In this document: piece after piece, positions 1-47,460 of the stretch | How positions within the stretch are numbered: the first letter of the stretch is position 1 | How the letters are laid out: every line of letters begins with the position of its first letter | From: a virus | Strand: one strand, 5' to 3' | Length of the DNA stretch: 47,460 bases | IMG/VR virus record: IMGVR_UViG_3300007644_000005 | Span: 1-47,460 of that record | Position numbers and translations under genes: made by a program | The notes under the pieces: generated by a model | What the model saw: the letters and a program-made list of their open reading frames with translations, nothing else | What the model was told of the DNA's origin: nothing | Database searches by the model: none

Positions 1-130
1 ATAGGTCTATAGGCCCTTCAACGTTTTCATTTAATATTTCGCCTGTTATAGATTCTGATACGGATCCAGCGTCCCCTTCAATTAAGATACCAAATCCTTC
101 TTCGTTTTCTTTTAAAATTTTTAGTCCCAT
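1..130 (-). CDS. Unknown protein, N-terminal part (runs off window)
   Basis: An open frame starts with ATG at 128-130 and continues off the left edge for 43 codons without a stop. The protein begins MGLKILKENEEGFGILIEG and is acidic. I do not recognise it. It lies downstream of the AAA ATPase gene but behind its own hairpin and late-type promoter box (173-179), so it probably starts a separate transcript. Being after the portal and packaging block, it could be a head or prohead gene, but nothing in these residues shows that. Confidence 0.6.
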   Translation of the reverse strand, partial: MGLKILKENEEGFGILIEGDAGSVSESITGEILNENVEGPIDL

Positions 131-143
131 TTTAATTTCGTAT

Positions 144-195
144 AAAAAAATAACCGTTTATGATTATATCTAATAAATATATTCAAAAACGGTTA
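144..195 (-). terminator. Terminator-like hairpin with a promoter box in its loop
   Basis: Read on the minus strand, TAACCGTTT (195-187) pairs perfectly with AAACGGTTA (159-151) and is followed after 151 by seven T (150-144). The 9-bp stem and T-run look like an intrinsic terminator for the AAA ATPase transcript. The 27-base loop is unusually long and contains the late-type box at 173-179. A smaller palindrome, ACCCA-A-TGGGT, lies at 199-209. Confidence 0.5.
173..179 (-). promoter_or_regulatory. Late-type promoter box TATTTATTA
   Basis: The minus strand reads ATATATTTATTA here, 49 bases before the ATG at 130. It has the same core as the boxes before terminase, gp13 and tail genes. The distance is longer than the usual 19-24 bases. 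Confidence 0.5.
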
Positions 196-229
196 AGGAC
201 CCAATGGGTATTAATTTTTGGTGGGCGGG

Positions 230-1159
230 TTAATCCTCAGAAATATTAAAACCGATTTTTTCATCGGTAATTTTTGATTTTTTCAATCTTTTTACTGTTT
301 CATCATAAGGATTCTTCAAAATATATAACGAAATAAATGTTTCTTTTAAATGCGCCATGGTGAAGTTATTGGTGTCTTTAACCAACTTATCGAGGTCGTA
401 TAACTTTTTATCTTCCTCATTTAGTATTGAGTTGAAGAATATGTTTCGGTCACCAGCATTTGGTTTTTCTATTTTATATTTTTTATCAAATCTAGACGGC
501 CTATCTTTAATTCTATCTGGTATTTTTTCCAGATTATTTGTTGTTGCAACATAAACAACATTTTCAATCGAATTTAATCCGTCTAGAAAATTTAAGAAAA
601 CTTCCTCACCGTATTTATCAATAACTAAATCGATGTCTTCAATAACACAAAGTAGCGGTCTTGTTTTTTCTACTTTACGCACCAACTTCGCTAACTCAAC
701 CCAATTATACGGGTTTTCAAAATAAATGCACAAACCATTATATTTTTTTAGCTCATCAACAAGTAAATGGATTAAAGATGTTTTACCACAACCAGGGTCA
801 CCATAAAGTATAATACCCCTTTTAGGTGTTAGGTTATAATTTTTAAACCTATCAATATTATCCCAAAACTTTTTAAGATCCTCAATGATTTCATTATGAG
901 GTAAAGACGGTAAGTGAAAAAATTCATCGCTTTTATATGATAGCTTTGAAATACCGAAACCATTGTGATCGTTGTAAATCATTGAATACAAACCAGAGTC
1001 TACAGTCGCAACAGTTTTAAAGTTAAAATAAAAATCGTTATTATTAATTGTGTACCATGATTCAATCGTTGGTAACAAACTTTCCACATGATTTTTTAGT
1101 GCTTCTGAAGAAGATCCATCATCTTCAGGAATTAGGTCATATAACTCTTCGTGATCCAT
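230..1159 (-). CDS. BCS1-like AAA+ ATPase
   Basis: The 309-aa protein has one AAA+ module. Visible parts are Walker A GDPGCGKT (res. 120-127), Walker B ending in IEDID (about 173-177), sensor 1 ATTNN (about 205-209) and arginine-finger candidates in DRPSRFD (219-225). The IEDID and TTN signatures are typical of the BCS1/FtsH-like branch of remodelling ATPases. The first 110 residues have no recognised domain and may bind the substrate. The gene starts inside the end of the upstream 149-aa gene (23-base overlap), so the two are probably translated together and may act together. The family would suggest ATP-driven protein remodelling; the target cannot be read from the sequence. There is no transmembrane segment, unlike mitochondrial BCS1. 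Confidence 0.85.
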   Translation of the reverse strand: MDHEELYDLIPEDDGSSSEALKNHVESLLPTIESWYTINNNDFYFNFKTVATVDSGLYSMIYNDHNGFGISKLSYKSDEFFHLPSLPHNEIIEDLKKFWDNIDRFKNYNLTPKRGIILYGDPGCGKTSLIHLLVDELKKYNGLCIYFENPYNWVELAKLVRKVEKTRPLLCVIEDIDLVIDKYGEEVFLNFLDGLNSIENVVYVATTNNLEKIPDRIKDRPSRFDKKYKIEKPNAGDRNIFFNSILNEEDKKLYDLDKLVKDTNNFTMAHLKETFISLYILKNPYDETVKRLKKSKITDEKIGFNISED

Positions 1160-1586
1160 TAGCTGCTTTTTTTGAATAGAAATCTAGTTTATTTTGTTCT
1201 AAAGACTCAATAACAAGATTAGATAATTCCCTCATGTTTTTAAACATTAAAGTTGAATTAAATTTTATTTTTTCTTTTGGGTATACCGTAACTTCGATAA
1301 ACATAAAGCTCTTTTTATTTAAAGACATACCTGAGGCTCTTAAATCTAAATCAACAATGAAATATTCATTAAATTTTGTTCCATCAAGCTTTTCTTTAAT
1401 GTTAACCATAATTTTTTTTCTGATTAACCTTATAAAAGATTCGTAATTTTCGTCTTCTTTGGGTGTAACCCAAGACTCAATGTTTAAATAAACAGCGTTC
1501 AATTTAACAGCGTCTATTGTCCCATATTTCACTCTGAACTTATCGTCAGTGAATAGTTTTTTCTCTTTACCGAATTTTGTTTGCAT
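1137..1586 (-). CDS. Unknown protein paired with the AAA ATPase
   Basis: A 149-aa soluble protein rich in Lys, Glu and Phe with no motif I recognise. The predicted pattern is mixed alpha/beta, with a basic C-terminus. Its end overlaps the start of the AAA ATPase gene by 23 bases, which suggests coupled translation and possibly a partner or adaptor role (inference). The ATG at 1586 follows a long AT palindrome and, farther upstream, a weak host-type promoter candidate. It is divergent from the small membrane-protein gene at 1696. Confidence 0.7.
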   Translation of the reverse strand: MQTKFGKEKKLFTDDKFRVKYGTIDAVKLNAVYLNIESWVTPKEDENYESFIRLIRKKIMVNIKEKLDGTKFNEYFIVDLDLRASGMSLNKKSFMFIEVTVYPKEKIKFNSTLMFKNMRELSNLVIESLEQNKLDFYSKKAANGSRRVI

Positions 1587-1609
1587 TTTTGTTTTACCAT
1601 GTTTTCTAT

Positions 1610-1642
1610 TTTTATTATTATGATATTATAATAATAATAAAA
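1610..1642. repeat. AT-only palindrome between divergent genes
   Basis: TTTTATTATTAT (1610-1621) is the exact inverse complement of ATAATAATAAAA (1631-1642), with a nine-base loop. It lies 24 bases upstream of the minus-strand start at 1586 and in the divergent promoter region. It could be a regulator site or a structured leader; simple ATT/AAT repeats could also make it by chance. Confidence 0.5.
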
Positions 1643-1656
1643 TTTATCCAATTTTC

Positions 1657-1686
1657 CAAATATTTATACTATAGGACAAAACCAAA
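1657..1686 (-). promoter_or_regulatory. Possible host-type promoter for the AAA ATPase pair
   Basis: On the minus strand TTTG (1686-1683), an 18-base spacer and AATATTTG (1664-1657) approximate the Bacteroidota pattern TTTG...TAnnTTTG with one mismatch in the -7 box. It overlaps the plus-strand late box at 1661. Weak evidence. Confidence 0.3.
1661..1668 (+). promoter_or_regulatory. Late-type promoter box TATTTATA
   Basis: AATATTTATACTATAGG lies 35 bases before the ATG at 1696. The core is identical to the boxes before the tail tube and gp14-like genes. Confidence 0.55.
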
Positions 1687-1695
1687 AAACATGCT

Positions 1696-1938
1696 ATGAA
1701 AAAATTTATTTATGACTTACTATCTGGTAAAAGTGAAACATCTAGTAAAAGATTTGCCGCCTTGTTTACATTAATAAACGTAATAATATTAGCGTATGTT
1801 GCCACATTTAGAGGTGATGGTACACCAGAATACATGTTTGATGCGTTATGTTTAATTGCTGGTGGCGGTTTGGGCCTAACGGTTATCGAGAAAATTTTTA
1901 ATACAAGAGGTAATAAAAACAATACCCCGAAAGAGTAA
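1696..1938 (+). CDS. Small two-helix membrane protein, possible holin
   Basis: An 80-aa protein with a basic N-terminus and two hydrophobic stretches: about residues 23-38 (FTLINVIILAYVATF) and 48-65 (FDALCLIAGGGLGLTVIE), joined by a short polar turn. The tail is Lys/Asn rich. Size, two-helix hairpin and charged ends fit a holin or other small phage membrane protein, but no family-specific motif proves lysis. It is transcribed alone from a late-type box and ends at a terminator, which fits a late lysis gene. The ATG at 1691 is in another frame and stops at once, so 1696 is the start. Confidence 0.7.
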   Translation: MKKFIYDLLSGKSETSSKRFAALFTLINVIILAYVATFRGDGTPEYMFDALCLIAGGGLGLTVIEKIFNTRGNKNNTPKE

Positions 1939-1991
1939 GATATTCCGCTATAAGCGGTGTTTTAGGACCGTTCCAGTTATGGGACAAAAAA

Positions 1992-2018
1992 AAAGCCAGG
2001 ATTCGCTACCCTGGCTTT
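1992..2018. terminator. Bidirectional terminator between convergent genes
   Basis: AAAGCCAGG (1992-2000) pairs with CCTGGCTTT (2010-2018) around a nine-base loop. The A-run on the left (1986-1994) gives a T-run on the minus strand; the plus strand continues TTTTACTTTT. It therefore ends both the membrane-protein gene (ends 1938) and the minus-strand gene ending at 2041. A weaker hairpin CCGCT-ATA-AGCGG sits at 1945-1957. Confidence 0.85.
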
Positions 2019-2040
2019 TACTTTTAACCTATATGTTATA

Positions 2041-2754
2041 TTATTCAAATGTCTTTTTTAAATCGATAATCATGTCAATATTATCTAGATTTGGCTTTTG
2101 TTCTTTCATTTCGTTCAATTTACCTCTAACCTCTAATAATTTTTTTACAATAATTATGTCATCAGATTCATTAATACTTGCCTCAACTAAAGATGATGTG
2201 TCGTTGATTAATTCATTATAATAGCTGTTTATTTTCGAGTCATCATTTTCAGCAAACAAATTTAAGGCTTTCATTTGTTCCTCATTCAGTTTTGATATCT
2301 TATCGTTTAGTTTTTCTGTTATTTGGCCGATTGATTCAGTTACGCTGGTGCTTTTGCTATCATCCCTTAATAAATGACTAACCAAATTAGTTTTGTGTTT
2401 AACTTTATCTAAAATTGTAATTTTTTCGTTAAAGACCAATTCATCAATTGAGTGGTTTATTGTTCCGTCAATCGATACAACATTCTCAACTAAAGATTTT
2501 AATTCGTCTGTTTCAGATAAATTAAGTTTTTTAAGGTGATTTATTGACTCTTCAACAAATTCCTTGGCAACAAGCTCATTATCAAATCTCATATTATTTA
2601 ATAGGTCATAAATCTCATTAAATTCTTTAAGAGATTTATTTTCTTTTAAAACCTTAACATATTTAGCAAATTGCTTTTTAAATTTAGTTTCACCGTTTTG
2701 TGCGTATTCTTTTTCTAAATTAGTTAATACACTTTCTTTTAATTGTCCAAACAT
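2041..2754 (-). CDS. Helical protein downstream of portal
   Basis: A 237-aa protein almost entirely predicted alpha-helical, rich in Lys, Glu, Leu, Asn and Ser, with no Cys, signal peptide or membrane segment. Long heptad-like stretches (such as around SIGQITEKLNDKISKLNEEQM, about res. 140-160) suggest coiled coil. In T4 the genes after portal encode prohead core and scaffold proteins, so a scaffold role is possible, but this rests only on position. It has its own late-type box 23 bases upstream and ends at a strong terminator, so it can be made independently of portal. Confidence 0.7.
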   Translation of the reverse strand: MFGQLKESVLTNLEKEYAQNGETKFKKQFAKYVKVLKENKSLKEFNEIYDLLNNMRFDNELVAKEFVEESINHLKKLNLSETDELKSLVENVVSIDGTINHSIDELVFNEKITILDKVKHKTNLVSHLLRDDSKSTSVTESIGQITEKLNDKISKLNEEQMKALNLFAENDDSKINSYYNELINDTSSLVEASINESDDIIIVKKLLEVRGKLNEMKEQKPNLDNIDMIIDLKKTFE

Positions 2755-2770
2755 TTCTTATATTTTATAA

Positions 2771-2777
2771 ATAAATA
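2771..2777 (-). promoter_or_regulatory. Late-type promoter box TATTTATTTATA
   Basis: The minus strand reads AAGATATTTATTTATAAAAT, with the box beginning 23 bases before the ATG at 2754, inside the short gap after portal. Confidence 0.65.
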
Positions 2778-2781
2778 TCTT

Positions 2782-4605
2782 TTATTTTAATAAATTATCG
2801 ATATCATCGATTGTTTTCTTTAATGACTCGTTAATTAGTCTATTTCTTTTTTCAATTTTACTTTTAGTTATCTCAGCTAAGTCTTCACCAGCACCGACTT
2901 CTGGAGTTGCTTCAGGAGCGGCTTCACCACCTTCTCCAGGTACTTCTAATGGCGCTGTAAAATCTGTACCAGTTTCAGAACCAACACCTAAATCAGCACC
3001 ACCACCCATGTCGCCACCACCAGATGAACCACCAGCACCACCAGTTTCAAAACCTCCACCAGTGTTAGCTGTCATGTTATTAGGGTCTATTTTATAAATT
3101 TTATAGATATCTCTAAAAATACCTGTTTGTTTAATTGTTTCACCTAAAGCTTTAACCTCTTCGCCACCAGCTTTCTCAACCGCTTGTCTTTGAATATCTA
3201 GTTTGATTTCATCATCACTCATATTCAGTATTTCTTTTTTGGCGTAAGTCATCGACATAGCACCGAATCCATTACCCGCATCAGAAACAGCATCACGATA
3301 TAACTGAATTTTTTCTTTCCAGTTTTGCACTTTAAGCATCTCAGCTTGCGTTGATGGGCTAGTTAATGTTAACGTAAAATTATCTAAATCATCTTCAAAT
3401 CCTTTAGTGTATAAATGGATAATTGCCATTTTATTTAATTCTTGGATCAAAGCTTTTTGTACCCTGTGTACGGCTCTAGCGAATCTCACGTCTAAGATAG
3501 CCAAATTTTTACCATCGCCTAGTGTTTCTTCAAAACCAATAAATGCTTTAGGTACTCTTAACGCTGCTAACATTTTCTTTTGGATATATTCAATGTCAGC
3601 GATTTCAGATAGATTCTGTGCGCCAGGTAATGTTTCTATCGGCATCGTCAATGAAGGATCTCTAACTGGGATAAAATAATCCTGATCCACAGCTAAAGCG
3701 TTATATCGTGTATCTTGGTTACCATTATTTTTATCAACCATATTGGTTCTTTTAAAATTATTGGCGATTTTATCCACATAAGCATCAACATCTTTATCAT
3801 CCATGTTCCCCACAAAGATTTTATATACTCTCCTTTCTGGCGCTCTAGTAACACGATAAACTAACATCGCATCCTCAGATAATAATAATTGCTTCCAAAT
3901 CCTTCTAACTTTTTCGAGCATAGACGTACCATACGGTAATCTCCTATCATCGCCAAGTAATCTAAAATGTGATATTTCAAAAGAATTAAAATCTATATTT
4001 TTATCTTTCCAATAAAATTTAATATTATTTTCTTTTTGCTGATCGTCCAGACTAGTTACCTTAGCAAAGCCAGGTTCAGACCTAGTTATTTCAATATTCG
4101 GTAATTGGGTTACCCCAACGATACCCTGTTTTGGTACAATTTTATTGTAAACAAAGTTATCACCATATTTACAAACATTTCTAGCCCAAGCGGTTAAATT
4201 AGCGTTAATATCTATAACGTTTTCAAAAAGATTTGTAAGTTCTTTTTTAATTCTTGAACTATCAGAATAAATTGTTAGGACTTTACCATTTTCATTCGCA
4301 GTTGTTGCCTCCTCAGCAAATATGTCTAACGCAACAGAAATTTCTGGTGTGTATTCCATAGCTTCATAATCATAGTATGATGCAATTCTTGTTGGTTCAT
4401 AATAAATTGCTTTTTGATACAACTCATTATCAATTTTTTTCCACTGGTTTTGTAAAAAAACCGTTTGTTGGGCCTCTAGTTTTTTATTCTCGAGCTCATC
4501 ACCACTGATATTATTAAACGAGTTGGGGTCTATGACATATTTTGGACCCTCAATTTCGTTACCCAATACTTTATTTAATCTTTGAAAGATAGTAAAATTT
4601 CCCAT
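2782..4605 (-). CDS. 20: Portal vertex protein (T4 gp20-like)
   Basis: A 607-aa protein (T4 gp20 is 524 aa) that forms the dodecameric channel at one capsid vertex for DNA entry and neck attachment. Family hallmarks are clear: the helix region DAMLVYRVTRAPERRV (res. 245-260), the segment ETLPGAQNLSEIADIEY (324-340) followed by QKKMLAALRVPKAFIG, and the early EYTPEISVALDIFAEEA (84-100). The extra length lies mainly in a C-terminal tail of about 90 residues: a Gly-rich run (about 515-545), then Glu/Ala/Pro and a basic helix ending in NLLK. That tail looks disordered and is not part of the usual portal fold. The gene follows TerL and one small gene in the same transcript. Confidence 0.95.
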   Translation of the reverse strand: MGNFTIFQRLNKVLGNEIEGPKYVIDPNSFNNISGDELENKKLEAQQTVFLQNQWKKIDNELYQKAIYYEPTRIASYYDYEAMEYTPEISVALDIFAEEATTANENGKVLTIYSDSSRIKKELTNLFENVIDINANLTAWARNVCKYGDNFVYNKIVPKQGIVGVTQLPNIEITRSEPGFAKVTSLDDQQKENNIKFYWKDKNIDFNSFEISHFRLLGDDRRLPYGTSMLEKVRRIWKQLLLSEDAMLVYRVTRAPERRVYKIFVGNMDDKDVDAYVDKIANNFKRTNMVDKNNGNQDTRYNALAVDQDYFIPVRDPSLTMPIETLPGAQNLSEIADIEYIQKKMLAALRVPKAFIGFEETLGDGKNLAILDVRFARAVHRVQKALIQELNKMAIIHLYTKGFEDDLDNFTLTLTSPSTQAEMLKVQNWKEKIQLYRDAVSDAGNGFGAMSMTYAKKEILNMSDDEIKLDIQRQAVEKAGGEEVKALGETIKQTGIFRDIYKIYKIDPNNMTANTGGGFETGGAGGSSGGGDMGGGADLGVGSETGTDFTAPLEVPGEGGEAAPEATPEVGAGEDLAEITKSKIEKRNRLINESLKKTIDDIDNLLK

Positions 4606-4614
4606 AATTTTTTT

Positions 4615-4860
4615 TTAATCCATATATTCACAGTCAACGTAAGGTGGGAATTTATAATTCTCGGTCGTACCGTCCCAAACCTTTAATTGTACATATGTTG
4701 TTGTTCCATCAGATTCTGGTGAACATTTTATTGCGGCAAGATTTTCCGCTAACGCCACACCATCAACCTTATTGGTAATTCTTCCTGGATCTGGTGATCT
4801 AACAATTGATGTTGATCCTGGACCAGAACTTCTTGCTTGTTTAATTAACACATTTCCCAT
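4615..4860 (-). CDS. Unknown small protein between TerL and portal
   Basis: An 81-aa protein, probably beta-rich (VQLKVWDGTTENYKFPP near the C-terminus), with Gly/Ser/Pro-rich N-terminal third. Not recognised. It is co-transcribed with TerL (12-base gap) and portal (9-base gap). Position suggests a head or packaging accessory, but there is no direct evidence. Its first residues MGNVLIK resemble the MGNFTIF start of portal, which is too short to mean common origin. Confidence 0.7.
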   Translation of the reverse strand: MGNVLIKQARSSGPGSTSIVRSPDPGRITNKVDGVALAENLAAIKCSPESDGTTTYVQLKVWDGTTENYKFPPYVDCEYMD

Positions 4861-4872
4861 TGTATTTTTTGA

Positions 4873-6672
4873 TTATATTTTTTTATTTTTCCTAGGATCA
4901 GACCCGAATAACCAACCATATTGCCTTGTATTTTGTAACATATCGTTAATCCCTTCACCTTCATATGTTTTATTTGGGTCTGGTGTACTAGTTATCTTTT
5001 CTAATAAATAGTTTGAATCTGACTTTGGTTCATTTGTTTTTATTTTCCAGCTATCTAACATAGCCCTTGTTAGGTTATCCGATTCTTGTAATCTTTTAAA
5101 TGAAGTGTTTGCAACAAATAAACACATACCTAGTGCCATAATAAGGTCATCATGTGATCCTTTCATATGGTCTGGTTTACCATTTTTATAAACGAATTTC
5201 TTCAATTCAGCTGTTAATCTTTCGCTACGTATTTTAAACCCACCTCTAGAAACCGCTTCTTCTAAAGCCGCTATAATTTGACCTCTCCTATTTCTTGAGG
5301 CAAAATTAATACCAGGGATTGCGTTTTCATCGGGCATAAAGTACATGTTATTATTATCATCATTATCATAATGTAATAATTTTTTGGGATAAGCTAGTTC
5401 TTTAAGTTTTTGTGTTGACGCAATACCCATACCACCAGTAATGTCGAATGTTGATAAGGCTTCGTACATTCTACCATATTGATCCACAATTAAAGCCGCA
5501 ACATCTGGTGGGACTTTACCGTGATATTCTAATACTTGCTCAAAAGTATCGTAATCAATTATGCACATACCTGTAGCATCCTCAGAGTCACCACGTGATA
5601 CATCGAGGGCTAGTATATATCTATGTCCTTTTTCAGGTAATTTCCATATCCATAGATTACTATCCCAAGCTTTATCTTTGATTTCTGGATCCCTAACATT
5701 ATCCTGTTCTTGTTTTCTAATTACTTCACCTTCAATTACGTTATCACCAGAACCAATAAACGCACATTCTAACTCTTGGTTAATCATTCGTTTATTAAAA
5801 TTCATATCTCTACACATATTTTCATACCATGTAGAATGTGGTTTATAACCCTCACTAATAAATTTAGCGATTACGTCAGGGTGCAAGTCAATTGCTGATT
5901 GTATTATCTCCTCATGCTTTTCCGCATTTGGTTTTTGTATCCAATCTACAATATCTTTGGCTTTAATCAAACGTAAATCCTTGTTAAATCTTGGGTCTTG
6001 CCACCATTTTAGGTGTGTAACACAAAAACTATTCTCACCTTTAATTGCCCCTTCATATGAAGCGTAATAAATAGGGTCTAACCCATTTGGGGTTGAGATT
6101 AGAACAGCTTTACCACCAGTACCAATTGAAGCCAAACAAGCCGTCCATAATTCTTGCCCACCTTCAACGAAGGCCGCCTCGTCAATTAATAATACCGTTG
6201 GTGTGTAACCACGTAGGGCATCCTGAGATGTTGCTACAGCTTTTATCTCTGAACCATTTGATAATCTAACGTGCTTTTGTGATGATTTATCAAATGTAAC
6301 ACTAGCCCAATCTGGTAGTTGTTTAATAAAGTTAATGATTTTATTTTGGAATTCTATCGCAGTTTCTTGCTTGTTTGCTAAGATCAAAACTTTTTCTGGT
6401 CTTTCTGGACTAGCGAAAGCGGTAAGTACCGCAGAATATGCCGCTGTAACTGTTGATATACCAGCTTGGCGGTATTTTAACACTAAATTAAATCTATGTT
6501 TTTTATAATTTGCAACTAAGGTTCTTTGTCCATCGAATAATTCAAACGGCACATACCCCTCCCTAGTCTTATCGAAAGTTTCGAAATAACTTTCAATGAC
6601 ATAACAAGGGTCATTAGCACATTTAGCGTACTCTAATAATAACTCTCTTTTATCTGTTATTTTTTTTGACAA
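4873..6672 (-). CDS. 17: Terminase large subunit (T4 gp17-like)
   Basis: A 599-aa packaging motor with N-terminal ATPase and C-terminal nuclease domains. Seen: a deviant Walker A LKYRQAGIST (res. 65-74), where the lysine lies at the start of the loop as in many phage terminases; Walker B VLLIDEAAF (160-168) with catalytic Glu165; coupling motif LISTPNG (191-197); nuclease aspartate in LALDVSRGD (355-362) and the C-terminal acidic pair in GSHDDLIMALG (505-515). The length is close to T4 gp17 (610 aa). It docks on portal, cuts concatemeric DNA and pumps it into the prohead. It is first in the transcript TerL, 81-aa protein, portal, behind a late-type box. Confidence 0.96.
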   Translation of the reverse strand: MSKKITDKRELLLEYAKCANDPCYVIESYFETFDKTREGYVPFELFDGQRTLVANYKKHRFNLVLKYRQAGISTVTAAYSAVLTAFASPERPEKVLILANKQETAIEFQNKIINFIKQLPDWASVTFDKSSQKHVRLSNGSEIKAVATSQDALRGYTPTVLLIDEAAFVEGGQELWTACLASIGTGGKAVLISTPNGLDPIYYASYEGAIKGENSFCVTHLKWWQDPRFNKDLRLIKAKDIVDWIQKPNAEKHEEIIQSAIDLHPDVIAKFISEGYKPHSTWYENMCRDMNFNKRMINQELECAFIGSGDNVIEGEVIRKQEQDNVRDPEIKDKAWDSNLWIWKLPEKGHRYILALDVSRGDSEDATGMCIIDYDTFEQVLEYHGKVPPDVAALIVDQYGRMYEALSTFDITGGMGIASTQKLKELAYPKKLLHYDNDDNNNMYFMPDENAIPGINFASRNRRGQIIAALEEAVSRGGFKIRSERLTAELKKFVYKNGKPDHMKGSHDDLIMALGMCLFVANTSFKRLQESDNLTRAMLDSWKIKTNEPKSDSNYLLEKITSTPDPNKTYEGEGINDMLQNTRQYGWLFGSDPRKNKKI

Positions 6673-6688
6673 AGTAATTCTTTTCCAT

Positions 6689-6695
6689 ATAAATA
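6689..6695 (-). promoter_or_regulatory. Late-type promoter box before terminase
   Basis: The minus strand reads AACTATTTATATGGAAAAGAA; the box begins 23 bases before the TerL ATG. It closely matches the box at 40932 (AACTATTTATATAAAAAGAA) on the other strand. Confidence 0.75.
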
Positions 6696-6700
6696 GTTTA

Positions 6701-7840
6701 TTATAAACCTAAATCGCTTAAACTGATACCATCTTCATCATTCATAAAATTATATTCCATAATTTCATATCTTTTTTGTTTAACAATAGCATCTATTTCT
6801 TTTTTTGCGTAATCTGGTCGATGTTCAAGAAGTGACATAAACTCAATAAAATCTTCTGCGTCTTTTTTGAACAATTCAATTAGTATTAGTTTTTTTATAT
6901 CATGATCATTCGGATCAATTATTGAGTGTAAATTACTCCACAAAACAGGGAATAGTCTTATGTCCCATAACTCAGCAATAATTGTGTCAGTATAATCAAT
7001 TATTTTTTTAGCCATTTCCTTAGGTAACCCAGCTACGGATAAAAGGGAAATAATACCCTTTGTAATTTCATGGATTAGTATCGGAAAATTTATCGCTTTA
7101 GCTATAATTTTAGGTATTTCTCCGCTAAAATCAAGGCTAACATAACCAGCGTTATTAGAGTCGCTACTCTCTATTTGATTTTTTAACATTTCATCACTAA
7201 TAATGTAATAAAACAAATCGTTTGCTATTAATGATTTTTGATATAGCGGTGTTATATTTGGTACTATTGATTCAATCTCATCGGCATATAAATGAAATAG
7301 GTAATGGGCTCTCAAAGAAGCTCCCTGAGCAAAGCCATTAATTGTTCTTCTCTTAACAACCTCAGCCATCAGGTCTTCATCATTCTCAATCTCTTCTTTA
7401 TCATCAGGTGATAAAGGTGATTCCATGGTCATCTCTTCTGGTAATTTAATTTCACCAGGCTCCATTATCTCCAAATCAAATATTACTTCATCGTGATCCA
7501 AATTCCACTCAAAACGCATGATTTTTTCGGCTAACTCAATTAGATTTGATCTTTTACCATTTTCCATGTTAATCACAGAATACATAGAGCTACCAGCAGA
7601 CATTATTACACCCATTGGGTTTATCATCTCTTTTGGTATCTGGAATGTATTTGCGTAAGAATCCATTAACTCTTTATATCTCTGGGAAGCAATTACTTCC
7701 TCACGCCAAGATTCTGGGTGCGTACTTTGATCGTAGTAAGGTAACTTACCTAGTGGGTGAGTTCTTTTTGAAAGCTTATCAATCGTTGATTGAGCTATTA
7801 GATTAGGGTAGTCACCCAATTTTAGTCCAGAATTTCTCAT
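6701..7840 (-). CDS. Unknown protein upstream of terminase
   Basis: A 379-aa acidic, mostly helical protein without a motif I recognise. Visible features are an N-terminal region rich in Pro/Tyr (about 25-50), an acidic stretch SPDDKEEIENDEDL (about 145-158) and a long helical C-terminal half. I start it at ATG 7840 (MRNSGLKLGDYPN); the longer frame from a TTG at 7873 would translate a hairpin and is unlikely. The start codon directly follows the T8 run of that hairpin, leaving no room for a normal ribosome site. A good host-type promoter lies just upstream, so it may be expressed earlier than the terminase operon that follows. Confidence 0.8.
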   Translation of the reverse strand: MRNSGLKLGDYPNLIAQSTIDKLSKRTHPLGKLPYYDQSTHPESWREEVIASQRYKELMDSYANTFQIPKEMINPMGVIMSAGSSMYSVINMENGKRSNLIELAEKIMRFEWNLDHDEVIFDLEIMEPGEIKLPEEMTMESPLSPDDKEEIENDEDLMAEVVKRRTINGFAQGASLRAHYLFHLYADEIESIVPNITPLYQKSLIANDLFYYIISDEMLKNQIESSDSNNAGYVSLDFSGEIPKIIAKAINFPILIHEITKGIISLLSVAGLPKEMAKKIIDYTDTIIAELWDIRLFPVLWSNLHSIIDPNDHDIKKLILIELFKKDAEDFIEFMSLLEHRPDYAKKEIDAIVKQKRYEIMEYNFMNDEDGISLSDLGL

Positions 7841-7871
7841 AAAAAAAATGCCTTGTTTATTATAACAAGGC
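7841..7871 (-). terminator. Hairpin and T8 run abutting a start codon
   Basis: On the minus strand GCCTTGTT (7871-7864) and AACAAGGC (7857-7850) form an 8-bp stem with a six-base loop, followed by A and eight T (7848-7841). The ATG of the 379-aa gene begins at the next base. It has the full form of an intrinsic terminator for the virion operon ending at 7906. It also lies just downstream of a promoter, so it could instead act as a leader attenuator. Confidence 0.75.
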
Positions 7872-7902
7872 AAATATAGGTATTTTTTAATTAAAAACCA
7901 AA
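7871..7902 (-). promoter_or_regulatory. Bacteroidota-type promoter
   Basis: On the minus strand TTTG (7902-7899), a 20-base spacer and TATATTTG (7878-7871) match the Bacteroidota primary-sigma pattern TTTG / TAnnTTTG. The last G of the -7 box is the first base of the hairpin above, so a transcript would start within the hairpin. Confidence 0.6.
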
Positions 7903-7905
7903 TTT

Positions 7906-8043
7906 TTAAGCTTTTGGTTTACCTTTTTCATCTTCATTCGGTTTAGGGATGTCGATTTTTGATGGGTTTTTTGTCGGACTAGGTGTTTTAACTGGTGTTT
8001 CAGTTGGCGTCTCGACAGGTGAGTTTTTTTCAGTGAAATACAT
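7906..8043 (-). CDS. 45-aa Pro/Thr/Lys-rich protein
   Basis: A short frame beginning MYFTEKNSPVETPTETPV and ending in PNEDEKGKPKA. About half the residues are Pro, Thr, Lys, Ser or Glu, so it is likely disordered. The ATG at 8043 overlaps the stop of the preceding gene in a TAATG arrangement, as at several true gene junctions here, which supports translation by coupling. It is the last gene before the terminator at 7841-7871. Function unknown; it might be a virion tail peptide or an appendix to the previous gene. Confidence 0.6.
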   Translation of the reverse strand: MYFTEKNSPVETPTETPVKTPSPTKNPSKIDIPKPNEDEKGKPKA

Positions 8044-8867
8044 TATTTTTTACTTTTTATGAATGTTAAAATATCTTGTTTTGTCAATTTTGGTGTTTCT
8101 GACTCTGCAATAATACGAAACAATTCTGTGTTTTCAAAATTTGATTCATTAATTTTTTCTCTATTTAGGTAATCAACAAAAGATCTTAAAGTTTTATAAG
8201 CATCTTGTTGTTTGTTAGATTTTAACAAAATAACAGATTTTTTAATTGTGTTTGCTCTAACAGGATCCATATTATCTAACATTCTTTCATATTCCGAATC
8301 AGACATCTTTGAGACAACTTTACCGTAATCTAGTTTAACTTCTGGTTTTTTAACGTCATCTGGGAACATATCTAATTGGTTAGTATCGTCAATATTAACA
8401 ACCTTATACCCTTGGCTTTCTAAAGCCGATTTAGCTTCATCAAAAGTTTTAAACTCTGGTTCATCATTATCAGACATATCATAATGAAATAAAGTGTTCG
8501 CAAAATCTAAAACTTGTTGTGCTAATTTATTTCTTTCAATAATATCACCAGAATCATCTAATATGTTAAATATCCTATCATCTGTTTTAGTTTTATTTCT
8601 ATCATCCCACGCAACATCATAATAGGTATAACCACCAGTCGCTCTACTAAATAAAGCATCAATAATATCTTTATCGGACCATGTTCTACCTTCATTTTCT
8701 TCGGTTACGTCTTCCTGCATAGCATTCTGTATATCTTGTTGCGCACCTGTAGCGGCTTTTTGTAGGTCCTGAATTGTTTGTGCGGCTTTTTGTAGGTCTT
8801 GAATTGCTTTTTCTGGGTTTGCCATTACATTCCCAATTAAATCGTCATTTTGATTATTTGTTTCCAT
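8043..8867 (-). CDS. Unknown protein with N-terminal heptad repeats
   Basis: A 274-aa acidic protein. Residues about 18-50 contain a repeated unit (AIQDLQKAA, then TIQDLQKAA) with heptad spacing, so a coiled coil and oligomer are likely. The middle (about 60-165) has aromatic-rich text such as ATGGYTYYDVAWDD. The C-terminal 90 residues are helical and basic. Not recognised. It lies in the virion operon, overlapping its upstream neighbour by one base (TAATG), so a structural or assembly role is likely. Confidence 0.7.
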   Translation of the reverse strand: METNNQNDDLIGNVMANPEKAIQDLQKAAQTIQDLQKAATGAQQDIQNAMQEDVTEENEGRTWSDKDIIDALFSRATGGYTYYDVAWDDRNKTKTDDRIFNILDDSGDIIERNKLAQQVLDFANTLFHYDMSDNDEPEFKTFDEAKSALESQGYKVVNIDDTNQLDMFPDDVKKPEVKLDYGKVVSKMSDSEYERMLDNMDPVRANTIKKSVILLKSNKQQDAYKTLRSFVDYLNREKINESNFENTELFRIIAESETPKLTKQDILTFIKSKK

Positions 8868-9274
8868 TATATTTTTTCAATTTCTTCTTTAGTTATTATT
8901 TTAAGTAATTTATCTCTACTATAAATTTTTTCTTTAACCGATTCTATATCTTCACCATACCTAAAAACAAGCCTATCTTCAATTTCTGGAGACTCAGTTT
9001 CCCAAGCCAAGGCTATTATACCCTCAACACAATCATACATAGAAAATGTATCTGAATGTATTGCCAAAGATAATTCTATTTCATCTGTTTTTAAAATACC
9101 AACAGAATCTACCTGTTCAACGTTTGGTGGTGTTGGTGTCCCACTAGAGGCTGGTTGCACGTCCCAATCTTCACCATATTCAACTATATCCAATCTCTTT
9201 GTAAATATAAACTCATAGGTATTTTGGCCCTTGAAGTCTTTATTTAGTGGGTTTATATATATTAAATATAACAT
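8867..9274 (-). CDS. Unknown protein in virion operon
   Basis: A 135-aa acidic protein with a beta-rich N-terminus (MLYLIYINPLNKDFKGQNTY), a Pro/Ser/Thr linker about residues 42-50 and a helical basic end. The pattern of strands and the aligned WETE/DRLVFRYG segment suggest a small sandwich or plug-like virion protein, but I cannot name a family. It is joined to both neighbours by one-base TAATG overlaps. Confidence 0.7.
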   Translation of the reverse strand: MLYLIYINPLNKDFKGQNTYEFIFTKRLDIVEYGEDWDVQPASSGTPTPPNVEQVDSVGILKTDEIELSLAIHSDTFSMYDCVEGIIALAWETESPEIEDRLVFRYGEDIESVKEKIYSRDKLLKIITKEEIEKI

Positions 9275-10983
9275 TATTTAACTCTATTTACTATGTGAAA
9301 ATTTAATTCACTATCAAAAAGAAGTGTTTCACCGTTAGTTTCAACCTTTATATCAACAAAATATTCTTGTGGTACCATCCAAGTTGTATCTAAGGTAAAA
9401 TAATTATTATTCATCGCCTTATTGGCTATTTCCCAATCAGTAATATATATTACCGCTGGTCCTTGTTTAACATATAACTTATAGTAAACAGTGTTACTCG
9501 TATAATACTCCGAAACAGTGTAAGGTTTTCTTAATAAAATATTAACCTTTCTAACCTCGCCCTGAGACAATTTTTCTTCTCTTTTAATTCCGCTAAGCGA
9601 TATACCGTATCTGGTATCGTCTAGCGCATCAATATTAAAATTAAAGTATTGATCAGCATCAATCGGGACAAACCTTAATTTTACGGTTGGTCTTTCTTTT
9701 CCATTGTAGAAAATATTAGACCAAAAATCATTATATTCTGTATAACTTGTATAAGTGTTTTCATCACCATAAACAACCACATAATAAACACCTTTAGTTT
9801 TTTGGCGAACTTCATAATTAACACCGTTTATTGTACAACTTGGTATTTGGTCTAGATTAGTTAGCTTACCATCTATAACCGAATAAAAGAACAGGTTATT
9901 ATTTTTACCGAGGTAGAAAGTGACCCTATCATCTTCTATATGGTCGTTATATCTTGTTTCAATGAATGGTTCAAAGAAAGTCTGAGTATGTCTAGTAAAC
10001 AACCCAAGTGCGAAGGTTTTTGGCCCGTCTGGAAATGTTAAGTTTTCTATGTCATCCGAGTATTTTAAACAAAACCCGTAATAGGTTGTGGTACCAGTTG
10101 TTATCCCAGTTGTTATCCCAGTTGTTATTCCCGTGGTAATCCCAGTTGTTATTCCAGTTGTTATTCCAGTTGTCACCCCAGTTGTTATCCCCGTAGTAAT
10201 TCCCGTAGTAATTCCAGTTGTTATCCCCGTAGTAATTCCAGTTGTCACCCCAGTTGTTATCCCCGTAGTAATTCCAGTGGTTGTACCCGTAGTCGAACCT
10301 GTTGTTGTACCCGTAGTCGAACCTGTTGTTGTACCAGTGGTAATATCATAAGTTATCCCTGTGGTGATACCAGTCGTTATCCCAGTTATAATACTATAAG
10401 TGATTCCAGTTGTAATCCCAGTTATTGGTGAATTTATTAATGAATTAACATAATTAGTTATATCCATTTCAATATCTTCATTACCCCAATCAAAATGTTG
10501 TGTTGCTATTGGTTGGCTACCAACTTGCACCGCACCAGATGGGCTAAAATCACTAACATTTGTTGCCTTTAACCAATTAGATGGTTCTAAAGCATAATCT
10601 TTATTTTCTGGTATACTGGTTGGTGATGGCATGAAGTCATAACCAGTACCCTCATCCCAAAATTGTTTTATTTCATGTAATTCTAAATCAAAAGATGTTG
10701 GTCTATAATTCTCACCAAAAAGTAAGTTATTAGATGTACTTAAAAAATCTTTAATATCAAAATTAGATGTGTTTTTTATTTTTAAAATATGTCTGGTGTC
10801 GCCATCTATATTTATTACCTTACTATTAACTAGGGCTTTAATTTCATCAAATGAACAATAAAACAAAAACCTGCTTTTGGATGAACCGAAATATAATTCA
10901 GACACCTGGTTTCTGCCCGTGTTAACATCACTATTTTTTACTATAGTGTTATTTTTATCAAAATATGTTCTATATATACCCAT
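9274..10983 (-). CDS. Fibre-like virion protein with threonine-rich repeat
   Basis: A 569-aa protein in three parts. Residues about 25-185 and 300-350 resemble a DNRLRE-type beta sandwich: LELHEIKQFWDEGTGYDF, an SNWLKATNVSD strand, DITNYVNSLI, then YYGFCLKYS. The sandwich is interrupted at residues 187-300 by about 28 copies of a four-residue unit T-T-G-(I/T/S/V). Residues about 350-569 are beta-rich and may be further virion domains. DNRLRE-like modules occur in surface proteins and phage appendages, so a tail fibre or decoration protein is likely (inference). The repeat is almost pure Thr/Gly/Ile and could be extended or O-glycosylated. The gene has its own late-type box 11 bases upstream and is co-transcribed with downstream small genes. 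Confidence 0.75.
   Translation of the reverse strand: MGIYRTYFDKNNTIVKNSDVNTGRNQVSELYFGSSKSRFLFYCSFDEIKALVNSKVINIDGDTRHILKIKNTSNFDIKDFLSTSNNLLFGENYRPTSFDLELHEIKQFWDEGTGYDFMPSPTSIPENKDYALEPSNWLKATNVSDFSPSGAVQVGSQPIATQHFDWGNEDIEMDITNYVNSLINSPITGITTGITYSIITGITTGITTGITYDITTGTTTGSTTGTTTGSTTGTTTGITTGITTGVTTGITTGITTGITTGITTGITTGVTTGITTGITTGITTGITTGITTGITTGTTTYYGFCLKYSDDIENLTFPDGPKTFALGLFTRHTQTFFEPFIETRYNDHIEDDRVTFYLGKNNNLFFYSVIDGKLTNLDQIPSCTINGVNYEVRQKTKGVYYVVVYGDENTYTSYTEYNDFWSNIFYNGKERPTVKLRFVPIDADQYFNFNIDALDDTRYGISLSGIKREEKLSQGEVRKVNILLRKPYTVSEYYTSNTVYYKLYVKQGPAVIYITDWEIANKAMNNNYFTLDTTWMVPQEYFVDIKVETNGETLLFDSELNFHIVNRVK
10084..10425 (-). repeat. 12-bp tandem repeat encoding (TTGI)n
   Basis: About 28 imperfect 12-bp units, in frame with the fibre-like gene, encode T-T-G followed by Ile in most copies and Thr, Ser or Val in others. 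Synonymous codons vary between units (for example ACTGGG/ACTGGA/ACTACG forms on the minus strand). A block of TTTG and STTG units (about res. 215-236) separates two ITTG blocks. The opposite strand reads as a VVIP repeat frame, which is only a shadow. Confidence 0.95.
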
Positions 10984-10987
10984 AGTT

Positions 10988-10994
10988 ATAAATA
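10988..10994 (-). promoter_or_regulatory. Late-type box close to the fibre gene start
   Basis: The minus strand reads AAATATTTATAACTATG; the box starts only 11 bases before the ATG. If active, the transcript would be almost leaderless, so this copy is less certain than the others. Confidence 0.4.
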
Positions 10995-10996
10995 TT

Positions 10997-12652
10997 TTAA
11001 TTTAAGCGTAAGTTATGATTTATAACGCCATTTGTCTTATTTAAATTGTTGCCCTGTATTTCTTCGTTAATTTGAGCCTTTAAATTTGATAATTTTTCCT
11101 GTGCTTCCCTACTTATTGAATTTTGGACTTGTCCTATAGAATGCCCGTGAGATAAAACAATGTCGATCATTTGGTTGATCAACTCCATTAGTTTTTCACC
11201 TCTAATAAACCCATATGTCTTATAATCTTTAACACCATCATTATTAATTGAGGATAAAAATTTGTAAACAACATCAACTGGCATACCGTTATTACCATCT
11301 TTTAGATAATCTGGTGAATTAATACTACTTAAAAATAAAAATTTATCCGAGTACATCACATTAACAGTCGTTTCTTTTTCATCAACAACCTCACTAACAG
11401 TCTTAATTGTTTCAGTTTCTTTAGGTTGTGTAGTTTGGTTACCTAACCATCTTTCTTTGGTGAATTTTTTAAATAATTTAATAAATTCATTAAACTCATA
11501 GAATCTCGCATACTCAATTGAATCGATATCCGTTGGTTGGTTACTCGGTATACCCAAATCATTTTGAAGTTTAGTACTTGGTGTATTGTACAAAGTTTTA
11601 TTTGATGGTTTTACCCTAACAACAAAATTATTTAAATTAGGTACTGTTTCTAATGTATCGTTATTCGCACCACCATTGTTTGGTTTTAATTGTAATCTAT
11701 TTAACAAATTAATATTACCGTTAATTGTTTCAACAACCTGGGTACCCACTAGCTCTGGGTTAAAAAATTTTATTTTTTTTGTGTTATAACTAGAAATTAT
11801 TGTCTCAATTGTTTTTTCTAAAGTTTGTGGGTCATTAAATTCCAGAACGTGCCTAACCGTATATTGGTTTCTAGACGCTCCGTCATAATATTCTGAGTTC
11901 GGGTTATACTTACCTCTCACCAAACCCTTTTTACCCTTTTCATCTTGTATCGTTTCCTGTGTATCGTATAAAGCGACAACACATTTTATGTTCTTATCCG
12001 TTTTTTGTGTTTTCTTGGTATATTCAAAAGTTAATTCGATAACATAATCAATAAAAACATCTTTAGTTTTTGTCCTAGTAATAGTTTCTTCTTTATATTT
12101 AACGTTTTTTATAAATCTAGATATTTGGAACAATGGGTATTGTTCTTTAATTGTATTATCCTCGTTTATGTGTGATAATCGCATTAAAACCTTATTATCA
12201 CCAATAATAAGTTGTTCACCTTGATTACCACTAAGAACAGTGTTATTTGGGTTATTAGCGATATCGTCATTTACGACTTGTTTCTTTTTGTTTTTATATT
12301 CAGAATATGTATCAGTTATAAAAATGGGTTGGCTCGTTACTGGTCCGATAAATAACATTTTACCGTCAGATTGCCTAACTAACCTAGTAACTTGACCAAC
12401 TCTGGGTATTATTGATAAATTATTCGGTAAAAAAGGCTCAGCAACAAACGGATCCGTTTGTCTTGGTGGTGTTGAGGCATAAGACCACTCATCGTAAACG
12501 CTAGATGCAATATTTAAACTCGATATTGTGTTTAAAATAGACTCAACACTATCGTACTCCTTATATGCTTCATAAGGGACATACCTAATTCTACCATGGT
12601 TAAATGGGTCTGAATTACTAATACAAATACCTAGTGATATATCTGAGCTCAT
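10997..12652 (-). CDS. Baseplate-type protein with gp5-like OB fold
   Basis: A 551-aa protein. The N-terminus SLGICISNSDPFNHGRIRYV (res. 5-24), followed by NNLSIIPRVGQVTRLV and MLFIGPV (about 78-105), follows the pattern of the OB-fold domain at the start of T4 gp5 and related baseplate spike proteins (DPxxxGRxRV ... PxxGxxV ... GxV). The rest contains long beta-rich sections and a helical C-terminus (about 470-551). No lysozyme motif like that in T4 gp5 is visible. A baseplate or central-hub role is likely. It lies between a 68-aa coiled-coil protein and the fibre gene in the virion operon. Confidence 0.65.
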   Translation of the reverse strand: MSSDISLGICISNSDPFNHGRIRYVPYEAYKEYDSVESILNTISSLNIASSVYDEWSYASTPPRQTDPFVAEPFLPNNLSIIPRVGQVTRLVRQSDGKMLFIGPVTSQPIFITDTYSEYKNKKKQVVNDDIANNPNNTVLSGNQGEQLIIGDNKVLMRLSHINEDNTIKEQYPLFQISRFIKNVKYKEETITRTKTKDVFIDYVIELTFEYTKKTQKTDKNIKCVVALYDTQETIQDEKGKKGLVRGKYNPNSEYYDGASRNQYTVRHVLEFNDPQTLEKTIETIISSYNTKKIKFFNPELVGTQVVETINGNINLLNRLQLKPNNGGANNDTLETVPNLNNFVVRVKPSNKTLYNTPSTKLQNDLGIPSNQPTDIDSIEYARFYEFNEFIKLFKKFTKERWLGNQTTQPKETETIKTVSEVVDEKETTVNVMYSDKFLFLSSINSPDYLKDGNNGMPVDVVYKFLSSINNDGVKDYKTYGFIRGEKLMELINQMIDIVLSHGHSIGQVQNSISREAQEKLSNLKAQINEEIQGNNLNKTNGVINHNLRLN

Positions 12653-12859
12653 TTATTTTTTAAATTTTAATCTTTCATTTAACTCGGCATAAACCTTATC
12701 ATAAGTAATCTCGATTTCTTCTAAAGTAGTTGTTAATTTTAAAACGGTCTCTTTAATGCCATCAAAATCATTCTTTAATCCAATAAGTGTTGTTGCCAAT
12801 TCTTTATTAGATTTTTTGTCTATATTTTCGTAAATTTCTTTTAGCTTTGGGTTATTCAT
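12653..12859 (-). CDS. Small coiled-coil protein
   Basis: A 68-aa charged, fully helical protein; hydrophobic residues recur in heptads over most of its length (LKEIYENIDKKSNKELATTL onward), so it likely forms a coiled coil. It starts two bases after its upstream neighbour and ends one base before the OB-fold gene. Possibly a chaperone or small baseplate component; function unknown. Confidence 0.7.
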   Translation of the reverse strand: MNNPKLKEIYENIDKKSNKELATTLIGLKNDFDGIKETVLKLTTTLEEIEITYDKVYAELNERLKFKK

Positions 12860-12861
12860 AA

Positions 12862-14769
12862 TTATTGTATTTGTCCAAATCCTGCTGCTAGACCCACACC
12901 TGTCGTTGTTACGTCAATTTTGGCATTTGTTTTAATGTGGCTAACCATTAATTTTACTGTTTCCTCTAAAGCAATCATTAAATGATTTGGTGTTCCGTCA
13001 GGGAAAGTTGCGGCTGTCTCAATACCCTTTTCACTTAAATTTGCTTTTAAATCATTTACCATTGCAATATGATTTAAACCTGGTTTTAAGGCTCCACCAA
13101 TTAAAACTAATGGTGGTGGTAATGGTGGCATCGGCATAAAATTTAATAGCTTAAGTAATCTTAAAATCTGGTCGATTATTGATTGGCACCCTTTAAATTT
13201 TACACCTTTTAACGCTTTAAGTAAAGCAAGTAAACTTTTTAGTGTTGATATGTAGTCGAGGCCACGTTGCTTTAAGAAATCAGCCGTCAATTTCTTAGCT
13301 AAATTTATTAAATCTTTTTTTATTAAATTAAAAATGTTTTGTACTAATAAATCAGTAACAAAATTACCTAAGTCGGTTATCATTGGTCTCATAAATGATA
13401 ATGTTTCTTCAGAAGATTTTTTCTTAACATCACCCTTTAACACCAAAAATAATTTAGGGACTAGAGTCACTTTAGGCGTAATCACTGACTGCATTAGTGA
13501 ATAAGGTATAGCCTTCAATATGTTTAGCTGGATTTCAGCGTTTATTTTCGGCAAGTCCACCACAGCATTTATTTCACCATCGTTAACAACTTTATTTATA
13601 CCGTTTTTCAATCCTTTATCCAAAAGAGATGCGGCCTGATCTAAATCAGGTACTAACTTAGTATTATCAACAACACCACCATTATTTTGTGGTGATATGG
13701 TATGTGGGCTATCCGATGGGAATATTAGTTTATCACTTTGAGCGTTTCTGAAAAGTTCTTCAAGTGAAGATATTACATCATCTGGGTTTATTTCTATATC
13801 TAGATTACCACAAGATGAAAATCGTATAAAACCACTAGATCTTTGTTCGGTGGTATTATCGATATCATTTAGTTCGTCTTTATTAAAATTAAATACGTTT
13901 TCAAAATCAGCTTTAGCGTTTACAACCCCACTATCCTCACCATTTTTTTGTGTTGGGTCTGGGCCGTATTGTTTATTTAAAAAATCTTTGGATGATGAAT
14001 CTGGTGTGTTTGTTTCATCGTCTTCATTACAAAAACCAAACATTTTTTTCAGACCCTTTGTTAACCCACTTTGCTTCTTAACAACATTTTTATTTACTTT
14101 ACCTTTTATCGATAGAGACCCTGTAAGCGTGTCCATTAGTATCGACATAAAATTAGCAAAGTTGAATGCTGGCATCGCAACCTCTAGATAATCCGATAAA
14201 AATTCACTAAATAATTTTTTTGAGTAGAAGGAACCAAACTTAAACATGAAGGTGTTATTATCAATTGAATAAATGATAAATAATACCCTGTCCTTATACA
14301 TAACCTCTATTGGTGATGATTCTGTGGACTTTTGCGCTTTATTAAATGCGTAGTTTAAATGTTTTTTGATATCGTTACCTTCATACATTAACTTCCCAAC
14401 ACGGCTGTCTGGTTCAATATTTAATAACCCAAAAGAATCTATCTCCTGTTTTGATATTTCAATACCAGTAACAGAATTTACTGTATATTTTTCAGGTATA
14501 ACCATGTTACTATCGCAACCAAATTTTGCGATTATACTATCTTTTACCTTTTTATTAATAGCATCGAATTTTTTTACCTGGGATAAACTACCCTTTAGAA
14601 TTAAATTTTTAAATTCTTTTTGACCTCTGGTTGATTTTACTAGTTCAACTAAAAAATCGATAAATTCTAACTTATCTAATTTTTTTTGGGCGTCCGAAAT
14701 GTATGGTTTCTGACTATTAGAAACCACTAAAGATCTATATCTTGAAAATATTTCGCTTTGTGAACCCAT
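12862..14769 (-). CDS. Large unknown virion protein
   Basis: A 635-aa protein. Residues 1-200 are mixed, about 240-360 are Asp/Asn/Ser-rich and probably a linker, and 390-560 are helical and hydrophobic, with a Pro-rich patch MPMPPLPPPLVLIGG (about 546-560) before a compact C-terminal domain. The hydrophobic part contains no clear-cut signal peptide. I do not recognise the family. Position between the TerS candidate and the OB-fold baseplate protein, and late-promoter control, suggest a virion component, possibly baseplate hub or tail-tip. Confidence 0.7.
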   Translation of the reverse strand: MGSQSEIFSRYRSLVVSNSQKPYISDAQKKLDKLEFIDFLVELVKSTRGQKEFKNLILKGSLSQVKKFDAINKKVKDSIIAKFGCDSNMVIPEKYTVNSVTGIEISKQEIDSFGLLNIEPDSRVGKLMYEGNDIKKHLNYAFNKAQKSTESSPIEVMYKDRVLFIIYSIDNNTFMFKFGSFYSKKLFSEFLSDYLEVAMPAFNFANFMSILMDTLTGSLSIKGKVNKNVVKKQSGLTKGLKKMFGFCNEDDETNTPDSSSKDFLNKQYGPDPTQKNGEDSGVVNAKADFENVFNFNKDELNDIDNTTEQRSSGFIRFSSCGNLDIEINPDDVISSLEELFRNAQSDKLIFPSDSPHTISPQNNGGVVDNTKLVPDLDQAASLLDKGLKNGINKVVNDGEINAVVDLPKINAEIQLNILKAIPYSLMQSVITPKVTLVPKLFLVLKGDVKKKSSEETLSFMRPMITDLGNFVTDLLVQNIFNLIKKDLINLAKKLTADFLKQRGLDYISTLKSLLALLKALKGVKFKGCQSIIDQILRLLKLLNFMPMPPLPPPLVLIGGALKPGLNHIAMVNDLKANLSEKGIETAATFPDGTPNHLMIALEETVKLMVSHIKTNAKIDVTTTGVGLAAGFGQIQ

Positions 14770-14771
14770 TG

Positions 14772-15152
14772 TTACTCATATTCTTTTTCATTGTTTTCTG
14801 ATGTTGCAGTATTTTGTGTCTTAAGGAATTCCTCAGCCCACTTTCTATCCTCATCAGTAATTGTCATACTAACCCCAGAACCTTCAACAGGTTTGCCAGA
14901 TTTGTAAAGAATATCACCCTGTATTTTAATCAGTCTTAATTTTTTTTCGATTGAAGAATCGATAATTTTAAGTAGGTCGTTGGTGATTTTACCAACCAAT
15001 GCGATATCGGAGTTTTCGTTAATGTCTTTTGAGAATTTTTTATAAGCCGTTAGGGCTCTATTTCTTTCATCAACAATCTCATTATAGGTTTCTTGCATAA
15101 GATCTCTCATGCTTTCCTCACTGACGTCTACTTTTTTCTTTTTTGGTACCAT
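14772..15152 (-). CDS. Possible terminase small subunit
   Basis: A 126-aa protein with a central helical hairpin (about res. 25-85): ERNRALTAYKKFSKDINENS, then IALVGKITNDLLKIIDSSIEKKLRLIK. That layout, with a basic N-terminus and disordered acidic tail, resembles T4 gp16, whose central helices make the ring that binds DNA and stimulates TerL. The similarity is in pattern, not in a diagnostic motif, so the call is tentative. It begins the virion operon behind a late-type box in the gap after the sigma-factor gene. TerL itself is 8 kb downstream, in a separate transcript. Confidence 0.45.
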   Translation of the reverse strand: MVPKKKKVDVSEESMRDLMQETYNEIVDERNRALTAYKKFSKDINENSDIALVGKITNDLLKIIDSSIEKKLRLIKIQGDILYKSGKPVEGSGVSMTITDEDRKWAEEFLKTQNTATSENNEKEYE

Positions 15153-15159
15153 AATCTTT

Positions 15160-15175
15160 TATTTATTAATAAATA
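15160..15175 (-). promoter_or_regulatory. Palindromic late-type promoter before TerS candidate
   Basis: TATTTATTAATAAATA is a perfect 16-bp palindrome. The minus-strand box starts 23 bases before the ATG at 15152. The same sequence gives a box facing the other way, into the 3' end of the sigma gene, so antisense transcription is possible. Confidence 0.7.
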
Positions 15176-15889
15176 TCACGCATCCAAATAACTATCCTTA
15201 AAAAGCTTATATAATGACTTAAACCTTTTCATACTATTCCTAATTTCTTTAGTATTTAAGCCAGTCATATTGCGTATATATAGTAAAATAAGGTTTTTAT
15301 TAAACTTGGGTGAATTTTTACCATCAGTTACCTGTGAAAATAATTCTCGCCATTCTTCAAGTATTTTTACCAGGGAATGTCCAACCTTAAATTCATTATC
15401 GGATAAATCGTCAGCTTTTAAATCTTCTCTAATACTCGATGCTAACGACTCAATAAACATAGTTAAATCAATATCATCATTATCTATTCGATAAAGTAAT
15501 TCATCTCTTTTTAAGATATCACCTTCACTTTGATCAATATCAACGATTGACATGTTCTTTTTATATTCTTTAACCATTTCACCAAATAGGTAATTTTTAC
15601 AAATAGTACCGAAATATGAAAATGATCTCTTACCCTTTTCTGGTTTGAACTTTTCAAACTTTGTCATTAAAAATGATAGGGTGTCTGCATGTAGATCGTT
15701 GAACTCGTAAGATTGTCTATATAATTTATAGGTCCTAATAATACTTTCTATCATTGTATTGATAGGTTCTTGTAAATATTCTCTATAAATTTTTTCTCGT
15801 TCTTCAACATTAGTGGCATCTAGAAACATGATCACCGCCATTTCTTGATCTACACCATAGTAGTTGCGGTCTTTTTTCTTTCTTGCCAT
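15176..15889 (-). CDS. 55: Late sigma factor (T4 gp55-like)
   Basis: A 237-aa protein (T4 gp55 is 185 aa). Residues about 60-112 match the sigma region 2 pattern seen in gp55: FNDLHADTLSFLMTKFEKFK, a short loop, RSFSYFGTICKNYLFGEMVK and a basic end KEYKKN. In gp55 this part contacts the RNA polymerase clamp and the -10-like box. The C-terminal 60 residues (NKNLILLYIRNMTGLNTKEI onward) are helical, could contain a helix-turn-helix and exceed T4 gp55. It would direct host RNA polymerase to late promoters; the TATTTAT boxes in this window are the natural target (inference). It is last in the operon HAD-like, GT-B, GT2, sigma, joined to the GT2 gene by TAATG. Confidence 0.8.
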   Translation of the reverse strand: MARKKKDRNYYGVDQEMAVIMFLDATNVEEREKIYREYLQEPINTMIESIIRTYKLYRQSYEFNDLHADTLSFLMTKFEKFKPEKGKRSFSYFGTICKNYLFGEMVKEYKKNMSIVDIDQSEGDILKRDELLYRIDNDDIDLTMFIESLASSIREDLKADDLSDNEFKVGHSLVKILEEWRELFSQVTDGKNSPKFNKNLILLYIRNMTGLNTKEIRNSMKRFKSLYKLFKDSYLDA

Positions 15890-16722
15890 TACTCACTAAC
15901 TTCATTTTCCTCATAAATTATATTTCTATCTTCGTTAAACAAATACTCTTTTTTAGCGGCATCCATCCAAAATAAAGCTTCTTGCGGTTGTATCTTATAT
16001 TCAAGAGCTTCACTGTTTTTGTATAGCCAGAATAAAGAACCCTCTCTCATGTTTACGTGTTTATAACCTATTTTAGGTATAACCATAGACTTGTAACCAT
16101 TTTTATGGAAACGAAGTAAAAACTCGTAATTAAACGTTAATTTAATTTGTTTTAAACCCTTAATCTCATTAAAGACAGTGGTTTTAATTACCATACCACA
16201 AAGGCTTATATTCGGGTACTCAAGTAAAACGTCTAGATCTAAGTTACCTAAACTTTCGGTAAAGTTGTATGCCCAAACCGCTTCATTAGAAAATCCAACG
16301 AACTCATTTTTTTCCGTAACATCATTAACGATAGGTAAAAACATATCTACCTCTGGATAGGCTTTAACATACTCATCGACATTTTTATACCATGTTTTTG
16401 ATACCTCATCATCAAATTCCAAAATACTCATATACTCAGTATTAACATGTTTTGCTGCATAGTTAATCTGACTTTGGTAGTCGGTATCAAATTCGTTAAT
16501 TATTGTTCTAACATTTAGGTCCTTATAAGCTGTAAAGTCAATCGACTCCATTTTACTCACAACTTCCGCACAATTACATGTTACTATTAAAACCTCTTCT
16601 GGTTTAATTTCATTTCTATTAATAGATGACATTGCAATATCAAATAAGTCATCAAATTTTTGGTTCCCAACATTAGCAACTGAATGCACTGGGATTATGA
16701 CTGTTAAATTAGTTTTGCTCAT
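15889..16722 (-). CDS. GT2 family glycosyltransferase
   Basis: A 277-aa GT-A fold enzyme. It begins with the family start LTVIIPVHSVANVGN (res. 6-20), has the strand IKPEEVLIVTCN, and an acidic cluster EFDDE (about 118-122) where the metal-binding DXD belongs, followed by KTWYKNVDEYVKAYPEVD as in GT2 enzymes. The C-terminal region has LRFHKNGYK and an HVN triplet that may form the acceptor site. The likely reaction is transfer of a nucleotide-activated sugar; substrate unknown. It overlaps the upstream GT-B gene by 14 bases and the sigma gene by one. Confidence 0.85.
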   Translation of the reverse strand: MSKTNLTVIIPVHSVANVGNQKFDDLFDIAMSSINRNEIKPEEVLIVTCNCAEVVSKMESIDFTAYKDLNVRTIINEFDTDYQSQINYAAKHVNTEYMSILEFDDEVSKTWYKNVDEYVKAYPEVDMFLPIVNDVTEKNEFVGFSNEAVWAYNFTESLGNLDLDVLLEYPNISLCGMVIKTTVFNEIKGLKQIKLTFNYEFLLRFHKNGYKSMVIPKIGYKHVNMREGSLFWLYKNSEALEYKIQPQEALFWMDAAKKEYLFNEDRNIIYEENEVSE

Positions 16723-17788
16723 TTTGTTCTACTGATTTATTAATGTTTTCTTTTATTGTTTCTAATTTTCCGATTTTTTTGTTAAAGAGATATTCAAAAA
16801 CCTCACTAACGTTTTTATCAAAAATATCACTAGTATATCTGTCTAAAATTGTTTGGTCAACAGATTTTAAATTTTCAGGTAGTGTATCCTCTAACCAATT
16901 TTTAATAAAGCTGGAAACTATTTCAGCGATTTGGTTTTCATCATAAACCCAAATACCATTATCATCCGTCATCCACTCTGGTATAATGTTAGGTACTTTA
17001 CCGATAACTGGTACATTACACTTGATTGATTCAATAGGGAATCTACCGAAAGATGAATCGTCATCAACCCAAATTGATACGGCACACTCTCTAAGATTTT
17101 GTGCAAAGTCCTCATGATTCATAGCGTGCATATCTTTGAATGAGATAAACCTATAAAGTGGGTATTTTAAGTAGAATGCCTTAATAATTTTTGCTGCTTT
17201 TCTTGTGTCCCTACAGTGTATCGCAATGATTGGTTTTTGTGGTTTATCATTTCTTTTGAATGAGTCGCCAATAAATGGTTCAATAAATTGCACGTCTTTA
17301 ACTGGCACGGTATCTTCAATCATATTTTTTAACGTGTTACTAGTTGTAATACATTCCTCAACACCAAGATCAGTCCAAGATTTTCCTGGTGAAAAAGCTT
17401 CTAACATATAATCGTATGATTGAACATAAATAACCTTTTCAATGGTCATTTTTTCTATCTGTTCGAAAACGCTTCCATAAACTTCAGGTACGATAATAAA
17501 ATCTGAAGGGCCTACAACTAGATTATTGTCTTCAATTGACATGTGCTCTAATTCATCACATTCAGCACCATACCAAGAACCGACTTTAATAAAGTCATTC
17601 TTTTCGTGTAGTATTGATACATTATATCCCATTTTTTTAAGTGTTAGTGCTTGTGAATAAATGTGCATAACACTAGATTTAGCATTACCTTTAGTATCAG
17701 GTACTAAAAAGATAATTTTTTGTTCCTTATTTTTAATTTTTTCAATAGCGGAATCAAGATTTTTAAGTATTTCTTTAGTTTTTTCCAT
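16709..17788 (-). CDS. GT-B glycosyltransferase (GT4-like)
   Basis: A 359-aa protein. The N-terminal domain starts after a 20-residue helix with KIIFLVPDTKGNAKSSVMHI and contains QALTLKKMGYNVSIL, typical of GT4 acceptor domains. The C-terminal Rossmann half has PIIAIHCRDTRKAAK and the donor-site motif FGRFPIESIKCNVPVIGK (about 247-265), equivalent to the E-x7-E signature. No signal peptide or membrane anchor. It probably adds one sugar from a nucleotide donor in the host cytoplasm. It overlaps both neighbours (14 bases each). Confidence 0.85.
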   Translation of the reverse strand: MEKTKEILKNLDSAIEKIKNKEQKIIFLVPDTKGNAKSSVMHIYSQALTLKKMGYNVSILHEKNDFIKVGSWYGAECDELEHMSIEDNNLVVGPSDFIIVPEVYGSVFEQIEKMTIEKVIYVQSYDYMLEAFSPGKSWTDLGVEECITTSNTLKNMIEDTVPVKDVQFIEPFIGDSFKRNDKPQKPIIAIHCRDTRKAAKIIKAFYLKYPLYRFISFKDMHAMNHEDFAQNLRECAVSIWVDDDSSFGRFPIESIKCNVPVIGKVPNIIPEWMTDDNGIWVYDENQIAEIVSSFIKNWLEDTLPENLKSVDQTILDRYTSDIFDKNVSEVFEYLFNKKIGKLETIKENINKSVEQNEQN

Positions 17789-18413
17789 TTTTTTCCTTAT
17801 TTAGTTTTTTTAGGGTTTTAAATAATTCTTTATTGTTAATAATAGTATAATCCGACTTAATGTCAAGATTAAAATCATTTTGGTATTTGACTGAGATTTT
17901 ACCTTTTGGCTTCGCCTTTAAAATTTTAGGGTTATCGGTAATAATGACATCACACTCAACCCAAAAATCTTTCCATTTTTGTGGAAACAATATCTTATTT
18001 AGGTTAAAGTAGTTCTTACTTAGGAAAAATAATGTTGCTGCTTTTGATCTCTGGCTTTCATTATTTAATAATACAATCTCTAGCTTACTTTTTTTAGAGA
18101 AGTCCGATATCTTTTTTATTAGTCCAGGCTCTGTCTCATCGGTTCTTCCGAAAATTTCAAAACATGCATCTTCGTACAAAAATTTATCTAAATTAAAAGA
18201 ACCGTCTTTTTTATTTTCAACTAGTTCAACCTCTTCTTGATCTGGTTTAAACTCAATTGATTCTGTTTCACCAGTAATGTCTGGGAATGATGCTTGTAGG
18301 TTGAATGGATTTATAGGTTCGATAGCTTCTTTTTCAAACTCAAACTCATATAAATCCTTCAACTTACTTAAATGATCCCTAAGGATATTATTTACTGTTA
18401 TACCGATAACCAT
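17775..18413 (-). CDS. HAD-like protein lacking catalytic aspartates
   Basis: A 212-aa protein with the outline of a HAD-superfamily phosphatase: motif I position MVIGITVNNILRD (res. 1-13), motif II in EIVLLNN (about 110-116), Lys-rich motif III region and motif IV in CDVIITDNP (about 154-162). The phage and bacterial phosphatases with this start read DxDGxLRD; here the two aspartates are replaced by Thr and Asn (TVNN), so normal phosphoaspartate chemistry is not expected. The insert of residues 25-85 is acidic. It opens the operon leading to the two glycosyltransferases and the sigma factor. It may be a regulator or binding protein. Confidence 0.6.
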   Translation of the reverse strand: MVIGITVNNILRDHLSKLKDLYEFEFEKEAIEPINPFNLQASFPDITGETESIEFKPDQEEVELVENKKDGSFNLDKFLYEDACFEIFGRTDETEPGLIKKISDFSKKSKLEIVLLNNESQRSKAATLFFLSKNYFNLNKILFPQKWKDFWVECDVIITDNPKILKAKPKGKISVKYQNDFNLDIKSDYTIINNKELFKTLKKLNKEKNGKN

Positions 18414-18414
18414 A

Positions 18415-18438
18415 TTTTATCATTTTATGATAAAAATA
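18415..18438 (-). promoter_or_regulatory. Variant box TATTTTTAT plus leader hairpin
   Basis: The minus strand has TATTTTTAT starting 25 bases before the ATG at 18413. It runs into a perfect 9-bp inverted repeat, TTTTATCAT-AAA-ATGATAAAA (18435-18415), ending one base before the ATG. This could be a promoter with an operator, or a hairpin that hides the start codon. Confidence 0.45.
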
Positions 18439-18463
18439 AGTCTGGTAAGTAGAAAAATAAAGA

Positions 18464-19219
18464 TTACATCTTACTTTCTCTAAAAATTTGTTCAATTTTT
18501 TTAATTAGTGGGTTTCTAACAACATCATCTTCACCTAAAACAACGGTACCGACCTCGTCAAAATCTTTAAATTTATTGATTATAAAGTTTAGTGAACTTT
18601 CACCCTTCTTTTTCATATCAATTTGATTTTCATCACCCAAAAATATCATTTTAGAATTCTCACCTAGACGAGTCATAATTGTTCTTATATTATCTATTGA
18701 GATGTTTTGGGCCTCGTCAATAATGGTGATGGAATTATCGATATTGATACCTCTCATATACGCAATCGGCATTTCCTCTATCATGTTGTTAGCCCTCAAA
18801 ACTTCAACATTATGTCTACCAATAACCTTTTCAAAATTATGTAGGAAGGAATACATAAACGGTTCCATTTTTTCTTTCATGGTACCTTTTAAAAACCCAA
18901 TTTCTTCATCTTTTAATGTTGTTACAGACTTAACAATAACAATTTTTCTATATCTTGAATCGTTTTTTAATAATTCCAAAGCCATCGCACAAGATAAAAA
19001 CGTTTTACCTGTACCTGGTAATCCAGAGCATATCACAATTTCTTTTTCTTTAATCTCGTTAATTAGTTTTTTTTGATTTTGTGTTTTACATTTAATCTCA
19101 ACTTTAATTTTATCCATAGGGTTACCGCTGTAACCTCTGGATATTGCCTCAAATGCCTCCATCTCTTCTTCTGGGGATAATCTTTTTCTACTTCTTCTGC
19201 TAGTCTTGTTTGAACTCAT
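18464..19219 (-). CDS. phoH: PhoH-like ATPase
   Basis: A 251-aa P-loop protein of the PhoH family, common in large phages. Walker A GLPGTGKT is at res. 66-73, the strand KIVIVKSVTT at about 92-101, Walker B SITIIDEAQN at 163-172, followed by TRLGENSKMIFLGDENQID (sensor region), as in PhoH and SF1-like ATPases. The N-terminal 40 residues are basic and probably disordered. Family members are thought to be RNA- or nucleotide-related ATPases or helicases; the phage role is unsettled. It follows the GT14-RgpF gene by seven bases, so it belongs to the sugar-gene transcript. Confidence 0.93.
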   Translation of the reverse strand: MSSNKTSRRSRKRLSPEEEMEAFEAISRGYSGNPMDKIKVEIKCKTQNQKKLINEIKEKEIVICSGLPGTGKTFLSCAMALELLKNDSRYRKIVIVKSVTTLKDEEIGFLKGTMKEKMEPFMYSFLHNFEKVIGRHNVEVLRANNMIEEMPIAYMRGINIDNSITIIDEAQNISIDNIRTIMTRLGENSKMIFLGDENQIDMKKKGESSLNFIINKFKDFDEVGTVVLGEDDVVRNPLIKKIEQIFRESKM

Positions 19220-19226
19220 ATCGTTT

Positions 19227-20861
19227 TTAGTTTATTGTTTTAATTTTATAGTTTAATTGTGAACACTGGGCACCAAATACTCTTTCATATGCATGGTGCC
19301 AATCCCCATCACGCCAACCATTTTCAGATAAATCTTTTGATAATTTATCTATTAAACCTGGCTTATTATAATAATAATCGAAAATTTCTGATCTACACCA
19401 AAACATAGTACCAAAAATTGCATAAAAATCTTTTTTGTGGTCTATTTTTAATTTTTTACATATTGTTTTGAATTTTTCTTCATTACCACCTAACCAATTT
19501 AAATGCATATGTTTACTAGTTCCGATCATACCAACATCATTTTGCTCTTTAAATATAGTAATTATTCTGTTAATATCATAGACATTATTTATAGTTCCAG
19601 ATAATAAATCTTGTAACCAACCACTCGATTGTTCCGCATCTAGGTATGTTGATTTTTTTGTGTGTAAAAATAAATAAAGGTCATAGATTTTATTTTGACT
19701 GTATATCGATTTTAAGTTATTAAACTGCCCGTTTATATCTCTACCAACATTTCTATCTGTGTAATTTATTTTAACGTTTTCTAGTGTGCTATTAATATAC
19801 TCAACACAATGATCGTTACCCTCCATACCATCAACAAAGTTAAAATGGAAATCAACTAAACCATTTAGCGGTAACAATCTGGGTATTATTTTATCAATTA
19901 ACACTTCATTAAAATATGAGTGTACTAGAACCGCAATTTTTAAATCATTTGTTTTAACCGTATCAAATTGCTCTACTTTTGTTGACGTATCAACCTTCCT
20001 AAAAAACAAAGACTGGTTTTCCTCTTTGGATATTTGATTTACAGCGAATAATTCCTTAGCATTAACCCCCTTAAATTCATCTAAGTTAACATTTAAGTGG
20101 GTTTTGGGGTGAAAGGGTTCTGTTTTGTTTTTCCAATCAACTACAGTTACTGGATAATTTATATTTTCCTCATCAAAGTTTTGATAATATTTTTTAAATA
20201 GGTTAATATAATAATGCTCGTCTGGTACAATAGATTTATTAAAATTATCCGTATAGTCGTTATCCAAAATAAATTTAACATGATCACGTTTTAGTACCAT
20301 CCATTGTGATTGCTTATAAAACAAATCAAAATTCATGTTGGTTATTGACTTCTTCCTAATATTATTTTCAATATCATCCCAAATATAATAATACACCCAA
20401 GATTTGTTTTCTTTAATCAGTTTATTATACGTCACATCAAAATCGTACATTGGTATGCATGAATCTGAAACTAATACGAAAAATTCATTGGTTGGGTCCT
20501 GATAAGCCGCCTTTAATAGGTTGTTTGTTGCCTTAATTAATGATATACCACCCCAGTTTGTTTGTACTTTATGGTCAATATCGTAGTCAATTAAAAATTT
20601 TTGGGTTACTTGGCTTGGGTTTTTTACGTGTGAGTATAGATTAACTTTATCTAGGTTTTTAATTAGAAAATCATACCAGATGTCACCACGTTTTAAATCA
20701 CCTACAGATAAAAACATAAAAGCGACTTTTGTCTTGTCACTTTTTTTTGTTATTAAGTCGGTGTATTTGTAATCTTTTAGTTTTACACTATTATCAAAAT
20801 GATCTGGTGTGAAGAACTTTTTATTATCCTTAACAGATACCTTATTAACAATTTTAATCAT
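19227..20861 (-). CDS. GT14 (core-2-type) and RgpF-like fusion glycosyltransferase
   Basis: A 544-aa fusion. Residues about 45-260 match the core-2/I-branching family (GT14): KVAFMFLSVGDLKRGDIWYD, the ISLIKATNNLLKAA helix, FFVLVSDSCIPMYDF, and SQWMVLKRDHVKFI. Residues about 308-544 match RgpF, the rhamnan synthesis protein family: IAVLVHSYFNEVLIDKII, NVGRDINGQFN, YDLYLFLHTKKS, VGMIGTSKH, and FGTMFWCRSEIF. GT14 enzymes add branches to glycans, and RgpF-type proteins add or process rhamnose-type chains. The fusion suggests two steps of one oligosaccharide. There is no membrane segment, and no late-type box is visible before it. Confidence 0.82.
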   Translation of the reverse strand: MIKIVNKVSVKDNKKFFTPDHFDNSVKLKDYKYTDLITKKSDKTKVAFMFLSVGDLKRGDIWYDFLIKNLDKVNLYSHVKNPSQVTQKFLIDYDIDHKVQTNWGGISLIKATNNLLKAAYQDPTNEFFVLVSDSCIPMYDFDVTYNKLIKENKSWVYYYIWDDIENNIRKKSITNMNFDLFYKQSQWMVLKRDHVKFILDNDYTDNFNKSIVPDEHYYINLFKKYYQNFDEENINYPVTVVDWKNKTEPFHPKTHLNVNLDEFKGVNAKELFAVNQISKEENQSLFFRKVDTSTKVEQFDTVKTNDLKIAVLVHSYFNEVLIDKIIPRLLPLNGLVDFHFNFVDGMEGNDHCVEYINSTLENVKINYTDRNVGRDINGQFNNLKSIYSQNKIYDLYLFLHTKKSTYLDAEQSSGWLQDLLSGTINNVYDINRIITIFKEQNDVGMIGTSKHMHLNWLGGNEEKFKTICKKLKIDHKKDFYAIFGTMFWCRSEIFDYYYNKPGLIDKLSKDLSENGWRDGDWHHAYERVFGAQCSQLNYKIKTIN

Positions 20862-20888
20862 AAAATTTAATAGTGTTTACTGAATATA

Positions 20889-21563
20889 TTAACCTAGTTG
20901 TTTTATATTTTTGTTTTTAACATTTAAACCATCTAGTAAAGAATAAAACTTATCAAAGTCTTTACCATGTTCTCTCATAAAACCGTGTACCTCCATACCT
21001 AATGTGTTTATTTCTAAATCTTGTATTAGATTTGAACCTTCGATTATATCAAACTCAGCGCCCTCACAATCGATTTTTAACAATTTTAGTTCTGTTATAT
21101 CATAACCTTTAATTATGTCGTCTAAAGAGATCGTTTCAACACTAAATTCCTTGGTGTCTCTCTGTATAAAACAACTACTAGCACCAGTATTAGTTGTATC
21201 TAGGGAAATCGTTAAAATTTTACCAGTCTCACTATAAACAGCTTTATTAACTGGTATTATATTGTAAACTGAATTAAGTTTAATATTATATAATAAACTT
21301 TGGAAGTTTACTGGGTGTGCCTCAAATGCGTATATCTTTATCTTTGGGTATTTTTTAGCTAAATATATCGACACGCAACCAATGTTCGCCCCTATATCCA
21401 GAACAACATCATTCCTACCAAAATCTATTTTTTTTATACCGTATTCATCTTCCCTAAGGGCCTCCTTAACAACCCACTTTAGTGTGTCGCTACCGATTAC
21501 ATCTTGGAACTTTAGTTCAATCCCGTCAACGTTAAAAGCTTTTATCTCTTTATCTTTTATCAT
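20889..21563 (-). CDS. FkbM-family methyltransferase
   Basis: A 224-aa SAM-dependent methyltransferase of the FkbM family. SAM motif I is VVLDIGANIGCVSIYLAKK (res. 53-71), motif II KIYAFEAHPVNFQSLLYNI with the acidic ribose-binding Glu, and the family motif LLKIDCEGAEFDIIEG (about 159-174). Members O-methylate sugars and polyketides, often in polysaccharide clusters. Here it probably caps a sugar added by neighbouring transferases (inference). Its ATG overlaps the stop of the pyruvyltransferase-like gene by four bases (ATGA). Confidence 0.88.
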   Translation of the reverse strand: MIKDKEIKAFNVDGIELKFQDVIGSDTLKWVVKEALREDEYGIKKIDFGRNDVVLDIGANIGCVSIYLAKKYPKIKIYAFEAHPVNFQSLLYNIKLNSVYNIIPVNKAVYSETGKILTISLDTTNTGASSCFIQRDTKEFSVETISLDDIIKGYDITELKLLKIDCEGAEFDIIEGSNLIQDLEINTLGMEVHGFMREHGKDFDKFYSLLDGLNVKNKNIKQLG

Positions 21564-22372
21564 TCCGTATCAATTAATCTTAAAACCTTTTTATAGAAAT
21601 CATCATTTCTTTTTCTACAATCATTCAGATATGTAAAATCATAAGAATTTTTTATTTGGTCGAAAGTTGGATTAATTACAGTGTCGTAATTTATGAATCT
21701 TATATTTAATGGTAAATCGAGTAATTTTGTCTTTGTTGTTGTTTCCACAGTATAAACTGTTTTACCCAACAAAGATGCCCAATATGTCCCATGGTAGGTG
21801 TTAGTAACGATGACCTTGGCCCTAGCAATTTTTTCAATAATCTCATCCATCGGATCGCTATTTTTTGCTGTTTCAAAATTAATAATATGTGTATTTTTTT
21901 CGACCAACTTATTCATAAGGTTTGTTAGTCCCTCAAAATGGTGGTAATAGTACAATACATCTGTCGATTCTGTTATTGTAACATTATCGAAAAGATCACT
22001 TTTACAACTAACACATGGTACATATAAAAAGCGATTCATTTTTAGGTTTTTAAATACCGAATCCCTAAGACCTATGAGGTCATAATCGGCCACATATTCT
22101 GGGTACGTATATCTATAGCTATTCTGGCCCGCTCCCCAGATAATTTTTTTCTTATCTTCTAATCTAGAGATATATTCTAAAGAATCGTCAAAATAGTCTA
22201 AATCAATTAAACCACCACCGCCAACAACAACTACATCATAATCGTCAAAATTTTTAAATAGTCTAATATCACCAACATCTGAATTTGGTACATCGTAATA
22301 TAATTTAGGTTGGCATTTTAGGTCCCCAGTATTTACGGTTTTAGTTTCGTGTAGAAAAATTACTTTTTTCAT
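21560..22372 (-). CDS. Polysaccharide pyruvyltransferase-family protein
   Basis: A 270-aa protein of the WcaK/CsaB family. It starts KKVIFLHETKTVNTGDLKCQ, like the N(x)GD start of this family, has the glycine loop VVVGGGGLIDLD (res. 48-59), IIWGAGQN (about 77-84), and the C-terminal motif VTNTYHGTYWASLLGKTVY (about 190-208). The last usually contains the catalytic His and SxHG pattern; here it is TYHG. The usual reaction is ketal pyruvate transfer from PEP onto a hexose of a surface glycan, which adds negative charge. It overlaps both neighbours by four bases. Confidence 0.85.
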   Translation of the reverse strand: MKKVIFLHETKTVNTGDLKCQPKLYYDVPNSDVGDIRLFKNFDDYDVVVVGGGGLIDLDYFDDSLEYISRLEDKKKIIWGAGQNSYRYTYPEYVADYDLIGLRDSVFKNLKMNRFLYVPCVSCKSDLFDNVTITESTDVLYYYHHFEGLTNLMNKLVEKNTHIINFETAKNSDPMDEIIEKIARAKVIVTNTYHGTYWASLLGKTVYTVETTTKTKLLDLPLNIRFINYDTVINPTFDQIKNSYDFTYLNDCRKRNDDFYKKVLRLIDTE

Positions 22373-24414
22373 TCCTGATACATTAATTTTAATTTCTTAT
22401 TTTTTTTCCACTTTTTCAACATAATCTTATGTTTTTCTTCGAATAGACTATTACCGAAAATTTTATTACCAGAGCCACCCCATACGTGGTAGAACTTATT
22501 ATTAAAATGGAATCTATATATCTTACCACCTAGAACTTTTGCCTGGAAGCAAAAATCGGTGTCTTCATACCAGAATGGTGCAAAATCTAAATCAACCCAA
22601 ATATGGTTTAGTATTTCGGTTCTAAATATCTGACAACAACCAGCTAGTGTGTCAACTTCACCTTCGTATGAACTATCATCATTAACATCTTCGTGTGTAC
22701 CATGAACCCACCCATTAAAGAATGCACCAACAGTACCACAAATCCATATATTTTTATCATTTAATACCTCTTTAGCATCATCAATAAACGATTCATCTTT
22801 TAATTTTGAATCTGAATCCACGCTAAATACTACGTCAGCGGTAACATTTTTAAACAATACATCTCTACCACCCGCAACACCTATATTGTCTGGGCCAAAG
22901 ATTACTTTAACACCATTAATCGTGTTAATATAATTTAAGTAAGCTAATAATTCCTCATCGGTAGATCCGTTATCATAAACTATTACTTCTTTAACGTCTT
23001 TTCTATTTAAAGCTCTTATATATGTATCGACATAACCAATTGTTTTTTCTGGTCTATTATGTGTTAAGAATATAAATGAAACTGTTGCGTCTCTATTATC
23101 AATTAGGTAATCTTTAAATAGATGGTATATGTTATTTCTTTTATCAAATATTGCATTGTAATCGATTTTCGATAAAGTTACCTGTTCATTTGTTTCCCAT
23201 AAGTGCATCGAATAGCTGTCATTAAGCTCAGCTAGTGCTAAAGCGTTATTTGTTAATAAATAAGTTTCCGCTTCATTCCATAAGAATGGGAAAAATTTCT
23301 TAGGTGATAATATTGTAACATTATCTGGAAATTCTTTTGCTATATAATATGGTTTAACAACTGAGTGAAAATCCCATTTACTCTGGTTAAAATCTTTGTA
23401 CGATTTAATCCATTCTGTTGCAAATAAAGATCTTTTTTCTGATAACATTATTGCGTTACATAGACCATAATAATCCCTATTACCTCTACCACCAGAATTT
23501 TGTATACCAATAACAAATTCATTATCTAATAGGTCGTCAAAAGATTTATTTACGAATGTGACTATATCCATATAAATACCACCAGCAAATCTTAACATTT
23601 CTAACCTAACTATATCCGACATGTGAGCGAAATGTTCAACCTCATTACCCATAAAATCTGGGATTAACTCAGTTTTAACTGTTTTTAGGTATATTTTCGC
23701 CCTATCCCACCATTTACCTTTAATATCGTAGTGATGATATAGAATAATTTTATCTGGTTTAATTTTATTAACAATACTTAAAACGCATAAATAATTAAAG
23801 AAAGTAAATTCTGGGTCTTTTTTAAAACCATAACACAAATGGACTATTTTAGGTATTTTTTTATCTACTTCAATATTTTTGATTAATTCAAATACTTTTG
23901 GATAAATTTCTTTATCATTTAAGTACCCAGTAAAATTTTTATTGAATCCAGAAAAATCTAAAAAATCCTTATCTAGACCTTCTAAAAAATAAGAATAATC
24001 AACATCATCTTTATATTCTTGTTTAATAGTGGTACCTCTTTTAATAACTATATTTTCATCGCCAATAATATTTGGTTTATCTTCGTTATCTTTATTAGAC
24101 CCATTTAAAACTTCTTTTACTGGTGGGGTTTTTAATATCTGTTTTGTAACTGTTTTCGTAGTTGGTTTTTCTTTAATAGGTTCAATTTCAACTGAACTCA
24201 TAACAATTTCTTCTTTGGGTAATTCCTTTGGTCTCGCTTGACTAGATTTTATGATTGTGTTTATCGAGTGTTTTTTAATTTCTGGTAATTGTTGTTCAAC
24301 AATTTTTATATCATCATTTACCACAAGATCAATAGCCGAATCCGTACCCTCGGAAACAGATTTAATTAAACCCCTAGAAATCGTTTTACTTTTTTTTGAA
24401 TAAAATTTACCCAT
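22369..24414 (-). CDS. GT32 and GT2 fusion glycosyltransferase
   Basis: A 681-aa fusion. Residues 1-185 are basic, Thr/Pro-rich and likely disordered. Residues 187-410 resemble OCH1-type GT32: IPKIVHLCYG, YHHYDIKGKWWD, HMSDIVRLEMLRFAGGIYMDIV (264-285). The usual DxD of the GGxYxDxD motif is D-I-V, so the second metal-binding Asp is missing. Residues 444-680 are a GT2 domain with VSFIFLTHNRPEKTIG, VIVYDNGSTDEE, VVFSVDSDSKLK (DSD at 533-535) and the FAPFWYEDTDFCFQAKVLGG acceptor segment. It probably adds two successive sugars. It overlaps the following gene by four bases and starts two bases after the preceding gene. Confidence 0.85.
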   Translation of the reverse strand: MGKFYSKKSKTISRGLIKSVSEGTDSAIDLVVNDDIKIVEQQLPEIKKHSINTIIKSSQARPKELPKEEIVMSSVEIEPIKEKPTTKTVTKQILKTPPVKEVLNGSNKDNEDKPNIIGDENIVIKRGTTIKQEYKDDVDYSYFLEGLDKDFLDFSGFNKNFTGYLNDKEIYPKVFELIKNIEVDKKIPKIVHLCYGFKKDPEFTFFNYLCVLSIVNKIKPDKIILYHHYDIKGKWWDRAKIYLKTVKTELIPDFMGNEVEHFAHMSDIVRLEMLRFAGGIYMDIVTFVNKSFDDLLDNEFVIGIQNSGGRGNRDYYGLCNAIMLSEKRSLFATEWIKSYKDFNQSKWDFHSVVKPYYIAKEFPDNVTILSPKKFFPFLWNEAETYLLTNNALALAELNDSYSMHLWETNEQVTLSKIDYNAIFDKRNNIYHLFKDYLIDNRDATVSFIFLTHNRPEKTIGYVDTYIRALNRKDVKEVIVYDNGSTDEELLAYLNYINTINGVKVIFGPDNIGVAGGRDVLFKNVTADVVFSVDSDSKLKDESFIDDAKEVLNDKNIWICGTVGAFFNGWVHGTHEDVNDDSSYEGEVDTLAGCCQIFRTEILNHIWVDLDFAPFWYEDTDFCFQAKVLGGKIYRFHFNNKFYHVWGGSGNKIFGNSLFEEKHKIMLKKWKKNKKLKLMYQE

Positions 24415-24415
24415 T

Positions 24416-25864
24416 TTAGATTATAAAGTCTTTTTTATCTAGTTCCGAATAAAATTTTTCCGAGTGTTCTTCTTTCGGAAAGGCGTATTCAAAACCAAGT
24501 TTATTTTTTTTATTAAAGTCGCTAATTCTTTTTTTATAAATAGACATTCTATTTAAAAAATAGTCTAGACCTAATCTTTTATAATGTAATAGTTTTATCG
24601 GTTCATTAAAATATTTAACGTCACCCATTGGGGCTGCCACGTGACACCCAAAATTAAAGTTAATTGACTTTATATTTTTTGGTTTAAACATTACTAATTT
24701 ATCAAATAAACTATTTCTAAAACCAGTTTTTACAATATCAGTTAACTTATGGTCATAATCAAAATTAAATTTTTCTATTATCATATCATAACCCTCTGGT
24801 TTTACTATAGTTGAGTCGCTGTTATGGAAGTCTATAATATATTTTTTAAAATCATCAACATATAAAAACTCATCCATATCACAAACAATAACAATATCAG
24901 CCTCATTAACCGAATTTTTCCAAGCGTTATTTTTTATCTGTAAATAAGCGTCATCACGTATTTCGCCTTTAGTGTCGTAAGGTACGACTAACGTTTTGGG
25001 GTGTTTCCTTAATAACTTAACACTATTGTCGTTTGATTTATTATCATAAACAATTATTTTGTCAACATAATTTTCATAGTGTTCTAAGAAAAACGGTATA
25101 ATTTTTTCTTCATTCCAACAAAGGACGTGCATATGGACTTTTGGTAAAGCCTTGTCAAAAATTATATGTGAGTTTTCATTCAAACATATTGGTAATTTAT
25201 TAGAATATAAACCCTCAAATTTTACTTTATTGGTTTCCCAGGTTTCATTTGTTTGACCAACAGATTTATGTAATAAAAGGATGTTGGATATTAAGCCCAC
25301 TTTAACGCCAGATAAATGGTTATCAAAACAAAATGGTATATCATAAAAATGAAAGCCCTCAAAGGACTCATTAAATCTGTTTTTGATTTTTTCTCTATTT
25401 ACTGCAATAAATAAACCATCAATGGTAACCATTTCTTTTATTTGATTACCGTAGCTTTCAGAATACTTATTAGTCCAAACTTTAACACCATCTGTATGTT
25501 TTACAGTTCCGTGCATCGAGTTCCTTATTGACCACCATCTACCATCAATCATATGATCGGTACCAGCAACACCTAAAATACCATATTCTGGATTTTTTTC
25601 GAAGTGTTTTATAACTTTTTCACCCCAGTTTTTAGTTTCAAAAATAATATCATCGTGACAAAAAATAACAATATCAGAATTAGCCTCATCTAAACCACGA
25701 TTATAAAGTTCAGCCAGGGAATATTCATTGTTATTTTCATACGCAATAACTTCAACACCCTTATACATACACGTTTTTTTAACGTGATCAACAAAAGCAT
25801 TATCGACTTTCCTAGTTGAAAATACTACACTAATTTTTGGTTTATCCGTTATCATCGTCATCAT
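24416..25864 (-). CDS. Two-domain glycosyltransferase
   Basis: A 482-aa protein with two GT-A domains. The first (res. 9-225) has ISVVFSTRKV, SLAELYNRGLDEANSDIVIF, the metal motif HDD (70-72) and GILGVAGTDHM, as in glycosyltransferases related to streptococcal surface-glycan enzymes. The second (242-450) starts KVHMHVLCWNEEKIIPFFLE, has IIVYDNKSNDNSVKLL and DMDEF (329-333), resembling GT2/GT92 enzymes. The start is uncertain: ATG codons at 25864, 25861 and 25855 all lie within the end of the upstream 104-aa gene; the last gives MITDKPKISVVF. An internal TATTTAT box at 24537-24543 is not near a gene start. Confidence 0.85.
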   Translation of the reverse strand: MMTMITDKPKISVVFSTRKVDNAFVDHVKKTCMYKGVEVIAYENNNEYSLAELYNRGLDEANSDIVIFCHDDIIFETKNWGEKVIKHFEKNPEYGILGVAGTDHMIDGRWWSIRNSMHGTVKHTDGVKVWTNKYSESYGNQIKEMVTIDGLFIAVNREKIKNRFNESFEGFHFYDIPFCFDNHLSGVKVGLISNILLLHKSVGQTNETWETNKVKFEGLYSNKLPICLNENSHIIFDKALPKVHMHVLCWNEEKIIPFFLEHYENYVDKIIVYDNKSNDNSVKLLRKHPKTLVVPYDTKGEIRDDAYLQIKNNAWKNSVNEADIVIVCDMDEFLYVDDFKKYIIDFHNSDSTIVKPEGYDMIIEKFNFDYDHKLTDIVKTGFRNSLFDKLVMFKPKNIKSINFNFGCHVAAPMGDVKYFNEPIKLLHYKRLGLDYFLNRMSIYKKRISDFNKKNKLGFEYAFPKEEHSEKFYSELDKKDFII

Positions 25865-26156
25865 CTTCTAGTATTGGTTTTCTATCTAACGTATCACCTA
25901 TAAATTTTAAAACAGGTATGAAACCTTTAACGTATTGTAAGAAAATGAATTTTTGATTTAATTCATTTAACTCACGTTCTAAAAATGTAGCTAACTTATA
26001 CTCATCAGAATTTAATGGGTAAACAAACGCATATAGCACTTTATCACCCACATCTATCCTTTTACCAGACCAAACTGTTTTATAAGTTATCTTGTCTAGT
26101 ACATCTGGTGTTATTTCATTATACACCTTTATTTGTTCCCTAAATTCGTTAAACAT
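25842..26156 (-). CDS. Unknown 104-aa protein
   Basis: A 104-aa protein with helical ends and a beta-like centre (KVLYAFVYPLNSDEYKLA), ending in a run of five Asp. Residues about 66-85 (QKFIFLQYVKGFIPVLKF) are hydrophobic enough for membrane association but too charged to be a clear transmembrane helix. Not recognised. It overlaps dUTPase by one base and the following glycosyltransferase by up to 23. Confidence 0.65.
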   Translation of the reverse strand: MFNEFREQIKVYNEITPDVLDKITYKTVWSGKRIDVGDKVLYAFVYPLNSDEYKLATFLERELNELNQKFIFLQYVKGFIPVLKFIGDTLDRKPILEDDDDDNG

Positions 26157-26761
26157 TACAATATACCTGTTGATCCGAATCCACCTAAACCACGATCACT
26201 ACTAGATAGTGATTCAGATTTAATGAATTTTATTTTATCTCTTGTTTGTACTGGCGCTATGACACCCTGTGCAATTCTATCACCATTTTTAACAAAGAAT
26301 GATTGGTCTTGGTCCGTATTGTATAGTATCACACCAATCTCGCCACGATAACCTGAATCAACAGTACCTGGGCTATTTAGAACCATTATACCGTTTTTTA
26401 AGGCTAAACCGCTTCTAGACCTAACTTGTAGTTCAAAACCTAATGGTATTTCAAAATACAAACCAGTTTTAATTAAACATCTGTTACCAGGTAATATTTC
26501 TATTGAATATTCACCATCTGAGTTTTTATCGGTGACACTAGCCCTAATATCAAAACCGCTATCACCCTCTTTTTCATATGATGGGTCTGGGTTGACGGAT
26601 TTATTTATGAATGAAACTCTTAGTTTTGGTGTCATTGATTCGTTGTCATAGTCCCAATCAGACATAAATTGTCTAGCCTCATCCAATAACTGATCCAATT
26701 CTTTTTTAGAATCATCGTCATCTTGAAATAAATCGTTTACGTTCAATTCGTTAATATTCAT
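26156..26761 (-). CDS. dut: dUTPase
   Basis: A 201-aa trimeric-type dUTPase, converting dUTP to dUMP and pyrophosphate, lowering uracil misincorporation and feeding dTMP synthesis. All five motifs are present: GDSGFD (66-71), VRSRSGLA (113-120), NSPGTVDSGYRGE (129-141), NGDRIAQGVI (159-168) and DRGLGGFGSTG (189-199). The N-terminal 45 residues are an acidic helical extension beyond the usual 150 residues. It overlaps a glycosyltransferase gene by four bases (ATGA), showing that nucleotide metabolism and glycan genes share a transcript. Confidence 0.96.
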   Translation of the reverse strand: MNINELNVNDLFQDDDDSKKELDQLLDEARQFMSDWDYDNESMTPKLRVSFINKSVNPDPSYEKEGDSGFDIRASVTDKNSDGEYSIEILPGNRCLIKTGLYFEIPLGFELQVRSRSGLALKNGIMVLNSPGTVDSGYRGEIGVILYNTDQDQSFFVKNGDRIAQGVIAPVQTRDKIKFIKSESLSSSDRGLGGFGSTGIL

Positions 26762-27981
26762 ACTAAATTTTTATATATTTCGGCTCTAGTTTTTGTCACA
26801 TTATTTATATCGTAAGTATCTTTAACTGTCTCATATAACCTTTCACCAAGATCTTCAACTAATGATGGGTTATCAACGAGCCTTTTCATATGTTGGGCCC
26901 ATTGTTTATGGTTTTTAGAACTCTCAACTAAAAGTGCATTACCCTTAGGATTCAAAGAACCGCCTTTATCAATCATACTAACTAAGTCGATCGTGTAAGG
27001 GCCATAATTTTGGGCTATGATTGGTTTTTTATGGAAACCAGCTTCAATAATTTTTAATTGGGACTTGTACTTATTAAAATTGTTAGCGAATAGTGGGGCC
27101 AAAGCAACATCAAATTCATTATAACCTTTTGCATACGATTCGATTGATTTAGTCCAAACTCTTTTGTACGGCATGTTCCCATCATCATATGTTAATTGGT
27201 TATCAAATTTAAATAGATGCTTTAAATAATCTGGATATTTCTCTAAAATTTTAAAATTGTTGGTAATGAAAATTTCATACATAAACCACGTTGTTTCAAT
27301 TGGTTGCATTGGTCTTTCCATCCACTGTTGGGTTTCTTGATTAAAGGCACGCACAGTACCTCTGGTATCGTAGCCACATAAAACGAATTGAATTTTGTCT
27401 TCTAGCCCCATAATTTTTTGTGGCATATCCTTTAAAAGTTCAATATCTTTAATGTGTGACGAACCACCTAACCACCCAAATCTAAGTCTTTCTGATTCAG
27501 TGGGTTTTGGTTTAAACTGTGGTTCATTAGGGTTTACGGCATTAGGTAAAATAACACAATTTTTATTATGTTTTAACACCTCTTTTCTTAAAATTTCTGT
27601 TGTAACCGTAACCAAATCAGCTTCTCTGACAACTGAAACGATTTTACCCGCATAGTCTAATCTTTTAGCTTGGTGGTATAGACCATGTGATTGGTCTAGG
27701 GTCCAGTGATCATCTAGATCAATTACAACTTTACCCCCAAAAGATTTTATTGTTTTAATAATATTAAGACCATCCTCATAGTTACCACCAGGTATCCTAT
27801 GAAAAAAGAATATATTAAATTTTTTTAAATATGTGATATCATTAAAATCAATATTCATATTGATTTCAACAAAAAATTCATCACCGTGGTTATTTTGTAA
27901 CGTTACGTGCGGATCAACACATCTATATTTACCTGATCCAGCACGATCGTTAGGATTTACTAAAACATTAATTTTACCCAT
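26758..27981 (-). CDS. GT4-like glycosyltransferase
   Basis: A 407-aa GT-B enzyme. The N-terminal domain has INVLVNPNDRAGSGKYRCVD, KVVIDLDDHWTLDQSHGLYH (about 84-103) and ADLVTVTTEILRKEV; the C-terminal domain has RLRFGWLGGSSHIKDIELLK, IQFVLCGYDTRG, FDVALAPL and the donor-binding KIIEAGFHKKPIIAQNYG (about 318-335). This is the pattern of phage and bacterial GT4/GT1-like transferases. It likely transfers a sugar to a glycan, protein or nucleic acid acceptor; substrate unknown. A variant promoter and a palindrome precede it. Confidence 0.87.
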   Translation of the reverse strand: MGKINVLVNPNDRAGSGKYRCVDPHVTLQNNHGDEFFVEINMNIDFNDITYLKKFNIFFFHRIPGGNYEDGLNIIKTIKSFGGKVVIDLDDHWTLDQSHGLYHQAKRLDYAGKIVSVVREADLVTVTTEILRKEVLKHNKNCVILPNAVNPNEPQFKPKPTESERLRFGWLGGSSHIKDIELLKDMPQKIMGLEDKIQFVLCGYDTRGTVRAFNQETQQWMERPMQPIETTWFMYEIFITNNFKILEKYPDYLKHLFKFDNQLTYDDGNMPYKRVWTKSIESYAKGYNEFDVALAPLFANNFNKYKSQLKIIEAGFHKKPIIAQNYGPYTIDLVSMIDKGGSLNPKGNALLVESSKNHKQWAQHMKRLVDNPSLVEDLGERLYETVKDTYDINNVTKTRAEIYKNLV

Positions 27982-27989
27982 ATAATCAG

Positions 27990-28027
27990 TTTCCTATAAA
28001 AATAGGAAATTTATTGGAAAAATCAAA
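27990..28027 (-). promoter_or_regulatory. Variant promoter with overlapping palindrome
   Basis: The minus strand has TATTTTTATA starting 23 bases before the ATG at 27981, the usual distance of late boxes. It can equally be read as a host-type promoter: TTTG (28027-28024), 19 bases, TATTTTTA (one mismatch to TAnnTTTG). A perfect inverted repeat, TTTCCTAT-4-ATAGGAAA (27990-28009), surrounds the box and could be an operator or leader hairpin. Confidence 0.5.
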
Positions 28028-28039
28028 ACATTTTTTAAA

Positions 28040-28789
28040 TTATTTGGGTACGACCACACCACGTCTAGATACAACGTCTGATGCCTTAATATTAGCGTAG
28101 TATATTGACTCGTCTATGCTACCAGTTTCATGATATTTAAGTATGAACGCTGAGGTAAATGTGTCACCCGCACCGCTAACATCTATAGTATCTTTTGGTT
28201 TTTTTGTCGGGTAAACCTTACCCATATATTCGGCACCTTTTTTACCTAAAGTTGTTATTATGTTAAGTTTTTTTATTAAAACTTCATCCTGTTGTTCTCT
28301 TTCAGATTTATTAAGCTTTATGAAACTTAATGTTGAGAATGATGGGACTAAAATCCTTTTACTATCCAATATAGACAACTTAGCGTGGTGACCTATTAAT
28401 GTTATTGTCTCTGTGGTTAAAAAACCCTTATTATAATCGCTAATAACAACAATATCCGCCTCACTAATTATCTTAATTGTTTCTGGTGTAATCGTGAATT
28501 TCTCTATCAAATCCTCACCTTCATCCATTCTAAGTATCATTTGATTACTCTTTTCATCGACATACCTAGTTTTAATAATTTTTTCTGGTTGGTGTAAAAA
28601 TGTTATATTTATGGAATTATTTAAAGCCTTTAGATTTTCTACAACATTACCAGCCATTCCAGGGTTTTTTGTTATTTTTCTTGGGTTTAATACTGGTACT
28701 GGTGCTTCTGGGCATAATCTATTAACATCACCATATACAAATTTATCAGTGCAGTTTTCACCAATAACAACAACTTTTATATTATCCAT
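28040..28789 (-). CDS. HldE/PfkB-type sugar kinase
   Basis: A 249-aa ribokinase-fold kinase most like the heptose kinase domain of HldE (RfaE). Evidence: the N-terminal KVVVIGENCTDKFVYGDVNR with LCPEAPVPVL (res. 5-34), which mirrors GDVxLDxYWYGxxxRISPEAPVPV; GMAGNVVENLKAL (44-56), RYVDEKSNQMILRMD (75-89), ISDYNKG (116-122) and the PfkB signature DVSGAGDTFTSAF (203-215) with catalytic Asp209. At 249 residues it is shorter than the usual 310-320. I choose ATG 28789; the longer frame from TTG at 28804 includes a promoter-like sequence. It could phosphorylate heptose 7-phosphate or another sugar phosphate for the neighbouring transferases. Confidence 0.85.
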   Translation of the reverse strand: MDNIKVVVIGENCTDKFVYGDVNRLCPEAPVPVLNPRKITKNPGMAGNVVENLKALNNSINITFLHQPEKIIKTRYVDEKSNQMILRMDEGEDLIEKFTITPETIKIISEADIVVISDYNKGFLTTETITLIGHHAKLSILDSKRILVPSFSTLSFIKLNKSEREQQDEVLIKKLNIITTLGKKGAEYMGKVYPTKKPKDTIDVSGAGDTFTSAFILKYHETGSIDESIYYANIKASDVVSRRGVVVPK

Positions 28790-28793
28790 GTAA

Positions 28794-28801
28794 CAAATAT
28801 A
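28794..28801 (-). promoter_or_regulatory. TATATTTG motif just before the kinase gene
   Basis: The minus strand has TATATTTG four bases before the ATG at 28789, matching the Bacteroidota -7 box, immediately after a terminator T-run. No TTTG at 17-21 bases upstream is seen, and transcription would start at or in the start codon, so this may be chance or a leaderless start. Confidence 0.3.
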
Positions 28802-28802
28802 C

Positions 28803-28829
28803 AAAAAAAATGGGGGCTTTTAAACCCCC
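28803..28829 (-). terminator. Intrinsic terminator
   Basis: On the minus strand GGGGGTTTAAAAGCCCCC (28829-28812) folds to a G/C-clamped hairpin, followed by A and eight T (28810-28803). It ends the operon finishing with the 63-aa gene and separates it from the sugar-gene block. Confidence 0.9.
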
Positions 28830-28853
28830 AATCAACACTTTTTTTATTTAATG

Positions 28854-29045
28854 TTACTTTTCAGTATCATTAACAATTTCGTCAAATTTACCAGATTTAG
28901 CCGCCTCAACAAAATCAGCAAATTGATTTTTAGTCCATACCGTTACACCTTCTGGACCTTTAGCGTCACCTAATACGATTGATTCTTCGGTTACCTCAAC
29001 AACTGGGCAACACTTATTCTTACAAAAGTTAATAACCTGATTCAT
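28854..29045 (-). CDS. Small DUF397-like protein
   Basis: A 63-aa protein starting MNQVINFCKNKCCPVVEV. The pattern ESIVLGDAKGPEGVTVWTKN followed by QFADFVEAAKSGKFD resembles DUF397-type small proteins (unknown function) by its D-x-K-GPxGV and aFv-x-K-x-G-x-FD signature. The N-terminal CKNKCC adds three Cys that might bind metal. I choose ATG 29045 rather than the longer frame from 29087, because it starts one base after the stop of the holin-like gene; the longer start would overlap it by 40 bases. Confidence 0.65.
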   Translation of the reverse strand: MNQVINFCKNKCCPVVEVTEESIVLGDAKGPEGVTVWTKNQFADFVEAAKSGKFDEIVNDTEK

Positions 29046-29046
29046 A

Positions 29047-29214
29047 TTATTTTTTGTTTTTTTCGATGATTGACCAAACAGCACCAATCAATGTTATTGT
29101 TGAACCGATAATCTCTTGTGAAAGAGCTTCTGTTGCTAATCCTCTAGCAACCAATAAACCACCCGCAAAAGTTAATGCGTGTCTAAGAATCCCTAATACT
29201 TGTTCTTTTTTCAT
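29047..29214 (-). CDS. Holin-like small membrane protein
   Basis: A 55-aa protein: MKKEQVLGILRHALTFAGGL, then a loop and SQEIIGSTITLIGAVWSIIE, ending in a Lys-rich tail. Two hydrophobic helices (about res. 10-22 and 33-50) with a short loop and charged ends match the small phage holins like Pam3 gp28, which share the pattern QxLGxxRHALTxxGGxLVxxG ... GxxxTLxGxxWS. It would form pores for endolysin release. It lies between a 196-aa gene (4-base gap) and the 63-aa gene (1-base gap). No endolysin is visible in this window. Confidence 0.75.
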   Translation of the reverse strand: MKKEQVLGILRHALTFAGGLLVARGLATEALSQEIIGSTITLIGAVWSIIEKNKK

Positions 29215-29218
29215 AATC

Positions 29219-29809
29219 TTATTTTTTATTTGTTTTATTCTCTTTTAAAACGGTTAATTTACCACCAAAAACTTTATCACCTATCTTTATTTGGATTGTT
29301 TCATCAATAGATGTTTTTTGGTTCATTTGATTTATGGTTTCTTCAACAGTCTTTTTTATTATATACTCAATTAATTGAGTGTCCATAGTCAACCCAGGGC
29401 TTTGTTTGGTCTCCATAGTCCTAGGGGCTTCATATTCTTCTACAACCTTAGCTCTAGGATGCGCTTTAGCTACTTGTTCAACAACACTATCTAAACCAAT
29501 TGGCATTGTTGGGTCAGCTATAGGGTTTTCCATAAAAGATTGTAAAATTTCTTTCGGCATTTTAGATGTGTGTATGTTCTTCATAGTATTTTTAGGTATT
29601 TCAGAACCCACAGACCTAACCCTAGTTTTCATTTGATCCTCTGACAGGTATTCTGGTTCACGATCTTCATGATCATCAGAATAGACCTCTCTATTTATTT
29701 GTGGTTGTGAGGCACCTCTATAGCTGGTGTTACTTTCAACCTTTTGCATTACCGTTCTAGCTTTGGCTATACCTTGAGCCAATATCGCTGCTTTTTCGTT
29801 ACTATCCAT
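29219..29809 (-). CDS. Unknown protein in late operon
   Basis: A 196-aa hydrophilic protein, mostly disordered in its first 130 residues (Glu/Asp/Ser/Pro-rich) and helical from about 140, with a beta hairpin end TIQIKIGDKVFGGKLTVLKE. I do not recognise it. It overlaps the upstream WYL-like gene by eight bases. Late-operon position suggests a virion or assembly protein. Confidence 0.65.
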   Translation of the reverse strand: MDSNEKAAILAQGIAKARTVMQKVESNTSYRGASQPQINREVYSDDHEDREPEYLSEDQMKTRVRSVGSEIPKNTMKNIHTSKMPKEILQSFMENPIADPTMPIGLDSVVEQVAKAHPRAKVVEEYEAPRTMETKQSPGLTMDTQLIEYIIKKTVEETINQMNQKTSIDETIQIKIGDKVFGGKLTVLKENKTNKK

Positions 29810-30365
29810 TTAGTTTATATATCCATTTTAAAAATCCAGAACTGTGATTCTCGTCAATGTTTATGTTTTTCTCAGATTCAGCATCTTCTGGTTTATTATT
29901 TACTGGTTCTTTATAGTTAATGTCTCTAAAATTAGGGTCTTTTGGTCCTGGTTCTTTAGATATGTCGGTATAATTAATAGCTTTGTCATTTGCCATTTTT
30001 TTATCACTACCATCGGTTTTATACCCGCTGGGTGGTGTAAATGTACCGATCTCTCTACCAGTTTTATCATAAATGATTTCAACAGATCCGTCTTTTATTT
30101 CATCAACTAAGAATGTTTTGTAGCGACCATTTTTAGTATTTGTGGCACCTACTGTTTGGTATGCTCTTAACATCCACTTACCAGTAGCTTTACTCTTACC
30201 AAGAGCAACTGGTTGAGCGAATCTCCAGTTTTGCCTCGTATACTTTTTTTCTTTCGGGTCGCTGACTTTTACACCACGATACCAGAATGAGATCTCGTAT
30301 TTATTCTCGATCGCATACCTTAATATCGATAGTTTATCATCCCCAGCATTTTCAATTATAAACAT
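29802..30365 (-). CDS. WYL-domain-like protein
   Basis: A 187-aa protein. Residues 10-100 fit a WYL module: KLSILRYAIENKYEISFWYRG, then NWRFAQPVALGKSKATGKWM, LRAYQTVGAT, and GRYKTFLVDEI, with the P-(V/L)xLG and wyLxAY positions retained. WYL domains normally bind nucleotide or nucleic acid ligands in transcription regulators and defence systems. No helix-turn-helix is present; residues 105-187 are disordered and Asn/Asp/Lys-rich, ending in SSGFLKWIYKLNG. It might be a stand-alone ligand sensor. Co-transcribed with structural candidates. Confidence 0.6.
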   Translation of the reverse strand: MFIIENAGDDKLSILRYAIENKYEISFWYRGVKVSDPKEKKYTRQNWRFAQPVALGKSKATGKWMLRAYQTVGATNTKNGRYKTFLVDEIKDGSVEIIYDKTGREIGTFTPPSGYKTDGSDKKMANDKAINYTDISKEPGPKDPNFRDINYKEPVNNKPEDAESEKNINIDENHSSGFLKWIYKLNG

Positions 30366-30377
30366 AATTATAAAAAA

Positions 30378-30644
30378 TTAAACAACAGATGGATCTGGAT
30401 ATGTATTTGAGTCTTTAAAATTATTGATTGCAACTAATTTAGTTCTTTCAGCGATGTCAGTACTACTACCAATTTTATCTTTACCCTTTTCATCACCATC
30501 ACTTATAGCGTTTGGGTTTGTGGCGCTATATTCAAATGAGTTTGGTTTGTACTCATTAATTGGGATTAATTTACCGTCTCTTTCTTGATTAGCCACCTGT
30601 CTAAGTTGCTCAGATGCAGGTACCTTTAAAATGTTATCAGCCAT
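30378..30644 (-). CDS. Unknown 88-aa protein
   Basis: A hydrophilic 88-aa protein, Asn/Asp/Ser/Lys-rich with little predicted structure beyond an N-terminal helix (ASEQLRQVANQERDGKLIPI). Not recognised. It sits in a compact late operon between the 165-aa and WYL-like genes (gaps 4 and 12 bases). Possibly a virion-internal or assembly peptide. Confidence 0.6.
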   Translation of the reverse strand: MADNILKVPASEQLRQVANQERDGKLIPINEYKPNSFEYSATNPNAISDGDEKGKDKIGSSTDIAERTKLVAINNFKDSNTYPDPSVV

Positions 30645-30648
30645 TTTT

Positions 30649-31146
30649 TTAAATTTTATTTATTATGTTTTTTATTTTATTAATAGATTCCATTAAGGCG
30701 GAATTAGTCATGATATCTGGTGTATCCATTATTCTATCACCCACACTAGTATCAAAATCACCCCCTTCAGAGTCTTTTCTGAATTGGTTGTCCATGCCAG
30801 CGTTTGTTCTAGCAACTTTATTTCCTTCAACACGGTCTCTTTCTGATTTTATCAAATTCTGGACCCAATTATTCATCATGTCACCACCATTTAATTCATA
30901 CTCAACCTGATTTAAATTATCTGGGTCAACATTATCAAAATAATTTTTAATCCTAACTAGATTAACAAAAGGTTGGCTTGGGTTTTTACAGATAAAATTA
31001 GCTCTTTTATACCCTTTTGCTGTTGTATTATCTTTATGTTTATCTAAAGATATTTTTAGGAATTCCAATATCTCTTCTGGAACATCATACCTGTTACCAA
31101 GAAGCTTTGAATTTTCTTCATATAGTTTATTTACCCAGCTATACAT
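30649..31146 (-). CDS. Unknown 165-aa protein
   Basis: A 165-aa, mainly helical protein with a mixed N-terminal half (SWVNKLYEENSKLLGNRYDV; FICKNPSQPFVNLVRIKNYF) and an acidic, Gly/Met-containing C-terminal half. No motif recognised. Joined to the upstream gene by a one-base overlap (TAATG). Confidence 0.65.
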   Translation of the reverse strand: MYSWVNKLYEENSKLLGNRYDVPEEILEFLKISLDKHKDNTTAKGYKRANFICKNPSQPFVNLVRIKNYFDNVDPDNLNQVEYELNGGDMMNNWVQNLIKSERDRVEGNKVARTNAGMDNQFRKDSEGGDFDTSVGDRIMDTPDIMTNSALMESINKIKNIINKI

Positions 31147-31706
31147 TACTTTAATGATTTTTCAAAATAAGATAATAGTATCTTTTTTTCAGCCTCGCTC
31201 ATATTATTATTGAAGAATTCAATTATCTGATCAAATTTACCTAAAATTAAGTTTTCTTTTTTTCTAATTTCATCGATAGTTGGCTCCTCTTTTAACATTA
31301 TTTCTGATTTCTCAGCTTTTTTAGCTAATAAAGTTTCTAGCATTTTAAATGCTTTTTCTTTGGAGATTTCTTTAAGCTTATCTTTTGGGTTTGCTGGTTT
31401 TACATCCTTTTTAGGTTTCACCTCAAGAAAATAATCCTCGAAGGTATCCTCCATACCCTTTTCGTATAGGAATTGATAAAACTTACCAGGATTATCTTTA
31501 CACCCATCAGCCTCATTATTAAAGGGTAATGTCGCCTCACCATAGTATCTTCTATAGTTTTGAAAAACGAATGGTTGTCTAGTTTTTAAAATACTAGCGT
31601 CAGTTGTATCATGTGATGTTGCGGTATAATCAATATATTTTTTATCACCTTTGATTATATCACCATCTGCGTCAATGAATTCTTTAATGTCTTTATTACC
31701 TTCCAT
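31146..31706 (-). CDS. Unknown 186-aa protein, first gene of a late operon
   Basis: A 186-aa acidic protein: the N-terminal 80 residues contain a Tyr/Phe-rich patch (VFQNYRRYYGEATLPFNN), and the rest is Lys/Glu helices likely to be coiled coil. Not recognised. It heads the operon 31706 to 28854 behind a late-type box at 31720-31726. Confidence 0.65.
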   Translation of the reverse strand: MEGNKDIKEFIDADGDIIKGDKKYIDYTATSHDTTDASILKTRQPFVFQNYRRYYGEATLPFNNEADGCKDNPGKFYQFLYEKGMEDTFEDYFLEVKPKKDVKPANPKDKLKEISKEKAFKMLETLLAKKAEKSEIMLKEEPTIDEIRKKENLILGKFDQIIEFFNNNMSEAEKKILLSYFEKSLK

Positions 31707-31719
31707 AAGATATTTTCTT

Positions 31720-31726
31720 ATAAATA
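31720..31726 (-). promoter_or_regulatory. Late-type box in an inverted repeat
   Basis: The minus strand reads AAGATATTTATAAG; the box begins 20 bases before the ATG at 31706. The stretch forms an inverted repeat, AAGATATTT-6-AAATATCTT, between the box and the start codon. Confidence 0.65.
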
Positions 31727-31750
31727 TCTTAAACTTAGGTAATATTTCAA

Positions 31751-34700
31751 TTAAACTTGAATTTCTTCACCAAACCCAGGTATTCTGAATATGATATCTT
31801 TATCAAACCAAAAATCGGCTTTATATTCTTTCTTTTCCCAGAACTCCATCTCCATATCCGATGGGGTAAAAAAGTCTTGTAGTGTATCTTGATCTTCAAT
31901 ATCGTCTGGTTGGTCATTAACAAGCTCAAGTTCAGATTTTAAGAATGCTCTTTTTTGTTCTGGTTTGGTGATTAAAATTAAATCCCTAATTTCTTTATCA
32001 AAGGCAACCATTAATGGTTTTAATCTACTGTTAAACGCATCCAAATATTTAGGTACGTTATATTCACCAATAAAATCTGGTTGATTTTCTATAATGTCAT
32101 TGGGTACTAATGTTGCGTACATATTACCGTGTTTATCTTCCTGGGCATCACCATGTGATTTTGTTTTACCGTTGTTAACGTAATAAATTGTATCACCTAA
32201 GTTAACTTGTAAATTATGTTTTATGGCTAATTCCATATGCGCTTGTTTAGCTAATTGTCTACCGTTTTTATCGGTACCACGATTAGCATAACCACTAACA
32301 CTTTTCTTAACCCTAGCTTTGGTCGCAATCTTAGCGAGAGGTATTTCTCTATTGTATATTTTATCGAAATATTGGTAGTAATATTGGACAAACTCGTACC
32401 CTTGTCCCGTTAATAACATTTTAATTCCTTTATCCAAAAACTCTTCAATATAAACAGGTAGTTTTTTTGATTTAATACTATTACCAGTTAATGAAATACT
32501 ACCATCATCTTCTAATAAGGCATAGTTTTTTCTTGATAGGTTTATCGTTGCTGGCCATTGACCATCTAACCCTAGACCCATTTCACCACGCATATACGTG
32601 TCGTTAAATTCAGCGACAACAGCTTTAACACCACGGTATTCTTTACCTTCTTCGACTTCATCGTTATAGCCCTTACCAACATATGTAAAGTGATCTTCAC
32701 CACCTTCTGGTGCCATAAAGTTAACACCGTCCGTGTCAAGTACCGTTGGTGTGTAGCCCTTATCAATAAAGAATCTAACCATAAGTCTTAAATACTGTCT
32801 AGCTGTACACGTAATCTGCTCACTAGTATCAATTTCAGCCCATTGGAAAGCCTGTGGGGCACCAAGAGCACCGAACATTGAGTTGATGAATATCTTTAAC
32901 GGTAACTGCTTTCTTTTATATTTGTCAGCTAGTTGGTAATTACCTTCTTTTTTATACTTATCCGATAGTTTTTTCGCTCTAAATCTTTCAGTGTGAAAGT
33001 ATTTAAGCATCGACTTCATCGCACCATTAATATCAACCTCAGGGAAAACATCATGAGCCAACTGAATAGCTGGATAAAGTGAGTTGTAGTCCATTTTTCT
33101 TAATTCCCTAGAAAAACCAACTTTAAACAATCTAGATAGTCCACCCGTATATTCTCTTTTAGTATCAGATAACGGAATAGCTAAATTATTTTCAAAAGAA
33201 TATGTTAACATTAATAACTTCCACAAACCAGCAGTACCCATAGTCGATACTCTTTGATATGTTGTTGGTATTAATTTGGCCAACATGAAGGATGTTTGGT
33301 TGTAAACCGCATCCACTTCCATTGTTTCCCATAAGTCATCAATTAAATACCTCTCAACGATGTATTTACCATCAACTTCTTGTATCGTGTTAACATAATC
33401 ACGTAAAGCTTTATATGTTAACATTAAGAATTCGTGTGTTTTTGGTGCCTTTTCTGATAATTTAGATTCCCCGTTACCAGGCACCTCTACTGGAAATACA
33501 ACCGTCTTACCCTCTTTTAGTTTTTGTATTATCTCCCTAATACAAGCATTTATCTTAACCTTATTACCTTCTAAATCATTGTCATTAAAAAATGAATCGA
33601 CTTCATTATATTGGTTTTTCTTTGTTATAATTGCAATGGTATTTGGTTCACCACGCAATTCTTTACTTTGTTGACCAAAACCCTCAAGTGTTTCATTCTC
33701 ATCATAAACAAAGAATTTATCTGGGTTTTGCTGGACGATATCACGTGTTATGTTGTCCATAAATTCTATCGTGGGTTTAGTGAATGTGTATTTACCGTCA
33801 CGATCGTCAAAATAAAATTTATCTTCACTGTACCAATATTTACCAATTTTATCACCAACAATATAAACACGATTCTTTTTTGCAATTTTGTTGTACTGGC
33901 AAACATATTTCAAACCAACTGATTTCATACTGGAATCAATTGCTTGTGCACGTCTAGCTGAGTGTATTATATCGATGATACTATAACCAAACATGTTTAC
34001 CTGTGTATAATCCTCAACCTCATTACCCAATTTTAGCATGGATGGTTTGGTGTTAATTAATTCACCTGGTTTTAATGTGATGGCTATATCTTGGATGTTA
34101 ATACCTAATTTTTTACACCTAACAAAAAAGAAATCCCAGTCAAAGTTAGCGCTATTATATCCAGCAATAATTGTGGGCTTAATTTGGTTTATTACCTCGA
34201 AGAATTTTGTAATGGCTTCTCTTTCAGAATCATCGTTATCCTCAATCGGAATAATTTGTTTATCACCTTTATTCGTGTATATACCAATCAAAAATATCCT
34301 ATTTATTTCAGGATCAAGACCTGTTGTTTCTAAGTCGAATACAAATTTATGGATGTCATCATATTCCTCAAAGCCCTTAAATAATCTTTTACCCGTGTGG
34401 ATAAAATATTGTTCAACTGGGTTTAATATCAAAAAATGGGATTTGATGTCGTGTCTAGTATCATAAATATAGATGCCACCTTCCCTAAAGAAATCCATCA
34501 TTCTTTTATGTCCTTGACTACAAGTGACTAGATATTTATATCCATTAACTAACTTGGGGTGATCGCCTGTCTCTAATGAGATAATATCTATACCAAATTT
34601 TTGTCTTGCTGACCTTATTCTCGAATCACTATTACCGTAAAAGTTTACGAGTTCCTTAATCTTATTAAGGTTTTTGATCCACATGAAAGCCATTAAAGGT

Positions 34701-34855
34701 TCTGTTTCAATATAGTTACCTTTGTCTGGGTCTTGCTTGATTTTATGTATCAGGTTTGTTTCAGAATCATATTCCACATTCACGATATACTTCTCGTCAT
34801 CGTGACCGATAAGAAACTTTTCGATATCCTCAAGTGGGATTTTATATTCTGCCAT
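31751..34855 (-). CDS. 43: DNA polymerase, family B (T4 gp43-like)
   Basis: A 1034-aa replicative polymerase with 3'-5' exonuclease. Exo I FVFDLETTGLD (171-181), Exo II IIAGYNSANFDWDFF (229-243), Exo III RYLIDDLWETM (502-512); polymerase motif A MDYNSLYPAI (588-597), motif B KIFINSMFGALGAPQAF (654-670), motif C TVLDTDGVNF (704-713). The second Asp of motif C (DTDG) is kept. It is about 130 residues longer than T4 gp43 (898 aa); extra sequence lies mainly between Exo II and Exo III (about 330-500). It has a host-type promoter, fitting early expression, and is surrounded by late-type operons on the same strand. Confidence 0.97.
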   Translation of the reverse strand: MAEYKIPLEDIEKFLIGHDDEKYIVNVEYDSETNLIHKIKQDPDKGNYIETEPLMAFMWIKNLNKIKELVNFYGNSDSRIRSARQKFGIDIISLETGDHPKLVNGYKYLVTCSQGHKRMMDFFREGGIYIYDTRHDIKSHFLILNPVEQYFIHTGKRLFKGFEEYDDIHKFVFDLETTGLDPEINRIFLIGIYTNKGDKQIIPIEDNDDSEREAITKFFEVINQIKPTIIAGYNSANFDWDFFFVRCKKLGINIQDIAITLKPGELINTKPSMLKLGNEVEDYTQVNMFGYSIIDIIHSARRAQAIDSSMKSVGLKYVCQYNKIAKKNRVYIVGDKIGKYWYSEDKFYFDDRDGKYTFTKPTIEFMDNITRDIVQQNPDKFFVYDENETLEGFGQQSKELRGEPNTIAIITKKNQYNEVDSFFNDNDLEGNKVKINACIREIIQKLKEGKTVVFPVEVPGNGESKLSEKAPKTHEFLMLTYKALRDYVNTIQEVDGKYIVERYLIDDLWETMEVDAVYNQTSFMLAKLIPTTYQRVSTMGTAGLWKLLMLTYSFENNLAIPLSDTKREYTGGLSRLFKVGFSRELRKMDYNSLYPAIQLAHDVFPEVDINGAMKSMLKYFHTERFRAKKLSDKYKKEGNYQLADKYKRKQLPLKIFINSMFGALGAPQAFQWAEIDTSEQITCTARQYLRLMVRFFIDKGYTPTVLDTDGVNFMAPEGGEDHFTYVGKGYNDEVEEGKEYRGVKAVVAEFNDTYMRGEMGLGLDGQWPATINLSRKNYALLEDDGSISLTGNSIKSKKLPVYIEEFLDKGIKMLLTGQGYEFVQYYYQYFDKIYNREIPLAKIATKARVKKSVSGYANRGTDKNGRQLAKQAHMELAIKHNLQVNLGDTIYYVNNGKTKSHGDAQEDKHGNMYATLVPNDIIENQPDFIGEYNVPKYLDAFNSRLKPLMVAFDKEIRDLILITKPEQKRAFLKSELELVNDQPDDIEDQDTLQDFFTPSDMEMEFWEKKEYKADFWFDKDIIFRIPGFGEEIQV

Positions 34856-34871
34856 AACCTATATTTTGGCA

Positions 34872-34902
34872 CAAATATAATAATTAAATTGACTCCTACA
34901 AA
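34872..34902 (-). promoter_or_regulatory. Bacteroidota-type promoter for DNA polymerase
   Basis: On the minus strand TTTTG (TTTG at 34902-34899), a 19-base spacer and TATATTTG (34879-34872) match the host consensus exactly. The -7 box ends 16 bases before the ATG at 34855. Confidence 0.75.
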
Positions 34903-34922
34903 ATTTTTTACTAAAACTTTTT

Positions 34923-35324
34923 TTAAACTATGTCGGTTTTTACGAAAGAATCCAAAATATGGATATACAATTGTTCGTGTATTGGTGCGATTAGTTCACC
35001 GTAAACATTTGATGGTGATGCCAAATCAAAAAGAGTTAATTTAAACTCACCCAAAAATACACCTGGTTTGTCTGTATCATCTTTTGTGAACTGGTAAGTT
35101 ATGATGTAGTGTTTTCTACCGTCTTCGTCACAAGGGTTTTCCAAGACTATATTTGCCGTTTTGTTAGCAACTTTGTAAATACCCGTTTTTTCGTCTTTCA
35201 TCGCAAAAGTTGCAACGCAATTTTCGATTAATTCCTCAAATCTTCTAAAATCGTTTCTCCCATCCCTAAAAACTTTCATTTTTAAGATCGGTAACGTTGA
35301 GTTTTGTCTAATACTGAATATCAT
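34923..35324 (-). CDS. Unknown 133-aa protein with its own late promoter
   Basis: A 133-aa protein, likely beta-rich (KHYIITYQFT, GVFLGEFKLTLFD), with an N-terminal helix (FRRFEELIENCVATFAM). I cannot identify it; the strand-rich body and C-terminal YGELIAPIHEQLYIHILDSF might suggest a tail completion or connector protein. It overlaps the 491-aa gene by one base, but has a separate late-type box 22 bases upstream inside that gene, so extra copies are likely made. Confidence 0.7.
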   Translation of the reverse strand: MIFSIRQNSTLPILKMKVFRDGRNDFRRFEELIENCVATFAMKDEKTGIYKVANKTANIVLENPCDEDGRKHYIITYQFTKDDTDKPGVFLGEFKLTLFDLASPSNVYGELIAPIHEQLYIHILDSFVKTDIV

Positions 35325-36799
35325 TAGAATAAGTTTTTTATAAATATCTTTCTACCACCCTTTATTACGTTTAAACCATAATAATCAGCGATATTATTAA
35401 CCATTTTTTTAATTTCAAAAGCGTACAAAGGTAAACAATACATTTGAAAAACCTTTACACCACCAGTAAATGTCCCAGCAAAAAATTTCTCAAGAACAGT
35501 ATCTATTTTTTTATTTGTGTCCAAGTATAAAGCGTCTAAAAGGTTTTGTGTACCACCCCCAAAAGAGAAGTTAAATGGTACGCCCTCTTGTAAGTTATCC
35601 TCAACGGTTAATTCGTGCGGTATAACCTCGATAAAGTCATATTTCTTTAGAACACTAAAACCGTTTATGTAAATTGAGAAGGTACCCTTTTTATAATCAC
35701 CATATTTTAAAGCACACTTACTATCGTATGCAAAATCCCTTTCAAAAACAGAGCTTATATGTAAAAATTTGTTTTCGGTTACGTCTATAACGGGTTTTTT
35801 TGTATATGTCTCTTCTATAGTGAAATATTTTGTTACGATTAACCACGTATCGTAGTTATCACAGTCACTAGTTGGTTCTTTAATAAAAGAGCTTGTTGTT
35901 ATACCAGAAACTTCTTGTGTTGCTCCAGTATAACAAACATCAGTTGGGTAGATCATTCTATATCCTATCCTACCGTCATTTGTAACTCTTATACCAAACG
36001 CATTGTAATATAAGTCAACATACTCTTGGTGATATTGTAATTTTTGTGATTCGGCTGTAAATCTTCTACCAGTGTACATAATACCGTTGTAATAGTTGAA
36101 GTACCCTATATATTTTGATGTGCCGTTTAAACTGATTAAACCATTATAAGTGTATAAATTTTGTAATTCCTTTGGTATTATATTATAATCGTTTTCAAAT
36201 TTTTGTACTTCTACTTCGGTTTGATTGGCGTATTTACTTTCAGCCCTAGTACCCATATAGAAAATAAAACCACTATTATCTGGATATGCTTGGTTTAGTG
36301 TTGTCCCTGTTGTTGTCCCTGTTGTTGAACCAGTCATCGGGAAATGGACTATAGAATTAAATGACCAACCTTTTCTTGCTCGAGTTGGGAACCACTCAAC
36401 ATTTTTATTATGTATTTTATAAAAGCCCTGGTAAAACCCACCATCTAATTTATTATAATACACACCATTGTCAACCTTTAACTTATCTATGTTGTATGTG
36501 AAGTTACCAGTATAACCAGAAACCTCATGAAAACAAAACGTATCACCAGATTCAACAAGATAAGCAATGTCAGGGTCTATTGTACCGTTACCGTTGTTAA
36601 TAAAGAAATTGTCGTACCCGTTTAACCCAATATTTTCCAATGGGACGTTTTCAGATTGAGTTATTTGTGAACCACAAAGGCTAACAGTCACATCGATATC
36701 AATTAATTTACATTCATTGACGTCTCTATAGAAATCACGGCAGTCTTTTGTGATAACTATATCAAAATATTCACTCTTGTCTAACTCAGTATAAAACAT
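35324..36799 (-). CDS. Probable virion protein with short Thr repeat
   Basis: A 491-aa, beta-rich and Tyr/Asn-rich protein. Residues about 100-400 have a lectin-like or sandwich-like series of strands (WSFNSIVHFPM, GFIFYMGTR, GRIGYRMIYPTD, GTFSIYINGFSVLKKYDFIE). A short repeat TGSTTGTTTGTT at 156-167 is similar to the long array at 10084-10425. The C-terminus FAGTFTGGVKVFQMYCLPLY is also strand-rich. In T4 the fibritin gene lies next to gp13, but no coiled coil is seen here. It probably is a neck or tail appendage. It overlaps gp13 by one base. Confidence 0.7.
   Translation of the reverse strand: MFYTELDKSEYFDIVITKDCRDFYRDVNECKLIDIDVTVSLCGSQITQSENVPLENIGLNGYDNFFINNGNGTIDPDIAYLVESGDTFCFHEVSGYTGNFTYNIDKLKVDNGVYYNKLDGGFYQGFYKIHNKNVEWFPTRARKGWSFNSIVHFPMTGSTTGTTTGTTLNQAYPDNSGFIFYMGTRAESKYANQTEVEVQKFENDYNIIPKELQNLYTYNGLISLNGTSKYIGYFNYYNGIMYTGRRFTAESQKLQYHQEYVDLYYNAFGIRVTNDGRIGYRMIYPTDVCYTGATQEVSGITTSSFIKEPTSDCDNYDTWLIVTKYFTIEETYTKKPVIDVTENKFLHISSVFERDFAYDSKCALKYGDYKKGTFSIYINGFSVLKKYDFIEVIPHELTVEDNLQEGVPFNFSFGGGTQNLLDALYLDTNKKIDTVLEKFFAGTFTGGVKVFQMYCLPLYAFEIKKMVNNIADYYGLNVIKGGRKIFIKNLF
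35340..35346 (-). promoter_or_regulatory. Late-type box inside a coding region
   Basis: The minus strand reads AGATATTTATAAAAAAC; the box begins 22 bases before the ATG at 35324, within the last codons of the 491-aa gene. The fixed distance indicates it is functional. Confidence 0.65.
36299..36334 (-). repeat. Short Thr/Gly repeat
   Basis: Three 12-bp units encode TGST-TGTT-TGTT, the same unit type as the large array at 10084-10425 in another structural gene. Confidence 0.8.
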
Positions 36800-37890
36800 T
36801 ATATTATCTTAATTGGTTTTTGGAATGCTCTGTACTTTAACGCTTTATTAATTTCTTCAGCTTCCATTGACATTCTTTTTAATATTTCTAAAGGATTTAA
36901 TTTAAACATCCTATCCTCTAGCTCTTTCTTAAGTGTTATCATCTCATCTTTACCTTCAGATAGTAATGATTGATATTCTATCTCCATATTAGCATCTGGC
37001 ACTGGTATTTTACCACCAAAAGTACCTCTAACACGACCAAGTGTTTCTTTACATAATGCGATGAAATATCTCCTAACCCAAGTTTTAGAAGGGTCATTAA
37101 GATCGTCATAATTAATATTATCCAACGGAACATCCATTGGTGATTTAATTACATCTTTATTTAATTCAAAACATTCATCTTTTTGTTCTGGGTTTATATC
37201 GTAATACCAATACCAAACCTTTGCTTGGTTCATTGTTGCGCCTCTAAAATCATATTTACCACCTGGGGTGTTCATTAAATGAAGAAACTTCTTACCATCA
37301 GGTGCATTTGTTATTTTATAAACCAATTCAGATCTAATTATTCTATTTTTTAAGTTTCTATCTGTTGATCGCATTAAAATATCAAAGGCTGGTAAAATAT
37401 AATAACTACCTAGGCCCATATATTCTGCACCAAATTGGTTATTCCACACGCCTAAAAATGGGTCAATTACCGATTGATCTAATGAAGCTGGTGTAAACCA
37501 TAAAACTTCATTAATTTCCCTATTGGCTGGTATTTCGTAAAGTTGTTGCCCCTTAACTAGTTCAATATAATCTTTCTTTAAGACATACCCACCTTCTCCA
37601 GCACCAAGACCGACAATCTTAGAGTAAGAGTATGTGTATTGGGTCACCAAGTCAAATGTCCTATATAATAGGGCTCTGGTTAAATCGGCTGAGGAGATAT
37701 TTAAACCTATTAAGCTAGGCCACTGGTGTTCAATTAACCAATTATGTATGAATTCGGTGTAGTCTTCAAGCGCTATCTCTAATAGCGAATCCATTTGTTC
37801 CTCTTCTAATTGTATTTTTCGAATTGGTGCACCAAGCCTATGTTTGGCTTGTTTGTAAATTTTTTCCTTTTCAACTGGATTTATCTTCAT
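36799..37890 (-). CDS. 13: Neck protein (T4 gp13-like)
   Basis: A 363-aa protein (T4 gp13 is 309 aa). The N-terminus KQAKHRLGAPIRKIQLEEEQ, followed by ALEDYTEF, is the hallmark of the family; KGQQLYEIPANREINEVLWF and the C-terminal WVRRYFIALCKETLGRVRG, FGGKIPVPDA with a helical end also match. gp13 and gp14 join portal to the tail. Residues 150-265 are an insertion with Tyr/Trp-rich text. It heads a three-gene late operon on the minus strand, while the gp14 and gp15 candidates lie 3 kb away on the plus strand. Confidence 0.88.
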   Translation of the reverse strand: MKINPVEKEKIYKQAKHRLGAPIRKIQLEEEQMDSLLEIALEDYTEFIHNWLIEHQWPSLIGLNISSADLTRALLYRTFDLVTQYTYSYSKIVGLGAGEGGYVLKKDYIELVKGQQLYEIPANREINEVLWFTPASLDQSVIDPFLGVWNNQFGAEYMGLGSYYILPAFDILMRSTDRNLKNRIIRSELVYKITNAPDGKKFLHLMNTPGGKYDFRGATMNQAKVWYWYYDINPEQKDECFELNKDVIKSPMDVPLDNINYDDLNDPSKTWVRRYFIALCKETLGRVRGTFGGKIPVPDANMEIEYQSLLSEGKDEMITLKKELEDRMFKLNPLEILKRMSMEAEEINKALKYRAFQKPIKII

Positions 37891-37898
37891 TGTCCTAA

Positions 37899-37913
37899 TA
37901 TTTATTATAAATA
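37899..37913. promoter_or_regulatory. Bidirectional late-type promoter
   Basis: TATTTATTATAAATA reads as a TATTTAT box on both strands: 24 bases before the plus-strand ATG at 37923 and 23 bases before the minus-strand ATG at 37890. The 32-base gap thus serves the GP88-like and gp13 genes. Confidence 0.75.
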
Positions 37914-37922
37914 GTTAGAAAG

Positions 37923-39074
37923 ATGAGTAAAACAACCCTTAATGAAACGATAAACAGAATTAAACAAAATTCTGGGATAATGGTGTTTGAAGCCGATATT
38001 AATGAAATTGACTGGGAAAAAGATTTTAAAGATGTTTCTAAAAAATGTTTAAACCCTAGTGAATTGGCTAATTATTTAAATAAAGTTATTGATAATAGTC
38101 AGAAAAAATCAGCTGACAAAGAAAAAATAGGTTTAGATAAACCAATAATTCACGCTAAAGCAATACCGTTCGATGAAGAAGGTGAGTTAGATATTAACGA
38201 ATTCATTAGTAAGATAACAGCAATGCCTAATGATATATTAAGTGTTAATGAAAAAATGCAAAAATCAAATGATGACGGAACTTATAACGTTAACATTGGT
38301 ATACCAGCTTTAAGGGGTTTAGTTTATGATATAGATGAACAAAAATTTTATATCGTTAACACCTGTCCAGGTGCGGGTAGTTGTGCTATGGTTTGCTACG
38401 CAAGAAGAGGTAGTTATATACAATATCCAGGTGTTTTTTTAAAACAAACTAAAGTACTTAACCTACTCTTAAATTACCCAGATAGATTTGAAAAAATTCT
38501 AATTCGTGAATTGGAGACCACGCTGTTAAAAAACCCAGATAAACAAGTTAATTTTAGGTGGAATGATGCGGGTGATTTTTTTGCAACAAAATATTATGAG
38601 ATTGCTGTTAGAATAACCAACACTTTACTTAAAGATGGTTATAATATTAAATCATATGCCTACACAAAAATGGGTGAAATCGTTAATTTAGGTGACCCCA
38701 ATTTCCTTATAAATTTCTCTAATGACGCAAATAAACGAGAAACTGAAAAAGTTAAAGATATTGATAATGCTAAGCAAGCCGTTATTGTACCAAAAGAGCT
38801 TTTTGATGATTTATTTATGAAAGAAAAAGGGTCATATGCAGTAGATTCAAAAGGTAAACCCGTTTTTAAGGATGAGGACGGTGTTAATACATTAAAGACT
38901 AGATTGGCTAATGAATATAAAGTTGATGTTAAAACAATTTTAACATATGACGAACTATTAAGGACACCAGTTGGCAATGAAAAACAATATAATGTTGTTG
39001 TTATGCCAAAAGGTGACGGTGATGTGGGTGCCCAAAGATCAGACGTTAAAATGTCTTTTCTATGTTTTCACTAA
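37923..39074 (+). CDS. GP88-family protein (Cys cluster)
   Basis: A 383-aa protein of the phage GP88 family (described in mycobacteriophages, function unknown). Core signatures: NTCPGAGSCAMVCYARRG (res. 146-163) with Cys148, Cys154 and Cys158; QVNFRWNDAGDFFATKYYEI (208-227); SYAYTKM (244-250). The three Cys could bind a metal or cluster, and the order of motifs resembles radical-SAM-like proteins (inference). The N-terminal 110 residues are helical and extra; residues 270-360 also look like an insertion before the C-terminal segment GDVGAQRSDV. It has the bidirectional late box. It converges on the SNF2 helicase with a 15-base 3' overlap. Confidence 0.75.
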   Translation: MSKTTLNETINRIKQNSGIMVFEADINEIDWEKDFKDVSKKCLNPSELANYLNKVIDNSQKKSADKEKIGLDKPIIHAKAIPFDEEGELDINEFISKITAMPNDILSVNEKMQKSNDDGTYNVNIGIPALRGLVYDIDEQKFYIVNTCPGAGSCAMVCYARRGSYIQYPGVFLKQTKVLNLLLNYPDRFEKILIRELETTLLKNPDKQVNFRWNDAGDFFATKYYEIAVRITNTLLKDGYNIKSYAYTKMGEIVNLGDPNFLINFSNDANKRETEKVKDIDNAKQAVIVPKELFDDLFMKEKGSYAVDSKGKPVFKDEDGVNTLKTRLANEYKVDVKTILTYDELLRTPVGNEKQYNVVVMPKGDGDVGAQRSDVKMSFLCFH

Positions 39075-40847
39075 ATTACCAACAACCTCTTTAGCTACAG
39101 AAATCTCATCAATTTCATCGGGACCATTATCTCCCATGATTTGACTTATAATCTTCATTTTCTTTTGTAAGGTATTATACATATGCATATCCAATGTATC
39201 AACAAATAATGGATAAATAATATGTACTTGGCTTGTTTGACCAATTCTATGTGCCCTATCTTCCGCCTGCATATGGTTTGCTGGCGTCCAATCTAGGTCA
39301 TTAAAAATTACAACGCTACCTTTGGTTAGTGTTAAACCAACACCAGCGGCAACAATATTACCAATGAATACTTTAACTTTATCATTATTTTGGAATTGGT
39401 CTACGGCATATTGTCTTTTATCTTTTGATGTTGATCCGTCTACAACGACAGCTTTATTGCCAAAATGAGCAACTAACTCTTTAACCGTATTAGTGAAACA
39501 AGTAAAAATAATTACCTTTTCTTCGTTTTCAATCATTTCTTCAGCTAATTCAATCGTATGAGGTAATTTATCATAAGATAATAATTGCCTAACCTTAATT
39601 AATTTAGTTAAGTGGTCAGTAATTGTTGGTTTTTCACCAGCAGACTCCATTTCCTCTATCCAAGCTTCATATTCAGCAATATATGCGTTGTATGTTGTTG
39701 AAAATTCTAGTGGTAAATAAACAGGTTTGATTGTTTTTTGTGGTAGATCAATTGAATCGTTTTTGGTTCTTCTCAATATAACATCAGCAGAATATTCTCT
39801 GAGTTCATCTAAATTAGATGAACCAGAACAAACCCAATATTTTTGTTTAGTACCTTTTCGGTTGAATTGTCTACCAGCACAATACCTTTTAACATAACCA
39901 ACCCAATTAGCCGCAACTGGTGAGTCACACATGTATAATAAATTATAAAAATCTATTGGTTTATTAGTAATCGGTGTCCCCGTTAAAAACCATCTAACTG
40001 GTATTTTACTAGCAAAATCATTAAATATTTTGGTCCTATTTGATGTTGCGTTTTTAAGGTAGTGCGCCTCGTCAACAATAACCAAATCAAATTTGTGGTA
40101 ATCTATTGGTGATACTGGTAGGTCGGAAACTTTAACACCACGTCTTGGTAGGTGGTGGAAATTTTTAAGAATGTCGTAATTAACAATTGTCCATTTTTTT
40201 ACTGTTAGGTTACTACCGTCAACAACACTAACATTATCAACAGAATCATAATTAGAAATTTCTATTCTCCAATTTAATTTTAATGATGCTGGACATACAA
40301 CTAATATTTTTTTAAAATCACCTTCCATTGCAGCGATGATAGCTGAGGTCGTTTTACCCAAACCCATTTCATCCGCTAAAATAAATTTATCGTTCGTTAA
40401 AAGTTTTTTAATAGCTTCTATTTGATGGGGTTTTGGTGGCCTATCATATTTTAATAAATCAATTTCTGGTTCTAGTTTTTTAGCCTTTATACAATCTTTG
40501 TTTATATAAAAGCTATAATATTCGTCACAACCATCAACAAAACACCCAAAGACGTGTAAAAAGTTTTCTTTTCTACTCAATAATTTATTGATAAAAACTT
40601 TATCTGGTATGAAATCCAATTTTAATTGTTCAGCGACAAACGCCCTACAAGGTGCGCTTATATCAAACATTTTATTAACAACAACTGGCTCAACATAAGC
40701 ATTCTTAACGATATAATCGCTCTGGTTTTTTGTTGGTATAAACCTTTTGTTTGTTTTATAATTGCTTAAAATATTTAAAATATAGTCGTTAGACCCTTTA
40801 TAAATTTTTAATATATCTAAAGCCCTTTTTTCTATGGGAAGCTCCAT
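39060..40847 (-). CDS. SNF2-family helicase
   Basis: A 595-aa Superfamily 2 ATPase of the SWI2/SNF2 type. Motif I ILADEMGLGKTTSAII (156-171), Ia VVCPASLKLNW, II DLVIVDEAHYLKN (254-266), III WFLTGTP (286-292), IV/V GNIVAAGVGLTLTKGSVVIF and VI MQAEDRAHRIGQ (about 549-560). Residues 1-135 form an unrecognised N-terminal domain. It resembles SMARCAL1-like annealing helicases and may handle recombination or replication forks, like UvsW in T4, though UvsW is only a remote relative. No TATTTAT box precedes it; a short inverted repeat TTGACT-AGAA-AGTCAA lies 52 bases upstream. Confidence 0.92.
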   Translation of the reverse strand: MELPIEKRALDILKIYKGSNDYILNILSNYKTNKRFIPTKNQSDYIVKNAYVEPVVVNKMFDISAPCRAFVAEQLKLDFIPDKVFINKLLSRKENFLHVFGCFVDGCDEYYSFYINKDCIKAKKLEPEIDLLKYDRPPKPHQIEAIKKLLTNDKFILADEMGLGKTTSAIIAAMEGDFKKILVVCPASLKLNWRIEISNYDSVDNVSVVDGSNLTVKKWTIVNYDILKNFHHLPRRGVKVSDLPVSPIDYHKFDLVIVDEAHYLKNATSNRTKIFNDFASKIPVRWFLTGTPITNKPIDFYNLLYMCDSPVAANWVGYVKRYCAGRQFNRKGTKQKYWVCSGSSNLDELREYSADVILRRTKNDSIDLPQKTIKPVYLPLEFSTTYNAYIAEYEAWIEEMESAGEKPTITDHLTKLIKVRQLLSYDKLPHTIELAEEMIENEEKVIIFTCFTNTVKELVAHFGNKAVVVDGSTSKDKRQYAVDQFQNNDKVKVFIGNIVAAGVGLTLTKGSVVIFNDLDWTPANHMQAEDRAHRIGQTSQVHIIYPLFVDTLDMHMYNTLQKKMKIISQIMGDNGPDEIDEISVAKEVVGNLVKT

Positions 40848-40898
40848 TATCGTATCTTAATTACTCTTTTATTATTATTCCATAATAATAACAAATTT

Positions 40899-40914
40899 TG
40901 ACTAGAAAGTCAAC
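40899..40914. repeat. Small inverted repeat in divergent promoter region
   Basis: TTGACT-AGAA-AGTCAA, a perfect 6-bp inverted repeat in the 103-base gap between the helicase and the gp14-like gene. Could be an operator or chance. Confidence 0.4.
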
Positions 40915-40931
40915 TCACTAATAAATCAAAC

Positions 40932-40939
40932 TATTTATA
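40932..40939 (+). promoter_or_regulatory. Late-type promoter box TATTTATA
   Basis: AAACTATTTATATAAAAAGA lies with the box starting 19 bases before the ATG at 40951. Matches the terminase box almost base for base over 20 bases. Confidence 0.75.
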
Positions 40940-40950
40940 TAAAAAGAATA

Positions 40951-41472
40951 ATGGAAAGAAAAACTAGGATACCGAATACGAGGTTAAATAGGTTCTATGA
41001 CGAAGAAGATTTTAGGTTGGAGTTAGATATGGCCACCGAATTAATCGAAGGTGATATGAACTTTACAGTAGTTCTTTTTAGGATTGATAGAGTAAATACG
41101 CAGGTTGATGACGTTTACTGGGAAAGTAATCCTAGGGATATTAGATTTAAAGCACCAGTTGAATTAAAGGTAATTCTAAATTTAGCTAACGGTGAAAACA
41201 AATCTTACTCACCAAATGGTAATTTAAGGTATCAAGATTATGGTAATTTAGAGTTTACTGTCTTACAAAAGCAGTTAGATGAGAAAGGTGTTGAGATAGG
41301 TTATGGTGATATTGTTGGTTATTCTGACAGGGAAAATAACTTTAAATACTTTAGTGTTTTTGATGACGACACGATAAATACCGATAACCCTAGTACGCAA
41401 TATGGTTACTCTGGTTATTTCAGAAGAATAAAATGTACAAACGTTGACCCTAACGTATTTAATGGTGTATAA
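40951..41472 (+). CDS. Possible neck protein (gp14-like)
   Basis: A 173-aa beta-rich protein. After a helical start (TRLNRFYDEEDFRLELDMAT), MNFTVVLFRIDRVNTQVDDV, FKAPVELKVILNL, YQDYGNLEFTVLQKQLDEKG and YGDIVGYSDRENNFKYFSV form strands in the order seen in T4 gp14, where a YRV-x-N-T segment, long strands and an iegDliy segment follow each other. This is similarity of pattern, not a diagnostic motif. Position just before the gp15 candidate and sheath fits. It is smaller than T4 gp14 (256 aa). Confidence 0.5.
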   Translation: MERKTRIPNTRLNRFYDEEDFRLELDMATELIEGDMNFTVVLFRIDRVNTQVDDVYWESNPRDIRFKAPVELKVILNLANGENKSYSPNGNLRYQDYGNLEFTVLQKQLDEKGVEIGYGDIVGYSDRENNFKYFSVFDDDTINTDNPSTQYGYSGYFRRIKCTNVDPNVFNGV

Positions 41473-41474
41473 AA

Positions 41475-42242
41475 ATGGCATTACCTGGTTCTTTTAAGAA
41501 AAAAATCAATATCACGAGAGAGCGTGCTAATATTGAGTACCCATATTCTATGCAGAGTGGTGCGGCTGAGAATATGAAGGATATGATAACGGACAAAGAT
41601 ACTTTCCTTCCTCAGGGTGTGTTACATATCGATCTAGATCGTGGTTTTAAAGAGTTCGTTAAAAACAATCTACAATTAACCCTAGACGGTCAAGAAGTAC
41701 CTGTTTTTATGATGGGGATACAAAAATGGAACGAGTTTTCACAGACTTGGAAATTTTCAGATGAATATAAAAACGTTAAGATACCTTTTGTTAATATCGT
41801 TAGAAACCCAGATACAAAATATGGTACGAACCCGTCTTTAATATATAACATACCAACTGGTAGACACTACACCTATGCTGAAGTACCTACTTGGGACGGT
41901 AATAAAAAGGGCGTTGATATTTACCAAATACCTCAACCGATACCTGTTGACATTAACTATCAGGTTAGGATTTTCGCTTATAGGCAAGAAGATCTAAATA
42001 AGTTTAATTCTTTAGTACTTAAAAACTTTCAGAGTAGACAGGCTTATACGATAGTAAATGGTCATTATATTCCGATAGTTTTAGAAGACACATCCGATGA
42101 AAGTCAAGTAACTGATTTAACGAATAAAAGGTTTTACATACAACTGTACACATTTAATCTACAAGGTTTTATTTTGGACCCCAACGATTTTATAGTAACT
42201 CCAGCGATAAGTAGAACATTAACAATAACAGAAAATGGATAA
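41475..42242 (+). CDS. Possible tail completion protein (gp15-like)
   Basis: A 255-aa protein upstream of the sheath gene. The middle, IPQPIPVDINYQVRIFAYRQ, EDLNKFNSLVLKNFQSRQAY, and NKRFYIQLYTFNLQGFILDP follow the layout of T4 gp15 (tail sheath stabiliser: PSPI strand, helix over the E-x-ILPYF region, then a beta pair ending GWMYPP). PVFMMGIQKWNEFSQTW may replace the N-terminal strands. The evidence is pattern plus position, so the call is tentative. It starts two bases after its neighbour stops, so the pair is translated together. Confidence 0.5.
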   Translation: MALPGSFKKKINITRERANIEYPYSMQSGAAENMKDMITDKDTFLPQGVLHIDLDRGFKEFVKNNLQLTLDGQEVPVFMMGIQKWNEFSQTWKFSDEYKNVKIPFVNIVRNPDTKYGTNPSLIYNIPTGRHYTYAEVPTWDGNKKGVDIYQIPQPIPVDINYQVRIFAYRQEDLNKFNSLVLKNFQSRQAYTIVNGHYIPIVLEDTSDESQVTDLTNKRFYIQLYTFNLQGFILDPNDFIVTPAISRTLTITENG

Positions 42243-42302
42243 TAATAATAAAATATTTTTTAAAATGAATCGATCATAATGGTTTTTTGGTAAAAAATAT
42301 AA

Positions 42303-42309
42303 TATTTAT
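42303..42309 (+). promoter_or_regulatory. Late-type box before tail sheath
   Basis: AATATTTATCAGTAAG begins 46 bases before the ATG. The leader that follows, ending ATTAAATAGA then ATATG, resembles that of the tail tube gene. Confidence 0.6.
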
Positions 42310-42348
42310 CAGTAAGTAAAATTAATAATAAACAAAAATTAAATAGAT

Positions 42349-45300
42349 ATGGCAAACAAAGTTTATGCATCTCCAGGTGTTTACACGACTGAAAAAGACC
42401 TAACATTCACAACTGAAACAGTTGGTGTTACTACGTTAGGTGTAGTTGGTGAAACGTTAAAAGGCCCAGCCTTCCAACCAATTTTCGTTAGAAATTTTGA
42501 CGAATATAAAACTATATTTGGTGGAACTAGTCCTGAAAAATTTAAAAATACTCAAATTGTAAAGTATGAATTACCTTACATTGCTAAGCAGTATTTAACA
42601 CAATCAAATCAATTATACGTAACAAGGCTTCTTGGTTTATCAGGGTACGACTCTGGTATGTCATGGGTTGTTAGAACATTGGGTGCTTGTGATGAAAGTA
42701 CATTATCACATACAGGTATTACTGAACAAGAATTTGAATTTAGCTTTAATACAGCTACAAATCAATTCTATGTTGCTGGTAATGTTTCGTTGATTAATCA
42801 TTTATCACAATTAACTGGTGTTAATGCTAATGAATTTGATTGTGTATTTAACACCTTCTTCACAACTATCGGTGGTTATACAAACGCTTCTTTCTACGAT
42901 AAGAAGCATGCGATGTATTGGGGTTTATTGACCAATGATATTGATACCGCATTAGTTAATGATGCAACATCTATAAACATCTTTACACCAAGTTATGTTG
43001 ATGCTTATGAGTTGCCTGTAACGGTTCCAGCTAACGATAGAGATGCGTATGTGTTAAATAATGAATTAATTTATGATAGCACAACACAAACTTACTCTGG
43101 ACCTAGTTTTGCTTTATTCTGTCATAGTTTTACTGGTGTTAATGCTACCGTTATTAAGGGTACATTAAAATTGTATACGGTTACTTTAAATTGTAACCCA
43201 TATACTGAAGGTCATAATAAAACTATCGCTACAATTAAGAGTAGAGGTGGTTATGTTTCTGACATTTTGAAGTATAACACGGCTTCTTTGGGTATGATTG
43301 CCCCAGCTAATTTAACAAGTGACCCATATGTTTCATTTGATTTAACTGGTACAACCGCTAACCCAACAGGTGGAACTTTTTCATACACCGTTTCATTAAA
43401 TAAAACAAATTCTAACTACATTAAAAAAGTAATTGGATCTACTTTAACAGATAAAGATTCACATATTTATGCTGAAGAAGTTTACGACCAAACTTTAGCT
43501 GATGGTTGGTATAAAGGAAAAATCAAAGGTTTGTACACCGAATTAGTTGGTGTTAACAACTGGGATCACTACAAATTCCAATATCAATCACCTGTTACTC
43601 CTTTTATTGTATCAGAATTAAGAGGTGGTGTGCCGCAAAGATTGTTTAGATTAATTTCTATTTCAGACGGTACTAACGCTAACTACGAAATAAAGACTTC
43701 AATCGCCAATGTTGATCTATCTAAGAAGACATTTGATATTTACATCAGATCTTTCTCAGATACAGATAAAAACCCAGTTATTATCGAAAGATTTGTTGAT
43801 TGTACAATGGATGAAACTTTAGATAACTACGTTGGTAGAAAAATAGGTACTATCGACAACAAATACCCTCTTAAGAGTGCTTATGTCGTATTAGAACCAG
43901 CTATCAATGCACCTAAAGATGCTATTCCTGCTGGTTTCGAAGGTTATGAGTTCAGAACTAACGGTGAAACTGATTATACAGAAACAGCTGTCCCTGAAAT
44001 GCCTTACAAAACTAAATATTTTGCGCCTGGTGATGTTATTTATAACCCACCATTTGCTAACCCAGTCATCTCAAACGGTGATAAAGTAAACAAAAACTAT
44101 TTAGGTTTCTCAAGCCAATTTGGTTTTGATAAAGACTTGTTATTGTTTAAAGGTAAAGTTAGTATTTTAGGTGATAACGCTTACAACACTGGTGATGATT
44201 ACTTCACTAAAACTAAAGGCTTCCACATGGATATTAACGCTTCAGCGTTGGTTGATTCTGTGACTGGAGAACAAGTTTTCTCAACTGGTGTGGCTTCATT
44301 TAATGATGCAACAACTGTTGATGGTACTGCGACTCACCCGTATAACAACATGAGAACAAGAAAATTCACTTTATTATTTGCAGGTGGTTTTGATGGTTGG
44401 GACGAGTTTAGATTAAACAGAACTAATACTGATGAGTATAAGATAGGTAGAACTGGTTTCGTTGCTTCACAATTTGATACTTTCACAAATGTTGAGTACG
44501 CTGAATTGTTTGGTACTTCCGACTACTATGCTTACTTATATGGTATTAGAACATACCAAAACCCTGAAGAAACACCAATTAATATCTTAGCTACCCCTGG
44601 TATTGACGTATTAAACAATACAGACTTGGTTAGAGATGCAATTGAGGTTGTTGAGGAGAAAAGATTGGATGCTATTTACTTACCTACATTACCTGATATT
44701 AAGTTGTTAAACAATAACAACCCTTCAGATACTGAAAGTTGGTATTATGCTGAAGATATCGTTGATGAGTTAGAAAACACTGAAATCGATTCAAACTATA
44801 CAGCGGTATACTATCCATGGATTCAAATCACTGATACCGAAAATAATGCAAACTTGTTTATTCCACCTACAGCTGAAGTTGTTAGAAATATGGCTTATAC
44901 AGATAACGTAGCATTCCCTTGGTTCGCAACCGCAGGTTACAATAGAGGTTTGGTTAAATGTAATAGAGCACGTATCGTTCTTGATCAAGAAGCTAGAGAT
45001 ATTTTATATCCAGGTAGAATTAACCCATTAGCGACTTATTCAGACGTTGGTGTTGTTATCTGGGGTAATAGAAACTTACAAGTTAGATCTAGTGCTCTTG
45101 ATAGATTAAACATCAGAAGATTGTTGTTACAAGCTAGAAGATTGATTATGTCTGTATCAAAAAGATTATTATTTGATCCAAATGATACGACAGTTAGAAA
45201 TCAATTCTTGTCATTGGTTAACCCAATCTTGGATAACATTAGAAAAGAAAGAGGTTTAACAGACTTCAGAGTTAGTGTTGCAATGGACGTTGAGGATAAT

Positions 45301-45411
45301 GATAGAAATACTTTGAGAGGTAAAATCTTCATTAAACCAACACCAACATTGGAATTCATCGAACTTGAATTCGTTGTTACACCGCAAAACGTTTCTTTCG
45401 ATAACATTTAA
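42349..45411 (+). CDS. 18: Tail sheath protein (T4 gp18-like)
   Basis: A 1020-aa contractile sheath protein; T4 gp18 has 659 residues. N-terminal ASPGVYTTEKDLTF (res. 7-20) and GVVGETLKGPAFQPIFVRNF are characteristic. The C-terminal 150 residues hold the conserved core and end: DVGVVIWGNRNLQVRSSALD, NIRRLLLQARRLIMSVSK, FRVSVAMDVEDNDRNTLRGK and LEFIELEFVVTPQNV. Roughly 300-350 extra residues in the middle probably form domains on the outside of the tail. In assembly it polymerises round the gp19 tube. Codons are more biased (many AAC, TTG, AGA) than in nearby genes, fitting high expression. Confidence 0.94.
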   Translation: MANKVYASPGVYTTEKDLTFTTETVGVTTLGVVGETLKGPAFQPIFVRNFDEYKTIFGGTSPEKFKNTQIVKYELPYIAKQYLTQSNQLYVTRLLGLSGYDSGMSWVVRTLGACDESTLSHTGITEQEFEFSFNTATNQFYVAGNVSLINHLSQLTGVNANEFDCVFNTFFTTIGGYTNASFYDKKHAMYWGLLTNDIDTALVNDATSINIFTPSYVDAYELPVTVPANDRDAYVLNNELIYDSTTQTYSGPSFALFCHSFTGVNATVIKGTLKLYTVTLNCNPYTEGHNKTIATIKSRGGYVSDILKYNTASLGMIAPANLTSDPYVSFDLTGTTANPTGGTFSYTVSLNKTNSNYIKKVIGSTLTDKDSHIYAEEVYDQTLADGWYKGKIKGLYTELVGVNNWDHYKFQYQSPVTPFIVSELRGGVPQRLFRLISISDGTNANYEIKTSIANVDLSKKTFDIYIRSFSDTDKNPVIIERFVDCTMDETLDNYVGRKIGTIDNKYPLKSAYVVLEPAINAPKDAIPAGFEGYEFRTNGETDYTETAVPEMPYKTKYFAPGDVIYNPPFANPVISNGDKVNKNYLGFSSQFGFDKDLLLFKGKVSILGDNAYNTGDDYFTKTKGFHMDINASALVDSVTGEQVFSTGVASFNDATTVDGTATHPYNNMRTRKFTLLFAGGFDGWDEFRLNRTNTDEYKIGRTGFVASQFDTFTNVEYAELFGTSDYYAYLYGIRTYQNPEETPINILATPGIDVLNNTDLVRDAIEVVEEKRLDAIYLPTLPDIKLLNNNNPSDTESWYYAEDIVDELENTEIDSNYTAVYYPWIQITDTENNANLFIPPTAEVVRNMAYTDNVAFPWFATAGYNRGLVKCNRARIVLDQEARDILYPGRINPLATYSDVGVVIWGNRNLQVRSSALDRLNIRRLLLQARRLIMSVSKRLLFDPNDTTVRNQFLSLVNPILDNIRKERGLTDFRVSVAMDVEDNDRNTLRGKIFIKPTPTLEFIELEFVVTPQNVSFDNI

Positions 45412-45418
45412 TAAGTTT

Positions 45419-45452
45419 AGGGGGTACGAAGGTATCCCCTTTATTTCTTTTC
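45419..45452 (+). terminator. Terminator after tail sheath
   Basis: GGGGGTAC (45420-45427) pairs with GTATCCCC (45432-45439), with one G-T pair and loop GAAG, followed by the T-rich TTTATTTCTTTT. It lies nine bases after the sheath stop. Confidence 0.85.
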
Positions 45453-45528
45453 CATAGCTTAAAAAGCACCAACGGTAATTGAGATACTAATTAATAAAAA
45501 AGAAAGTAACAAAGAAAAAATAAATTAG

Positions 45529-45550
45529 AGTACTATTTATAATAGAGTAC
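45529..45550 (+). repeat. 22-bp palindromic repeat, copy 1
   Basis: AGTACTATTTATAATAG followed by AGTAC: nested inverted repeat with the late-type core TATTTATA at 45534-45541. Identical to copy 2. Confidence 0.85.
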
Positions 45551-45571
45551 ATAATATATGAAATTATATAT

Positions 45572-45593
45572 AGTACTATTTATAATAGAGTAC
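45572..45593 (+). repeat. 22-bp palindromic repeat, copy 2
   Basis: Exact repeat of copy 1, with starts 43 bases apart; the core TATTTATA is at 45577-45584. Both copies face the tail tube gene 140-200 bases downstream. Confidence 0.85.
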
Positions 45594-45691
45594 TTTGGTT
45601 AAGACCCTTAACAAAAATAAGGTTTGAAAATCAAAAAGTCAAGTTTTTTGAAAAAAATTTTTAAAAAAGTGTATAATTCGAAAAACAAAGA

Positions 45692-45699
45692 TATTTATA
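45692..45699 (+). promoter_or_regulatory. Late-type promoter box before tail tube
   Basis: AAGATATTTATATTAAAC begins 41 bases before the ATG at 45733. The leader then has AATAAAACAAATTAAATAGA, close to the sheath leader. Confidence 0.65.
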
Positions 45700-45732
45700 T
45701 TAAACAATAAAACAAATTAAATAGACAACAAT

Positions 45733-46221
45733 ATGGCTAACTTATTAATGAAAATGCCCGTTCCTTACGAACCAAAGAAAAAGAACAGGTTTATTTTGAG
45801 ATTCCCAAGTTCACTAGGTATTAACGAGTGGTTCGTAATATCTACTTCAAGACCAAAGGTAACAATAAACGAAGTTGAAATTCCTTTCTTAAATACTTCA
45901 ACATATGTTGCTGGTAGATTTAACTGGGAATCAATTGATGTTACATTCAAAGACCCTATCGGTCCTTCAGCTTCACAAGCATTGATGGAGTGGGTTCGTT
46001 TACACGCTGAATCAGTAACAGGTAGAATGGGTTATGCCGCAGGTTATAAAAAAGATATTGAATTAGAAATGTTAGATCCGACAGGTGTTGTTGTTGAAAA
46101 ATGGATTCTTCAAGGAACCTTCTTGACAAATGTTGACTTTGGATCATTGGAATATAGTGATGATGAAATCGCTGACATTACAGCTACATTAAGAATGGAC
46201 CGTTGTATCTTGGTTTATTAA
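45733..46221 (+). CDS. 19: Tail tube protein (T4 gp19-like)
   Basis: A 162-aa protein, the same size as T4 gp19 (163 aa). Features: RFILRFPSSLGINEWFVIST (res. 17-36), VEIPFLNTSTYVAGRFNWES (about 46-65), ITVxFxD-like IDVTFKDPIGPSASQALMEW (66-85), GYKKDIELEMLDPTGVVVEK and a C-terminal DITATLRMDRCIL that is typical of gp19. It builds the hexameric inner tube through which DNA passes. Own promoter and terminator suggest high, single-gene expression. Confidence 0.94.
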   Translation: MANLLMKMPVPYEPKKKNRFILRFPSSLGINEWFVISTSRPKVTINEVEIPFLNTSTYVAGRFNWESIDVTFKDPIGPSASQALMEWVRLHAESVTGRMGYAAGYKKDIELEMLDPTGVVVEKWILQGTFLTNVDFGSLEYSDDEIADITATLRMDRCILVY

Positions 46222-46250
46222 GAATTATATTATCAATTCAAAATTCATTT

Positions 46251-46280
46251 GGGGGACGCTTTGCGACCCCCTTTTTTTTT
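46251..46280 (+). terminator. Terminator after tail tube
   Basis: GGGGG (46251-46255) pairs with CCCCC (46267-46271), with an inner CGC/GCG pair, a single A-A mismatch and loop TTT, followed by nine T (46272-46280). Its T-run overlaps the stop codon of the convergent endonuclease gene. Confidence 0.9.
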
Positions 46281-46677
46281 AACCTTTAATTATACCATAT
46301 TTCTCAATAAACTTGTTAACTCGTTCAACAACTAAATTTGTTTTATCCATTTCATGTTCCCAAATAACCAATAAATTATAGGTCCTATCAAACTTAACTA
46401 GTTTGACTTTGTATTGGTCATTCCTTAAATTGGCTCTCTGGAATGCATATTTTGCTTCTGGCGAATGTTTTTTACAACAGTGGTAGAAACACCCATGAGT
46501 TTCAATTAAGACGTTGTAATCAACTAAAAGAAAGTCGAACTCTCTTTTCTTAAAAACAAAATGTCTTTCAAAGTTTATATTTTCTTGCTCAAGTAGTTCA
46601 GCGAACGAATCTTCTAATTTTGAAGTACCATTCATCTTTTTAACCATTTTAGCGAATTTACCTTTCTTTTTGGCCAT
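46279..46677 (-). CDS. Vsr-like (EDxHD/PD-(D/E)XK) endonuclease
   Basis: A 132-aa protein with a basic Lys-rich start. The helix SKLEDSFAELLEQENINFER (about 19-38), then REFDFLLVDYNVLIETHGCF with FYHCC (46-67) and RNDQYKVKLVKFDRTYNLLVIWEHEM (about 85-111) reproduces the Vsr / DUF559 nuclease layout. Candidate catalytic residues are Glu22, Asp48 and the ETHG His (about 60). Vsr-like folds occur in mismatch nicking enzymes and in EDxHD homing endonucleases of phages. It lies singly and on the opposite strand between tail tube and a baseplate gene, as free-standing homing endonuclease genes do. Self-spreading is inferred. Confidence 0.75.
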   Translation of the reverse strand: MAKKKGKFAKMVKKMNGTSKLEDSFAELLEQENINFERHFVFKKREFDFLLVDYNVLIETHGCFYHCCKKHSPEAKYAFQRANLRNDQYKVKLVKFDRTYNLLVIWEHEMDKTNLVVERVNKFIEKYGIIKG

Positions 46678-46770
46678 AATATTCTATTATTATAATAATT
46701 AGTTGTAAACTACCCTTTTACCGTCAAATTGATATTAAAAGGTAAAAAAAATAAAAAATACCGTTTACAC

Positions 46771-46779
46771 TATTTAATA
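46771..46779 (+). promoter_or_regulatory. Variant late-type box TATTTAATA
   Basis: CACTATTTAATATTAGAC begins 41 bases before the ATG at 46812, the same distance as for tail tube. The core differs by an inserted or changed base from TATTTATA. Confidence 0.45.
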
Positions 46780-46811
46780 TTAGACTATAATTAATTTAAA
46801 ATTAAAATACT

Positions 46812-47460
46812 ATGGAAAATCAACAGGTTTATTTTGAACCACCGCACGATGTTATTCCGCTTCCATCAGGTGGCAGATTTTACAAAAATAAAAAAGACAC
46901 AATTAAAGTAGCTTATATGACGGCTGCTGACGAAAACATTCTAACTTCACCAAACTTACTACAAAGCGGTAAAGTCCTTGACGTTTTATTGGAAAAGAAA
47001 ATTTTAGATAAAGACATCAAAGCTGGGCAATTATTACCAGGTGATAGAAATGCTATTATTTTCTTTTTAAGATCAACTGGTTATGGTGAGATTTATCCAG
47101 TGGAGTTAACAGACCCTAAAACAGGTGATAAATTTATTGAGGAAATTGACATTAGCCAATTACCAATAAAAGAAAATACTTTAACACCAGATGAAAATGC
47201 TGAATGTTCATTTGTTTTACCAAGATCTAAAAAAACTGTTAAATTTAAATATTTAACTGCTGAAGAGGATGAGAAGTTGATTAGAGAAGATCAAGCCAGA
47301 ACAAAAAAATTGGGTTCTAGCGCTATTAGTCAAATTATGACATTGCGTTTACAAAACCAAATTGTGGAAGTTGACGGCATTCGAGATAAAAACGCAATCG
47401 TTCAATTCGTTGAGAGTATGTCACCAATGGACTCAGCTGAGTTCAGAAAACATCTTTTCG
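46812..47460 (+). CDS. Baseplate-assembly protein of the T4 gp26/gp51 type, partial
   Basis: An open frame of 216 codons that runs off the right edge. It starts MENQQVYFEPPHDVIPLPSG. VAYMTAADENILTSPNLLQS with GKVLDVLLEKKI and GQLLPGDRNAIIFFLRSTGY, GEIYPVELTDPKT follow the pattern of the T4-type baseplate proteins around gp26/gp51 (MTxxEExxLTxxxLxKxGxxxDxLL ... LLxGDRNAxxxxxRxxxYGxxY), which help assemble the hub. I cannot say which of these T4 genes it corresponds to. It follows tail tube and the endonuclease gene. Confidence 0.65.
   Translation, partial: MENQQVYFEPPHDVIPLPSGGRFYKNKKDTIKVAYMTAADENILTSPNLLQSGKVLDVLLEKKILDKDIKAGQLLPGDRNAIIFFLRSTGYGEIYPVELTDPKTGDKFIEEIDISQLPIKENTLTPDENAECSFVLPRSKKTVKFKYLTAEEDEKLIREDQARTKKLGSSAISQIMTLRLQNQIVEVDGIRDKNAIVQFVESMSPMDSAEFRKHLF

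Follow-up and report, generated by a model that had tools for sequence, protein, structure and literature searches.

TATTTAT as a candidate late promoter box, and a gp55-like sigma factor as its probable reader, in a clade of T4-related phages

The window analysed here, the whole 47,460-nucleotide stretch of virus record IMGVR_UViG_3300007644_000005, carries the heptamer TATTTAT before genes on both strands and encodes a gp55-like sigma factor of 237 aa (15176..15889, minus strand). Is TATTTAT a late promoter element? If so, is it read by the gp55-like protein or by another sigma factor? The T4 late promoter is TATAAATA at -13 to -6, served by the sigma factor gp55, the co-activator gp33 and the clamp gp45. 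A sequence-only reading of the window had proposed a late-promoter class read by the gp55-like protein, with the T4 site mirrored or otherwise changed.

All 13 sites listed in that reading were found again, each at exactly the position and start-codon distance given. Sense TATTTAT lies 8-50 bases upstream of 13 of the 46 gene starts in the window (0.9 starts expected). Circularly shifted gene maps gave a mean of 0.91 starts with a box and a maximum of 6 in 2000, shuffled upstream stretches gave a mean of 1.43 and a maximum of 6, and the second-best 7-mer of the same composition scored 5 against 13 for TATTTAT. The window as a whole has no excess of copies (47 versus 44 expected from dinucleotide shuffles); this total is uninformative alone, and the signal is the placement before genes, which is above chance. 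The reading had counted only two other sense copies within genes; there are 17 intragenic sense and 13 antisense copies in the window. Across the window and seven related contigs, gene interiors carry 0.07-0.39 boxes per kb and the 50-base stretches before genes 3.0-5.5 per kb, so the equal density that would have refuted the reading is clearly not seen. When the window was scanned with a position matrix trained on other contigs only, 10 of the 14 top scores preceded gene starts.

Could this enrichment be a by-product of A/T-rich intergenic spacers? The GC content of about 32% and the chance-level total in the window would fit such an origin, but composition-matched permutations of the box and its reverse complement are far rarer in the same zones, control phages that are equally A/T-rich show no enrichment, and the box is retained between diverging flanks. 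Barring a hidden bias shared by these controls, the spacer explanation is already refuted, and we give it almost no credence.

In 7/7 large related contigs, no other 7-mer before genes is as enriched as TATTTAT; its reverse complement does not rank top in any of the seven. Observed and expected counts are 46 versus 3.6 in G001, 41 versus 1.6 in G008 and 29 versus 0.6 in G009. Despite diverging flanks, a box separates the sigma gene from the gene that follows it in 22/22 viral loci (in the window at 15169..15175, minus strand, 23 bases before the start at 15152), and TATTTAT or TATTTA follows the sigma gene in 7/9 genome-bin loci. The sigma gene itself is never preceded by a box in the 22 viral loci, including that of the window.

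The box is strongly biased towards virion genes. It precedes 44/80 virion genes and 5/53 replication genes (Fisher 4.5e-8), and among gene families, 10/15 virion families and 1/13 replication families have it in at least half of the contigs (P=3.6e-4). The host-type promoter box has the opposite bias, with 0/80 virion and 12/53 replication genes; in the window, such a Bacteroidota sigma-A promoter, TTTG-N19-TATATTTG (34872..34902, minus strand), precedes the DNA polymerase gene 31751-34855. Minus-strand boxes in the window lie 23 bases before the large terminase gene 4873-6672, which has a TTG start (6689..6695), and 23 bases before the head-completion/neck protein gene 36799-37890 (37907..37913), where the box is kept in 8/8 orthologues. 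Back to back with the latter is a plus-strand box (37899..37905), 24 bases before gene 37923-39074 of the GP88 family. On the same strand, boxes 46 bases before the tail sheath gene 42349-45411 (42303..42309) and 41 bases before the tail tube gene 45733-46221 (45692..45698) are upstream in 8/8 orthologues each. Other short-distance sites are 31720..31726 (minus), the top matrix score of the window, 20 bases before gene 31146-31706; 35340..35346 (minus) and 40932..40938 (plus), 22 and 19 bases before genes 34923-35324 and 40951-41472; and two overlapping boxes at 2767..2777 (minus), 19 and 23 bases before gene 2041-2754. Longer distances are found at 1661..1667 (plus), 35 bases before gene 1696-1938, and at 173..179 (minus), 49 bases before a partial gene starting at 130. 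In about half of the virion genes, the 50 bases upstream contain no exact box. None stands directly before the major capsid gene, which must therefore be co-transcribed.

The box also follows the gp55-like protein into other phages. Immuto, Mel-JY01, LR756508 and RM378 each have a gp55-like protein and a TATTTAT or TATTTAA box, with modest enrichment in Mel-JY01 (21 versus 6.8). The flavobacterial phages FCL-2 and phi14:2 have neither a gp55-like protein nor box enrichment, and the same analysis of the T4 late region returns T4's own TATAAATA. The Rhodothermus phage RM378 resembles the window in encoding a gp55-like protein (E=1.9e-13) and in having TATTTAA before 39/145 genes; it differs in the last box position, A instead of T, and in that its box is mostly 13 bases before the ATG. 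Box occurrence thus tracks the gp55-like protein, and the hosts of this T4-related clade are probably Bacteroidota bacteria. With the gene-class bias, the conservation in diverged contigs and these negative controls, the proposal of a late-promoter class is well supported.

Where would transcription begin? The extended consensus is a non-T base, then TATTTATA, N2, W and AA. In short-leader sites, A is found at offsets 11 and 12 in 90% and 86%. Among sites 30-50 bases from the ATG, A is at offset 11 in 73% and in 34-62% at neighbouring columns (P=0.005, baseline 57%). Counted from the first T of the box, the A at 11-12 bases is thus the likely transcription start. Box-to-start distances are bimodal, at 10-13 and 19-25 bases, which implies leaderless and short-leader mRNAs. 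Start codons agree with those of orthologues as well in the leaderless class (97/121) as in the short-leader class (238/294). The box at 10988..10994 (minus strand), 11 bases before gene 9274-10983, is predicted to give a leaderless mRNA; orthologues in G001, G002 and G003 also have it at 10-13 bases, and those in G006, G008 and G009 start at the same Met behind short leaders.

Most boxes are within 25 bases of the ATG, and Bacteroidota rely on A/T-rich upstream regions in place of Shine-Dalgarno signals, which they lack. Might TATTTAT then be a translation-initiation signal and no promoter at all? The bimodal distances, which reach 40-46 bases at tail genes, and an offset-11 A that is linked to the box and not to the ATG led us to reject this reading. 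Further, the box is largely limited to virion genes and missing from other flavobacterial phages, and the two distance classes recur among host-type promoter boxes. We regard a purely translational role as very improbable.

The promoter reading also agrees in register with a mapped system. In Flavobacterium psychrophilum, the Bacteroidota sigma-A promoter is TTTG-N-TAnnTTTG, with the box at -12 to -5 (PMC9723704), and host-type boxes in our contigs cluster at a distance of 12, matching this register. The TATTTAT register is nearly equal, and both classes are present in the same contigs. Unlike the sigma-A promoters, the TATTTAT sites serve the opposite gene classes and have no TTTG at -33 or at the box end; TATTTATA does not fit TTTG-N17-21-TAnnTTTG, and no strong -35 element was seen in the aligned sites.

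As in T4, then, a single A/T-rich box lying roughly one helical turn upstream of the predicted start, without a conserved -35 element, appears to serve late virion genes on both strands. The idea of a mirrored site is unnecessary and was dropped: with both boxes in one orientation, TATTTATA differs from TATAAATA by A-to-T changes at the two central positions, 4 and 5. The deep pockets of T4 gp55 hold the adenines at box positions 2 and 6 (PMC7892883), and both adenines of TATAAATA are retained in TATTTATA. A precedent for an altered late box in a T4-related phage is Aeh1, with CTAAATA (PMC1524935), although there the changes are at the 5' end and Aeh1 is a close T4 relative. The box also differs from that of T4 in lying 11-12, not 13, bases before the predicted start, and the leaders would be short or absent.

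Is the gp55-like protein a homologue of gp55? Neither single-sequence searches (PHROGs, Pfam) nor a profile search against PDB sequences gave anything convincing; homology this remote is missed by single-sequence searches and calls for profile-profile comparison. With hhalign, the family matches the T4-type gp55 profile over sigma region 2 (E=2e-5, probability 77%); T4 gp55 alone is matched only weakly (E=0.045, probability 1%). Of 18 members, 15 match PHROG 234, 'late sigma transcription factor' (best E 0.0012), and 12 match Sigma70_r2. Sigma factors lead the structural matches of a model predicted from an alignment without the immuto row. Of seven box-contact residues of T4 gp55, R57, F86 and Y97 have conserved counterparts in R52, F81 and Y92, and N13, L54, H95 and T99 are replaced, with V13, F/Y90 and G94 among the residues now in their place. 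On sequence grounds, the protein is a remote T4 gp55 homologue within the late sigma family. The C-terminus is, as had been remarked, longer than in T4 gp55, by about 100 residues, and does not have the short gp55-family form with a hydrophobic clamp-binding motif. This extra helical domain includes a highly conserved helix pair (193-228), and its last residues vary among subgroups. Modelled alone it gives a good model (pLDDT 81) with no significant PDB match, so its assignment as sigma region 4 was not adopted.

That the gp55-like protein reads the box is supported only indirectly, by its remote homology and because it is the sole sigma-like protein common to all box-bearing phages examined. 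Against this, four large contigs (G001, G002, G003 and G005) also encode a primary-type sigma of 262-268 aa with regions 2 and 4, and RM378 has an ECF-like sigma, so the reader might be such a phage sigma or a host alternative sigma. Phage immuto and the contigs G006, G008 and G009, which may be incomplete, however, have the box and no second sigma by family search. A primary-type sigma would better suit the host-type TAnnTTTG promoters, whose highest count is in a contig encoding one, and the box is not among the sigma motifs of the set mapped in F. psychrophilum (PMC9723704). A different reader therefore seems unlikely to us, and the TATTTAT reader is probably the counterpart of T4's late sigma factor that these phages encode.

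What of the partners of gp55? The T4 clamp gp45 was not found: PF02916, PF09116 and PF00712 were unmatched in eight genomes, where the clamp may be diverged or lie in missing contig parts; the PF02916 search detects T4's own clamp. T4 gp33 had no match by single-sequence search, which is too weak to exclude it. The family search for multisubunit RNA polymerases was clean, and that for single-subunit enzymes found no match in phages or controls and is uninformative.

We infer, with good though not full confidence, a mechanism in which TATTTAT is the -10-like element of late promoters in a T4-related, mainly Bacteroidota-infecting clade. The gp55-like sigma, made from a gene without a box, would join host RNA polymerase and open the DNA at TATTTAT, and transcription would begin at the A 11-12 bases past the first T. 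Virion, packaging and tail genes would be driven in this way, and replication genes more often by host-type TTTG-N17-21-TAnnTTTG promoters. A box 10-13 bases before the ATG would yield a leaderless mRNA, and one at 19-25 bases a leader of about 8-14 bases. The sequences themselves establish the box, where it is placed, how it is conserved, its bias between gene classes and the homology of the sigma; the promoter role, the reader, the exact start and leaderless translation follow from comparison by inference. More speculatively, and with considerable doubt on our part, this may be a clamp-free gp55-type system with TATTTAW boxes across Bacteroidota phages, in which the C-terminal domain of the sigma replaces the gp33 and clamp contacts and many late mRNAs start at AUG, so that promoter placement sets translation.

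We found no earlier report of a TATTTAT late box in open-licence PMC papers. If correct, the reading gives a usable map of late promoters across a widespread group of Bacteroidota phages, few of which have annotated regulation, and TATAAATA, TATTTAT and TATTTAA form a natural sigma and box series bearing on base selection by the T4 gp55 pockets. Late leaderless mRNAs are a further prediction, for a phylum in which leaderless transcripts are rare (5.5% in F. psychrophilum; PMC9723704); it could be tested in immuto, a cultured phage that infects Flavobacterium sp. LMO8.

Lastly, two intragenic sense copies on the minus strand have matrix scores equal to those of real sites and may be internal promoters. 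The first (24536..24542) is in gene 24416-25864 and 128 bases upstream of the start at 24414. Within the terminase gene, close to its 3' end, is the second (5004..5010); it is 150 bases upstream of the start at 4860 and is a possible promoter for the portal operon.

The late-promoter class proposed in the sequence-only reading is real, a variation on the gp55 system of T4; it is borne out by the placement of its box, TATTTAT, by conservation, by a bias towards virion genes and by controls. The window, which covers the complete IMG/VR record of 47,460 bases, contains 47 copies of TATTTAT versus 44 expected, so by count there is no over-representation. Sense copies are found 8–50 bases upstream of 13 of its 46 starts, versus 0.91 on average and never more than 6 across 2000 circular shifts, and 5 starts for the best of 20 other 7-mers with the same letters. 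The thirteen box positions first reported are all exact. Further sense copies within genes number 17, where just two had been counted, and the sense box is sparser in genes (0.07–0.39 per kb) than upstream (3.0–5.5 per kb) across the window and seven large related viral contigs. At 37890–37923 putative divergent late promoters lie back to back and overlap within a spacer of 32 bases, where a single near-palindrome serves on both strands. Between the tail sheath and tail tube genes are two near-identical, hairpin-like 33-base repeats (45518–45593), each with GTACTATTTATAATAGAGTAC.

The seven contigs, of 150–321 kb and with mechanically made gene calls, were scanned without bias for 7-mers 4–32 bases before starts. 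TATTTAT ranks first in all seven (observed versus expected, 46 versus 3.6 in G001, 34 versus 0.9 in G006, 41 versus 1.6 in G008 and 29 versus 0.6 in G009), and its reverse complement is far weaker. As controls, the highest-ranking 7-mers of the T4 late region were ATAAATA and TATAAAT, and the A/T-rich flavobacterial phages FCL-2 and phi14:2 showed no enrichment, with one TATTTAT versus 0.9 expected. The box is retained in 8/8 contigs before the tail sheath, tail tube and head-completion genes, with differing flanks; in G001, exceptionally, the sheath and tube boxes are at other distances.

Which genes carry the box? Orthologues of annotated genes of T4 and the Flavobacterium phage immuto were split into virion/packaging and replication/metabolism. 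By gene, counts that are not independent because the contigs are related, TATTTAT precedes 44/80 virion versus 5/53 replication genes (Fisher 4.5e-8), and the host-type (Bacteroidota sigma-A type) TAnnTTTG box 0/80 versus 12/53 (7e-6). A family-level count was made as well: the box is present in half or more of the contigs for 10 of 15 virion families versus 1 of 13 replication families (P = 3.6e-4). The DNA polymerase gene of the window has TTTG-N19-TATATTTG in place of TATTTAT. The box very likely acts as a promoter. TAnnTTTG promoters are most numerous in G001, and may be served by the full primary-type sigma (262–268 aa, regions 2 and 4) encoded in G005, G002, G003 and G001 (L185, L186, L187 and L188). 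Upstream of many small genes in immuto, at 58–78 kb (L081), stands another repeated element, about ATATTTAGGTATCAATAATTAAAA; it probably marks an early or middle class of promoter.

The gp55-like protein of the window (15176–15889, minus strand) resembles seven T4-type gp55 proteins by profile comparison over residues 4–118 (E = 2e-5, probability 77%), and PHROG 234 (late sigma transcription factor) matches 15 of 18 members. The AlphaFold2 model of the full-length protein is moderate (pLDDT 72, pTM 0.40). Its structural matches, led by sigma factors, with none below E = 0.001 in the PDB and one, unnamed, in the viral set, are support for sigma identity, not proof. T4 gp55 stacks Y97 against the adenine of box position 2, and uses N13 and H95 to hold position 5 and T99 to hold position 6 (PMC7892883). 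In the alignment T4 Y97, F86 and R57 are retained as Y92, F81 and R52, and N13, H95 and T99 are replaced by V, F/Y and G. TATTTAT differs from the T4 box at positions 4 and 5, and the changed pocket residues may correspond to these bases, a match that is suggestive only. Residues 193–228, helical in the model, match region 2 in degree of conservation, and T4 gp55 lacks any counterpart to them.

In 22/22 viral loci, immuto included, the box follows the sigma gene and precedes its neighbour, and no viral locus examined has it in the 60 bases upstream of the sigma gene; the sigma gene is therefore arranged for production ahead of box-bearing genes. TATTTAT or TATTTA also follows it in 7/9 bacterial genome-bin loci, none used earlier. 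A small gene with a lysine-rich beginning lies directly after the sigma gene in the window (14772–15152) and in most loci (L190–L198); in immuto a baseplate cluster follows.

At least 79 relatives of the protein are present in viral contigs, from identical down to 45% identity, with distant relatives in immuto (25%), Microcystis phage Mel-JY01 and uncultured phage LR756508. A profile search that took in RM378, LR756508, T4, FCL-2 and phi14:2 matched LR756508 (E = 5e-50) and the Rhodothermus phage RM378 protein at 17032–17826 (E = 1.9e-13); the top T4 frame was gp55 (E = 0.07, not significant alone). In RM378 (L158, L163, L164) this gene, annotated as hypothetical, encodes a gp55-like protein. 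Bacterial genome bins with relatives include those of Paludibacteraceae, Winogradskyella and further Flavobacteriales, besides a few stray bins. Given these bins and the Bacteroidota host-type promoters present in the contigs that have the box, the hosts are probably mostly Bacteroidota.

Protein and box co-occur in the window group, in immuto (30 versus 3.3 expected) and in Mel-JY01 (21 versus 6.8, mainly at 39–55 bases). With TATTTAA as the box, they co-occur in LR756508 (10 versus 1.0) and RM378 (39 versus 1.7; 39/145 genes, with exactly 13 bases to the ATG as the commonest distance). Could a second sigma read the box? One is present in G001, G002, G003 and G005 (primary-type) and RM378 (ECF-like), but family search found none in G006, G008, G009 or immuto, where the box is still present. 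The gp55-like protein would thus be the simplest common reader, and is likely to read the box. Searches of eight genomes gave no sliding clamp, whether T4-type or bacterial, although the PF02916 search does recover T4's own; since clamps diverge and parts of the contigs may be missing, clamp independence of the predicted late transcription is a hypothesis.

Among 164 short-leader sites, aligned on the box, A is at offset 11 in 90% and offset 12 in 86%. There is no T immediately before the box, further up there are just weak A/T preferences, and there is no -35 consensus. At 64 sites 30–50 bases from the ATG, offset 11 is A in 73% (neighbouring columns 34–62%; P = 0.005 versus a 57% baseline). 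Because of this conserved A, transcription probably starts 11–12 bases past the first T of the box. In these contigs the host-type box clusters 12 bases before the ATG, and the mapped F. psychrophilum box is at -12 to -5 (PMC9723704); therefore the two registers agree within one base.

Box-to-ATG distances are bimodal, with 63 sites at 10–13, 16 at 14–18 and 142 at 19–25. The 10–13 group implies predicted mRNAs that start at the AUG or at most 2 bases from it, that is, leaderless late mRNAs; a box some 12 bases ahead of the start codon has already been taken to mark leaderless genes in bacterial genomes (PMC3160421). Start codons align with orthologues for 97/121 of the 10–13 group, 238/294 of the short-leader group and 1129/1792 genes in neither. 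The gene at 9274–10983 is a clear case, its orthologues sharing the first Met with the box at either distance, 10–13 or 19–25. In G001 and other contigs TTTG-N17-21-TAnnTTTG promoters cluster exactly 12 bases before the ATG, which suggests that early mRNAs may be leaderless too.

Follow-up and report, generated by a model that had tools for sequence, protein, structure and literature searches.

The window, that is, the whole stretch of DNA analysed, comprises 47,460 nucleotides of IMG/VR record IMGVR_UViG_3300007644_000005. It is a 47-kb fragment, with relatives of up to 206-321 kb. It contains the T4-like hallmark genes for the portal, TerL, sheath, PolB and helicase. Sugar genes fill 15.9-28.8 kb as one co-directional run on the minus strand, with dut and phoH interspersed. 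The features of the run are listed below from its upstream end; groups are 88 sets of related viral contigs, defined by clustering GTB2 at 95%.

28811..28830, minus strand: hairpin resembling an intrinsic terminator (8-pair stem, 5 G-C pairs, 8-T tail), just upstream of the kinase gene
28040..28804, minus strand: PfkB-family kinase, similar to the HldE kinase domain (PF00294, 2.7e-13); likely ATG near 28789; accessory, not core
26758..27981, minus strand: GT4a, core GT-B glycosyltransferase (phrog_7162, 3.3e-44), 5' of dut in 15/15 testable groups
26156..26761, minus strand: dUTPase (dut; PF00692, 1.3e-19), left anchor of the locus
25842..26156, minus strand: g104, small protein found by synteny in nearer relatives only; no match in Pfam or PHROG
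24416..25864, minus strand: GT2x2, two GT2-type domains (PF13712, 8e-26; PF13704, 2.8e-15)
22369..24414, minus strand: cassette gene, fusion of a GT32/Caps_synth-type and a GT2 domain (PF00535, 1e-11; PF04488, 3.9e-6; PF05704, 3.8e-6)
21560..22372, minus strand: cassette gene, polysaccharide pyruvyltransferase-like (PF04230, 2.5e-8; cluster c26)
20889..21563, minus strand: cassette gene, FkbM-type methyltransferase (PF05050, 1.4e-20; cluster c4)
19227..20861, minus strand: cassette gene, GT14/Core-2 branching domain and RgpF-like domain (PF02485, 4e-28; cluster c27)
18464..19219, minus strand: PhoH-like ATPase (PF02562, 1e-57), right anchor of the cassette
17775..18413, minus strand: conserved protein, directly upstream of GTB2 in 78/78 testable groups
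16709..17788, minus strand: GTB2, core GT-B glycosyltransferase (profile match to PDB 8xsg, 1.4e-16)
15889..16722, minus strand: GT2c, core GT-A (GT2-type) glycosyltransferase with an EFDDE motif (PF00535 in 32/32 members)
15176..15889, minus strand: sigma-like gene, last of the run; probable late sigma factor (weak match to PHROG 234)

The coding overlaps along the run are 1, 14, 14, 4, 4, 23, 1 and 4 bases. Thus the overlaps reported in the original prediction exist but reach beyond its 1-14 bases, and phoH, which it had included among the overlapping genes, is flanked by gaps of 50 and 7 bases. Additional gaps of 27, 1 and 58 bases separate other genes. The hairpin at 28811..28830 is the strongest terminator-like site and probably delimits the transcription unit at its upstream end, although overall such sites are no more numerous than chance would give. 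Matches to promoter motifs across the region were at chance level, Rfam and tRNA searches gave nothing, and no near-match of the region was found at the DNA level in phage records.

Most of the domain assignments made from the sequence alone hold. The pyruvyltransferase-like and FkbM genes are recognized by Pfam, which also supports both domain pairs in the GT32-GT2 fusion and in the double glycosyltransferase, and the GT4-like and GT-B calls agree with the library matches of GT4a and GTB2. The GT14 domain of the proposed GT14-RgpF fusion is clear, and its RgpF half is detectable through relatives only: the C-terminal half aligns with relatives that match RgpF at 5.6e-24 and 1.3e-27. Seven glycosyltransferase genes had been counted; Pfam, alignments and other libraries place eight glycosyltransferase domains in six proteins. 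The kinase belongs to the PfkB family, but its HldE assignment is weak (TIGR02198, 1.2e-36; the 126 bits fall far below the equivalog cut-off, 345 bits). Homologs occur in few relatives. The HAD-like identity given to the gene at 17775-18413 finds no support in Pfam or PDB.

GT4a, GTB2 and GT2c are the constant core of the locus. The original prediction had proposed comparing gene order among relatives, where the genes might have proved to be unrelated singletons; in fact these three hold their order and position across the 88 groups. Each step of the order GTB2, GT2c, sigma-like gene is found in 86/86 testable groups, and GT2c and the sigma-like gene overlap in 67/86. Taken as single sequences, GT2c, GTB2 and GT4a are each under the Pfam cut-offs, and they are backed by alignments and other libraries. 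In GT2c, the acidic residues E102, D104, D105 and E106 are invariant across the alignment. The GTB2 profile matches 8xsg, a solved glucosyltransferase, over about 290 residues. GTB2 has at least 592 relatives in IMG/VR and no match among 50,697 phage records, and its single match in 84,980 genomes is a phage-like contig within a MAG; tblastn of GT2c in the phage records gave none. The core adjoins the sigma-like gene and late structural genes. The gene named a late sigma factor in the original prediction has a fixed position, but its identification is weak by itself (E 0.022 with PHROG late sigma, 0.057 with Pfam). Flavobacterium phage immuto and Microcystis phage Mel-JY01 encode homologs, both annotated as hypothetical proteins.

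The four genes at 19227-24414, between GT2x2 and phoH, make up a replaceable cassette. Homology with the closest relatives at the DNA level breaks at about 19.2 kb, close to the phoH start codon, and returns at about 24.5 kb; no repeat structure stood out at the borders. At 70-85% GTB2 identity, 16% of the cassette genes are shared, as against 100% downstream of sigma. The GC content of the cassette is 0.295, whereas segments of the same length outside it have a minimum of 0.306. In other phages the slot holds NeuB/CMP-sugar/GT29, GDP-mannose dehydratase/DegT, GT8, GT11 or WbsX genes, and in six groups it is empty. Sugar enzymes account for 25 of the 30 cassette cluster representatives checked, and no tail-fibre family is among the 25 commonest families in the cassette tallies. 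GT2x2 is a companion of occupied cassettes: it is present in all but one of the representative groups with genes in view between dut and phoH and missing from the six groups with an empty slot.

Three of the four cassette genes (clusters c25, the GT32-GT2 fusion, c26 and c27) are private to this phage among the compared loci, and the FkbM family recurs elsewhere (in 10 signatures). In the viral scan the GT32-GT2 protein was found only in near-identical contigs, and it gave no tblastn match in phage records; a relative of GT14-RgpF, sought in 84,980 genomes as an indication of bacterial origin, was not found. Thus the sugar-gene run at 15889-28789 is real but is not one conserved 13-kb set. Because four of its genes form a replaceable cassette and three of these are private, a complete oligosaccharide built by the genes in this order applies to this single phage and not beyond it.

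Of 480 cassette proteins, not one is predicted to contain more than a single membrane segment; a hydrophobic control was included. The initiating phosphoglycosyltransferase PF02397 and the Wzx-type flippase PF01943 were found in 0/17 long relatives and were detected in bacterial controls; the search comprised these two profiles, with GtrA and WecA outside it. Since none of these three kinds of membrane component was found, the pathway looks soluble and cytoplasmic. Host-surface pathways of the Wzx/Wzy or Gtr type, in contrast, have a membrane initiating transferase or flippase.

The lineage is very probably the same broad lineage as the moraphages, jumbo phages of Bacteroidota (PMC12619734), and the bS21-encoding freshwater Bacteroidetes phages (PMC9723584). 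The core genes given for moraphages include four glycosyltransferase orthogroups, a sigma factor, PolB, dUTPase and PhoH; here, too, PolB, dut, PhoH, a sigma-like gene and glycosyltransferases occur. Ten of the 17 long relatives match bS21 at E <= 0.001, 8 above the cut-off. The accessible text of the two reports contains no description of the locus, of the constancy of its gene order, or of a cassette slot and how its content turns over; that of PMC12619734 only lists the glycosyltransferases and flags variable islands as future work.

At one site, the content of glycosyltransferase and sugar-activation genes differs between close relatives, as in the sugar/LPS clusters of T4-like cyanophages (P-SSM2; PMC7824862); multi-glycosyltransferase sets also differ between relatives in the host recognition cluster of pelagimyophages (PMC7029224). 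The locus is a variant of these T4-like phage sugar islands. However, pelagimyophage islands mix tail fibres and glycosyltransferases amid structural genes, whereas the present slot, occupied by sugar genes, lies between dut and phoH by a universal three-glycosyltransferase core. In the four-glycosyltransferase cluster gp163-gp166 of phi92-like phages (Justusliebigvirus), both gp164 (hhalign, 99.8%) and gp163 are homologs of GT4a; this cluster likewise has no annotated membrane partners. That cluster differs in lacking sigma-like linkage and any tblastn match for GTB2 or GT2c. GTB2 is a distant relative, at low identity, of the bacterial enzymes AmGGT and ApAgt of Actinobacillus (PDB 8xsg), soluble chain-elongating glucosyltransferases; Agt elongates glucose on glycopeptides (PMC12159676).

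Together these observations show a two-layer glycan locus: a constant glycosyltransferase core that has dut, phoH and the sigma-like gene as fixed neighbours, and a variable slot between dut/GT2x2 and phoH. Virion proteins, the host surface and DNA had all been proposed as targets. The chances are about even that virion proteins are what the core and the cassette glycosylate, the outer sugar being exchangeable. The fixed order (86/86, 78/78), the fast turnover of the cassette, its sharp borders, low GC and mostly sugar-enzyme content, a soluble glucosyltransferase as the nearest solved relative of GTB2, and the adjacency of the core to the sigma-like gene and late structural genes support this, and the wholly soluble pathway favours the virion over the host surface. 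Phage-encoded glycosyltransferases are reported to decorate capsid and tail proteins of mycobacteriophages (Freeman et al. 2023, cited by PMC12619734); the likeness is in the proposed target, the acceptor being reported there only. Counted against the virion reading are the lack of an identified acceptor protein and the fact that the phi92 homolog of GT4a, the strongest named relative of the core, is annotated without a product. The Thr/Gly repeat suggested earlier as the acceptor was rejected as a conserved one: only a minority of the orthologous proteins carry long repeats, and most phages with the same core glycosyltransferases lack them.

Alternatively, the enzymes could remodel the host surface, extending or altering LPS, O-chain or capsule precursors via the host lipid carrier and export and blocking superinfection. 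The cassette families matched here include WbsX, RgpF, GT25 and GT29, which are known from bacterial surface-polysaccharide loci. Similar polymorphic clusters have been so interpreted in cyanophages and pelagimyophages (PMC7824862, PMC7029224). Since the host may supply the lipid carrier and flippase, the missing membrane genes are compatible with this target, but they count against it, as does the late expression suggested by the sigma-like linkage, and we regard it as rather unlikely. Still less probable is a generic hypervariable region that collects AMGs or morons unrelated to one another and sharing no product. Singletons are indeed many (122 of 198 cassette protein clusters), and one cassette (L139) is a lone IMPDH-like gene. 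However, random acquisition would not produce the dominance of sugar-pathway enzymes, or GT2x2 with every other occupied closed cassette, and this origin is very doubtful.

DNA hypermodification, in which the glycosyltransferases would decorate modified phage bases against restriction, is improbable, somewhat less so than random acquisition. The core adjoins dut and replication genes, the T4 alpha-glucosyltransferase gene lies less than 2 kb from gene 55, and hypermodification of DNA with diverse glycans by virus-encoded glycosyltransferases has been reported (Pyle et al. 2024, as cited in PMC12619734). However, T4-type DNA glucosylation involves a hydroxymethylase and an AGT-homologous glycosyltransferase, and neither was found here. 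The clear thymidylate synthases (PF00303) of the relatives, considered as hydroxymethylase candidates, retain the Asn of LGLPFN and are true TS; no hydroxymethylase is therefore apparent in these partly fragmentary relatives. T4 a-gt, considered as an ortholog of GTB2 given its proximity to gene 55, was rejected: GTB2 fails to align with AGT (hhalign probability 0.2%), the order differs, with the T4 gene on the opposite side of 55, and no AGT-type enzyme is among the PDB matches of the GTB2 profile. Moreover, phi92-like phages carrying GT4a homologs are exceptionally restriction-sensitive (PMC8594841). A Tet/JBP search carries no weight, since its controls gave no match.

Under virion glycosylation, GT4a, GTB2 and GT2c would be produced in the cytoplasm of the host at about the stage of late transcription and, judging from their families, would build a short common glycan on at least one virion protein, which GT2x2 may lengthen. 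The cassette would add and cap the outer sugars. In this phage these may be products of the GT32, GT2 and GT14 domains that bear pyruvate and methyl groups. For relatives, the enzyme families suggest nonulosonic-acid-like, deoxy- or amino-sugars. Recombination via the conserved flanks would yield a switchable surface glycotype, and a switch could change how the phage adsorbs, protect the particle or make it resemble the host.

Phage-made glycans are commonly viewed as single serotype-conversion or DNA-modification genes. Here, swappable sugar genes probably provide a changeable sugar coat on the virus particle. We propose, more tentatively, a serotype-like glycotype system in widespread uncultured Bacteroidota phages, in which a universal soluble three-glycosyltransferase core primes the virion and a recombining cassette slot determines which outer sugars are added, sialic-acid-like nonulosonic acids among them. 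The three core genes form a short list for acceptor hunting, and the locus offers a genetic test of the role of virion sugars and a source of uncharacterised glycosyltransferases. If true, the system would represent O-antigen-like variation on a lytic phage particle, and variation of surface sugars would be a main evolutionary axis of widespread freshwater phages.

The genes between positions 28,804 and 15,176 are all encoded on the minus strand and form a single run. Clear Pfam matches in this run are to GT14, FkbM, pyruvyltransferase, GT2, dUTPase, PhoH and PfkB. The three weakest glycosyltransferases, GT2c (15889..16722), GTB2 (16709..17788) and GT4a (26758..27981), were subjected to additional testing. 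PF00535 is matched by 32 of 32 members of the GT2c family, where residues E102, D104, D105 and E106 are invariant. The GTB2 profile matches PDB 8xsg (1.4e-16); GT4a matches a phage glycosyltransferase family (3e-44), and the GT4a profile can be aligned to gp164 of phi92. Several glycosyltransferases are thus present, as in the original prediction, but there are six such proteins (eight glycosyltransferase domains) rather than seven. The proposed HldE/PfkB-type kinase has a PfkB match but scores far under the HldE cut-off, the "HAD-like" label of 17775..18413 lacks family support, and the sigma factor call is weak when taken alone. The phoH gene is flanked by gaps, not joined to its neighbours by overlaps. 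A candidate terminator lies directly upstream of the kinase gene and is the likely upstream limit of the unit in which the sugar genes are transcribed:

28811-28830, minus strand, strong terminator-like hairpin with an 8-T tail

Relatives were collected with three queries, namely the sigma-like gene, GT4a and the GTB2 profile; the profile search confirmed at least 592 GTB2 relatives. The 165 loci in which GTB2 was complete were annotated with profiles and sorted into 88 groups at 95% GTB2 identity. They share a fixed gene order: PhoH, then the "HAD-like" gene, in many cases a small ORF (about 90 aa), and then GTB2, GT2c and the sigma-like gene. GTB2 is followed by GT2c, and GT2c by the sigma-like gene, in 86 of 86 testable groups each; GT2c and the sigma-like gene overlap in 67 of 86; the "HAD-like" gene precedes GTB2 in 78/78 and GT4a precedes dut in 15/15. 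Loci found with any one of the three queries also contain the others, and so the linkage is not merely an artefact of locus choice. No tblastn matches to GTB2 or GT2c were observed in 50,697 phage records. The only GTB2 match in a bacterial genome collection has phage-like surroundings.

Some loci carry additional ORFs. A 332-aa ORF on the opposite strand occupies the same place between phoH and the "HAD-like" gene in L059, L062, L086 and L156, and the GTB2-GT2c interval contains an extra ORF of 233 aa in L042 and L119 and of 286 aa in L037. These are possibly homing endonucleases.

The region between dut (or g104/GT2x2, a small protein and a protein with two GT2-type domains) and phoH varies in content among relatives. 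The nearest relatives align with the window, at roughly 70-77% DNA identity, until about 19.1-19.25 kb. Alignment then ceases and resumes only at about 24.5 kb. The unaligned interval holds four genes, GT14-RgpF, FkbM, pyruvyltransferase and GT32-GT2. Among the compared loci, GT14-RgpF, pyruvyltransferase and GT32-GT2 are confined to this phage and contigs nearly identical to it; genes of the FkbM type also turn up in cassettes of other phages. The GC content of the cassette (0.295) is below that of outside windows of the same length (0.306-0.342).

The 480 cassette proteins of 78 group representatives fall into 198 clusters, of which 122 are singletons. At 70-85% GTB2 identity a homolog in the partner cassette exists for only 16% of the cassette genes closest to phoH, and 69% of pairs have no common cassette gene, whereas the four genes after sigma are 100% shared; below 45% identity the values are 1% for the cassette and 56% for the post-sigma genes (cassette orthology was assigned by BLAST, which splits distant homologs). 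Some cassettes extend past the fetched locus, placing the left border out of view; in the 36 closed cases the interval is either 31-51 bases and gene-free (six groups) or 1.1-7.9 kb. GT2x2 is present in all occupied closed cassettes except one and missing from the six empty ones.

In family scans of 93 and 139 cassette cluster representatives the commonest families were GT2, epimerase/GDP-mannose dehydratase, FkbM and other methyltransferases, and DegT aminotransferase, alongside GT25, GT29, GT8, RgpF, UDP-sugar dehydrogenase, nucleotidyltransferases, GNAT and pyruvyltransferase. In single scans, 25 of 30 representatives matched a sugar-type, methyltransferase or HAD/nucleotidyltransferase family; the other five comprised three without a match, one DUF and one IMPDH. 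The lone IMP dehydrogenase/GMP reductase-like gene in the dut-phoH slot of L139 (7062-8156) is the only non-sugar cassette seen. In some relatives the slot combines NeuB synthase with PseF-like cytidylyltransferase and GT29 or GT8:

L039 4644-5501, NeuB synthase
L031 2445-3116, PseF-like cytidylyltransferase
L005 419-952, GT29 sialyltransferase-type protein

Judged by sequence, the predicted theme of these slots in uncultured relatives is a nonulosonic-acid (sialic-acid-like) pathway.

The glycan pathway looks soluble, since hydropathy, the sole membrane prediction, found two or more hydrophobic segments in none of the 480 cassette proteins (a holin-like window ORF, the control, showed two), and neither a PF02397-type initiating transferase nor a PF01943 flippase was found in 17 long relatives, which are fragmentary records (bacterial controls were positive). 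Therefore the direct acceptors are most simply cytoplasmic, either virion proteins prior to assembly or DNA. Agt, from the same family as the nearest solved relative of GTB2, elongates glucose on glycopeptides (PMC12159676). DNA is disfavoured: clear thymidylate synthases of the relatives bear the Asn typical of true TS, GTB2 is unrelated to T4 AGT in profile comparison, and phi92-like phages with GT4a homologs are exceptionally restriction-sensitive (PMC8594841). Remodelling of the host surface, the usual reading of cyanophage and pelagimyophage sugar clusters (PMC7824862, PMC7029224), is possible if the host provides carrier and export. Among virion proteins, the Thr/Gly repeat had been suggested as the target:

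9274-10983, minus strand, virion-type protein in which Gly-Ile-Thr-Thr is repeated over a long tract

The repeat is not conserved as a target, being missing in most orthologs from phages with the same core. Its length in orthologs ranges from none to equally long, and thus the tract expands and contracts.

The window, the whole 47,460-base IMG/VR record, has no terminal repeat and is part of a larger genome. It belongs to a T4-like myovirus, as it encodes a portal protein, large terminase, tail sheath, family B DNA polymerase and helicase. In its portal protein the phage comes closest, among named phages, to Microcystis phage Mel-JY01 (42%), followed by Flavobacterium phages immuto (38%); no named phage contained DNA close to the sugar-gene region. 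A 132-aa ORF at 46279-46677 (minus strand) was judged by eye to be a putative Vsr-type (very short patch repair) endonuclease. For moraphages, jumbo phages of freshwater Bacteroidota, four glycosyltransferase orthogroups are listed among the core genes and sigma, PolB, dUTPase and PhoH as core or widely shared (PMC12619734). In bS21 phages of lake Bacteroidetes, PhoH is common to all and an FkbM gene is one of the most transcribed (PMC9723584). The bS21 gene is present in 10 of the 17 long relatives. The phage very probably falls within this broad moraphage/bS21-phage lineage, from which we infer a Bacteroidota host.

The locus, its fixed order and the cassette slot are not described in the available portions of these two papers. 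Polymorphic sugar clusters are already known in cyanophages and pelagimyophages (PMC7824862, PMC7029224). Unlike those, the locus considered here has a universal glycosyltransferase core tied to the sigma-like gene and a slot at a fixed position, from dut to phoH, that lacks common tail-fibre families and is empty in some lineages. The layering of core glycosyltransferases, GT2x2 and variable outer enzymes would resemble that of bacterial O-unit loci.
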